Positions 1 to 64,000 of a DNA stretch of 64,000 nucleotides are shown here, piece after piece (within the stretch, counting starts at the first letter, position 1; every line of letters begins with the position of its first letter). Made by a program: the position numbers and the translations under genes. The stretch comes from Acanthosoma haemorrhoidale (lineage: Eukaryota > Arthropoda > Insecta > Hemiptera > Acanthosomatidae), in the NCBI GenBank assembly GCA_930367205.1, contig OV884015.1, positions 83,256,841 through 83,320,840 on the forward strand, given 5' to 3'. Under the pieces are notes generated by a model. It had not been told where the DNA came from and made no database searches. It saw only the letters and a list, made by a program, of their open reading frames with translations.

Positions 1-186
1 GCTATGAAAAATGACTAACAGTTTCTTCCTATATTATGGAAATAAAATATTATTATGTTTGCAAAATATGAGTATGGCAACGTAATCGCTATTATGATAA
101 ATGAGTGAAACGTTACTTTTTGTACAAGGGACATTATCACATTTAAATCTAACTAAAGTCTATCTGGGTAGCTCAAAAAAAAAGTT

Positions 187-198
187 ATTCTAAAGAAT
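187..198 (+). other. Short inverted repeat ATTCT-AA-AGAAT
   Basis: Five-base arms are separated by two bases, directly after the A-run of the long intron, in every unit. It could be chance in AT-rich sequence; no function can be assigned. Confidence 0.4.
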
Positions 199-224
199 CT
201 TTTAAATGCGGTAGGCTTCGGCTT

Positions 225-236
225 CTTTCTAGAAAG
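225..236 (+). other. Perfect 12-bp palindrome CTTTCTAGAAAG
   Basis: The sequence is self-complementary over 12 bases and is preceded by a direct repeat GGCTTCGGCTTC. It contains TTCTAGAA, a two-arm form of a heat-shock-element core, but a third arm is not intact. The TAG of the palindrome is also a good-looking splice acceptor. It recurs in all units. Confidence 0.5.
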
Positions 237-266
237 TTTACAATGAAGATATTGTACAATAGTTAT
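233..266 (+). other. Cryptic splice-flanked segment D, 34 bp, frame broken in the usual unit
   Basis: The segment lies between a pyrimidine-rich acceptor (CTTCGGCTTCTTTCTAG) and a perfect GTAAGT donor. At 34 bp it is not a multiple of three, and phase 0 hits TAG at codon 10. The gap to exon A is 31 bp, shorter than most introns can be, so D and A could hardly both be spliced in. It may be a decoy, a decayed exon or chance. Confidence 0.25.
250..261 (+). other. Perfect 12-bp palindrome TATTGTACAATA
   Basis: It is self-complementary over 12 bases and lies 36-48 bases upstream of exon A in every unit. It survives the 1-bp deletion in units 76, 77, 92 and 93. In unit 39 one arm is altered at 25948 (CAATA to CAACA). 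Confidence 0.5.
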
Positions 267-276
267 GTAAGTAACT
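261..276 (+). other. Small hairpin AGTTA-6-TAACT containing GTAAGT
   Basis: Five-base arms flank a six-base loop TGTAAG. The loop and right arm hold a perfect donor consensus GTAAGT at 267, only 31 bases before exon A. Folding could hide that donor (inference). Confidence 0.35.
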
Positions 277-297
277 CTGTTTTTATTTCTGCTACAG

Positions 298-360
298 CAT
301 CCCTCACATAAAGAAGACAAATTGGACAGCCACTTACATTACATTGGACCGGATGGAAAA
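298..360 (+). CDS. Exon A (unit 1), 21 codons
   Basis: This 63-bp exon lies between the acceptor TTTCTGCTACAG and the donor GTAAGAATA. It reads in phase 0 from His-Pro-Ser-His, through KEDKLDSHLHYIGP, to Asp-Gly-Lys. It is histidine-rich (four of 21) and ends in a Gly-Pro-Asp-Gly turn-like motif. Residues P2, D10, L13, H14, I16 and P18 are the same in exon C when the two are aligned end to end. The exon recurs at offset 297 of every unit with few changes: Lys5Glu in units 28 and 52, Asp10Glu in unit 38, Gly17Arg in units 59 and 62, and a silent GGA to GGT at codon 17 in units 8, 18, 31, 34, 35, 48, 94 and 95. No copy has a stop or an indel. Confidence 0.78.
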
Positions 361-3300
361 GTAAGAATAAAAATATTTTTTGTAGTTCAAAATCAGTTAA
401 CGTGTACATTGTTATTATGAATTTTTATCAATTTCAGCTGAAATCTCTCGAAGAGGAGTTGAAGGTAATTATAAATGGTTACATTCAGTTACTGTTTTAT
501 GAGAGTTTTCTGTAGTATATTTTTTTCTAATCGGCTTTAAATGTAGGTCCCGGCGGCTGTGATTAAGGAGATGGATACATATCTGCATTTCATTGCACCA
601 ACGACCATGGTAAGTAGGAATTTGTATGTACACGTTGTATGTTGCAAATTCAAATTCAGTGTTTTTGTAACTATTTGCTATGAAAAATGACTAACAGTTT
701 CTTCCTATATTATGGAAATAAAATATTATTATGTTTGCAAAATATGAGTATGGCAACGTAATCGCTATTATGATAAATGAGTGAAAAGTTACTTTTTGTA
801 CAAGGGACATTATCACATTTAAATCTAACTAAAGTCTATCTGCGTAGCTCAAAAAAAAAGTTATTCTAAAGAATCTTTTAAATGCGGTAGGCTTCGGCTT
901 CTTTCTAGAAAGTTTACAATGAAGATATTGTACAATAGTTATGTAAGTAACTCTGTTTTTATTTCTGCTACAGCATCCCTCACATAAAGAAGACAAATTG
1001 GACAGCCACTTACATTACATTGGACCGGATGGAAAAGTAAGAATAAAAATATTTTTTGTAGTTCAAAATCAGTTAACGTGTACATTGTTATTATGAATTT
1101 TTATCAATTTCAGCTGAAATCTCTCGAAGAGGAGTTGAAGGTAATTATAAATGGTTACATTCAGTTACTGCTTTATGAGAGTTTTCCGTAGTATATTTTT
1201 TTCTAATCGGCTTTAAATGTAGGTCCCGGCGGCTGTGATTAAGGAGATGGATACATATCTGCATTTCATTGCACCAACGACCATGGTAAGTAGGAATTTG
1301 TATGTACACGTTGTATGTTGCAAATTCAAATTCAGTGTTTTTGTAACTATTTGCTATGAAAAATGACTAACAGTTTCTTCCTATATTATGGAAATAAAAT
1401 ATTATTATGTTTGCAAAATATGAGTATGGCAACGTAATCGCTATTATGATAAATGAGTGAAACGTTACTTTTTGTACAAGGGACATTATCACATTTAAAT
1501 CTAACTAAAGTCTATCTGGGTAGCTCAAAAAAAAAGTTATTCTAAAGAATCTTTTAAATGCGGTAGGCTTCGGCTTCTTTCTAGAAAGTTTACAATGAAG
1601 ATATTGTACAATAGTTATGTAAGTAACTCTGTTTTTATTTCTGCTACAGCATCCCTCACATAAAGAAGACAAATTGGACAGCCACTTACATTACATTGGA
1701 CCGGATGGAAAAGTAAGAATAAAAATATTTTTTGTAGTTCAAAATCAGTTAATGTGTACATTGTTATTATGAATTTTTATCAATTTCAGCTGAAATCTCT
1801 CGAAGAGGAGTTGAAGGTAATTATAAATGGTTACATTCAGTTACTGCTTTATGAGAGTTTTCTGTAGTATATTTTTTTCTAATCGGCTTTAAATGTAGGT
1901 CCCGGCGGCTGTGATTAAGGAGATGGATACATATCTGCATTTCATTGCACCAACGACCATGGTAAGTAGGAATTTGTATGTACACGTTGTATGTTGCAAA
2001 TTCAAATTCAGTGTTTTTGTAACTATTTGCTATGAAAAATGACTAACAGTTTCTTCCTATATTATGGAAATAAAATATTATTATGTTTGCAAAATATGAG
2101 TATGGCAACGTAATCGCTATTATGATAAATGAGTGAAAAGTTACTTTTTGTACAAGGGACATTATCACATTTAAATCTAACTAAAGTCTATCTGCGTAGC
2201 TCAAAAAAAAAGTTATTCTAAAGAATCTTTTAAATGCGGTAGGCTTCGGCTTCTTTCTAGAAAGTTTACAATGAAGATATTGTACAATAGTTATGTAAGT
2301 AACTCTGTTTTTATTTCTGCTACAGCATCCCTCACATAAAGAAGACAAATTGGACAGCCACTTACATTACATTGGACCGGATGGAAAAGTAAGAATAAAA
2401 ATATTTTTTGTAGTTCAAAATCAGTTAACGTGTACATTGTTATTATGAATTTTTATCAATTTCAGCTGAAATCTCTCGAAGAGGAGTTGAAGGTAATTAT
2501 AAATGGTTACATTCAGTTACTGCTTTATGAGAGTTTTCCGTAGTATATTTTTTTCTAATCGGCTTTAAATGTAGGTCCCGGCGGCTGTGATTAAGGAGAT
2601 GGATACATATCTGCATTTCATTGCACCAACGACCATGGTAAGTAGGAATTTGTATGTACACGTTGTATGTTGCAAATTCAAATTCAGTGTTTTTGTAACT
2701 ATTTGCTATGAAAAATGACTAACAGTTTCTTCCTATATTATGGAAATAAAATATTATTATGTTTGCAAAATATGAGTATGGCAACGTAATCGCTATTATG
2801 ATAAATGAGTGAAACGTTACTTTTTGTACAAGGGACATTATCACATTTAAATCTAACTAAAGTCTATCTGGGTAGCTCAAAAAAAAAGTTATTCTAAAGA
2901 ATCTTTTAAATGCGGTAGGCTTCGGCTTCTTTCTAGAAAGTTTACAATGAAGATATTGTACAATAGTTATGTAAGTAACTCTGTTTTTATTTCTGCTACA
3001 GCATCCCTCACATAAAGAAGACAAATTGGACAGCCACTTACATTACATTGGACCGGATGGAAAAGTAAGAATAAAAATATTTTTTGTAGTTCAAAATCAG
3101 TTAATGTGTACATTGTTATTATGAATTTTTATCAATTTCAGCTGAAATCTCTCGAAGAGGAGTTGAAGGTAATTATAAATGGTTACATTCAGTTACTGCT
3201 TTATGAGAGTTTTCTGTAGTATATTTTTTTCTAATCGGCTTTAAATGTAGGTCCCGGCGGCTGTGATTAAGGAGATGGATACATATCTGCATTTCATTGC

Positions 3301-6300
3301 ACCAACGACCATGGTAAGTAGGAATTTGTATGTACACGTTGTATGTTGCAAATTCAAATTCAGTGTTTTTGTAACTATTTGCTATGAAAAATGACTAACA
3401 GTTTCTTCCTATATTATGGAAATAAAATATTATTATGTTTGCAAAATATGAGTATGGCAACGTAATCGCTATTATGATAAATGAGTGAAACGTTACTTTT
3501 TGTACAAGGGACATTATCACATTTAAATCTAACCAAAGTCTATCTGGGTAGCTCAAAAAAAAAGTTATTCTAAAGAATCTTTTAAATGCGGTAGGCTTCG
3601 GCTTCTTTCTAGAAAGTTTACAATGAAGATATTGTACAATAGTTATGTAAGTAACTCTGTTTTTATTTCTGCTACAGCATCCCTCACATAAAGAAGACAA
3701 ATTGGACAGCCACTTACATTACATTGGACCGGATGGAAAAGTAAGAATAAAAATATTTTTTGTAGTTCAAAATCAGTTAACGTGTACATTGTTATTATGA
3801 ATTTTTATCAATTTCAGCTGAAATCTCTCGAAGAGGAGTTGAAGGTAATTATAAATGGTTACATTCAGTTACTGCTTTATGAGAGTTTTCTGTAGTATAT
3901 TTTTTTCTAATCGGCTTTAAATGTAGGTCCCGGCGGCTGTGATTAAGGAGATGGATACATATCTGCATTTCATTGCACCAACGACCATGGTAAGTAGGAA
4001 TTCGTATGTACACGTTGTATGTTGCAAATTCAAATTCAGTGTTTTTGTAACTATTTGCTATGAAAAATGACTAAAAGTTTCTTCTTATATTATGGAAATA
4101 AAATATTATTATGTTTACAAAATATGAGTATGGCAACGTAATCGCTATTATGATAAATGAGTGAAACGTTACTTTTTGTACAAGGGACATTATCACATTT
4201 AAATCTAACTAAAGTCTATCTGGGTAGCTCAAAAAAAAAGTTATTCTAAAGAATCTTTTAAATGCGGTAGGCTTCGGCTTCTTTCTAGAAAGTTTACAAT
4301 GAAGATATTGTACAATAGTTATGTAAGTAACTCTGTTTTTATTTCTGCTACAGCATCCCTCACATAAAGAAGACAAATTGGACAGCCACTTACATTACAT
4401 TGGACCGGATGGAAAAGTAAGAATAAAAATATTTTTTGTAGTTCAAAATCAGTTAACGTGTACATTGTTATTATGAATTTTTATCAATTTCAGCTGAAAT
4501 CTCTCGAAGAGGAGTTGAAGGTAATTATAAATGGTTACATTCAGTTACTGCTTTATGAGAGTTTTCTGTAGTATATTTTTTTCTAATCGGCTTTAAATGT
4601 AGGTCCCGGCGGCTGTGATTAAGGAGATGGATACATATCTGCATTTCATTGCACCAACGACCATGGTAAGTAGGAATTTGTATGTACACGTTGTATGTTG
4701 CAAATTCAAATTCAGTGTTTTTGTAACTATTTGCTATGAAAAATGACTAACAGTTTCTTCCTATATTATGGAAATAAAATATTATTATGTTTGCAAAATA
4801 TGAGTATGGCAACGTAATCGCTATTATGATAAATGAGTGAAACGTTACTTTTTGTACAAGGGACATTATCACATTTAAATCTAACTAAAGTCTATCTGGG
4901 TAGCTCAAAAAAAAAGTTATTCTAAAGAATCTTTTAAATGCGGTAGGCTTCGGCTTCTTTCTAGAAAGTTTACAATGAAGATATTGTACAATAGTTATGT
5001 AAGTAACTCTGTTTTTATTTCTGCTACAGCATCCCTCACATAAAGAAGACAAATTGGACAGCCACTTACATTACATTGGTCCGGATGGAAAAGTTAGAAT
5101 AAAAATATTTTTTGTAGTTCAAAATCAGTTAACGTGTACATTGTTATTATGAATTTTTATCAATTTCAGCTGAAATCTCTCGAAGAGGAGTTGAAGGTAA
5201 TTATAAATGGTTACATTCAGTTACTGCTTTATGAGAGTTTTCTGTAGTATATTTTTTTCTAATCGGCTTTAAATGTAGGTCCCGGCGGCTGTGATTAAGG
5301 AGATGGATACATATCTGCATTTCATTGCACCAACGACCATGGTAAGTAGGAATTTGTATGTACACGTTGTATGTTGCAAATTCAAATTCAGTGTTTTTGT
5401 AACTATTTGCTATGAAAAATGACTAACAGTTTCTTCCTATATTATGGAAATAAAATATTATTATGTTTGCAAAATATGAGTATGGCAACGTAATCGCTAT
5501 TATGATAAATGAGTGAAAAGTTACTTTTTGTACAAGGGACATTATCACATTTAAATCTAACTAAAGTCTATCTGGGTAGCTCAAAAAAAAAGTTATTCTA
5601 AAGAATCTTTTAAATGCGGTAGGCTTCGGCTTCTTTCTAGAAAGTTTACAATGAAGATATTGTACAATAGTTATGTAAGTAACTCTGTTTTTATTTCTGC
5701 TACAGCATCCCTCACATAAAGAAGACAAATTGGACAGCCACTTACATTACATTGGACCGGATGGAAAAGTAAGAATAAAAATATTTTTTGTAGTTCAAAA
5801 TCAGTTAACGTGTACATTGTTATTATGAATTTTTATCAATTTCAGCTGAAATCTCTCGAAGAGGAGTTGAAGGTAATTATAAATGGTTACATTCAGTTAC
5901 TGCTTTATGAGAGTTTTCTGTAGTATATTTTTTTCTAATCGGCTTTAAATGTAGGTCCCGGCGGCTGTGATTAAGGAGATGGATACATATCTGCATTTCA
6001 TTGCACCAACGACCATGGTAAGTAGGAATTTGTATGTACACGTTGTATGTTGCAAATTCAAATTCAGTGTTTTTGTAACTATTTGCTATGAAAAATGACT
6101 AACAGTTTCTTCCTATATTATGGAAATAAAATATTATTATGTTTGCAAAATATGAGTATGGCAACGTAATCGCTATTATGATAAATGAGTGAAACGTTAC
6201 TTTTTGTACAAGGGACATTATCACATTTAAATCTAACTAAAGTCTATCTGGGTAGCTCAAAAAAAAAGTTATTCTAAAGAATCTTTTAAATGCGGTAGGC

Positions 6301-9300
6301 TTCGGCTTCTTTCTAGAAAGTTTACAATGAAGATATTGTACAATAGTTATGTAAGTAACTCTGTTTTTATTTCTGCTACAGCATCCCTCACATAAAGAAG
6401 ACAAATTGGACAGCCACTTACATTACATTGGACCGGATGGAAAAGTAAGAATAAAAATATTTTTTGTAGTTCAAAATCAGTTAACGTGTACATTGTTATT
6501 ATGAATTTTTATCAATTTCAGCTGAAATCTCTCGAAGAGGAGTTGAAGGTAATTATAAATGGTTACATTCAGTTACTGTTTTATGAGAGTTTTCTGTAGT
6601 ATATTTTTTTCTAATCGGCTTTAAATGTAGGTCCCGGCGGCTGTGATTAAGGAGATGGATACATATCTGCATTTCATTGCACCAACGACCATGGTAAGTA
6701 GGAATTTGTATGTACACGTTGTATGTTGCAAATTCAAATTCAGTGTTTTTGTAACTATTTGCTATGAAAAATGACTAACAGTTTCTTCCTATATTATGGA
6801 AATAAAATATTATTATGTTTGCAAAATATGAGTATGGCAACGTAATCGCTATTATGATAAATGAGTGAAAAGTTACTTTTTGTACAAGGGACATTATCAC
6901 ATTTAAATCTAACTAAAGTCTATCTGCGTAGCTCAAAAAAAAAGTTATTCTAAAGAATCTTTTAAATGCGGTAGGCTTCGGCTTCTTTCTAGAAAGTTTA
7001 CAATGAAGATATTGTACAATAGTTATGTAAGTAACTCTGTTTTTATTTCTGCTACAGCATCCCTCACATAAAGAAGACAAATTGGACAGCCACTTACATT
7101 ACATTGGACCGGATGGAAAAGTAAGAATAAAAATATTTTTTGTAGTTCAAAATCAGTTAACGTGTACATTGTTATTATGAATTTTTATCAATTTCAGCTG
7201 AAATCTCTCGAAGAGGAGTTGAAGGTAATTATAAATGGTTACATTCAGTTACTGCTTTATGAGAGTTTTCCGTAGTATATTTTTTTCTAATCGGCTTTAA
7301 ATGTAGGTCCCGGCGGCTGTGATTAAGGAGATGGATACATATCTGCATTTCATTGCACCAACGACCATGGTAAGTAGGAATTTGTATGTACACGTTGTAT
7401 GTTGCAAATTCAAATTCAGTGTTTTTGTAACTATTTGCTATGAAAAATGACTAACAGTTTCTTCCTATATTATGGAAATAAAATATTATTATGTTTGCAA
7501 AATATGAGTATGGCAACGTAATCGCTATTATGATAAATGAGTGAAACGTTACTTTTTGTACAAGGGACATTATCACATTTAAATCTAACTAAAGTCTATC
7601 TGGGTAGCTCAAAAAAAAAGTTATTCTAAAGAATCTTTTAAATGCGGTAGGCTTCGGCTTCTTTCTAGAAAGTTTACAATGAAGATATTGTACAATAGTT
7701 ATGTAAGTAACTCTGTTTTTATTTCTGCTACAGCATCCCTCACATAAAGAAGACAAATTGGACAGCCACTTACATTACATTGGACCGGATGGAAAAGTAA
7801 GAATAAAAATATTTTTTGTAGTTCAAAATCAGTTAATGTGTACATTGTTATTATGAATTTTTATCAATTTCAGCTGAAATCTCTCGAAGAGGAGTTGAAG
7901 GTAATTATAAATGGTTACATTCAGTTACTGCTTTATGAGAGTTTTCTGTAGTATATTTTTTTCTAATCGGCTTTAAATGTAGGTCCCGGCGGCTGTGATT
8001 AAGGAGATGGATACATATCTGCATTTCATTGCACCAACGACCATGGTAAGTAGGAATTTGTATGTACACGTTGTATGTTGCAAATTCAAATTCAGTGTTT
8101 TTGTAACTATTTGCTATGAAAAATGACTAACAGTTTCTTCCTATATTATGGAAATAAAATATTATTATGTTTGCAAAATATGAGTATGGCAACGTAATCG
8201 CTATTATGATAAATGAGTGAAACGTTACTTTTTGTACAAGGGACATTATCACATTTAAATCTAACCAAAGTCTATCTGGGTAGCTCAAAAAAAAAGTTAT
8301 TCTAAAGAATCTTTTAAATGCGGTAGGCTTCGGCTTCTTTCTAGAAAGTTTACAATGAAGATATTGTACAATAGTTATGTAAGTAACTCTGTTTTTATTT
8401 CTGCTACAGCATCCCTCACATAAAGAAGACAAATTGGACAGCCACTTACATTACATTGGACCGGATGGAAAAGTAAGAATAAAAATATTTTTTGTAGTTC
8501 AAAATCAGTTAACGTGTACATTGTTATTATGAATTTTTATCAATTTCAGCTGAAATCTCTCGAAGAGGAGTTGAAGGTAATTATAAATGGTTACATTCAG
8601 TTACTGCTTTATGAGAGTTTTCTGTAGTATATTTTTTTCTAATCGGCTTTAAATGTAGGTCCCGGCGGCTGTGATTAAGGAGATGGATACATATCTGCAT
8701 TTCATTGCACCAACGACCATGGTAAGTAGGAATTTGTATGTACACGTTGTATGTTGCAAATTCAAATTCAGTGTTTTTGTAACTATTTGCTATGAAAAAT
8801 GACTAACAGTTTCTTCCTATATTATGGAAATAAAATATTATTATGTTTGCAAAATATGAGTATGGCAACGTAATCGCTATTATGATAAATGAGTGAAAAG
8901 TTACTTTTTGTACAAGGGACATTATCACATTTAAATCTAACTAAAGTCTATCTGCGTAGCTCAAAAAAAAAGTTATTCTAAAGAATCTTTTAAATGCGGT
9001 AGGCTTCGGCTTCTTTCTAGAAAGTTTACAATGAAGATATTGTACAATAGTTATGTAAGTAACTCTGTTTTTATTTCTGCTACAGCATCCCTCACATAAA
9101 GAAGACAAATTGGACAGCCACTTACATTACATTGGACCGGATGGAAAAGTAAGAATAAAAATATTTTTTGTAGTTCAAAATCAGTTAACGTGTACATTGT
9201 TATTATGAATTTTTATCAATTTCAGCTGAAATCTCTCGAAGAGGAGTTGAAGGTAATTATAAATGGTTACATTCAGTTACTGCTTTATGAGAGTTTTCCG

Positions 9301-12300
9301 TAGTATATTTTTTTCTAATCGGCTTTAAATGTAGGTCCCGGCGGCTGTGATTAAGGAGATGGATACATATCTGCATTTCATTGCACCAACGACCATGGTA
9401 AGTAGGAATTTGTATGTACACGTTGTATGTTGCAAATTCAAATTCAGTGTTTTTGTAACTATTTGCTATGAAAAATGACTAACAGTTTCTTCCTATATTA
9501 TGGAAATAAAATATTATTATGTTTGCAAAATATGAGTATGGCAACGTAATCGCTATTATGATAAATGAGTGAAACGTTACTTTTTGTACAAGGGACATTA
9601 TCACATTTAAATCTAACTAAAGTCTATCTGGGTAGCTCAAAAAAAAAGTTATTCTAAAGAATCTTTTAAATGCGGTAGGCTTCGGCTTCTTTCTAGAAAG
9701 TTTACAATGAAGATATTGTACAATAGTTATGTAAGTAACTCTGTTTTTATTTCTGCTACAGCATCCCTCACATAAAGAAGACAAATTGGACAGCCACTTA
9801 CATTACATTGGACCGGATGGAAAAGTAAGAATAAAAATATTTTTTGTAGTTCAAAATCAGTTAATGTGTACATTGTTATTATGAATTTTTATCAATTTCA
9901 GCTGAAATCTCTCGAAGAGGAGTTGAAGGTAATTATAAATGGTTACATTCAGTTACTGTTTTATGAGAGTTTTCTGTAGTATATTTTTTTCTAATCGGCT
10001 TTAAATGTAGGTCCCGGCGGCTGTGATTAAGGAGATGGATACATATCTGCATTTCATTGCACCAACGACCATGGTAAGTAGGAATTTGTATGTACACGTT
10101 GTATGTTGCAAATTCAAATTCAGTGTTTTTGTAACTATTTGCTATGAAAAATGACTGACAGTTTCTTCCTATATTATGGAAATAAAATATTATTATGTTT
10201 GCAAAATATGAGTATGGCAACGTAATCGCTATTATGATAAATGAGTGAAACGTTACTTTTTGTACAAGGGACATTATCACATTTAAATCTAACCAAAGTC
10301 TATCTGGGTAGCTCAAAAAAAAAGTTATTCTAAAGAATCTTTTAAATGCGGTAGGCTTCGGCTTCTTTCTAGAAAGTTTACAATGAAGATATTGTACAAT
10401 AGTTATGTAAGTAACTCTGTTTTTATTTCTGCTACAGCATCCCTCACATAAAGAAGACAAATTGGACAGCCACTTACATTACATTGGACCGGATGGAAAA
10501 GTAAGAATAAAAATATTTTTTGTAGTTCAAAATCAGTTAACGTGTACATTGTTATTATGAATTTTTATCAATTTCAGCTGAAATCTCTCGAAGAGGAGTT
10601 GAAGGTAATTATAAATGGTTACATTCAGTTACTGCTTTATGAGAGTTTTCTGTAGTATATTTTTTTCTAATCGGCTTTAAATGTAGGTCCCGGCGGCTGT
10701 GATTAAGGAGATGGATACATATCTGCATTTCATTGCACCAACGACCATGGTAAGTAGGAATTCGTATGTACACGTTGTATGTTGCAAATTCAAATTCAGT
10801 GTTTTTGTAACTATTTGCTATGAAAAATGACTAAAAGTTTCTTCTTATATTATGGAAATAAAATATTATTATGTTTACAAAATATGAGTATGGCAACGTA
10901 ATCGCTATTATGATAAATGAGTGAAACGTTACTTTTTGTACAAGGGACATTATCACATTTAAATCTAACTAAAGTCTATCTGGGTAGCTCAAAAAAAAAG
11001 TTATTCTAAAGAATCTTTTAAATGCGGTAGGCTTCGGCTTCTTTCTAGAAAGTTTACAATGAAGATATTGTACAATAGTTATGTAAGTAACTCTGTTTTT
11101 ATTTCTGCTACAGCATCCCTCACATAAAGAAGACAAATTGGACAGCCACTTACATTACATTGGACCGGATGGAAAAGTAAGAATAAAAATATTTTTTGTA
11201 GTTCAAAATCAGTTAACGTGTACATTGTTATTATGAATTTTTATCAATTTCAGCTGAAATCTCTCGAAGAGGAGTTGAAGGTAATTATAAATGGTTACAT
11301 TCAGTTACTGCTTTATGAGAGTTTTCTGTAGTATATTTTTTTCTAATCGGCTTTAAATGTAGGTCCCGGCGGCTGTGATTAAGGAGATGGATACATATCT
11401 GCATTTCATTGCACCAACGACCATGGTAAGTAGGAATTTGTATGTACACGTTGTATGTTGCAAATTCAAATTCAGTGTTTTTGTAACTATTTGCTATGAA
11501 AAATGACTAACAGTTTCTTCCTATATTATGGAAATAAAATATTATTATGTTTGCAAAATATGAGTATGGCAACGTAATCGCTATTATGATAAATGAGTGA
11601 AACGTTACTTTTTGTACAAGGGACATTATCACATTTAAATCTAACTAAAGTCTATCTGGGTAGCTCAAAAAAAAAGTTATTCTAAAGAATCTTTTAAATG
11701 CGGTAGGCTTCGGCTTCTTTCTAGAAAGTTTACAATGAAGATATTGTACAATAGTTATGTAAGTAACTCTGTTTTTATTTCTGCTACAGCATCCCTCACA
11801 TAAAGAAGACAAATTGGACAGCCACTTACATTACATTGGTCCGGATGGAAAAGTTAGAATAAAAATATTTTTTGTAGTTCAAAATCAGTTAACGTGTACA
11901 TTGTTATTATGAATTTTTATCAATTTCAGCTGAAATCTCTCGAAGAGGAGTTGAAGGTAATTATAAATGGTTACATTCAGTTACTGCTTTATGAGAGTTT
12001 TCTGTAGTATATTTTTTTCTAATCGGCTTTAAATGTAGGTCCCGGCGGCTGTGATTAAGGAGATGGATACATATCTGCATTTCATTGCACCAACGACCAT
12101 GGTAAGTAGGAATTTGTATGTACACGTTGTATGTTGCAAATTCAAATTCAGTGTTTTTGTAACTATTTGCTATGAAAAATGACTAACAGTTTCTTCCTAT
12201 ATTATGGAAATAAAATATTATTATGTTTGCAAAATATGAGTATGGCAACGTAATCGCTATTATGATAAATGAGTGAAAAGTTACTTTTTGTACAAGGGAC

Positions 12301-15300
12301 ATTATCACATTTAAATCTAACTAAAGTCTATCTGGGTAGCTCAAAAAAAAAGTTATTCTAAAGAATCTTTTAAATGCGGTAGGCTTCGGCTTCTTTCTAG
12401 AAAGTTTACAATGAAGATATTGTACAATAGTTATGTAAGTAACTCTGTTTTTATTTCTGCTACAGCATCCCTCACATAAAGAAGACAAATTGGACAGCCA
12501 CTTACATTACATTGGACCGGATGGAAAAGTAAGAATAAAAATATTTTTTGTAGTTCAAAATCAGTTAACGTGTACATTGTTATTATGAATTTTTATCAAT
12601 TTCAGCTGAAATCTCTCGAAGAGGAGTTGAAGGTAATTATAAATGGTTACATTCAGTTACTGCTTTATGAGAGTTTTCTGTAGTATATTTTTTTCTAATC
12701 GGCTTTAAATGTAGGTCGCGGCGGCTGTGATTAAGGAGATGGATACATATCTGCATTTCATTGCACCAACGACCATGGTAAGTAGGAATTTGTATGTACA
12801 CGTTGTATGTTGCAAATTCAAATTCAGTGTTTTTGTAACTATTTGCTATGAAAAATGACTAACAGTTTCTTCCTATATTATGGAAATAAAATATTATTAT
12901 GTTTGCAAAATATGAGTATGGCAACGTAATCGCTATTATGATAAATGAGTGAAACGTTACTTTTTGTACAAGGGACATTATCACATTTAAATCTAACCAA
13001 AGTCTATCTGGGTAGCTCAAAAAAAAAGTTATTCTAAAGAATCTTTTAAATGCGGTAGGCTTCGGCTTCTTTCTAGAAAGTTTACAATGAAGATATTGTA
13101 CAATAGTTATGTAAGTAACTCTGTTTTTATTTCTGCTACAGCATCCCTCACATAAAGAAGACAAATTGGACAGCCACTTACATTACATTGGACCGGATGG
13201 AAAAGTAAGAATAAAAATATTTTTTGTAGTTCAAAATCAGTTAACGTGTACATTGTTATTATGAATTTTTATCAATTTCAGCTGAAATCTCTCGAAGAGG
13301 AGTTGAAGGTAATTATAAATGGTTACATTCAGTTACTGCTTTATGAGAGTTTTCTGTAGTATATTTTTTTCTAATCGGCTTTAAATGTAGGTCGCGGCGG
13401 CTGTGATTAAGGAGATGGATACATATCTGCATTTCATTGCACCAACGACCATGGTAAGTAGGAATTTGTATGTACACGTTGTATGTTGCAAATTCAAATT
13501 CAGTGTTTTTGTAACTATTTGCTATGAAAAATGACTAACAGTTTCTTCCTATATTATGGAAATAAAATATTATTATGTTTGCAAAATATGAGTATGGCAA
13601 CGTAATCGCTATTATGATAAATGAGTGAAAAGTTACTTTTTGTACAAGGGACATTATCACATTTAAACCTAACTAAAGTCTATCTGGGTAGCTCAAAAAA
13701 AAAGTTATTCTAAAGAATCTTTTAAATGCGGTAGGCTTCGGCTTCTTTCTAGAAAGTTTACAATGAAGATATTGTACAATAGTTATGTAAGTAACTCTGT
13801 TTTTATTTCTGCTACAGCATCCCTCACATAAAGAAGACAAATTGGACAGCCACTTACATTACATTGGACCGGATGGAAAAGTAAGAATAAAAATATTTTT
13901 TGTAGTTCAAAATCAGTTAACGTGTACATTGTTATTATGAATTTTTATCAATTTCAGCTGAAATCTCTCGAAGAGGAGTTGAAGGTAATTATAAATGGTT
14001 ACATTCAGTTACTGCTTTATGAGAGTTTTCTGTAGTATATTTTTTTCTAATCGGCTTTAAATGTAGGTCCCGGCGGCTGTGATTAAGGAGATGGATACAT
14101 ATCTGCATTTCATTGCACCAACGACCATGGTAAGTAGGAATTTGTATGTACACGTTGTATGTTGCAAATTCAAATTCAGTGTTTTTGTAACTATTTGCTA
14201 TGAAAAATGACTAAAAGTTTCTTCTTATATTATGGAAATAAAATATTATTATGTTTGCAAAATATGAGTATGGCAACGTAATCGCTATTATGATAAATGA
14301 GTGAAACGTTACTTTTTGTACAAGGGACATTATCACATTTAATTCTAACTGAAGTCTATCTGGGTAGCTCAAAAAAAAAGTTATTCTAAAGAATCTTTTA
14401 AATGCGGTAGGCTTCGGCTTCTTTCTAGAAAGTTTACAATGAAGATATTGTACAATAGTTATGTAAGTAACTCTGTTTTTATTTCTGCTACAGCATCCCT
14501 CACATAAAGAAGACAAATTGGACAGCCACTTACATTACATTGGACCGGATGGAAAAGTAAGAATAAAAATATTTTTTGTAGTTCAAAATCAGTTAACGTG
14601 TACATTGTTATTATGAATTTTTATCAATTTCAGCTGAAATCTCTCGAAGAGGAGTTGAAGGTAATTATAAATGGTTACATTCAGTTACTGCTTTATGAGA
14701 GTTTTCTGTAGTATATTTTTTTCTAATCGGCTTTAAATGTAGGTCCCGGCGGCTGTGATTAAGGAGATGGATACATATCTGCATTTCATTGCACCAACGA
14801 CCATGGTAAGTAGGAATTTGTATGTACACGTTGTATGTTGCAAATTCAAATTCAGTGTTTTTGTAACTATTTGCTATGAAAAATGACTAAAAGTTTCTTC
14901 TTATATTATGGAAATAAAATATTATTATGTTTGCAAAATATGAGTATGGCAACGTAATCGCTATTATGATAAATGAGTGAAACGTTACTTTTTGTACAAG
15001 GGACATTATCACATTTAATTCTAACTGAAGTCTATCTGGGTAGCTCAAAAAAAAAGTTATTCTAAAGAATCTTTTAAATGCGGTAGGCTTCGGCTTCTTT
15101 CTAGAAAGTTTACAATGAAGATATTGTACAATAGTTATGTAAGTAACTCTGTTTTTATTTCTGCTACAGCATCCCTCACATAAAGAAGACAAATTGGACA
15201 GCCACTTACATTACATTGGACCGGATGGAAAAGTAAGAATAAAAATATTTTTTGTAGTTCAAAATCAGTTAACGTGTACATTGTTATTATGAATTTTTAT

Positions 15301-18300
15301 CAATTTCAGCTGAAATCTCTCGAAGAGGAGTTGAAGGTAATTATAAATGGTTACATTCAGTTACTGCTTTATGAGAGTTTTCTGTAGTATATTTTTTTCT
15401 AATCGGCTTTAAATGTAGGTCCCGGCGGCTGTGATTAAGGAGATGGATACATATCTGCATTTCATTGCACCAACGACCATGGTAAGTAGGAATTTGTATG
15501 TACACGTTGTATGTTGCAAATTCAAATTCAGTGTTTTTGTAACTATTTGCTATGAAAAATGACTAACAGTTTCTTCCTATATTATGGAAATAAAATATTA
15601 TTATGTTTGCAAAATATGAGTATGGCAACGTAATCGCTATTATGATAAATGAGTGAAACGTTACTTTTTGTACAAGGGACATTATCACATTTAAATCTAA
15701 CTAAAGTCTATCTGGGTAGCTCAAAAAAAAAGTTATTCTAAAGAATCTTTTAAATGCGGTAGGCTTCGGCTTCTTTCTAGAAAGTTTACAATGAAGATAT
15801 TGTACAATAGTTATGTAAGTAACTCTGTTTTTATTTCTGCTACAGCATCCCTCACATAAAGAAGACAAATTGGACAGCCACTTACATTACATTGGACCGG
15901 ATGGAAAAGTAAGAATAAAAATATTTTTTGTAGTTCAAAATCAGTTAACGTGTACATTGTTATTATGAATTTTTATCAATTTCAGCTGAAATCTCTCGAA
16001 GAGGAGTTGAAGGTAATTATAAATGGTTACATTCAGTTACTGCTTTATGAGAGTTTTCTGTAGTATATTTTTTTCTAATCGGCTTTAAATGTAGGTCCCG
16101 GCGGCTGTGATTAAGGAGATGGATACATATCTGCATTTCATTGCACCAACGACCATGGTAAGTAGGAATTTGTATGTACACGTTGTATGTTGCAAATTCA
16201 AATTCAGTGTTTTTGTAACTATTTGCTATGAAAAATGACTAACAGTTTCTTCCTATATTATGGAAATAAAATATTATTATGTTTGCAAAATATGAGTATG
16301 GCAACGTAATCGCTATTATGATAAATGAGTGAAACGTTACTTTTTGTACAAGGGACATTATCACATTTAAATCTAACTAAAGTCTATCTGGGTAGCTCAA
16401 AAAAAAAGTTATTCTAAAGAATCTTTTAAATGCGGTAGGCTTCGGCTTCTTTCTAGAAAGTTTACAATGAAGATATTGTACAATAGTTATGTAAGTAACT
16501 CTGTTTTTATTTCTGCTACAGCATCCCTCACATAAAGAAGACAAATTGGACAGCCACTTACATTACATTGGACCGGATGGAAAAGTAAGAATAAAAATAT
16601 TTTTTGTAGTTCAAAATCAGTTAACGTGTACATTGTTATTATGAATTTTTATCAATTTCAGCTGAAATCTCTCGAAGAGGAGTTGAAGGTAATTATAAAT
16701 GGTTACATTCAGTTACTGCTTTATGAGAGTTTTCTGTAGTATATTTTTTTCTAATCGGCTTTAAATGTAGGTCCCGGCGGCTGTGATTAAGGAGATGGAT
16801 ACATATCTGCATTTCATTGCACCAACGACCATGGTAAGTAGGAATTTGTATGTACACGTTGTATGTTGCAAATTCAAATTCAGTGTTTTTGTAACTATTT
16901 GCTATGAAAAATGACTAACAGTTTCTTCCTATATTATGGAAATAAAATATTATTATGTTTGCAAAATATGAGTATGGCAACGTAATCGCTATTATGATAA
17001 ATGAGTGAAACGTTACTTTTTGTACAAGGGACATTATCACATTTAAATCTAACCAAAGTCTATCTGGGTAGCTCAAAAAAAAAGTTATTCTAAAGAATCT
17101 TTTAAATGCGGTAGGCTTCGGCTTCTTTCTAGAAAGTTTACAATGAAGATATTGTACAATAGTTATGTAAGTAACTCTGTTTTTATTTCTGCTACAGCAT
17201 CCCTCACATAAAGAAGACAAATTGGACAGCCACTTACATTACATTGGACCGGATGGAAAAGTAAGAATAAAAATATTTTTTGTAGTTCAAAATCAGTTAA
17301 CGTGTACATTGTTATTATGAATTTTTATCAATTTCAGCTGAAATCTCTCGAAGAGGAGTTGAAGGTAATTATAAATGGTTACATTCAGTTACTGCTTTAT
17401 GAGAGTTTTCTGTAGTATATTTTTTTCTAATCGGCTTTAAATGTAGGTCGCGGCGGCTGTGATTAAGGAGATGGATACATATCTGCATTTCATTGCACCA
17501 ACGACCATGGTAAGTAGGAATTTGTATGTACACGTTGTATGTTGCAAATTCAAATTCAGTGTTTTTGTAACTATTTGCTATGAAAAATGACTAACAGTTT
17601 CTTCCTATATTATGGAAATAAAATATTATTATGTTTGCAAAATATGAGTATGGCAACGTAATCGCTATTATGATAAATGAGTGAAACGTTACTTTTTGTA
17701 CAAGGGACATTATCACATTTAAATCTAACTAAAGTCTATCTGGGTAGCTCAAAAAAAAAGTTATTCTAAAGAATCTTTTAAATGCGGTAGGCTTCGGCTT
17801 CTTTCTAGAAAGTTTACAATGAAGATATTGTACAATAGTTATGTAAGTAACTCTGTTTTTATTTCTGCTACAGCATCCCTCACATAAAGAAGACAAATTG
17901 GACAGCCACTTACATTACATTGGACCGGATGGAAAAGTAAGAATAAAAATATTTTTTGTAGTTCAAAATCAGTTAACGTGTACATTGTTATTATGAATTT
18001 TTATCAATTTCAGCTGAAATCTCTCGAAGAGGAGTTGAAGGTAATTATAAATGGTTACATTCAGTTACTGCTTTATGAGAGTTTTCTGTAGTATATTTTT
18101 TTCTAATCGGCTTTAAATGTAGGTCCCGGCGGCTGTGATTAAGGAGATGGATACATATCTGCATTTCATTGCACCAACGACCATGGTAAGTAGGAATTTG
18201 TATGTACACGTTGTATGTTGCAAATTCAAATTCAGTGTTTTTGTAACTATTTGCTATGAAAAATGACTAAAAGTTTCTTCTTATATTATGGAAATAAAAT

Positions 18301-21300
18301 ATTATTATGTTTGCAAAATATGAGTATGGCAACGTAATCGCTATTATGATAAATGAGTGAAACGTTACTTTTTGTACAAGGGACATTATCACATTTAAAT
18401 CTAACTAAAGTCTATCTGGGTAGCTCAAAAAAAAAGTTATTCTAAAGAATCTTTTAAATGCGGTAGGCTTCGGCTTCTTTCTAGAAAGTTTACAATGAAG
18501 ATATTGTACAATAGTTATGTAAGTAACTCTGTTTTTATTTCTGCTACAGCATCCCTCACATGAAGAAGACAAATTGGACAGCCACTTACATTACATTGGA
18601 CCGGATGGAAAAGTAAGAATAAAAATATTTTTTGTAGTTCAAAATCAGTTAACGTGTACATTGTTATTATGAATTTTTATCAATTTCAGCTGAAATCTCT
18701 CGAAGAGGAGTTGAAGGTAATTATAAATGGTTACATTCAGTTACTGCTTTATGAGAGTTTTCTGTAGTATATTTTTTTCTAATCGGCTTTAAATGTAGGT
18801 CCCGGCGGCTGTGATTAAGGAGATGGATACATATCTGCATTTCATTGCACCAACGACCATGGTAAGTAGGAATTTGTATGTACACGTTGTATGTTGCAAA
18901 TTCAAATTCAGTGTTTTTGTAACTATTTGCTATGAAAAATGACTAACAGTTTCTTCCTATATTATGGAAATAAAATATTATTATGTTTGCAAAATATGAG
19001 TATGGCAACGTAATCGCTATTATGATAAATGAGTGAAACGTTACTTTTTGTACAAGGGACATTATCACATTTAAATCTAACTAAAGTCTATCTGGGTAGC
19101 TCAAAAAAAAAGTTATTCTAAAGAATCTTTTAAATGCGGTAGGCTTCGGCTTCTTTCTAGAAAGTTTACAATGAAGATATTGTACAATAGTTATGTAAGT
19201 AACTCTGTTTTTATTTCTGCTACAGCATCCCTCACATAAAGAAGACAAATTGGACAGCCACTTACATTACATTGGACCGGATGGAAAAGTAAGAATAAAA
19301 ATATTTTTTGTAGTTCAAAATCAGTTAACGTGTACATTGTTATTATGAATTTTTATCAATTTCAGCTGAAATCTCTCGAAGAGGAGTTGAAGGTAATTAT
19401 AAATGGTTACATTCAGTTACTGCTTTATGAGAGTTTTCTGTAGTATATTTTTTTCTAATCGGCTTTAAATGTAGGTCCCGGCGGCTGTGATTAAGGAGAT
19501 GGATACATATCTGCATTTCATTGCACCAACGACCATGGTAAGTAGGAATTTGTATGTACACGTTGTATGTTGCAAATTCAAATTCAGTGTTTTTGTAACT
19601 ATTTGCTATGAAAAATGACTAACAGTTTCTTCCTATATTATGGAAATAAAATATTATTATGTTTGCAAAATATGAGTATGGCAACGTAATCGCTATTATG
19701 ATAAATGAGTGAAACGTTACTTTTTGTACAAGGGACATTATCACATTTAAATCTAACTAAAGTCTATCTGGGTAGCTCAAAAAAAAAGTTATTCTAAAGA
19801 ATCTTTTAAATGCGGTAGGCTTCGGCTTCTTTCTAGAAAGTTTACAATGAAGATATTGTACAATAGTTATGTAAGTAACTCTGTTTTTATTTCTGCTACA
19901 GCATCCCTCACATAAAGAAGACAAATTGGACAGCCACTTACATTACATTGGACCGGATGGAAAAGTAAGAATAAAAATATTTTTTGTAGTTCAAAATCAG
20001 TTAACGTGTACATTGTTATTATGAATTTTTATCAATTTCAGCTGAAATCTCTCGAAGAGGAGTTGAAGGTAATTATAAATGGTTACATTCAGTTACTGCT
20101 TTATGAGAGTTTTCTGTAGTATATTTTTTTCTAATCGGCTTTAAATGTAGGTCCCGGCGGCTGTGATTAAGGAGATGGATACATATCTGCATTTCATTGC
20201 ACCAACGACCATGGTAAGTAGGAATTTGTATGTACACGTTGTATGTTGCAAATTCAAATTCAGTGTTTTTGTAACTATTTGCTATGAAAAATGACTAACA
20301 GTTTCTTCCTATATTATGGAAATAAAATATTATTATGTTTGCAAAATATGAGTATGGCAACGTAATCGCTATTATGATAAATGAGTGAAACGTTACTTTT
20401 TGTACAAGGGACATTATCACATTTAAATCTAACTAAAGTCTATCTGGGTAGCTCAAAAAAAAAGTTATTCTAAAGAATCTTTTAAATGCGGTAGGCTTCG
20501 GCTTCTTTCTAGAAAGTTTACAATGAAGATATTGTACAATAGTTATGTAAGTAACTCTGTTTTTATTTCTGCTACAGCATCCCTCACATAAAGAAGACAA
20601 ATTGGACAGCCACTTACATTACATTGGTCCGGATGGAAAAGTTAGAATAAAAATATTTTTTGTAGTTCAAAATCAGTTAACGTGTACATTGTTATTATGA
20701 ATTTTTATCAATTTCAGCTGAAATCTCTCGAAGAGGAGTTAAAGGTAATTATAAATGGTTACATTCAGTTACTGCTTTATGAGAGTTTTCTGTAGTATAT
20801 TTTTTTCTAATCGGCTTTAAATGTAGGTCCCGGCGGCTGTGATTAAGGAGATGGATACATATCTGCATTTCATTGCACCAACGACCATGGTAAGTAGGAA
20901 TTTGTATGTACACGTTGTATGTTGCAAATTCAAATTCAGTGTTTTTGTAACTATTTGCTATGAAAAATGACTAACAGTTTCTTCCTATATTATGGAAATA
21001 AAATATTATTATGTTTGCAAAATATGAGTATGGCAACGTAATCGCTATTATGATAAATGAGTGAAACGTTACTTTTTGTACAAGGGACATTATCACATTT
21101 AAATCTAACGAAAGTCTATCTGGGTAGCTCAAAAAAAAAGTTATTCTAAAGAATCTTTTAAATGCGGTAGGCTTCGGCTTCTTTCTAGAAAGTTTACAAT
21201 GAAGATATTGTACAATAGTTATGTAAGTAACTCTGTTTTTATTTCTGCTACAGCATCCCTCACATAAAGAAGACAAATTGGACAGCCACTTACATTACAT

Positions 21301-24300
21301 TGGACCGGATGGAAAAGTAAGAATAAAAATATTTTTTGTAGTTCAAAATCAGTTAACGTGTACATTGTTATTATGAATTTTTATCAATTTCAGCTGAAAT
21401 CTCTCGAAGAGGAGTTGAAGGTAATTATAAATGGTTACATTCAGTTACTGCTTTATGAGAGTTTTCTGTAGTATATTTTTTTCTAATCGGCTTTAAATGT
21501 AGGTCCCGGCGGCTGTGATTAAGGAGATGGATACATATCTGCATTTCATTGCACCAACGACCATGGTAAGTAGGAATTTGTATGTACACGTTGTATGTTG
21601 CAAATTCAAATTCAGTGTTTTTGTAACTATTTGCTATGAAAAATGACTAACAGTTTCTTCCTATATTATGGAAATAAAATATTATTATGTTTGCAAAATA
21701 TGAGTATGGCAACGTAATCGCTATTATGATAAATGAGTGAAACGTTACTTTTTGTACAAGGGACATTATCACATTTAAATCTAACTAAAGTCTATCTGGG
21801 TAGCTCAAAAAAAAAGTTATTCTAAAGAATCTTTTAAATGCGGTAGGCTTCGGCTTCTTTCTAGAAAGTTTACAATGAAGATATTGTACAATAGTTATGT
21901 AAGTAACTCTGTTTTTATTTCTGCTACAGCATCCCTCACATAAAGAAGACAAATTGGACAGCCACTTACATTACATTGGACCGGATGGAAAAGTAAGAAT
22001 AAAAATATTTTTTGTAGTTCAAAATCAGTTAACGTGTACATTGTTATTATGAATTTTTATCAATTTCAGCTGAAATCTCTCGAAGAGGAGTTGAAGGTAA
22101 TTATAAATGGTTACATTCAGTTACTGCTTTATGAGAGTTTTCTGTAGTATATTTTTTTCTAATCGGCTTTAAATGTAGGTCCCGGCGGCTGTGATTAAGG
22201 AGATGGATACATATCTGCATTTCATTGCACCAACGACCATGGTAAGTAGGAATTTGTATGTACACGTTGTATGTTGCAAATTCAAATTCAGTGTTTTTGT
22301 AACTATTTGCTATGAAAAATGACTAACAGTTTCTTCCTATATTATGGAAATAAAATATTATTATGTTTGCAAAATATGAGTATGGCAACGTGATCGCTAT
22401 TATGATAAATGAGTGAAAAGTTACTTTTTGTACAAGGGACATTATCACATTTAAATCTAACTAAAGTCTATCTGGGTAGCTCAAAAAAAAAGTTATTCTA
22501 AAGAATCTTTTAAATGCGGTAGGCTTCGGCTTCTTTCTAGAAAGTTTACAATGAAGATATTGTACAATAGTTATGTAAGTAACTCTGTTTTTATTTCTGC
22601 TACAGCATCCCTCACATAAAGAAGACAAATTGGACAGCCACTTACATTACATTGGTCCGGATGGAAAAGTTAGAATAAAAATATTTTTTGTAGTTCAAAA
22701 TCAGTTAACGTGTACATTGTTATTATGAATTTTTATCAATTTCAGCTGAAATCTCTCGAAGAGGAGTTGAAGGTAATTATAAATGGTTACATTCAGTTAC
22801 TGCTTTATGAGAGTTTTCTGTAGTATATTTTTTTCTAATCGGCTTTAAATGTAGGTCCCGGCGGCTGTGATTAAGGAGATGGATACATATCTGCATTTCA
22901 TTGCACCAACGACCATGGTAAGTAGGAATTTGTATGTACACGTTGTATGTTGCAAATTCAAATTCAGTGTTTTTGTAACTATTTGCTATGAAAAATGACT
23001 AACAGTTTCTTCCTATATTATGGAAATAAAATATTATTATGTTTGCAAAATATGAGTATGGCAACGTAATCGCTATTATGATAAATGAGTGAAAAGTTAC
23101 TTTTTGTACAAGGGACATTATCACATTTAAATCTAACTAAAGTCTATCTGGGTAGCTCAAAAAAAAAGTTATTCTAAAGAATCTTTTAAATGCGGTAGGC
23201 TTCGGCTTCTTTCTAGAAAGTTTACAATGAAGATATTGTACAATAGTTATGTAAGTAACTCTGTTTTTATTTCTGCTACAGCATCCCTCACATAAAGAAG
23301 ACAAATTGGACAGCCACTTACATTACATTGGTCCGGATGGAAAAGTTAGAATAAAAATATTTTTTGTAGTTCAAAATCAGTTAACGTGTACATTGTTATT
23401 ATGAATTTTTATCAATTTCAGCTGAAATCTCTCGAAGAGGAGTTGAAGGTAATTATAAATGGTTACATTCAGTTACTGCTTTATGAGAGTTTTCTGTAGT
23501 ATATTTTTTTCTAATCGGCTTTAAATGTAGGTCCCGGCGGCTGTGATTAAGGAGATGGATACATATCTGCATTTCATTGCACCAACGACCATGGTAAGTA
23601 GGAATTTGTATGTACACGTTGTATGTTGCAAATTCAAATTCAGTGTTTTTGTAACTATTTGCTATGAAAAATGACTAACAGTTTCTTCCTATATTATGGA
23701 AATAAAATATTATTATGTTTGCAAAATATGAGTATGGCAACGTAATCGCTATTATGATAAATGAGTGAAACGTTACTTTTTGTACAAGGGACATTATCAC
23801 ATTTAAATCTAACTAAAGTCTATCTGGGTAGCTCAAAAAAAAAGTTATTCTAAAGAATCTTTTAAATGCGGTAGGCTTCGGCTTCTTTCTAGAAAGTTTA
23901 CAATGAAGATATTGTACAATAGTTATGTAAGTAACTCTGTTTTTATTTCTGCTACAGCATCCCTCACATAAAGAAGACAAATTGGACAGCCACTTACATT
24001 ACATTGGACCGGATGGAAAAGTAAGAATAAAAATATTTTTTGTAGTTCAAAATCAGTTAACGTGTACATTGTTATTATGAATTTTTATCAATTTCAGCTG
24101 AAATCTCTCGAAGAGGAGTTGAAGGTAATTATAAATGGTTACATTCAGTTACTGCTTTATGAGAGTTTTCTGTAGTATATTTTTTTCTAATCGGCTTTAA
24201 ATGTAGGTCCCGGCGGCTGTGATTAAGGAGATGGATACATATCTGCATTTCATTGCACCAACGACCATGGTAAGTAGGAATTTGTATGTACACGTTGTAT

Positions 24301-27300
24301 GTTGCAAATTCAAATTCAGTGTTTTTGTAACTAATTGCTATGAAAAATGACTAAAAGTTTCTTCTTATATTATGGAAATAAAATATTATTATGTTTACAA
24401 AATATGAGTATGGCAACGTAATCGCTATTATGATAAATGAGTGAAACGTTACTTTTTGTACAAGGGACATTATCACATTTAAATCTAACTAAAGTCTATC
24501 TGGGTAGCTCAAAAAAAAAGTTATTCTAAAGAATCTTTTAAATGCGGTAGGCTTCGGCTTCTTTCTAGAAAGTTTACAATGAAGATATTGTACAATAGTT
24601 ATGTAAGTAACTCTGTTTTTATTTCTGCTACAGCATCCCTCACATAAAGAAGACAAATTGGACAGCCACTTACATTACATTGGACCGGATGGAAAAGTAA
24701 GAATAAAAATATTTTTTGTAGTTCAAAATCAGTTAACGTGTACATTGTTATTATGAATTTTTATCAATTTCAGCTGAAATCTCTCGAAGAGGAGTTGAAG
24801 GTAATTATAAATGGTTACATTCAGTTACTGCTTTATGAGAGTTTTCTGTAGTATATTTTTTTCTAATCGGCTTTAAATGTAGGTCCCGGCGGCTGTGATT
24901 AAGGAGATGGATACATATCTGCATTTCATTGCACCAACGACCATGGTAAGTAGGAATTTGTATGTACACGTTGTATGTTGCAAATTCAAATTCAGTGTTT
25001 TTGTAACTATTTGCTATGAAAAATGACTAACAGTTTCTTCCTATATTATGGAAATAAAATATTATTATGTTTGCAAAATATGAGTATGGCAACGTAATCG
25101 CTATTATGATAAATGAGTGAAACGTTACTTTTTGTACAAGGGACATTATCACATTTAAATCTAACCAAAGTCTATCTGGGTAGCTCAAAAAAAAAGTTAT
25201 TCTAAAGAATCTTTTAAATGCGGTAGGCTTCGGCTTCTTTCTAGAAAGTTTACAATGAAGATATTGTACAATAGTTATGTAAGTAACTCTGTTTTTATTT
25301 CTGCTACAGCATCCCTCACATAAAGAAGACAAATTGGAAAGCCACTTACATTACATTGGACCGGATGGAAAAGTAAGAATAAAAATATTTTTTGTAGTTC
25401 AAAATCAGTTAACGTGTACATTGTTATTATGAATTTTTATCAATTTCAGCTGAAATCTCTCGAAGAGGAGTTGAAGGTAATTATAAATGGTTACATTCAG
25501 TTACTGCTTTATGAGAGTTTTCTGTAGTATATTTTTTTCTAATCGGCTTTAAATGTAGGTCGCGGCGGCTGTGATTAAGGAGATGGATACATATCTGCAT
25601 TTCATTGCACCAACGACCATGGTAAGTAGGAATTTGTATGTACACGTTGTATGTTGCAAATTCAAATTCAGTGTTTTTGTAACTATTTGCTATGAAAAAT
25701 GACTAACAGTTTCTTCCTATATTATGGAAATAAAATATTATTATGTTTGCAAAATATGAGTATGGCAACGTAATCGCTATTATGATAAATGAGTGAAAAG
25801 TTACTTTTTGTACAAGGGACATTATCACATTTAAACCTAACTAAAGTCTATCTGGGTAGCTCAAAAAAAAAGTTATTCTAAAGAATCTTTTAAATGCGGT
25901 AGGCTTCGGCTTCTTTCTAGAAAGTTTACAATGAAGATATTGTACAACAGTTATGTAAGTAACTCTGTTTTTATTTCTGCTACAGCATCCCTCACATAAA
26001 GAAGACAAATTGGACAGCCACTTACATTACATTGGACCGGATGGAAAAGTAAGAATAAAAATATTTTTTGTAGTTCAAAATCAGTTAACGTGTACATTGT
26101 TATTATGAATTTTTATCAATTTCAGCTGAAATCTCTCGAAGAGGAGTTGAAGGTAATTATAAATGGTTACATTCAGTTACTGCTTTATGAGAGTTTTCTG
26201 TAGTATATTTTTTTCTAATCGGCTTTAAATGTAGGTCCCGGCGGCTGTGATTAAGGAGATGGATACATATCTGCATTTCATTGCACCAACGACCATGGTA
26301 AGTAGGAATTTGTATGTACACGTTGTATGTTGCAAATTCAAATTCAGTGTTTTTGTAACTATTTGCTATGAAAAATGACTAAAAGTTTCTTCCTATATTA
26401 TGGAAATAAAATATTATTATGTTTGCAAAATATGAGTATGGCAACGTAATCGCTATTATGATAAATGAGTGAAACGTTACTTTTTGTACAAGGGACATTA
26501 TCACATTTAAATCTAACTAAAGTCTATCTGGGTAGCTCAAAAAAAAAGTTATTCTAAAGAATCTTTTAAATGCGGTAGGCTTCGGCTTCTTTCTAGAAAG
26601 TTTACAATGAAGATATTGTACAATAGTTATGTAAGTAACTCTGTTTTTATTTCTGCTACAGCATCCCTCACATAAAGAAGACAAATTGGACAGCCACTTA
26701 CATTACATTGGACCGGATGGAAAAGTAAGAATAAAAATATTTTTTGTAGTTCAAAATCAGTTAACGTGTACATTGTTATTATGAATTTTTATCAATTTCA
26801 GCTGAAATCTCTCGAAGAGGAGTTGAAGGTAATTATAAATGGTTACATTCAGTTACTGCTTTATGAGAGTTTTCTGTAGTATATTTTTTTCTAATCGGCT
26901 TTAAATGTAGGTCCCGGCGGCTGTGATTAAGGAGATGGATACATATCTGCATTTCATTGCACCAACGACCATGGTAAGTAGGAATTTGTATGTACACGTT
27001 GTATGTTGCAAATTCAAATTCAGTGTTTTTGTAACTATTTGCTATGAAAAATGACTAACAGTTTCTTCCTATATTATGGAAATAAAATATTATTATGTTT
27101 GCAAAATATGAGTATGGCAACGTAATCGCTATTATGATAAATGAGTGAAACGTTACTTTTTGTACAAGGGACATTATCACATTTAAATCTAACTAAAGTC
27201 TATCTGGGTAGCTCAAAAAAAAAGTTATTCTAAAGAATCTTTTAAATGCGGTAGGCTTCGGCTTCTTTCTAGAAAGTTTACAATGAAGATATTGTACAAT

Positions 27301-30300
27301 AGTTATGTAAGTAACTCTGTTTTTATTTCTGCTACAGCATCCCTCACATAAAGAAGACAAATTGGACAGCCACTTACATTACATTGGACCGGATGGAAAA
27401 GTAAGAATAAAAATATTTTTTGTAGTTCAAAATCAGTTAACGTGTACATTGTTATTATGAATTTTTATCAATTTCAGCTGAAATCTCTCGAAGAGGAGTT
27501 GAAGGTAATTATAAATGGTTACATTCAGTTACTGCTTTATGAGAGTTTTCTGTAGTATATTTTTTTCTAATCGGCTTTAAATGTAGGTCCCGGCGGCTGT
27601 GATTAAGGAGATGGATACATATCTGCATTTCATTGCACCAACGACCATGGTAAGTAGGAATTTGTATGTACACGTTGTATGTTGCAAATTCAAATTCAGT
27701 GTTTTTGTAACTATTTGCTATGAAAAATGACTAACAGTTTCTTCCTATATTATGGAAATAAAATATTATTATGTTTGCAAAATATGAGTATGGCAACGTA
27801 ATCGCTATTATGATAAATGAGTGAAACGTTACTTTTTGTACAAGGGACATTATCACATTTAAATCTAACCAAAGTCTATCTGGGTAGCTCAAAAAAAAAG
27901 TTATTCTAAAGAATCTTTTAAATGCGGTAGGCTTCGGCTTCTTTCTAGAAAGTTTACAATGAAGATATTGTACAATAGTTATGTAAGTAACTCTGTTTTT
28001 ATTTCTGCTACAGCATCCCTCACATAAAGAAGACAAATTGGACAGCCACTTACATTACATTGGACCGGATGGAAAAGTAAGAATAAAAATATTTTTTGTA
28101 GTTCAAAATCAGTTAACGTGTACATTGTTATTATGAATTTTTATCAATTTCAGCTGAAATCTCTCGAAGAGGAGTTGAAGGTAATTATAAATGGTTACAT
28201 TCAGTTACTGCTTTATGAGAGTTTTCTGTAGTATATTTTTTTCTAATCGGCTTTAAATGTAGGTCGCGGCGGCTGTGATTAAGGAGATGGATACATATCT
28301 GCATTTCATTGCACCAACGACCAGGGTAAGTAGGAATTTGTATGTACACGTTGTATGTTGCAAATTCAAATTCAGTGTTTTTGTAACTATTTGCTATGAA
28401 AAATGACTAACAGTTTCTTCCTATATTATGGAAATAAAATATTATTATGTTTGCAAAATATGAGTATGGCAACGTAATCGCTATTATGATAAATGAGTGA
28501 AAAGTTACTTTTTGTACAAGGGACATTATCACATTTAAACCTAACTAAAGTCTATCTGGGTAGCTCAAAAAAAAAGTTATTCTAAAGAATCTTTTAAATG
28601 CGGTAGGCTTCGGCTTCTTTCTAGAAAGTTTACAATGAAGATATTGTACAATAGTTATGTAAGTAACTCTGTTTTTATTTCTGCTACAGCATCCCTCACA
28701 TAAAGAAGACAAATTGGACAGCCACTTACATTACATTGGACCGGATGGAAAAGTAAGAATAAAAATATTTTTTGTAGTTCAAAATCAGTTAACGTGTACA
28801 TTGTTATTATGAATTTTTATCAATTTCAGCTGAAATCTCTCGAAGAGGAGTTGAAGGTAATTATAAATGGTTACATTCAGTTACTGCTTTATGAGAGTTT
28901 TCTGTAGTATATTTTTTTCTAATCGGCTTTAAATGTAGGTCGCGGCGGCTGTGATTAAGGAGATGGATACATATCTGCATTTCATTGCACCAACGACCAT
29001 GGTAAGTAGGAATTTGTATGTACACGTTGTATGTTGCAAATTCAAATTCAGTGTTTTTGTAACTATTTGCTATGAAAAATGACTAAAAGTTTCTTCTTAT
29101 ATTATGGAAATAAAATATTATTATGTTTGCAAAATATGAGTATGGCAACGTAATCGCTATTATGATAAATGAGTGAAACGTTACTTTTTGTACAAGGGAC
29201 ATTATCACATTTAAATCTAACTAAAGTCTATCTGGGTAGCTCAAAAAAAAAGTTATTCTAAAGAATCTTTTAAATGCGGTAGGCTTCGGCTTCTTTCTAG
29301 AAAGTTTACAATGAAGATATTGTACAATAGTTATGTAAGTAACTCTGTTTTTATTTCTGCTACAGCATCCCTCACATAAAGAAGACAAATTGGACAGCCA
29401 CTTACATTACATTGGACCGGATGGAAAAGTAAGAATAAAAATATTTTTTGTAGTTCAAAATCAGTTAACGTGTACATTGTTATTATGAATTTTTATCAAT
29501 TTCAGCTGAAATCTCTCGAAGAGGAGTTGAAGGTAATTATAAATGGTTACATTCAGTTACTGCTTTATGAGAGTTTTCTGTAGTATATTTTTTTCTAATC
29601 GGCTTTAAATGTAGGTCCCGGCGGCTGTGATTAAGGAGATGGATACATATCTGCATTTCATTGCACCAACGACCATGGTAAGTAGGAATTTGTATGTACA
29701 CGTTGTATGTTGCAAATTCAAATTCAGTGTTTTTGTAACTATTTGCTATGAAAAATGACTAACAGTTTCTTCCTATATTATGGAAATAAAATATTATTAT
29801 GTTTGCAAAATATGAGTATGGCAACGTAATCGCTATTATGATAAATTAGTGAAAAGTTACTTTTTGTACAAGGGACATTATCACATTTAAATCTAACTAA
29901 AGTCTATCTGCGTAGCTCAAAAAAAAAGTTATTCTAAAGAATCTTTTAAATGCGGTAGGCTTCGGCTTCTTTCTAGAAAGTTTACAATGAAGATATTGTA
30001 CAATAGTTATGTAAGTAACTCTGTTTTTATTTCTGCTACAGCATCCCTCACATAAAGAAGACAAATTGGACAGCCACTTACATTACATTGGACCGGATGG
30101 AAAAGTAAGAATAAAAATATTTTTTGTAGTTCAAAATCAGTTAACGTGTACATTGTTATTATGAATTTTTATCAATTTCAGCTGAAATCTCTCGAAGAGG
30201 AGTTGAAGGTAATTATAAATGGTTACATTCAGTTACTGCTTTATGAGAGTTTTCTGTAGTATATTTTTTTCTAATCGGCTTTAAATGTAGGTCCCGGCGG

Positions 30301-33300
30301 CTGTGATTAAGGAGATGGATACATATCTGCATTTCATTGCACCAACGACCATGGTAAGTAGGAATTTGTATGTACACGTTGTATGTTGCAAATTCAAATT
30401 CAGTGTTTTTGTAACTATTTGCTATGAAAAATGACTAACAGTTTCTTCCTATATTATGGAAATAAAATATTATTATGTTTGCAAAATATGAGTATGGCAA
30501 CGTAATCGCTATTATGATAAATGAGTGAAACGTTACTTTTTGTACAAGGGACATTATCACATTTAAATCTAACTAAAGTCTATCTGGGTAGCTCAAAAAA
30601 AAAGTTATTCTAAAGAATCTTTTAAATGCGGTAGGCTTCGGCTTCTTTCTAGAAAGTTTACAATGAAGATATTGTACAATAGTTATGTAAGTAACTCTGT
30701 TTTTATTTCTGCTACAGCATCCCTCACATAAAGAAGACAAATTGGACAGCCACTTACATTACATTGGACCGGATGGAAAAGTAAGAATAAAAATATTTTT
30801 TGTAGTTCAAAATCAGTTAACGTGTACATTGTTATTATGAATTTTTATCAATTTCAGCTGAAATCTCTCGAAGAGGAGTTGAAGGTAATTATAAATGGTT
30901 ACATTCAGTTACTGCTTTATGAGAGTTTTCTGTAGTATATTTTTTTCTAATCGGCTTTAAATGTAGGTCCCGGCGGCTGTGATTAAGGAGATGGATACAT
31001 ATCTGCATTTCATTGCACCAACGACCATGGTAAGTAGGAATTTGTATGTACACGTTGTATGTTGCAAATTCAAATTCAGTGTTTTTGTAACTATTTGCTA
31101 TGAAAAATGACTAACAGTTTCTTCCTATATTATGGAAATAAAATATTATTATGTTTGCAAAATATGAGTATGGCAACGTAATCGCTATTATGATAAATGA
31201 GTGAAACGTTACTTTTTGTACAAGGGACATTATCACATTTAAATCTAACTAAAGTCTATCTGGGTAGCTCAAAAAAAAAGTTATTCTAAAGAATCTTTTA
31301 AATGCGGTAGGCTTCGGCTTCTTTCTAGAAAGTTTACAATGAAGATATTGTACAATAGTTATGTAAGTAACTCTGTTTTTATTTCTGCTACAGCATCCCT
31401 CACATAAAGAAGACAAATTGGACAGCCACTTACATTACATTGGACCGGATGGAAAAGTAAGAATAAAAATATTTTTTGTAGTTCAAAATCAGTTAACGTG
31501 TACATTGTTATTATGAATTTTTATCAATTTCAGCTGAAATCTCTCGAAGAGGAGTTGAAGGTAATTATAAATGGTTACATTCAGTTACTGCTTTATGAGA
31601 GTTTTCTGTAGTATATTTTTTTCTAATCGGCTTTAAATGTAGGTCCCGGCGGCTGTGATTAAGGAGATGGATACATATCTGCATTTCATTGCACCAACGA
31701 CCATGGTAAGTAGGAATTTGTATGTACACGTTGTATGTTGCAAATTCAAATTCAGTGTTTTTGTAACTATTTGCTATGAAAAATGACTAACAGTTTCTTC
31801 CTATATTATGGAAATAAAATATTATTATGTTTGCAAAATATGAGTATGGCAACGTAATCGCTATTATGATAAATGAGTGAAACGTTACTTTTTGTACAAG
31901 GGACATTATCACATTTAAATCTAACTAAAGTCTATCTGGGTAGCTCAAAAAAAAAGTTATTCTAAAGAATCTTTTAAATGCGGTAGGCTTCGGCTTCTTT
32001 CTAGAAAGTTTACAATGAAGATATTGTACAATAGTTATGTAAGTAACTCTGTTTTTATTTCTGCTACAGCATCCCTCACATAAAGAAGACAAATTGGACA
32101 GCCACTTACATTACATTGGTCCGGATGGAAAAGTAAGAATAAAAATATTTTTTGTAGTTCAAAATCAGTTAACGTGTACATTGTTATTATGAATTTTTAT
32201 CAATTTCAGCTGAAATCTCTCGAAGAGGAGTTGAAGGTAATTATAAATGGTTACATTCAGTTACTGCTTTATGAGAGTTTTCTGTAGTATATTTTTTTCT
32301 AATCGGCTTTAAATGTAGGTCCCGGCGGCTGTGATTAAGGAGATGGATACATATCTGCATTTCATTGCACCAACGACCATGGTAAGTAGGAATTTGTATG
32401 TACACGTTGTATGTTGCAAATTCAAATTCAGTGTTTTTGTAACTATTTGCTATGAAAAATGACTAAAAGTTTCTTCTTATATTATGGAAATAAAATATTA
32501 TTATGTTTGCAAAATATGAGTATGGCAACGTGATCGCTATTATGATAAATGAGTGAAACGTTACTTTTTGTACGAGGGACATTATCACATTTAATTCTAA
32601 CTGAAGTCTATCTGGGTAGCTCAAAAAAAAAGTTATTCTAAAGAATCTTTTAAATGCGGTAGGCTTCGGCTTCTTTCTAGAAAGTTTACAATGAAGATAT
32701 TGTACAATAGTTATGTAAGTAACTCTGTTTTTATTTCTGCTACAGCATCCCTCACATAAAGAAGACAAATTGGACAGCCACTTACATTACATTGGACCGG
32801 ATGGAAAAGTAAGAATAAAAATATTTTTTGTAGTTCAAAATCAGTTAACGTGTACATTGTTATTATGAATTTTTATCAATTTCAGCTGAAATCTCTCGAA
32901 GAGGAGTTGAAGGTAATTATAAATGGTTACATTCAGTTACTGCTTTATGAGAGTTTTCTGTAGTATATTTTTTTCTAATCGGCTTTAAATGTAGGTCCCG
33001 GCGGCTGTGATTAAGGAGATGGATACATATCTGCATTTCATTGCACCAACGACCATGGTAAGTAGGAATTTGTATGTACACGTTGTATGTTGCAAATTCA
33101 AATTCAGTGTTTTTGTAACTATTTGCTATGAAAAATGACTAACAGTTTCTTCCTATATTATGGAAATAAAATATTATTATGTTTGCAAAATATGAGTATG
33201 GCAACGTAATCGCTATTATGATAAATGAGTGAAACGTTACTTTTTGTACAAGGGACATTATCACATTTAAATCTAACTAAAGTCTATCTGGGTAGCTCAA

Positions 33301-36300
33301 AAAAAAAGTTATTCTAAAGAATCTTTTAAATGCGGTAGGCTTCGGCTTCTTTCTAGAAAGTTTACAATGAAGATATTGTACAATAGTTATGTAAGTAACT
33401 CTGTTTTTATTTCTGCTACAGCATCCCTCACATAAAGAAGACAAATTGGACAGCCACTTACATTACATTGGACCGGATGGAAAAGTAAGAATAAAAATAT
33501 TTTTTGTAGTTCAAAATCAGTTAACGTGTACATTGTTATTATGATTTTTTATCAATTTCAGCTGAAATCTCTCGAAGAGGAGTTGAAGGTAATTATAAAT
33601 GGTTACATTCAGTTACTGCTTTATGAGAGTTTTCTGTAGTATATTTTTTTCTAATCGGCTTTAAATGTAGGTCCCGGCGGCTGTGATTAAGGAGATGGAT
33701 ACATATCTGCATTTCATTGCACCAACGACCATGGTAAGTAGGAATTTGTATGTACACGTTGTATGTTGCAAATTCAAATTCAGTGTTTTTGTAACTATTT
33801 GCTATGAAAAATGACTAACAGTTTCTTCCTATATTATGGAAATAAAATATTATTATGTTTGCAAAATATGAGTATGGCAACGTAATCGCTATTATGATAA
33901 ATGAGTGAAACGTTACTTTTTGTACAAGGGACATTATCACATTTAAATCTAACTAAAGTCTATCTGGGTAGCTCAAAAAAAAAGTTATTCTAAAGAATCT
34001 TTTAAATGCGGTAGGCTTCGGCTTCTTTCTAGAAAGTTTACAATGAAGATATTGTACAATAGTTATGTAAGTAACTCTGTTTTTATTTCTGCTACAGCAT
34101 CCCTCACATAAAGAAGACAAATTGGACAGCCACTTACATTACATTGGACCGGATGGAAAAGTAAGAATAAAAATATTTTTTGTAGTTCAAAATCAGTTAA
34201 CGTGTACATTGTTATTATGAATTTTTATCAATTTCAGCTGAAATCTCTCGAAGAGGAGTTGAAGGTAATTATAAATGGTTACATTCAGTTACTGCTTTAT
34301 GAGAGTTTTCCGTAGTATATTTTTTTCTAATCGGCTTTAAATGTAGGTCCCGGCGGCTGTGATTAAGGAGATGGATACATATCTGCATTTCATTGCACCA
34401 ACGACCATGGTAAGTAGGAATTTGTATGTACACGTTGTATGTTGCAAATTCAAATTCAGTGTTTTTGTAACTATTTGCTATGAAAAATGACTAACAGTTT
34501 CTTCCTATATTATGGAAATAAAATATTATTATGTTTGCAAAATATGAGTATGGCAACGTAATCGCTATTATGATAAATGAGTGAAACGTTACTTTTTGTA
34601 CAAGGGACATTATCACATTTAAATCTAACCAAAGTCTATCTGGGTAGCTCAAAAAAAAAGTTATTCTAAAGAATCTTTTAAATGCGGTAGGCTTCGGCTT
34701 CTTTCTAGAAAGTTTACAATGAAGATATTGTACAATAGTTATGTAAGTAACTCTGTTTTTATTTCTGCTACAGCATCCCTCACATGAAGAAGACAAATTG
34801 GACAGCCACTTACATTACATTGGACCGGATGGAAAAGTAAGAATAAAAATATTTTTTGTAGTTCAAAATCAGTTAACGTGTACATTGTTATTATGAATTT
34901 TTATCAATTTCAGCTGAAATCTCTCGAAGAGGAGTTGAAGGTAATTATAAATGGTTACATTCAGTTACTGCTTTATGAGAGTTTTCTGTAGTATATTTTT
35001 TTCTAATCGGCTTTAAATGTAGGTCCCGGCGGCTGTGATTAAGGAGATGGATACATATCTGCATTTCATTGCACCAACGACCATGGTAAGTAGGAATTTG
35101 TATGTACACGTTGTATGTTGCAAATTCAAATTCAGGGTTTTTGTAACTATTTGCTATGAAAAATGACTAACAGTTTCTTCCTATATTATGGAAATAAAAT
35201 ATTATTATGTTTGCAAAATATGAGTATGGCAACGTGATCGCTATTATGATAAATGAGTGAAAAGTTACTTTTTGTACAAGGGACATTATCACATTTAAAT
35301 CTAACTAAAGTCTATCTGGGTACCTCAAAAAAAAAGTTATTCTAAAGAATCTTTTAAATGCGGTAGGCTTCGGCTTCTTTCTAGAAAGTTTACAATGAAG
35401 ATATTGTACAATAGTTATGTAAGTAACTCTGTTTTTATTTCTGCTACAGCATCCCTCACATAAAGAAGACAAATTGGACAGCCACTTACATTACATTGGA
35501 CCGGATGGAAAAGTAAGAATAAAAATATTTTTTGTAGTTCAAAATCAGTTAACGTGTACATTGTTATTATGAATTTTTATCAATTTCAGCTGAAATCTCT
35601 CGAAGAGGAGTTGAAGGTAATTATAAATGGTTACATTCAGTTACTGCTTTATGAGAGTTTTCTGTAGTATATTTTTTTCTAATCGGCTTTAAATGTAGGT
35701 CCCGGCGGCTGTGATTAAGGAGATGGATACATATCTGCATTTCATTGCACCAACGACCATGGTAAGTAGGAATTTGTATGTACACGTTGTATGTTGCAAA
35801 TTCAAATTCAGGGTTTTTGTAACTATTTGCTATGAAAAATGACTAACAGTTTCTTCCTATATTATGGAAATAAAATATTATTATGTTTGCAAAATATGAG
35901 TATGGCAACGTAATCGCTATTATGATAAATGAGTGAAACGTTACTTTTTGTACAAGGGACATTATCACATTTAAATCTAACTAAAGTCTATCTGGGTAGC
36001 TCAAAAAAAAAGTTATTCTAAAGAATCTTTTAAATGCGGTAGGCTTCGGCTTCTTTCTAGAAAGTTTACAATGAAGATATTGTACAATAGTTATGTAAGT
36101 AACTCTGTTTTTATTTCTGCTACAGCATCCCTCACATAAAGAAGACAAATTGGACAGCCACTTACATTACATTGGACCGGATGGAAAAGTAAGAATAAAA
36201 ATATTTTTTGTAGTTCAAAATCAGTTAACGTGTACATTGTTATTATGAATTTTTATCAATTTCAGCTGAAATCTCTCGAAGAGGAGTTGAAGGTAATTAT

Positions 36301-39300
36301 AAATGGTTACATTCAGTTACTGCTTTATGAGAGTTTTCTGTAGTATATTTTTTTCTAATCGGCTTTAAATGTAGGTCCCGGCGGCTGTGATTAAGGAGAT
36401 GGATACATATCTGCATTTCATTGCACCAACGACCATGGTAAGTAGGAATTTGTATGTACACGTTGTATGTTGCAAATTCAAATTCAGTGTTTTTGTAACT
36501 ATTTGCTATGAAAAATGACTAACAGTTTCTTCCTATATTATGGAAATAAAATATTATTATGTTTGCAAAATATGAGTATGGCAACGTGATCGCTATTATG
36601 ATAAATGAGTGAAAAGTTACTTTTTGTACGAGGGACATTATCACATTTAAATCTAACTAAAGTCTATCTGGGTAGCTCAAAAAAAAAGTTATTCTAAAGA
36701 ATCTTTTAAATGCGGTAGGCTTCGGCTTCTTTCTAGAAAGTTTACAATGAAGATATTGTACAATAGTTATGTAAGTAACTCTGTTTTTATTTCTGCTACA
36801 GCATCCCTCACATAAAGAAGACAAATTGGACAGCCACTTACATTACATTGGACCGGATGGAAAAGTAAGAATAAAAATATTTTTTGTAGTTCAAAATCAG
36901 TTAGCGTGTACATTGTTATTATGAATTTTTATCAATTTCAGCTGAAATCTCTCGAAGAGGAGTTGAAGGTAATTATAAATGGTTACATTCAGTTACTGCT
37001 TTATGAGAGTTTTCTGTAGTATATTTTTTTCTAATCGGCTTTAAATGTAGGTCCCGGCGGCTGTGATTAAGGAGATGGATACATATCTGCATTTCATTGC
37101 ACCAACGACCATGGTAAGTAGGAATTTGTATGTACACGTTGTATGTTGCAAATTCAAATTCAGTGTTTTTGTAACTATTTGCTATGAAAAATGACTAAAA
37201 GTTTCTTCTTATATTATGGAAATAAAATATTATTATGTTTACAAAATATGAGTATGGCAACGTAATCGCTATTATGATAAATGAGTGAAACGTTACTTTT
37301 TGTACAAGGGACATTATCACATTTAAATCTAACTAAAGTCTATCTGGGTAGCTCACAAAAAAAAGTTATTCTAAAGAATCTTTTAAATGCGGTAGGCTTC
37401 GGCTTCTTTCTAGAAAGTTTACAATGAAGATATTGTACAATAGTTATGTAAGTAACTCTGTTTTTATTTCTGCTACAGCATCCCTCACATAAAGAAGACA
37501 AATTGGACAGCCACTTACATTACATTGGACCGGATGGAAAAGTAAGAATAAAAATATTTTTTGTAGTTCAAAATCAGTTAACGTGTACATTGTTATTATG
37601 AATTTTTATCAATTTCAGCTGAAATCTCTCGAAGAGGAGTTGAAGGTAATTATAAATGGTTACATTCAGTTACTGCTTTATGAGAGTTTTCTGTAGTATA
37701 TTTTTTTCTAATCGGCTTTAAATGTAGGTCCCGGCGGCTGTGATTAAGGAGATGGATACATATCTGCATTTCATTGCACCAACGACCATGGTAAGTAGGA
37801 ATTTGTATGTACACGTTGTATGTTGCAAATTCAAATTCAGTGTTTTTGTAACTATTTGCTATGAAAAATGACTAACAGTTTCTTCCTATATTATGGAAAT
37901 AAAATATTATTATGTTTGCAAAATATGAGTATGGCAATGTAATCGCTATTATGATAAATGAGTGAAACGTTACTTTTTGTACAAGGGACATTATCACATT
38001 TAAATCTAACTAAAGTCTATCTGGGTAGCTCAAAAAAAAAGTTATTCTAAAGAATCTTTTAAATGCGGTAGGCTTCGGCTTCTTTCTAGAAAGTTTACAA
38101 TGAAGATATTGTACAATAGTTATGTAAGTAACTCTGTTTTTATTTCTGCTACAGCATCCCTCACATAAAGAAGACAAATTGGACAGCCACTTACATTACA
38201 TTGGACCGGATGGAAAAGTAAGAATAAAAATATTTTTTGTAGTTCAAAATCAGTTAACGTGTACATTGTTATTATGAATTTTTATCAATTTCAGCTGAAA
38301 TCTCTCGAAGAGGAGTTGAAGGTAATTATAAATGGTTACATTCAGTTACTGCTTTATGAGAGTTTTCTGTAGTATATTTTTTTCTAATCGGCTTTAAATG
38401 TAGGTCCCGGCGGCTGTGATTAAGGAGATGGATACATATCTGCATTTCATTGCACCAACGACCATGGTAAGTAGGAATTTGTATGTACACGTTGTATGTT
38501 GCAAATTCAAATTCAGGGTTTTTGTAACTATTTGCTATGAAAAATGACTAACAGTTTCTTCCTATATTATGGAAATAAAATATTATTATGTTTGCAAAAT
38601 ATGAGTATGGCAACGTGATCGCTATTATGATAAATGAGTGAAAAGTTACTTTTTGTACGAGGGACATTATCACATTTAAATCTAACTAAAGTCTATCTGG
38701 GTAGCTCAAAAAAAAAGTTATTCTAAAGAATCTTTTAAATGCGGTAGGCTTCGGCTTCTTTCTAGAAAGTTTACAATGAAGATATTGTACAATAGTTATG
38801 TAAGTAACTCTGTTTTTATTTCTGCTACAGCATCCCTCACATAAAGAAGACAAATTGGACAGCCACTTACATTACATTGGACCGGATGGAAAAGTAAGAA
38901 TAAAAATATTTTTTGTAGTTCAAAATCAGTTAGCGTGTACATTGTTATTATGAATTTTTATCAATTTCAGCTGAAATCTCTCGAAGAGGAGTTGAAGGTA
39001 ATTATAAATGGTTACATTCAGTTACTGCTTTATGAGAGTTTTCTGTAGTATATTTTTTTCTAATCGGCTTTAAATGTAGGTCCCGGCGGCTGTGATTAAG
39101 GAGATGGATACATATCTGCATTTCATTGCACCAACGACCATGGTAAGTAGGAATTTGTATGTACACGTTGTATGTTGCAAATTCAAATTCAGTGTTTTTG
39201 TAACTATTTGCTATGAAAAATGACTAACAGTTTCTTCCTATATTATGGAAATAAAATATTATTATGTTTGCAAAATATGAGTATGGCAACGTAATCGCTA

Positions 39301-42300
39301 TTATGATAAATGAGTGAAACGTTACTTTTTGTACAAGGGACATTATCACATTTAAATCTAACCAAAGTCTATCTGGGTAGCTCAGAAAAAAAGTTATTCT
39401 AAAGAATCTTTTAAATGCGGTAGGCTTCGGCTTCTTTCTAGAAAGTTTACAATGAAGATATTGTACAATAGTTATGTAAGTAACTCTGTTTTTATTTCTG
39501 CTACAGCATCCCTCACATAAAGAAGACAAATTGGACAGCCACTTACATTACATTAGACCGGATGGAAAAGTAAGAATAAAAATATTTTTTGTAGTTCAAA
39601 ATCAGTTAGCGTGTACATTGTTATTATGAATTTTTATCAATTTCAGCTGAAATCTCTCGAAGAGGAGTTGAAGGTAATTATAAATGGTTACATTCAGTTA
39701 CTGCTTTATGAGAGTTTTCTGTAGTATATTTTTTTCTAATCGGCTTTAAATGTAGGTCCCGGCGGCTGTGATTAAGGAGATGGATACATATCTGCATTTC
39801 ATTGCACCAACGACCATGGTAAGTAGGAATTTGTATGTACACGTTGTATGTTGCAAATTCAAATTCAGTGTTTTTGTAACTATTTGCTATGAAAAATGAC
39901 TAACAGTTTCTTCCTATATTATGGAAATAAAATATTATTATGTTTGCAAAATATGAGTATGGCAATGTAATCGCTATTATGATAAATGAGTGAAACGTTA
40001 CTTTTTGTACAAGGGACATTATCACATTTAAATCTAACTAAAGTCTATCTGGGTAGCTCAAAAAAAAAGTTATTCTAAAGAATCTTTTAAATGCGGTAGG
40101 CTTCGGCTTCTTTCTAGAAAGTTTACAATGAAGATATTGTACAATAGTTATGTAAGTAACTCTGTTTTTATTTCTGCTACAGCATCCCTCACATAAAGAA
40201 GACAAATTGGACAGCCACTTACATTACATTGGACCGGATGGAAAAGTAAGAATAAAAATATTTTTTGTAGTTCAAAATCAGTTAACGTGTACATTGTTAT
40301 TATGAATTTTTATCAATTTCAGCTGAAATCTCTCGAAGAGGAGTTGAAGGTAATTATAAATGGTTACATTCAGTTACTGCTTTATGAGAGTTTTCTGTAG
40401 TATATTTTTTTCTAATCGGCTTTAAATGTAGGTCCCGGCGGCTGTGATTAAGGAGATGGATACATATCTGCATTTCATTGCACCAACGACCATGGTAAGT
40501 AGGAATTTGTATGTACACGTTGTATGTTGCAAATTCAAATTCAGTGTTTTTGTAACTATTTGCTATGAAAAATGACTAACAGTTTCTTCCTATATTATGG
40601 AAATAAAATATTATTATGTTTGCAAAATATGAGTATGGCAACGTAATCGCTATTATGATAAATGAGTGAAACGTTACTTTTTGTACAAGGGACATTATCA
40701 CATTTAAATCTAACTAAAGTCTATCTGGGTAGCTCAAAAAAAAAGTTATTCTAAAGAATCTTTTAAATGCGGTAGGCTTCGGCTTCTTTCTAGAAAGTTT
40801 ACAATGAAGATATTGTACAATAGTTATGTAAGTAACTCTGTTTTTATTTCTGCTACAGCATCCCTCACATAAAGAAGACAAATTGGACAGCCACTTACAT
40901 TACATTGGACCGGATGGAAAAGTAAGAATAAAAATATTTTTTGTAGTTCAAAATCAGTTAACGTGTACATTGTTATTATGAATTTTTATCAATTTCAGCT
41001 GAAATCTCTCGAAGAGGAGTTGAAGGTAATTATAAATGGTTACATTCAGTTACTGCTTTATGAGAGTTTTCTGTAGTATATTTTTTTCTAATCGGCTTTA
41101 AATGTAGGTCCCGGCGGCTGTGATTAAGGAGATGGATACATATCTGCATTTCATTGCACCAACGACCATGGTAAGTAGGAATTTGTATGTACACGTTGTA
41201 TGTTGCAAATTCAAATTCAGTGTTTTTGTAACTATTTGCTATGAAAAATGACTAACAGTTTCTTCCTATATTATGGAAATAAAATATTATTATGTTTGCA
41301 AAATATGAGTATGGCAACGTAATCGCTATTATGATAAATGAGTGAAACGTTACTTTTTGTACAAGGGACATTATCACATTTAAATCTAACCAAAGTCTAT
41401 CTGGGTAGCTCAGAAAAAAAGTTATTCTAAAGAATCTTTTAAATGCGGTAGGCTTCGGCTTCTTTCTAGAAAGTTTACAATGAAGATATTGTACAATAGT
41501 TATGTAAGTAACTCTGTTTTTATTTCTGCTACAGCATCCCTCACATAAAGAAGACAAATTGGACAGCCACTTACATTACATTAGACCGGATGGAAAAGTA
41601 AGAATAAAAATATTTTTTGTAGTTCAAAATCAGTTAGCGTGTACATTGTTATTATGAATTTTTATCAATTTCAGCTGAAATCTCTCGAAGAGGAGTTGAA
41701 GGTAATTATAAATGGTTACATTCAGTTACTGCTTTATGAGAGTTTTCTGTAGTATATTTTTTTCTAATCGGCTTTAAATGTAGGTCCCGGCGGCTGTGAT
41801 TAAGGAGATGGATACATATCTGCATTTCATTGCACCAACGACCATGGTAAGTAGGAATTTGTATGTACACGTTGTATGTTGCAAATTCAAATTCAGTGTT
41901 TTTGTAACTATTTGCTATGAAAAATGACTAACAGTTTCTTCCTATATTATGGAAATAAAATATTATTATGTTTGCAAAATATGAGTATGGCAACGTAATC
42001 GCTATTATGATAAATGAGTGAAACGTTACTTTTTGTACAAGGGACATTATCACATTTAAATCTAACTAAAGTCTATCTGGGTAGCTCAAAAAAAAAGTTA
42101 TTCTAAAGAATCTTTTAAATGCGGTAGGCTTCGGCTTCTTTCTAGAAAGTTTACAATGAAGATATTGTACAATAGTTATGTAAGTAACTCTGTTTTTATT
42201 TCTGCTACAGCATCCCTCACATAAAGAAGACAAATTGGACAGCCACTTACATTACATTGGACCGGATGGAAAAGTAAGAATAAAAATATTTTTTGTAGTT

Positions 42301-45300
42301 CAAAATCAGTTAACGTGTACATTGTTATTATGAATTTTTATCAATTTCAGCTGAAATCTCTCGAAGAGGAGTTGAAGGTAATTATAAATGGTTACATTCA
42401 GTTACTGCTTTATGAGAGTTTTCCGTAGTATATTTTTTTCTAATCGGCTTTAAATGTAGGTCCCGGCGGCTGTGATTAAGGAGATGGATACATATCTGCA
42501 TTTCATTGCACCAACGACCATGGTAAGTAGGAATTTGTATGTACACGTTGTATGTTGCAAATTCAAATTCAGTGTTTTTGTAACTATTTGCTATGAAAAA
42601 TGACTAACAGTTTCTTCCTATATTATGGAAATAAAATATTATTATGTTTGCAAAATATGAGTATGGCAACGTAATCGCTATTATGATAAATGAGTGAAAC
42701 GTTACTTTTTGTACAAGGGACATTATCACATTTAAATCTAACCAAAGTCTATCTGGGTAGCTCAAAAAAAAAGTTATTCTAAAGAATCTTTTAAATGCGG
42801 TAGGCTTCGGCTTCTTTCTAGAAAGTTTACAATGAAGATATTGTACAATAGTTATGTAAGTAACTCTGTTTTTATTTCTGCTACAGCATCCCTCACATAA
42901 AGAAGACAAATTGGACAGCCACTTACATTACATTGGACCGGATGGAAAAGTAAGAATAAAAATATTTTTTGTAGTTCAAAATCAGTTAACGTGTACATTG
43001 TTATTATGAATTTTTATCAATTTCAGCTGAAATCTCTCGAAGAGGAGTTGAAGGTAATTATAAATGGTTACATTCAGTTACTGCTTTATGAGAGTTTTCT
43101 GTAGTATATTTTTTTCTAATCGGCTTTAAATGTAGGTCCCGGCGGCTGTGATTAAGGAGATGGATACATATCTGCATTTCATTGCACCAACGACCATGGT
43201 AAGTAGGAATTTGTATGTACACGTTGTATGTTGCAAATTCAAATTCAGGGTTTTTGTAACTATTTGCTATGAAAAATGACTAACAGTTTCTTCCTATATT
43301 ATGGAAATAAAATATTATTATGTTTGCAAAATATGAGTATGGCAACGTAATCGCTATTATGATAAATGAGTGAAACGTTACTTTTTGTACAAGGGACATT
43401 ATCACATTTAAATCTAACTAAAGTCTATCTGGGTAGCTCAAAAAAAAAGTTATTCTAAAGAATCTTTTAAATGCGGTAGGCTTCGGCTTCTTTCTAGAAA
43501 GTTTACAATGAAGATATTGTACAATAGTTATGTAAGTAACTCTGTTTTTATTTCTGCTACAGCATCCCTCACATAAAGAAGACAAATTGGACAGCCACTT
43601 ACATTACATTGGACCGGATGGAAAAGTAAGAATAAAAATATTTTTTGTAGTTCAAAATCAGTTAACGTGTACATTGTTATTATGAATTTTTATCAATTTC
43701 AGCTGAAATCTCTCGAAGAGGAGTTGAAGGTAATTATAAATGGTTACATTCAGTTACTGCTTTATGAGAGTTTTCTGTAGTATATTTTTTTCTAATCGGC
43801 TTTAAATGTAGGTCCCGGCGGCTGTGATTAAGGAGATGGATACATATCTGCATTTCATTGCACCAACGACCATGGTAAGTAGGAATTTGTATGTACACGT
43901 TGTATGTTGCAAATTCAAATTCAGTGTTTTTGTAACTATTTGCTATGAAAAATGACTAACAGTTTCTTCCTATATTATGGAAATAAAATATTATTATGTT
44001 TGCAAAATATGAGTATGGCAACGTAATCGCTATTATGATAAATGAGTGAAACGTTACTTTTTGTACAAGGGACATTATCACATTTAAATCTAACTAAAGT
44101 CTATCTGGGTAGCTCAAAAAAAAAGTTATTCTAAAGAATCTTTTAAATGCGGTAGGCTTCGGCTTCTTTCTAGAAAGTTTACAATGAAGATATTGTACAA
44201 TAGTTATGTAAGTAACTCTGTTTTTATTTCTGCTACAGCATCCCTCACATAAAGAAGACAAATTGGACAGCCACTTACATTACATTGGACCGGATGGAAA
44301 AGTAAGAATAAAAATATTTTTTGTAGTTCAAAATCAGTTAACGTGTACATTGTTATTATGAATTTTTATCAATTTCAGCTGAAATCTCTCGAAGAGGAGT
44401 TGAAGGTAATTATAAATGGTTACATTCAGTTACTGCTTTATGAGAGTTTTCTGTAGTATATTTTTTTCTAATCGGCTTTAAATGTAGGTCCCGGCGGCTG
44501 TGATTAAGGAGATGGATACATATCTGCATTTCATTGCACCAACGACCATGGTAAGTAGGAATTTGTATGTACACGTTGTATGTTGCAAATTCAAATTCAG
44601 TGTTTTTGTAACTATTTGCTATGAAAAATGACTAACAGTTTCTTCCTATATTATGGAAATAAAATATTATTATGTTTGCAAAATATGAGTATGGCAACGT
44701 AATCGCTATTATGATAAATGAGTGAAACGTTACTTTTTGTACAAGGGACATTATCACATTTAAATCTAACTAAAGTCTATCTGGGTAGCTCAAAAAAAAA
44801 GTTATTCTAAAGAATCTTTTAAATGCGGTAGGCTTCGGCTTCTTTCTAGAAAGTTTACAATGAAGATATTGTACAATAGTTATGTAAGTAACTCTGTTTT
44901 TATTTCTGCTACAGCATCCCTCACATAAAGAAGACAAATTGGACAGCCACTTACATTACATTGGACCGGATGGAAAAGTAAGAATAAAAATATTTTTTGT
45001 AGTTCAAAATCAGTTAACGTGTACATTGTTATTATGAATTTTTATCAATTTCAGCTGAAATCTCTCGAAGAGGAGTTGAAGGTAATTATAAATGGTTACA
45101 TTCAGTTACTGCTTTATGAGAGTTTTCTGTAGTATATTTTTTTCTAATCGGCTTTAAATGTAGGTCCCGGCGGCTGTGATTAAGGAGATGGATACATATC
45201 TGCATTTCATTGCACCAACGACCATGGTAAGTAGGAATTTGTATGTACACGTTGTATGTTGCAAATTCAAATTCAGTGTTTTTGTAACTATTTGCTATGA

Positions 45301-48300
45301 AAAATGACTAACAGTTTCTTCCTATATTATGGAAATAAAATATTATTATGTTTGCAAAATATGAGTATGGCAATGTAATCGCTATTATGATAAATGAGTG
45401 AAACGTTACTTTTTGTACAAGGGACATTATCACATTTAAATCTAACTAAAGTCTATCTGGGTAGCTCAAAAAAAAAGTTATTCTAAAGAATCTTTTAAAT
45501 GCGGTAGGCTTCGGCTTCTTTCTAGAAAGTTTACAATGAAGATATTGTACAATAGTTATGTAAGTAACTCTGTTTTTATTTCTGCTACAGCATCCCTCAC
45601 ATAAAGAAGACAAATTGGACAGCCACTTACATTACATTGGACCGGATGGAAAAGTAAGAATAAAAATATTTTTTGTAGTTCAAAATCAGTTAACGTGTAC
45701 ATTGTTATTATGAATTTTTATCAATTTCAGCTGAAATCTCTCGAAGAGGAGTTGAAGGTAATTATAAATGGTTACATTCAGTTACTGCTTTATGAGAGTT
45801 TTCTGTAGTATATTTTTTTCTAATCGGCTTTAAATGTAGGTCCCGGCGGCTGTGATTAAGGAGATGGATACATATCTGCATTTCATTGCACCAACGACCA
45901 TGGTAAGTAGGAATTTGTATGTACACGTTGTATGTTGCAAATTCAAATTCAGTGTTTTTGTAACTATTTGCTATGAAAAATGACTAACAGTTTCTTCCTA
46001 TATTATGGAAATAAAATATTATTATGTTTGCAAAATATGAGTATGGCAACGTGATCGCTATTATGATAAATGAGTGAAAAGTTACTTTTTGTACGAGGGA
46101 CATTATCACATTTAAATCTAACTAAAGTCTATCTGGGTAGCTCAAAAAAAAAGTTATTCTAAAGAATCTTTTAAATGCGGTAGGCTTCGGCTTCTTTCTA
46201 GAAAGTTTACAATGAAGATATTGTACAATAGTTATGTAAGTAACTCTGTTTTTATTTCTGCTACAGCATCCCTCACATAAAGAAGACAAATTGGACAGCC
46301 ACTTACATTACATTGGACCGGATGGAAAAGTAAGAATAAAAATATTTTTTGTAGTTCAAAATCAGTTAACGTGTACATTGTTATTATGAATTTTTATCAA
46401 TTTCAGCTGAAATCTCTCGAAGAGGAGTTGAAGGTAATTATAAATGGTTACATTCAGTTACTGCTTTATGAGAGTTTTCTGTAGTATATTTTTTTCTAAT
46501 CGGCTTTAAATGTAGGTCCCGGCGGCTGTGATTAAGGAGATGGATACATATCTGCATTTCATTGCACCAACGACCATGGTAAGTAGGAATTTGTATGTAC
46601 ACGTTGTATGTTGCAAATTCAAATTCAGTGTTTTTGTAACTATTTGCTATGAAAAATGACTAACAGTTTCTTCCTATATTATGGAAATAAAATATTATTA
46701 TGTTTGCAAAATATGAGTATGGCAACGTAATCGCTATTATGATAAATGAGTGAAACGTTACTTTTTGTACAAGGGACATTATCACATTTAAATCTAACCA
46801 AAGTCTATCTGGGTAGCTCAGAAAAAAAGTTATTCTAAAGAATCTTTTAAATGCGGTAGGCTTCGGCTTCTTTCTAGAAAGTTTACAATGAAGATATTGT
46901 ACAATAGTTATGTAAGTAACTCTGTTTTTATTTCTGCTACAGCATCCCTCACATAAAGAAGACAAATTGGACAGCCACTTACATTACATTGGACCGGATG
47001 GAAAAGTAAGAATAAAAATATTTTTTGTAGTTCAAAATCAGTTAACGTGTACATTGTTATTATGAATTTTTATCAATTTCAGCTGAAATCTCTCGAAGAG
47101 GAGTTGAAGGTAATTATAAATGGTTACATTCAGTTACTGATTTATGAGAGTTTTCTGTAGTATATTTTTTTCTAATCGGCTTTAAATGTAGGTCCCGGCG
47201 GCTGTGATTAAGGAGATGGATACATATCTGCATTTCATTGCACCAACGACCATGGTAAGTAGGAATTTGTATGTACACGTTGTATGTTGCAAATTCAAAT
47301 TCAGTGTTTTTGTAACTATTTGCTATGAAAAATGACTAACAGTTTCTTCCTATATTATGGAAATAAAATATTATTATGTTTGCAAAATATGAGTATGGCA
47401 ACGTAATCGCTATTATGATAAATGAGTGAAACGTTACTTTTTGTACAAGGGACATTATCACATTTAAATCTAACTAAAGTCTATCTGGGTAGCTCAAAAA
47501 AAAAGTTATTCTAAAGAATCTTTTAAATGCGGTAGGCTTCGGCTTCTTTCTAGAAAGTTTACAATGAAGATATTGTACAATAGTTATGTAAGTAACTCTG
47601 TTTTTATTTCTGCTACAGCATCCCTCACATAAAGAAGACAAATTGGACAGCCACTTACATTACATTGGACCGGATGGAAAAGTAAGAATAAAAATATTTT
47701 TTGTAGTTCAAAATCAGTTAACGTGTACATTGTTATTATGAATTTTTATCAATTTCAGCTGAAATCTCTCGAAGAGGAGTTGAAGGTAATTATAAATGGT
47801 TACATTCAGTTACTGCTTTATGAGAGTTTTCCGTAGTATATTTTTTTCTAATCGGCTTTAAATGTAGGTCCCGGCGGCTGTGATTAAGGAGATGGATACA
47901 TATCTGCATTTCATTGCACCAACGACCATGGTAAGTAGGAATTTGTATGTACACGTTGTATGTTGCAAATTCAAATTCAGTGTTTTTGTAACTATTTGCT
48001 ATGAAAAATGACTAACAGTTTCTTCCTATATTATGGAAATAAAATATTATTATGTTTGCAAAATATGAGTATGGCAACGTAATCGCTATTATGATAAATG
48101 AGTGAAACGTTACTTTTTGTACAAGGGACATTATCACATTTAAATCTAACCAAAGTCTATCTGGGTAGCTCAAAAAAAAAGTTATTCTAAAGAATCTTTT
48201 AAATGCGGTAGGCTTCGGCTTCTTTCTAGAAAGTTTACAATGAAGATATTGTACAATAGTTATGTAAGTAACTCTGTTTTTATTTCTGCTACAGCATCCC

Positions 48301-51300
48301 TCACATAAAGAAGACAAATTGGACAGCCACTTACATTACATTGGACCGGATGGAAAAGTAAGAATAAAAATATTTTTTGTAGTTCAAAATCAGTTAACGT
48401 GTACATTGTTATTATGAATTTTTATCAATTTCAGCTGAAATCTCTCGAAGAGGAGTTGAAGGTAATTATAAATGGTTACATTCAGTTACTGCTTTATGAG
48501 AGTTTTCTGTAGTATATTTTTTTCTAATCGGCTTTAAATGTAGGTCCCGGCGGCTGTGATTAAGGAGATGGATACATATCTGCATTTCATTGCACCAACG
48601 ACCATGGTAAGTAGGAATTTGTATGTACACGTTGTATGTTGCAAATTCAAATTCAGTGTTTTTGTAACTATTTGCTATGAAAAATGACTAACAGTTTCTT
48701 CCTATATTATGGAAATAAAATATTATTATGTTTGCAAAATATGAGTATGGCAACGTGATCGCTATTATGATAAATGAGTGAAAAGTTACTTTTTGTACGA
48801 GGGACATTATCACATTTAAATCTAACTAAAGTCTATCTGGGTAGCTCAAAAAAAAAGTTATTCTAAAGAATCTTTTAAATGCGGTAGGCTTCGGCTTCTT
48901 TCTAGAAAGTTTACAATGAAGATATTGTACAATAGTTATGTAAGTAACTCTGTTTTTATTTCTGCTACAGCATCCCTCACATAAAGAAGACAAATTGGAC
49001 AGCCACTTACATTACATTGGACCGGATGGAAAAGTAAGAATAAAAATATTTTTTGTAGTTCAAAATCAGTTAACGTGTACATTGTTATTATGAATTTTTA
49101 TCAATTTCAGCTGAAATCTCTCGAAGAGGAGTTGAAGGTAATTATAAATGGTTACATTCAGTTACTGCTTTATGAGAGTTTTCTGTAGTATATTTTTTTC
49201 TAATCGGCTTTAAATGTAGGTCCCGGCGGCTGTGATTAAGGAGATGGATACATATCTGCATTTCATTGCACCAACGACCATGGTAAGTAGGAATTTGTAT
49301 GTACACGTTGTATGTTGCAAATTCAAATTCAGTGTTTTTGTAACTATTTGCTATGAAAAATGACTAACAGTTTCTTCCTATATTATGGAAATAAAATATT
49401 ATTATGTTTGCAAAATATGAGTATGGCAACGTAATCGCTATTATGATAAATGAGTGAAACGTTACTTTTTGTACAAGGGACATTATCACATTTAAATCTA
49501 ACTAAAGTCTATCTGGGTAGCTCAAAAAAAAAGTTATTCTAAAGAATCTTTTAAATGCGGTAGGCTTCGGCTTCTTTCTAGAAAGTTTACAATGAAGATA
49601 TTGTACAATAGTTATGTAAGTAACTCTGTTTTTATTTCTGCTACAGCATCCCTCACATAAAGAAGACAAATTGGACAGCCACTTACATTACATTGGACCG
49701 GATGGAAAAGTAAGAATAAAAATATTTTTTGTAGTTCAAAATCAGTTAACGTGTACATTGTTATTATGAATTTTTATCAATTTCAGCTGAAATCTCTCGA
49801 AGAGGAGTTGAAGGTAATTATAAATGGTTACATTCAGTTACTGCTTTATGAGAGTTTTCTGTAGTATATTTTTTTCTAATCGGCTTTAAATGTAGGTCCC
49901 GGCGGCTGTGATTAAGGAGATGGATACATATCTGCATTTCATTGCACCAACGACCATGGTAAGTAGGAATTTGTATGTACACGTTGTATGTTGCAAATTC
50001 AAATTCAGTGTTTTTGTAACTATTTGCTATGAAAAATTACTAACAGTTTCTTCCTATATTATGGAAATAAAATATTATTATGTTTGCAAAATATGAGTAT
50101 GGCAACGTAATCGCTATTATGATAAATGAGTGAAAAGTTACTTTTTGTACAAGGGACATTATCACATTTAAATCTAACTAAAGTCTATCTGGGTAGCTCA
50201 AAAAAAAAGTTATTCTAAAGAATCTTTTAAATGCGGTAGGCTTCGGCTTCTTTCTAGAAAGTTTACAATGAAGATATTGTACAATAGTTATGTAAGTAAC
50301 TCTGTTTTTATTTCTGCTACAGCATCCCTCACATAAAGAAGACAAATTGGACAGCCACTTACATTACATTGGACCGGATGGAAAAGTAAGAATAAAAATA
50401 TTTTTTGTAGTTCAAAATCAGTTAACGTGTACATTGTTATTATGAATTTTTATCAATTTGAGCTGAAATCTCTCGAAGAGGAGTTGAAGGTAATTATAAA
50501 TGGTTACATTCAGTTACTGCTTTATGAGAGTTTTCTGTAGTATATTTTTTTCTAATCGGCTTTAAATGTAGGTCCCGGCGGCTGTGATTAAGGAGATGGA
50601 TACATATCTGCATTTCATTGCACCAACGACCATGGTAAGTAGGAATTTGTATGTACACGTTGTATGTTGCAAATTCAAATTCAGTGTTTTTGTAACTATT
50701 TGCTATGAAAAATGACTAACAGTTTCTTCCTATATTATGGAAATAAAATATTATTATGTTTGCAAAATATGAGTATGGCAACGTAATCGCTATTATGATA
50801 AATGAGTGAAAAGTTACTTTTTGTACAAGGGACATTATCACATTTAAATCTAACTAAAGTCTATCTGGGTAGCTCAAAAAAAAAGTTATTCTAAAGAATC
50901 TTTTAAATGCGGTAGGCTTCGGCTTCTTTCTAGAAAGTTTACAATGAAGTATTGTACAATAGTTATGTAAGTAACTCTGTTTTTATTTCTGCTACAGCAT
51001 CCCTCACATAAAGAAGACAAATTGGACAGCCACTTACATTACATTGGACCGGATGGAAAAGTAAGAATAAAAATATTTTTTGTAGTTCAAAATCAGTTAA
51101 CGTGTACATTGTTATTATGAATTTTTATCAATTTCAGCTGAAATCTCTCGAAGAGGAGTTGAAGTTAATTATAAATGGTTACATTCAGTTACTGCTTTAT
51201 GAGAGTTTTCAGTAGTATATTTTTTTCTAATCGGCTTTAAATGTAGGTCCCGGCGGCTGTGATTAAGGAGATGGATACATATCTGCATTTCATTGCACCA

Positions 51301-54300
51301 ACGACCATGGTAAGTAGGAATTTGTATGTACACGTTGTATGTTGCAAATTCAAATTCAGTGTTTTTGTAACTATTTGCTATGAAAAATGACTAACAGTTT
51401 CTTCCTATATTATGGAAATAAAATATTATTATGTTTGCAAAATATGAGTATGGCAACGTAATCGCTATTATGATAAATGAGTGAAAAGTTACTTTTTGTA
51501 CAAGGGACATTATCACATTTAAATCTAACTAAAGTCTATCTGGGTAGCTCAAAAAAAAAGTTATTCTAAAGAATCTTTTAAATGCGGTAGGCTTCGGCTT
51601 CTTTCTAGAAAGTTTACAATGAAGTATTGTACAATAGTTATGTAAGTAACTCTGTTTTTATTTCTGCTACAGCATCCCTCACATAAAGAAGACAAATTGG
51701 ACAGCCACTTACATTACATTGGACCGGATGGAAAAGTAAGAATAAAAATATTTTTTGTAGTTCAAAATCAGTTAACGTGTACATTGTTATTATGAATTTT
51801 TATCAATTTCAGCTGAAATCTCTCGAAGAGGAGTTGAAGTTAATTATAAATGGTTACATTCAGTTACTGCTTTATGAGAGTTTTCTGTAGTATATTTTTT
51901 TCTAATCGGCTTTAAATGTAGGTCCCGGCGGCTGTGATTAAGGAGATGGATACATATCTGCATTTCATTGCACCAACGACCATGGTAAGTAGGAATTTGT
52001 ATGTACACGTTGTATGTTGCAAATTCAAATTCAGTGTTTTTGTAACTATTTGCTATGAAAAATGACTAACAGTTTCTTCCTATATTATGGAAATAAAATA
52101 TTATTATGTTTGCAAAATATGAGTATGGCAACGTAATCGCTATTATGATAAATGAGTGAAACGTTACTTTTTGTACAAGGGACATTATCACATTTAAATC
52201 TAACTAAAGTCTATCTGGGTAGCTCAAAAAAAAAGTTATTCTAAAGAATCTTTTAAATGCGGTAGGCTTCGGCTTCTTTCTAGAAAGTTTACAATGAAGA
52301 TATTGTACAATAGTTATGTAAGTAACTCTGTTTTTATTTCTGCTACAGCATCCCTCACATAAAGAAGACAAATTGGACAGCCACTTACATTACATTGGAC
52401 CGGATGGAAAAGTAAGAATAAAAATATTTTTTGTAGTTCAAAATCAGTTAACGTGTACATTGTTATTATGAATTTTTATCAATTTCAGCTGAAATCTCTC
52501 GAAGAGGAGTTGAAGGTAATTATAAATGGTTACATTCAGTTACTGCTTTATGAGAGTTTTCTGTAGTATATTTTTTTCTAATCGGCTTTAAATGTAGGTC
52601 CCGGCGGCTGTGATTAAGGAGATGGATACATATCTGCATTTCATTGCACCAACGACCATGGTAAGTAGGAATTTGTATGTACACGTTGTATGTTGCAAAT
52701 TCAAATTCAGTGTTTTTGTAACTATTTGCTATGAAAAATGACTAACAGTTTCTTCCTATATTATGGAAATAAAATATTATTATGTTTGCAAAATATGAGT
52801 ATGGCAACGTAATCGCTATTATGATAAATGAGTGAAACGTTACTTTTTGTACAAGGGACATTATCACATTTAAATCTAACTAAAGTCTATCTGGGTAGCT
52901 CAAAAAAAAAGTTATTCTAAAGAATCTTTTAAATGCGGTAGGCTTCGGCTTCTTTCTAGAAAGTTTACAATGAAGATATTGTACAATAGTTATGTAAGTA
53001 ACTCTGTTTTTATTTCTGCTACAGCATCCCTCACATAAAGAAGACAAATTGGACAGCCACTTACATTACATTGGACCGGATGGAAAAGTAAGAATAAAAA
53101 TATTTTTTGTAGTTCAAAATCAGTTAACGTGTACATTGTTATTATGAATTTTTATCAATTTCAGCTGAAATCTCTCGAAGAGGAGTTGAAGGTAATTATA
53201 AATGGTTACATTCAGTTACTGCTTTATGAGAGTTTTCTGTAGTATATTTTTTTCTAATCGGCTTTAAATGTAGGTCCCGGCGGCTGTGATTAAGGAGATG
53301 GATACATATCTGCATTTCATTGCACCAACGACCATGGTAAGTAGGAATTTGTATGTACACGTTGTATGTTGCAAATTCAAATTCAGTGTTTTTGTAACTA
53401 TTTGCTATGAAAAATGACTAACAGTTTCTTCCTATATTATGGAAATAAAATATTATTATGTTTGCAAAATATGAGTATGGCAACGTGATCGCTATTATGA
53501 TAAATGAGTGAAAAGTTACTTTTTGTACGAGGGACATTATCACATTTAAATCTAACTAAAGTCTATCTGGGTAGCTCAAAAAAAAAGTTATTCTAAAGAA
53601 TCTTTTAAATGCGGTAGGCTTCGGCTTCTTTCTAGAAAGTTTACAATGAAGATATTGTACAATAGTTATGTAAGTAACTCTGTTTTTATTTCTGCTACAG
53701 CATCCCTCACATAAAGAAGACAAATTGGACAGCCACTTACATTACATTGGACCGGATGGAAAAGTAAGAATAAAAATATTTTTTGTAGTTCAAAATCAGT
53801 TAACGTGTACATTGTTATTATGAATTTTTATCAATTTCAGCTGAAATCTCTCGAAGAGGAGTTGAAGGTAATTATAAATGGTTACATTCAGTTACTGCTT
53901 TATGAGAGTTTTCTGTAGTATATTTTTTTCTAATCGGCTTTAAATGTAGGTCCCGGCGGCTGTGATTAAGGAGATGGATACATATCTGCATTTCATTGCA
54001 CCAACGACCATGGTAAGTAGGAATTTGTATGTACACGTTGTATGTTGCAAATTCAAATTCAGTGTTTTTGTAACTATTTGCTATGAAAAATGACTAACAG
54101 TTTCTTCCTATATTATGGAAATAAAATATTATTATGTTTGCAAAATATGAGTATGGCAACGTAATCGCTATTATGATAAATGAGTGAAACGTTACTTTTT
54201 GTACAAGGGACATTATCACATTTAAATCTAACCAAAGTCTATCTGGGTAGCTCAGAAAAAAAGTTATTCTAAAGAATCTTTTAAATGCGGTAGGCTTCGG

Positions 54301-57300
54301 CTTCTTTCTAGAAAGTTTACAATGAAGATATTGTACAATAGTTATGTAAGTAACTCTGTTTTTATTTCTGCTACAGCATCCCTCACATAAAGAAGACAAA
54401 TTGGACAGCCACTTACATTACATTGGACCGGATGGAAAAGTAAGAATAAAAATATTTTTTGTAGTTCAAAATCAGTTAACGTGTACATTGTTATTATGAA
54501 TTTTTATCAATTTCAGCTGAAATCTCTCGAAGAGGAGTTGAAGGTAATTATAAATGGTTACATTCAGTTACTGCTTTATGAGAGTTTTCTGTAGTATATT
54601 TTTTTCTAATCGGCTTTAAATGTAGGTCCCGGCGGCTGTGATTAAGGAGATGGATACATATCTGCATTTCATTGCACCAACGACCATGGTAAGTAGGAAT
54701 TTGTATGTACACGTTGTATGTTGCAAATTCAAATTCAGTGTTTTTGTAACTATTTGCTATGAAAAATGACTAACAGTTTCTTCCTATATTATGGAAATAA
54801 AATATTATTATGTTTGCAAAATATGAGTATGGCAACGTAATCGCTATTATGATAAATGAGTGAAACGTTACTTTTTGTACAAGGGACATTATCACATTTA
54901 AATCTAACTAAAGTCTATCTGGGTAGCTCAAAAAAAAAGTTATTCTAAAGAATCTTTTAAATGCGGTAGGCTTCGGCTTCTTTCTAGAAAGTTTACAATG
55001 AAGATATTGTACAATAGTTATGTAAGTAACTCTGTTTTTATTTCTGCTACAGCATCCCTCACATAAAGAAGACAAATTGGACAGCCACTTACATTACATT
55101 GGACCGGATGGAAAAGTAAGAATAAAAATATTTTTTGTAGTTCAAAATCAGTTAACGTGTACATTGTTATTATGAATTTTTATCAATTTCAGCTGAAATC
55201 TCTCGAAGAGGAGTTGAAGGTAATTATAAATGGTTACATTCAGTTACTGCTTTATGAGAGTTTTCCGTAGTATATTTTTTTCTAATCGGCTTTAAATGTA
55301 GGTCCCGGCGGCTGTGATTAAGGAGATGGATACATATCTGCATTTCATTGCACCAACGACCATGGTAAGTAGGAATTTGTATGTACACGTTGTATGTTGC
55401 AAATTCAAATTCAGTGTTTTTGTAACTATTTGCTATGAAAAATGACTAACAGTTTCTTCCTATATTATGGAAATAAAATATTATTATGTTTGCAAAATAT
55501 GAGTATGGCAACGTAATCGCTATTATGATAAATGAGTGAAACGTTACTTTTTGTACAAGGGACATTATCACATTTAAATCTAACCAAAGTCTATCTGGGT
55601 AGCTCAAAAAAAAAGTTATTCTAAAGAATCTTTTAAATGCGGTAGGCTTCGGCTTCTTTCTAGAAAGTTTACAATGAAGATATTGTACAATAGTTATGTA
55701 AGTAACTCTGTTTTTATTTCTGCTACAGCATCCCTCACATAAAGAAGACAAATTGGACAGCCACTTACATTACATTGGACCGGATGGAAAAGTAAGAATA
55801 AAAATATTTTTTGTAGTTCAAAATCAGTTAACGTGTACATTGTTATTATGAATTTTTATCAATTTCAGCTGAAATCTCTCGAAGAGGAGTTGAAGGTAAT
55901 TATAAATGGTTACATTCAGTTACTGCTTTATGAGAGTTTTCTGTAGTATATTTTTTTCTAATCGGCTTTAAATGTAGGTCCCGGCGGCTGTGATTAAGGA
56001 GATGGATACATATCTGCATTTCATTGCACCAACGACCATGGTAAGTAGGAATTTGTATGTACACGTTGTATGTTGCAAATTCAAATTCAGTGTTTTTGTA
56101 ACTATTTGCTATGAAAAATGACTAACAGTTTCTTCCTATATTATGGAAATAAAATATTATTATGTTTGCAAAATATGAGTATGGCAACGTGATCGCTATT
56201 ATGATAAATGAGTGAAAAGTTACTTTTTGTACGAGGGACATTATCACATTTAAATCTAACTAAAGTCTATCTGGGTAGCTCAAAAAAAAAGTTATTCTAA
56301 AGAATCTTTTAAATGCGGTAGGCTTCGGCTTCTTTCTAGAAAGTTTACAATGAAGATATTGTACAATAGTTATGTAAGTAACTCTGTTTTTATTTCTGCT
56401 ACAGCATCCCTCACATAAAGAAGACAAATTGGACAGCCACTTACATTACATTGGACCGGATGGAAAAGTAAGAATAAAAATATTTTTTGTAGTTCAAAAT
56501 CAGTTAACGTGTACATTGTTATTATGAATTTTTATCAATTTCAGCTGAAATCTCTCGAAGAGGAGTTGAAGGTAATTATAAATGGTTACATTCAGTTACT
56601 GCTTTATGAGAGTTTTCTGTAGTATATTTTTTTCTAATCGGCTTTAAATGTAGGTCCCGGCGGCTGTGATTAAGGAGATGGATACATATCTGCATTTCAT
56701 TGCACCAACGACCATGGTAAGTAGGAATTTGTATGTACACGTTGTATGTTGCAAATTCAAATTCAGTGTTTTTGTAACTATTTGCTATGAAAAATGACTA
56801 ACAGTTTCTTCCTATATTATGGAAATAAAATATTATTATGTTTGCAAAATATGAGTATGGCAACGTAATCGCTATTATGATAAATGAGTGAAACGTTACT
56901 TTTTGTACAAGGGACATTATCACATTTAAATCTAACTAAAGTCTATCTGGGTAGCTCAAAAAAAAAGTTATTCTAAAGAATCTTTTAAATGCGGTAGGCT
57001 TCGGCTTCTTTCTAGAAAGTTTACAATGAAGATATTGTACAATAGTTATGTAAGTAACTCTGTTTTTATTTCTGCTACAGCATCCCTCACATAAAGAAGA
57101 CAAATTGGACAGCCACTTACATTACATTGGACCGGATGGAAAAGTAAGAATAAAAATATTTTTTGTAGTTCAAAATCAGTTAACGTGTACATTGTTATTA
57201 TGAATTTTTATCAATTTCAGCTGAAATCTCTCGAAGAGGAGTTGAAGGTAATTATAAATGGTTACATTCAGTTACTGCTTTATGAGAGTTTTCTGTAGTA

Positions 57301-60300
57301 TATTTTTTTCTAATCGGCTTTAAATGTAGGTCCCGGCGGCTGTGATTAAGGAGATGGATACATATCTGCATTTCATTGCACCAACGACCATGGTAAGTAG
57401 GAATTTGTATGTACACGTTGTATGTTGCAAATTCAAATTCAGTGTTTTTGTAACTATTTGCTATGAAAAATGACTAACAGTTTCTTCCTATATTATGGAA
57501 ATAAAATATTATTATGTTTGCAAAATATGAGTATGGCAACGTAATCGCTATTATGATAAATGAGTGAAACGTTACTTTTTGTACAAGGGACATTATCACA
57601 TTTAAATCTAACCAAAGTCTATCTGGGTAGCTCAGAAAAAAAGTTATTCTAAAGAATCTTTTAAATGCGGTAGGCTTCGGCTTCTTTCTAGAAAGTTTAC
57701 AATGAAGATATTGTACAATAGTTATGTAAGTAACTCTGTTTTTATTTCTGCTACAGCATCCCTCACATAAAGAAGACAAATTGGACAGCCACTTACATTA
57801 CATTGGACCGGATGGAAAAGTAAGAATAAAAATATTTTTTGTAGTTCAAAATCAGTTAACGTGTACATTGTTATTATGAATTTTTATCAATTTCAGCTGA
57901 AATCTCTCGAAGAGGAGTTGAAGGTAATTATAAATGGTTACATTCAGTTACTGCTTTATGAGAGTTTTCTGTAGTATATTTTTTTCTAATCGGCTTTAAA
58001 TGTAGGTCCCGGCGGCTGTGATTAAGGAGATGGATACATATCTGCATTTCATTGCACCAACGACCATGGTAAGTAGGAATTTGTATGTACACGTTGTATG
58101 TTGCAAATTCAAATTCAGTGTTTTTGTAACTATTTGCTATGAAAAATGACTAACAGTTTCTTCCTATATTATGGAAATAAAATATTATTATGTTTGCAAA
58201 ATATGAGTATGGCAACGTAATCGCTATTATGATAAATGAGTGAAACGTTACTTTTTGTACAAGGGACATTATCACATTTAAATCTAACTAAAGTCTATCT
58301 GGGTAGCTCAAAAAAAAAGTTATTCTAAAGAATCTTTTAAATGCGGTAGGCTTCGGCTTCTTTCTAGAAAGTTTACAATGAAGATATTGTACAATAGTTA
58401 TGTAAGTAACTCTGTTTTTATTTCTGCTACAGCATCCCTCACATAAAGAAGACAAATTGGACAGCCACTTACATTACATTGGACCGGATGGAAAAGTAAG
58501 AATAAAAATATTTTTTGTAGTTCAAAATCAGTTAACGTGTACATTGTTATTATGAATTTTTATCAATTTCAGCTGAAATCTCTCGAAGAGGAGTTGAAGG
58601 TAATTATAAATGGTTACATTCAGTTACTGCTTTATGAGAGTTTTCCGTAGTATATTTTTTTCTAATCGGCTTTAAATGTAGGTCCCGGCGGCTGTGATTA
58701 AGGAGATGGATACATATCTGCATTTCATTGCACCAACGACCATGGTAAGTAGGAATTTGTATGTACACGTTGTATGTTGCAAATTCAAATTCAGTGTTTT
58801 TGTAACTATTTGCTATGAAAAATGACTAACAGTTTCTTCCTATATTATGGAAATAAAATATTATTATGTTTGCAAAATATGAGTATGGCAACGTAATCGC
58901 TATTATGATAAATGAGTGAAACGTTACTTTTTGTACAAGGGACATTATCACATTTAAATCTAACCAAAGTCTATCTGGGTAGCTCAAAAAAAAAGTTATT
59001 CTAAAGAATCTTTTAAATGCGGTAGGCTTCGGCTTCTTTCTAGAAAGTTTACAATGAAGATATTGTACAATAGTTATGTAAGTAACTCTGTTTTTATTTC
59101 TGCTACAGCATCCCTCACATAAAGAAGACAAATTGGACAGCCACTTACATTACATTGGACCGGATGGAAAAGTAAGAATAAAAATATTTTTTGTAGTTCA
59201 AAATCAGTTAACGTGTACATTGTTATTATGAATTTTTATCAATTTCAGCTGAAATCTCTCGAAGAGGAGTTGAAGGTAATTATAAATGGTTACATTCAGT
59301 TACTGCTTTATGAGAGTTTTCTGTAGTATATTTTTTTCTAATCGGCTTTAAATGTAGGTCCCGGCGGCTGTGATTAAGGAGATGGATACATATCTGCATT
59401 TCATTGCACCAACGACCATGGTAAGTAGGAATTTGTATGTACACGTTGTATGTTGCAAATTCAAATTCAGTGTTTTTGTAACTATTTGCTATGAAAAATG
59501 ACTAACAGTTTCTTCCTATATTATGGAAATAAAATATTATTATGTTTGCAAAATATGAGTATGGCAACGTGATCGCTATTATGATAAATGAGTGAAAAGT
59601 TACTTTTTGTACGAGGGACATTATCACATTTAAATCTAACTAAAGTCTATCTGGGTAGCTCAAAAAAAAAGTTATTCTAAAGAATCTTTTAAATGCGGTA
59701 GGCTTCGGCTTCTTTCTAGAAAGTTTACAATGAAGATATTGTACAATAGTTATGTAAGTAACTCTGTTTTTATTTCTGCTACAGCATCCCTCACATAAAG
59801 AAGACAAATTGGACAGCCACTTACATTACATTGGACCGGATGGAAAAGTAAGAATAAAAATATTTTTTGTAGTTCAAAATCAGTTAACGTGTACATTGTT
59901 ATTATGAATTTTTATCAATTTCAGCTGAAATCTCTCGAAGAGGAGTTGAAGGTAATTATAAATGGTTACATTCAGTTACTGCTTTATGAGAGTTTTCTGT
60001 AGTATATTTTTTTCTAATCGGCTTTAAATGTAGGTCCCGGCGGCTGTGATTAAGGAGATGGATACATATCTGCATTTCATTGCACCAACGACCATGGTAA
60101 GTAGGAATTTGTATGTACACGTTGTATGTTGCAAATTCAAATTCAGTGTTTTTGTAACTATTTGCTATGAAAAATGACTAACAGTTTCTTCCTATATTAT
60201 GGAAATAAAATATTATTATGTTTGCAAAATATGAGTATGGCAACGTAATCGCTATTATGATAAATGAGTGAAACGTTACTTTTTGTACAAGGGACATTAT

Positions 60301-63300
60301 CACATTTAAATCTAACTAAAGTCTATCTGGGTAGCTCAAAAAAAAAGTTATTCTAAAGAATCTTTTAAATGCGGTAGGCTTCGGCTTCTTTCTAGAAAGT
60401 TTACAATGAAGATATTGTACAATAGTTATGTAAGTAACTCTGTTTTTATTTCTGCTACAGCATCCCTCACATAAAGAAGACAAATTGGACAGCCACTTAC
60501 ATTACATTGGACCGGATGGAAAAGTAAGAATAAAAATATTTTTTGTAGTTCAAAATCAGTTAACGTGTACATTGTTATTATGAATTTTTATCAATTTCAG
60601 CTGAAATCTCTCGAAGAGGAGTTGAAGGTAATTATAAATGGTTACATTCAGTTACTGCTTTATGAGAGTTTTCTGTAGTATATTTTTTTCTAATCGGCTT
60701 TAAATGTAGGTCCCGGCGGCTGTGATTAAGGAGATGGATACATATCTGCATTTCATTGCACCAACGACCATGGTAAGTAGGAATTTGTATGTACACGTTG
60801 TATGTTGCAAATTCAAATTCAGTGTTTTTGTAACTATTTGCTATGAAAAATTACTAACAGTTTCTTCCTATATTATGGAAATAAAATATTATTATGTTTG
60901 CAAAATATGAGTATGGCAACGTAATCGCTATTATGATAAATGAGTGAAAAGTTACTTTTTGTACAAGGGACATTATCACATTTAAATCTAACTAAAGTCT
61001 ATCTGGGTAGCTCAAAAAAAAAGTTATTCTAAAGAATCTTTTAAATGCGGTAGGCTTCGGCTTCTTTCTAGAAAGTTTACAATGAAGATATTGTACAATA
61101 GTTATGTAAGTAACTCTGTTTTTATTTCTGCTACAGCATCCCTCACATAAAGAAGACAAATTGGACAGCCACTTACATTACATTGGACCGGATGGAAAAG
61201 TAAGAATAAAAATATTTTTTGTAGTTCAAAATCAGTTAACGTGTACATTGTTATTATGAATTTTTATCAATTTGAGCTGAAATCTCTCGAAGAGGAGTTG
61301 AAGGTAATTATAAATGGTTACATTCAGTTACTGCTTTATGAGAGTTTTCTGTAGTATATTTTTTTCTAATCGGCTTTAAATGTAGGTCCCGGCGGCTGTG
61401 ATTAAGGAGATGGATACATATCTGCATTTCATTGCACCAACGACCATGGTAAGTAGGAATTTGTATGTACACGTTGTATGTTGCAAATTCAAATTCAGTG
61501 TTTTTGTAACTATTTGCTATGAAAAATGACTAACAGTTTCTTCCTATATTATGGAAATAAAATATTATTATGTTTGCAAAATATGAGTATGGCAACGTAA
61601 TCGCTATTATGATAAATGAGTGAAAAGTTACTTTTTGTACAAGGGACATTATCACATTTAAATCTAACTAAAGTCTATCTGGGTAGCTCAAAAAAAAAGT
61701 TATTCTAAAGAATCTTTTAAATGCGGTAGGCTTCGGCTTCTTTCTAGAAAGTTTACAATGAAGTATTGTACAATAGTTATGTAAGTAACTCTGTTTTTAT
61801 TTCTGCTACAGCATCCCTCACATAAAGAAGACAAATTGGACAGCCACTTACATTACATTGGACCGGATGGAAAAGTAAGAATAAAAATATTTTTTGTAGT
61901 TCAAAATCAGTTAACGTGTACATTGTTATTATGAATTTTTATCAATTTCAGCTGAAATCTCTCGAAGAGGAGTTGAAGTTAATTATAAATGGTTACATTC
62001 AGTTACTGCTTTATGAGAGTTTTCAGTAGTATATTTTTTTCTAATCGGCTTTAAATGTAGGTCCCGGCGGCTGTGATTAAGGAGATGGATACATATCTGC
62101 ATTTCATTGCACCAACGACCATGGTAAGTAGGAATTTGTATGTACACGTTGTATGTTGCAAATTCAAATTCAGTGTTTTTGTAACTATTTGCTATGAAAA
62201 ATGACTAACAGTTTCTTCCTATATTATGGAAATAAAATATTATTATGTTTGCAAAATATGAGTATGGCAACGTAATCGCTATTATGATAAATGAGTGAAA
62301 AGTTACTTTTTGTACAAGGGACATTATCACATTTAAATCTAACTAAAGTCTATCTGGGTAGCTCAAAAAAAAAGTTATTCTAAAGAATCTTTTAAATGCG
62401 GTAGGCTTCGGCTTCTTTCTAGAAAGTTTACAATGAAGTATTGTACAATAGTTATGTAAGTAACTCTGTTTTTATTTCTGCTACAGCATCCCTCACATAA
62501 AGAAGACAAATTGGACAGCCACTTACATTACATTGGACCGGATGGAAAAGTAAGAATAAAAATATTTTTTGTAGTTCAAAATCAGTTAACGTGTACATTG
62601 TTATTATGAATTTTTATCAATTTCAGCTGAAATCTCTCGAAGAGGAGTTGAAGTTAATTATAAATGGTTACATTCAGTTACTGCTTTATGAGAGTTTTCT
62701 GTAGTATATTTTTTTCTAATCGGCTTTAAATGTAGGTCCCGGCGGCTGTGATTAAGGAGATGGATACATATCTGCATTTCATTGCACCAACGACCATGGT
62801 AAGTAGGAATTTGTATGTACACGTTGTATGTTGCAAATTCAAATTCAGTGTTTTTGTAACTATTTGCTATGAAAAATGACTAACAGTTTCTTCCTATATT
62901 ATGGAAATAAAATATTATTATGTTTGCAAAATATGAGTATGGCAACGTAATCGCTATTATGATAAATGAGTGAAAAGTTACTTTTTGTACAAGGGACATT
63001 ATCACATTTAAATCTAACTAAAGTCTATCTGGGTAGCTCAAAAAAAAAGTTATTCTAAAGAATCTTTTAAATGCGGTAGGCTTCGGCTTCTTTCTAGAAA
63101 GTTTACAATGAAGATATTGTACAATAGTTATGTAAGTAACTCTGTTTTTATTTCTGCTACAGCATCCCTCACATAAAGAAGACAAATTGGACAGCCACTT
63201 ACATTACATTGGTCCGGATGGAAAAGTTAGAATAAAAATATTTTTTGTAGTTCAAAATCAGTTAACGTGTACATTGTTATTATGAATTTTTATCAATTTC

Positions 63301-64000
63301 AGCTGAAATCTCTCGAAGAGGAGTTGAAGGTAATTATAAATGGTTACATTCAGTTACTGCTTTATGAGAGTTTTCTGTAGTATATTTTTTTCTAATCGGC
63401 TTTAAATGTAGGTCCCGGGGGCTGTGATTAAGGAGATGGATACATATCTGCATTTCATTGCACCAACGACCATGGTAAGTAGGAATTTGTATGTACACGT
63501 TGTATGTTGCAAATTCAAATTCAGTGTTTTTGTAACTATTTGCTATGAAAAATGACTAACAGTTTCTTCCTATATTATGGAAATAAAATATTATTATGTT
63601 TGCAAAATATGAGTATGGCAACGTAATCGCTATTATGATAAATGAGTGAAACGTTACTTTTTGTACAAGGGACATTATCACATTTAAATCTAACTAAAGT
63701 CTATCTGGGTAGCTCAAAAAAAAAGTTATTCTAAAGAATCTTTTAAATGCGGTAGGCTTCGGCTTCTTTCTAGAAAGTTTACAATGAAGATATTGTACAA
63801 TAGTTATGTAAGTAACTCTGTTTTTATTTCTGCCACAGCATCCCTCACATAAAGAAGACAAATTGGACAGCCACTTACATTACATTGGTCCGGATGGAAA
63901 AGTTAGAATAAAAATATTTTTTGTAGTTCAAAATCAGTTAACGTGTACATTGTTATTATGAATTTTTATCAATTTCAGCTGAAATCTCTCGAAGAGGAGT
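298..64000 (+). CDS. Internal part of a giant intron-rich gene encoding a 51-residue tandem repeat protein
   Basis: I do not recognise the family. Splicing exons A, B and C of each unit gives a 51-residue repeat joined without frame shift through the window, about 4,820 codons in total. Phase 0 is the only phase open across the A-B-C joins: phase 1 meets TGA at the A-B join and phase 2 meets TAA inside exon A. All three introns contain in-frame stops, so they must be removed. The repeat has no Cys, Trp, Arg, Asn or Gln. It is rich in Lys, Glu, Asp, His and Leu, with about nine acidic and six Lys residues. Prolines and glycines separate three stretches that look helical, so an all-alpha repeat is plausible (inference). 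No signal peptide, start codon or stop codon of the gene can be seen here. The alternative is a satellite amplified from such a gene and no longer expressed. Confidence 0.75.
361..437 (+). other. Intron A-to-B, 77 bp
   Basis: It starts GTAAGAATA and ends ATCAATTTCAG, and is very AT-rich. Read on from exon A it meets TGA, so retention would truncate the protein. Variants are the donor change GTAAGA to GTTAGA in seven units, AACGTG to AATGTG (units 3, 5, 12, 15) or AGCGTG (units 55, 58, 59, 62), and the acceptor change CAG to GAG in units 75 and 91. Confidence 0.8.
438..464 (+). CDS. Exon B (unit 1), 27-bp micro-exon
   Basis: Nine codons encode LKSLEEELK, bounded by TTTCAG and GTAATT. Leucines at 1, 4 and 8 give an a-d-a spacing, so the segment should form a short charged amphipathic helix between the turn ending exon A and the Val-Pro opening exon C (inference). 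The length is a multiple of three and both junctions are phase 0, so skipping it would shorten a repeat from 51 to 42 residues without changing frame. The only base change inside the exon in the window is a silent TTG to TTA in unit 31 (20741). Its splice sites, however, are damaged in units 75, 76, 77, 91, 92 and 93. Confidence 0.72.
465..546 (+). other. Intron B-to-C, 82 bp
   Basis: It runs from GTAATTATA to TTTAAATGTAG. Reading on from exon B meets TAG after 16 codons. A T-rich tract precedes a CTAAT branch-point-like motif at 527-531, about 16 bases before the acceptor. Common variants are ACTGTTTTAT in units 1, 10 and 15, ACTGATTTAT in unit 70, TTTTCCGTAG in units 2, 4, 11, 14, 51, 63, 71, 82 and 87, and TTTTCAGTAG in units 76 and 92. 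Confidence 0.78.
527..531 (+). promoter_or_regulatory. Candidate branch point, CTAAT
   Basis: CTAAT lies directly after a run of seven T and 15-19 bases before the exon C acceptor, a usual distance for an animal branch point. The motif matches the CTRAY-like consensus known from insects and vertebrates. It recurs at the same offset in every unit. No clear equivalent is visible in the A-to-B intron. Confidence 0.4.
547..609 (+). CDS. Exon C (unit 1), 21 codons
   Basis: This 63-bp exon lies between AAATGTAG and GTAAGTAGG, the strongest donor of the three. It reads Val-Pro-Ala-Ala-Val-Ile, then KEMDTYLHFIAP, then Thr-Thr-Met, in phase 0. MDTYLHFIAP matches LDSHLHYIGP of exon A residue for residue or conservatively, and the two exons have the same length, so they probably arose by exon duplication. 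Variants: Pro2Ala in units 19, 20, 26, 38, 42 and 43; Ala3Gly in unit 94; Met21Arg in unit 42. No stop or indel was seen in any copy. The internal ATG codons are not taken as starts, since the frame is open through upstream exons. Confidence 0.78.
610..973 (+). other. Intron C-to-A, 364 bp, first complete copy
   Basis: It runs from GTAAGTAGG after exon C of unit 1 to GCTACAG before exon A of unit 2. It is the largest non-coding part of the unit and holds most of the variable sites and all five indels. An open read-through from exon C usually ends at TGA in the AAAAATGAC segment. In units 75 and 91 that TGA is TTA, so the read-through continues somewhat further. I see no promoter, small RNA or other gene in it. 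Confidence 0.78.
974..1285 (+). CDS. Exons A, B and C of unit 2 (974-1036, 1114-1140, 1223-1285)
   Basis: This second unit confirms the spacing: each exon lies exactly 676 bp after its unit 1 copy and encodes the same 51 residues. All sequence differences from unit 1 fall in introns: AACGTT to AAAGTT, TCTGGG to TCTGCG, ACTGTT to ACTGCT and TTTCTG to TTTCCG. Confidence 0.75.
3381..6084 (+). repeat. Units 6-9: first copy of a four-unit haplotype string
   Basis: Unit 6 has TAACCAAAG in the long intron and ends with AATTCG, making a GAATTC site. Unit 7 has CTAAAAGTTTCTTCTTAT and TTTACAAAA. Unit 8 has the GGT codon plus GTTAGA donor. Unit 9 has AAAGTT with TCTGGG. The same order returns as units 16-19. 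Exons remain consensus in protein sequence. Confidence 0.85.
5030..5098 (+). CDS. Exon A of unit 8 with GGT codon and altered donor GTTAGA
   Basis: The exon is 5030-5092. Codon 17 is GGT (silent, 5080) and the donor +3 base is T (5095). The GT is kept, so the site is weaker but usable. The same pair is found at units 18 (donor 11853), 31 (20641), 34 (22669), 35 (23345), 94 (63226) and 95 (63902). Confidence 0.7.
6085..8788 (+). repeat. Units 10-13
   Basis: Units 10, 11 and 12 match units 1, 2 and 3 at the variable sites (ACTGTT; AAAGTT/TCTGCG/TTTCCG; AATGTG). Unit 13 carries TAACCAAAG like unit 6 but lacks the AATTCG change. No coding change. Confidence 0.82.
8789..12844 (+). repeat. Units 14-19: second copy of units 4-9, 6,760 bp downstream
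   Basis: The six units repeat the marker order of units 4-9 exactly ten units later. Later private changes are ACTGTT in unit 15, ACTGACA in unit 16 and Pro2Ala in exon C of unit 19 (GTC CCG to GTC GCG, 12718). Confidence 0.85.
12715..12777 (+). CDS. Exon C of unit 19, Pro2Ala
   Basis: CCG is GCG at 12718. P2 is shared with exon A. The change is also in units 20 (13394), 26 (17450), 38 (25562), 42 (28266) and 43 (28942) and in none after 28942. Confidence 0.7.
12845..15548 (+). repeat. Units 20-23: three-unit motif and an adjacent duplicate
   Basis: Unit 20 has TAACCAAAG and Pro2Ala (13394). Unit 21 has AAAGTT and AAACCTAAC. Units 22 and 23 share CTAAAAG, CTTCTTAT, TTAATTC and AACTGAAG and look identical, so they are a recent single-unit duplication. 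Relatives of this motif recur at units 38-40 and 42-44. Confidence 0.82.
15549..22308 (+). repeat. Units 24-33: mostly consensus units
   Basis: Units 24, 25, 27, 29, 30 and 33 carry the common state at every site I tracked. Unit 26 has TAACCAAAG and Pro2Ala (17450). Unit 28 has CTAAAAG/CTTCTTAT and Lys5Glu (18562). Unit 31 has the GGT plus GTTAGA pair and a silent exon B change (20741). Unit 32 has a private TAACGAAAG. Confidence 0.82.
18550..18612 (+). CDS. Exon A of unit 28, Lys5Glu
   Basis: AAA is GAA at 18562, changing the charge of the helix-like segment. The same change is in unit 52 (34786), on a different intron background, so it arose twice or was transferred. Confidence 0.7.
22309..25012 (+). 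repeat. Units 34-37
   Basis: Units 34 and 35 are near-identical neighbours, both with AAAGTT and the GGT plus GTTAGA pair; unit 34 adds ACGTGATCG. Unit 36 is consensus apart from AACTAATTGC at its end. Unit 37 has CTAAAAG, CTTCTTAT and TTTACAAAA like units 7, 17 and 56. Confidence 0.82.
25310..25372 (+). CDS. Exon A of unit 38, Asp10Glu
   Basis: GAC is GAA at 25337-25339. D10 is one of six residues shared by exons A and C; the acidic character is kept. Confidence 0.7.
28263..28325 (+). CDS. Exon C of unit 42, Pro2Ala and Met21Arg
   Basis: GTC CCG is GTC GCG at 28266, and the last codon ATG is AGG at 28324. The second change also alters the base two positions before the GTAAGT donor, which stays strong. 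This is the most changed exon C in the window. Confidence 0.7.
29745..34476 (+). repeat. Units 45-51, including a mosaic unit 49
   Basis: Unit 45 has AAATTAGTG, AAAGTT and TCTGCG. Units 46 and 47 are consensus. Unit 48 has the GGT codon with a normal donor. Unit 49 combines CTAAAAG/CTTCTTAT, GTGATCG, TACGAG, TTAATTC and AACTGAAG, a mix found nowhere else. Unit 50 has ATGATTTTTT in the A-to-B intron (33545). Unit 51 has TTTCCG. Confidence 0.8.
34477..37857 (+). repeat. Units 52-56
   Basis: Unit 52 has TAACCAAAG, Lys5Glu (34786) and a CAGGGTTTT end. Unit 53 has GTGATCG, AAAGTT, GGTACCTC and the same end. Unit 54 is consensus. Unit 55 has GTGATCG, AAAGTT, TACGAG and TAGCGTG. Unit 56 is the last CTAAAAG/TTTACAAAA type and holds the +1 bp insertion near 37355. 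Confidence 0.82.
34774..34836 (+). CDS. Exon A of unit 52, Lys5Glu
   Basis: AAA is GAA at 34786. The background is the TAACCAAAG type, unlike unit 28. Confidence 0.7.
37858..43265 (+). repeat. Units 57-64
   Basis: Units 57 and 60 share CAATGTAATCG. Unit 58 repeats the unit 55 type. Units 59 and 62 share TAACCAAAG, CTCAGAAAA, Gly17Arg in exon A (39555 and 41583) and TAGCGTG. Units 61 and 63 are near consensus (63 has TTTCCG). Unit 64 has TAACCAAAG and a CAGGGTTTT end. Confidence 0.82.
39507..39569 (+). CDS. Exon A of unit 59, Gly17Arg
   Basis: GGA is AGA at 39555, placing the only arginine type seen in exon A next to the conserved Ile-x-Pro motif. Unit 62 (exon 41535-41597, change at 41583) has the same change and the same intron markers. 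Confidence 0.7.
43266..46645 (+). repeat. Units 65-69
   Basis: Units 65, 66 and 67 are consensus at every tracked site, unit 68 has CAATGTAATCG, and unit 69 has GTGATCG, AAAGTT and TACGAG with the common AACGTG. All exons encode the consensus repeat. Confidence 0.8.
50463..50489 (+). CDS. Exon B of unit 75 with weakened acceptor
   Basis: The coding sequence is intact, but the acceptor TTTCAG has become TTTGAG (C to G at 50460). The AG remains, yet G at this position is the least favoured base in animal acceptors, so partial or complete skipping is likely. Skipping removes nine residues in frame. Confidence 0.6.
50934..50966 (+). other. Segment D of unit 76, 33 bp and open in phase 0
   Basis: A 1-bp deletion (GAAGATATTG to GAAGTATTG) makes the splice-flanked segment 33 bp. 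It reads KVYNEVLYNSY in phase 0 with no stop, between TTTCTAG and GTAAGT. It could be an alternative exon. The 31-bp gap to exon A makes joint use with A unlikely. Confidence 0.3.
51138..51164 (+). CDS. Exon B of unit 76 with destroyed donor
   Basis: The donor AAG/GTAATT is AAG/TTAATT (G to T at 51165), so no GT remains at the exon end. Read-through would reach TAG after 16 intron codons. Skipping would keep the frame and give a 42-residue repeat, which I judge more likely if the gene is active. This unit also gains TTTTCAG in the next intron, a possible cryptic acceptor. Confidence 0.6.
51609..51641 (+). other. Segment D of unit 77, 33 bp and open
   Basis: It has the same deletion and the same 11 open codons as in unit 76. 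Confidence 0.3.
51813..51839 (+). CDS. Exon B of unit 77 with destroyed donor
   Basis: It carries the same G to T donor change as unit 76, at 51840. The TTTTCAG change of unit 76 is absent here, so the two units are related but not identical. Confidence 0.6.
52052..57459 (+). repeat. Units 78-85, ending in a copy of the five-unit motif
   Basis: Units 78 and 79 are consensus and unit 80 is the GTGATCG/TACGAG type. Units 81-85 (54080-57459) repeat the marker order of units 70-74 and 86-90: TAACC plus CTCAGAAAA, TTTCCG, TAACC, GTGATCG plus TACGAG, consensus. No coding change. Confidence 0.85.
61277..61303 (+). CDS. Exon B of unit 91 with weakened acceptor
   Basis: It has the same CAG to GAG acceptor change as unit 75, at 61274, and is the duplicate of that unit. 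Confidence 0.6.
61748..61780 (+). other. Segment D of unit 92, 33 bp and open
   Basis: This is the duplicate of the unit 76 segment, with the same deletion and open frame. Confidence 0.3.
61952..61978 (+). CDS. Exon B of unit 92 with destroyed donor
   Basis: The donor GT is TT at 61979, and TTTTCAG follows in the intron. It is the duplicate of unit 76. Confidence 0.6.
62423..62455 (+). other. Segment D of unit 93, 33 bp and open
   Basis: This is the duplicate of the unit 77 segment, with the same deletion and open frame. Confidence 0.3.
62627..62653 (+). CDS. Exon B of unit 93 with destroyed donor
   Basis: The donor GT is TT at 62654. It is the duplicate of unit 77. Confidence 0.6.
63412..63474 (+). 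CDS. Exon C of unit 94, Ala3Gly
   Basis: GCG is GGG at 63419, seen only here. The rest of the exon and its splice sites are as in the other units. Confidence 0.7.
63979..64000 (+). CDS. Exon B of unit 95, cut by the window end
   Basis: The acceptor TTTCAG and 22 of the 27 bases are present and consensus. The array clearly continues beyond the window. Confidence 0.75.

Follow-up and report, generated by a model that had tools for sequence, protein, structure and literature searches.

A tandem array of near-identical three-exon cassettes, possibly the interior of a giant repeat-protein gene

The stretch of DNA analysed here, 64,000 bases in all and referred to throughout as the window, is occupied from end to end by one tandem array whose 676-bp unit carries three small pieces resembling exons: A and C, of 63 bp each, and between them B, of 27 bp. 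We read it, with a slight balance of probability in favour, as the interior of a eukaryotic repeat-protein gene in which a cassette of three phase-0 exons has been amplified at least 94-fold, a eukaryotic origin being what splicing in the manner read here would lead one to expect. A single giant expressed gene is thus the leading reading of the sequence, though an unproven one.

The layout of the array, as exemplified by its first unit and by its last pieces, is as follows.

1..64000, plus strand: three-exon cassettes of 676 bp in tandem throughout the window, both ends of the array lying outside it
298..360, plus strand: first predicted exon A, 63 bp, phase 0, HPSHKEDKLDSHLHYIGPDGK; preceded by AG and followed by GT in all 95 copies
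361..437, plus strand: first A-B intron, 77 bp, GTAAGA...TTTCAG
438..464, plus strand: first predicted exon B, 27 bp, phase 0, LKSLEEELK; GT after in 90 of 94 complete copies
465..546, plus strand: first B-C intron, 82 bp, GTAATT...AAATGTAG
547..609, plus strand: first predicted exon C, 63 bp, phase 0, VPAAVIKEMDTYLHFIAPTTM, probably paralogous to exon A; preceded by AG and followed by GT in all 94 copies
610..973, plus strand: first long C-A intron, 364 bp, GTAAGT...CTACAG, with an AATAAA inside
63839-63901, plus strand: last copy of exon A, one of 95 in the window
63979-64000, plus strand: 95th exon B, cut by the window end (22 of its 27 bases)

The array is single, head-to-tail and unbroken, with a period of 676 bp (675-677) across all 64,000 bases. 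An ungapped scan of both strands placed successive A copies 676 bp apart in 89 of 94 cases, 675 bp apart in four and 677 bp apart in one, and recovered 95 copies of A, 94 of B and 94 of C, all on the plus strand, in the strict order ABC...A and with none on the reverse strand. These make 283 complete pieces plus one cut B, in agreement with the at least 284 exons of 27 or 63 bp counted in the initial annotation, which had also placed both ends of the gene outside the stretch; indeed, the window opens inside a long intron and closes inside B, and no array edge lies within the 64 kb. Exact DNA copies account for 82 of the 95 A, 93 of the 94 B and 87 of the 94 C pieces. The 94 complete A-to-A units share a mean pairwise identity of 99.48% (a mean difference of 3.5 positions) and fall into 45 distinct haplotypes, the consensus sequence being carried by 22 units.

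Splice context is almost uniform along the array, with AG preceding all 283 pieces and GT following 279, the four exceptions being B donors in which GT has become TT. With a slash marking the predicted exon end, the donor of A among the 94 complete units reads AAA/GTAAGA in 88 and GTTAGA in six, that of B reads AAG/GTAATT in 90 and TTAATT in four, and that of C reads ATG/GTAAGT in 93 and AGG/GTAAGT in one. The acceptors are of three kinds, the first being CTGCTACAG in 93 units and CTGCCACAG in one, the second ATCAATTTCAG in 92 and TTTGAG in two, and the third TTTAAATGTAG in all 94. G+C content is 0.41, 0.44 and 0.49 in the exons and 0.21, 0.27 and 0.29 in the introns. The lengths of 63, 27 and 63 are multiples of three, and A and C are both open in phase 0 alone, the phase to which the initial annotation had assigned every exon. 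No stop or indel occurs in the 283 pieces, and the 94 complete units, when joined, encode an uninterrupted 4,794 residues, which the final A together with the partial B extends to the repeat protein of about 4,820 residues that had been proposed.

Additional candidate features were considered and rejected. In the long intron, a 108-bp open piece followed by a GTAAGT donor (unit positions 538-645) might pass for a fourth exon, but 5 of the 94 units have indels in it. A decayed second B in the same intron reached a best score of 12, against a shuffle mean of 11.2 and a 95th percentile of 16, and a third copy of A or C there reached a best A- or C-like score of 3. On the reverse strand, the longest open stretch is 73 codons and there are no exon copies.

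The read-through of C bears on a different arrangement, in which each 676-bp unit, or a few of them, would be its own transcription or trans-splicing unit and the array would encode many short proteins. In 92 of 94 units, the frame of C extends 26 codons past the donor before a stop is reached, with an AATAAA following at unit position 420, which favours such small genes, and yet the stop is lost in the other two units and the GTAAGT that follows C in 94 of 94 units, a textbook donor, would have to be ignored. Moreover, no ATG is present in A or, as far as its stop, in the unspliced frame immediately preceding A, and the A-B intron holds another AATAAA (position 69), as chance would place it in AT-rich DNA. 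Taking both sides together, we consider tandem small genes improbable. The read-through region (610-722 and its equivalents) is, separately, a possible alternative terminal exon in each unit.

Evidence on whether the pieces arose as exons comes from the protein likeness between A and C. Open micro-exon candidates are by themselves not beyond chance: 400 simulated units with the same dinucleotide make-up contained a mean of 2.7 pieces of the form AG, 21-90 bp open, GTRA (5-95%: 0-7), and the real unit contains six. A and C, however, were picked by their splice signals and not by likeness, and HPSHKEDKLDSHLHYIGPDGK and VPAAVIKEMDTYLHFIAPTTM form a gapless protein alignment, clearest at residues 9-18, with a BLOSUM62 sum of 31 in register that none of 100,000 shuffles reached. 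Over the first 60 bases, the A-C frame scores 32 and the remaining five frames score between -16 and 15. When open 63-nt segments of the unit, from both strands, were paired without overlap, seven of the 61,598 pairs scored at least 31, and each of the seven is A against C in the A-C frame, shifted downstream by 0 to 27 nt. Since slid windows that reach into the introns, including the shared donor bases, score up to 38, this pair test backs the frame and not the exact exon ends, which rest on the splice signals.

At the DNA level, A and C agree at 26 of 63 bases, or at 9, 11 and 6 of 21 by codon position, numbers that are small and carry no significance test, and four of their six identical residues are written with different codons. 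The exon DNA of the pair aligns slightly better than shuffles do (P 0.012), while the alignments of the 77-bp flanks of A and C are not beyond shuffles (P 0.53 and 0.18, 500 each). There is good evidence, and we regard the conclusion as well supported, that A and C were coding exons in origin. The simplest reading is that a 63-bp exon of 21 residues was duplicated long before the array existed, that the two copies diverged under protein-level constraint while their introns changed beyond recognition, and that the cassette was amplified later. The claim that the pieces are exons accordingly stands on firmer ground than when it was first made, by a test new to this follow-up; the A-C likeness bears on past coding and is silent on the array today.

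Under the leading reading, three symmetric exons of phase 0, which measure 63+27+63 bp and encode 51 residues, would form a cassette multiplied by unequal exchange, and the pre-mRNA would be spliced A-B-C-A-B-C and so on into one mRNA encoding a long repeat protein, perhaps secreted or structural. In favour of this reading are the strict order and splice dinucleotides of the pieces, their freedom from stops and indels, the A-C protein likeness with diverged DNA, the higher G+C of the exons and the blocks of units repeated in order. Because all exons are multiples of three in one phase, the gain or loss of a cassette, or the skipping of an exon, would keep the frame, so that array length and splice choice could change without breaking the protein, which would permit runaway expansion and many isoforms. 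Likewise, a lost B splice site would not disturb the frame, provided that B was then left out of the mRNA. The predicted 51-residue unit is rich in Lys, Leu, His and Glu, has no cysteine and has a calculated pI of about 5.9, and 94 consensus copies have a calculated mass of about 545 kDa. Its segments LKSLEEELKVP and IKEMDTYLHFI have helical moments of 0.46, and two short helices per unit are plausible.

Variation among the copies speaks to the main rival of this reading, which holds that a three-exon piece of a micro-exon-type gene was tandemly amplified into a gene-derived satellite, homogenised by unequal exchange, mostly non-coding and little transcribed, if at all, while the parent gene, which would use few cassettes, would lie elsewhere or at one edge of the array. 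Of the 677 alignment columns, 40 are variable, 8 of them among the 153 exon sites and 32 among the 523 intron sites (two indel columns included; Fisher P 0.85), and two of the eight exon changes are synonymous, against a neutral expectation of 24%. As exon and intron variation are alike and synonymous changes are at the neutral level, no current selection is visible, as the satellite reading would have it. The anatomy given in the initial annotation is exact; the single gene of hundreds of exons that it proposed is a putative one, and gains no sign of selection from comparison among the copies. It counts on the same side that the loss of B donors has been tolerated, that 99.5% identity and repeated blocks of units are what satellites would show, and that the array runs on without an end in 64 kb; a long head-to-tail array of near-identical units, one mark of a satellite, is what the window contains (94 units, 99.48% identity).

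Against a satellite stands the fact that 283 of 283 pieces are open and in frame, although this weighs little: the chance probability of no stop among the eight exon changes is 0.74, so open frames alone are not evidence of selection within the array, which is too young or too homogenised for them to show it. The long C-A intron holds 24 of the 40 variable columns and the sole indels, at two sites (one unit with +1 and four with -1), and the exons hold none, which also points away from a satellite in numbers too few to test. Nothing in the window separates an expressed gene from a gene-derived satellite, and we give the latter an appreciable probability, roughly that of a third of the whole. 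The commonest variant of the array lies in the same long intron, at unit position 490, where 27 of the 94 units carry A and 67 carry C, scattered along the array.

Weighed against the repeat-protein gene itself are the splice sites that have changed, namely the four of 94 B donors destroyed and the two B acceptors and six A donors altered. On the same side are the commonness of short open AG-GT pieces in simulated units, the slight likeness of A and C in their DNA, the high scores of windows slid into the introns, the lack of visible selection, and the finding of neither a first nor a last exon in the window nor a credited relative in the collections searched. The destroyed donors lie at the following copies of B.

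51138..51164, plus strand: exon B with donor TT in place of GT
51813-51839, plus strand: the same
61952-61978, plus strand: the same
62627-62653, plus strand: the same

All four result from G>T at unit position 168, in units 75, 76, 91 and 92 (starts 50998, 51673, 61812 and 62487), that is, in a pair of adjacent units and in the pair corresponding to it 16 units downstream. The B acceptor altered to TTTGAG was observed in the units starting at 50323 and 61137. That altered B sites occur in neighbouring units, and again at the corresponding place 16 units along, suggests a minor lineage of units whose splicing may pass over B. As for A, GTTAGA replaces GTAAGA at unit position 66 in the six of 94 complete units and also after the last A (63902 on), and in these units GTTAGA is accompanied by a synonymous change at position 51 of exon A.

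The spacing of 16 units recurs in a larger repeated block, as listed here.

46267..52348, plus strand: nine-unit block, units 68-76, repeated 16 units downstream
57081..63162, plus strand: second copy of the nine-unit block, units 84-92

Within each of the nine unit pairs there is at most one difference, and non-consensus variants are present in eight of the nine; an eight-unit block, units 65-72 and 76-83, is also near-identical in order. Near-identical repeats are the classic hard case for an assembler, and the nine-unit blocks could represent an error in which the repeat was expanded or rearranged, the true array being much shorter or differently ordered. The 45 haplotypes among 94 units, with variants mixed along the array, argue against such an artefact, to which we assign a very low probability, and the blocks are more readily taken as the expected trace of unequal exchange or segmental duplication inside the array.

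Searches for relatives covered collections in which few eukaryotic sequences of this type are to be expected. With queries of 3, 8 and 18 joined copies (153, 408 and 918 aa), protein searches that scored a capped number of candidates (7,993, 7,999 and 7,990) gave no match at E up to 10, in a database that may hold few spliced eukaryotic proteins, so that the absence is weak, and a Pfam scan returned seven families, all below cut-off. Among PDB entries, nine sequences appeared at E up to 10, the best being Scone-E (E 1e-5), from short matches summed over repeats with no single stretch significant, and they are not taken as homology; the Scone and Cake proteins are designed propellers. A degenerate pattern for exon A had no hits in viral contigs or GTDB genomes, and one for exon C had none in viral contigs; 2,028 bases had no match among phages, and no RNA family was found at E up to 1 in window positions 1-2400. 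Tandem Repeats Finder reported nothing, its longest period of 500 being shorter than the 676-bp unit. In the literature, which was available in part and with subscription papers mostly outside its coverage, no such array is described among the matches listed, nor is there among them a precedent with anything like 94 near-identical three-exon cassettes.

If expressed, the array would put splicing fidelity to an extreme test in nature, with hundreds of identical donors and acceptors in series, and the splicing machinery would have to cope with hundreds of indistinguishable splice sites. It would show how symmetric exons permit runaway frame-safe gene growth, and would link micro-exon genes with satellite-like arrays. 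As unequal exchange would never break the frame, protein length would be a fast-evolving, polymorphic trait. Even if mostly silent, the array would represent a coding cassette turning into a satellite, since the protein-level likeness of its exons appears older than the array.

Set beside known systems, whose sources are cited here for the portions available, the array is, if the gene reading is true, an extreme variant of tandem-exon and micro-exon genes and not a new kind. Among the nearest in kind are the micro-exon genes (MEGs) of flatworms, in schistosomes and tapeworms, which have runs of many short symmetric exons in multiples of three, whose skipping keeps the frame (PMC7653826, PMC5825161, PMC10526429; such genes are also treated in PMC3961193 and PMC3723592). 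Those of S. mansoni have 10-20 very short exons, mostly of 15 bp, with long introns (PMC10526429), and in two MEG-26 genes of this species a protein motif recurs, as does a pattern of exon lengths (PMC5825161). By one structural definition (PMC7653826), an MEG has at least four consecutive exons below 70 nt and divisible by three, which describes the 283 predicted exons if they are spliced. The definition also asks for at least seven exons in the gene, at least half of them micro-exons; the predicted exons would agree with this as far as the window goes, the ends of the gene lying outside it. Flatworm MEGs have in addition an N-terminal signal peptide and a secreted product, and the first exon, where a signal peptide would be encoded, lies outside the window. 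The array differs in that its at least 283 predicted exons, of 27 or 63 bp with introns of 77, 82 and 364 bp, are repeated almost exactly, and the likeness is structural only, the array being set beside MEGs by description and not by sequence. The best reading by analogy is that the array would work like a micro-exon gene with frame-safe expansion of a cassette.

A tandem exon array encoding a repeat protein was reportedly described in 1988, and that report on tandemly repeated exons would, by its title alone, be the closest precedent in kind. The bicycle genes of aphids come next, and resemble the array in having many small internal exons of one phase: as described in the available part of the source, these exons are almost all of phase 2 and encode CYC motifs, with about 17 exons per gene on average, and the genes are highly divergent among themselves, whereas the pieces of the array are copies of each other (PMC9168663). 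A bicycle gene was rejected as an identity for the array, as only phase 0 is open in A and C and the 51-residue unit encoded by the exons in the window lacks cysteine. The initial annotation was rightly cautious in seeing no sequence tie to schistosome micro-exon genes or to bicycle genes, and for the latter a tie is contradicted.

Exon-bearing units multiplied within a gene are also found in LPA, whose kringle IV-2 VNTR has a 5.6-kb unit present in 1-40 units (PMC11462820), and in Piccolo, where one exon has expanded to 8-16 copies (PMC3484663), both as given in the portions of these sources at hand. They are alike in this respect, but their units are larger or of a single exon and their copies fewer, as compared with three tiny exons per 676 bp in at least 94 copies.

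Titin offers a likeness of scale, being a huge repeat protein made from hundreds of exons. Its domains have diverged from one another. As stated in the accessible part of one source, titin (connectin) counts 363 exons over 283 kb, described there as the highest exon number (PMC12198301). That the array belongs to one gene of at least 283, and perhaps many hundreds, of near-identical micro-exons, which would rival or pass titin in exon number, strikes us as a real possibility that falls somewhat short of an even chance; unlike titin, the array would draw its 283 predicted exons in 64 kb from one near-identical cassette.
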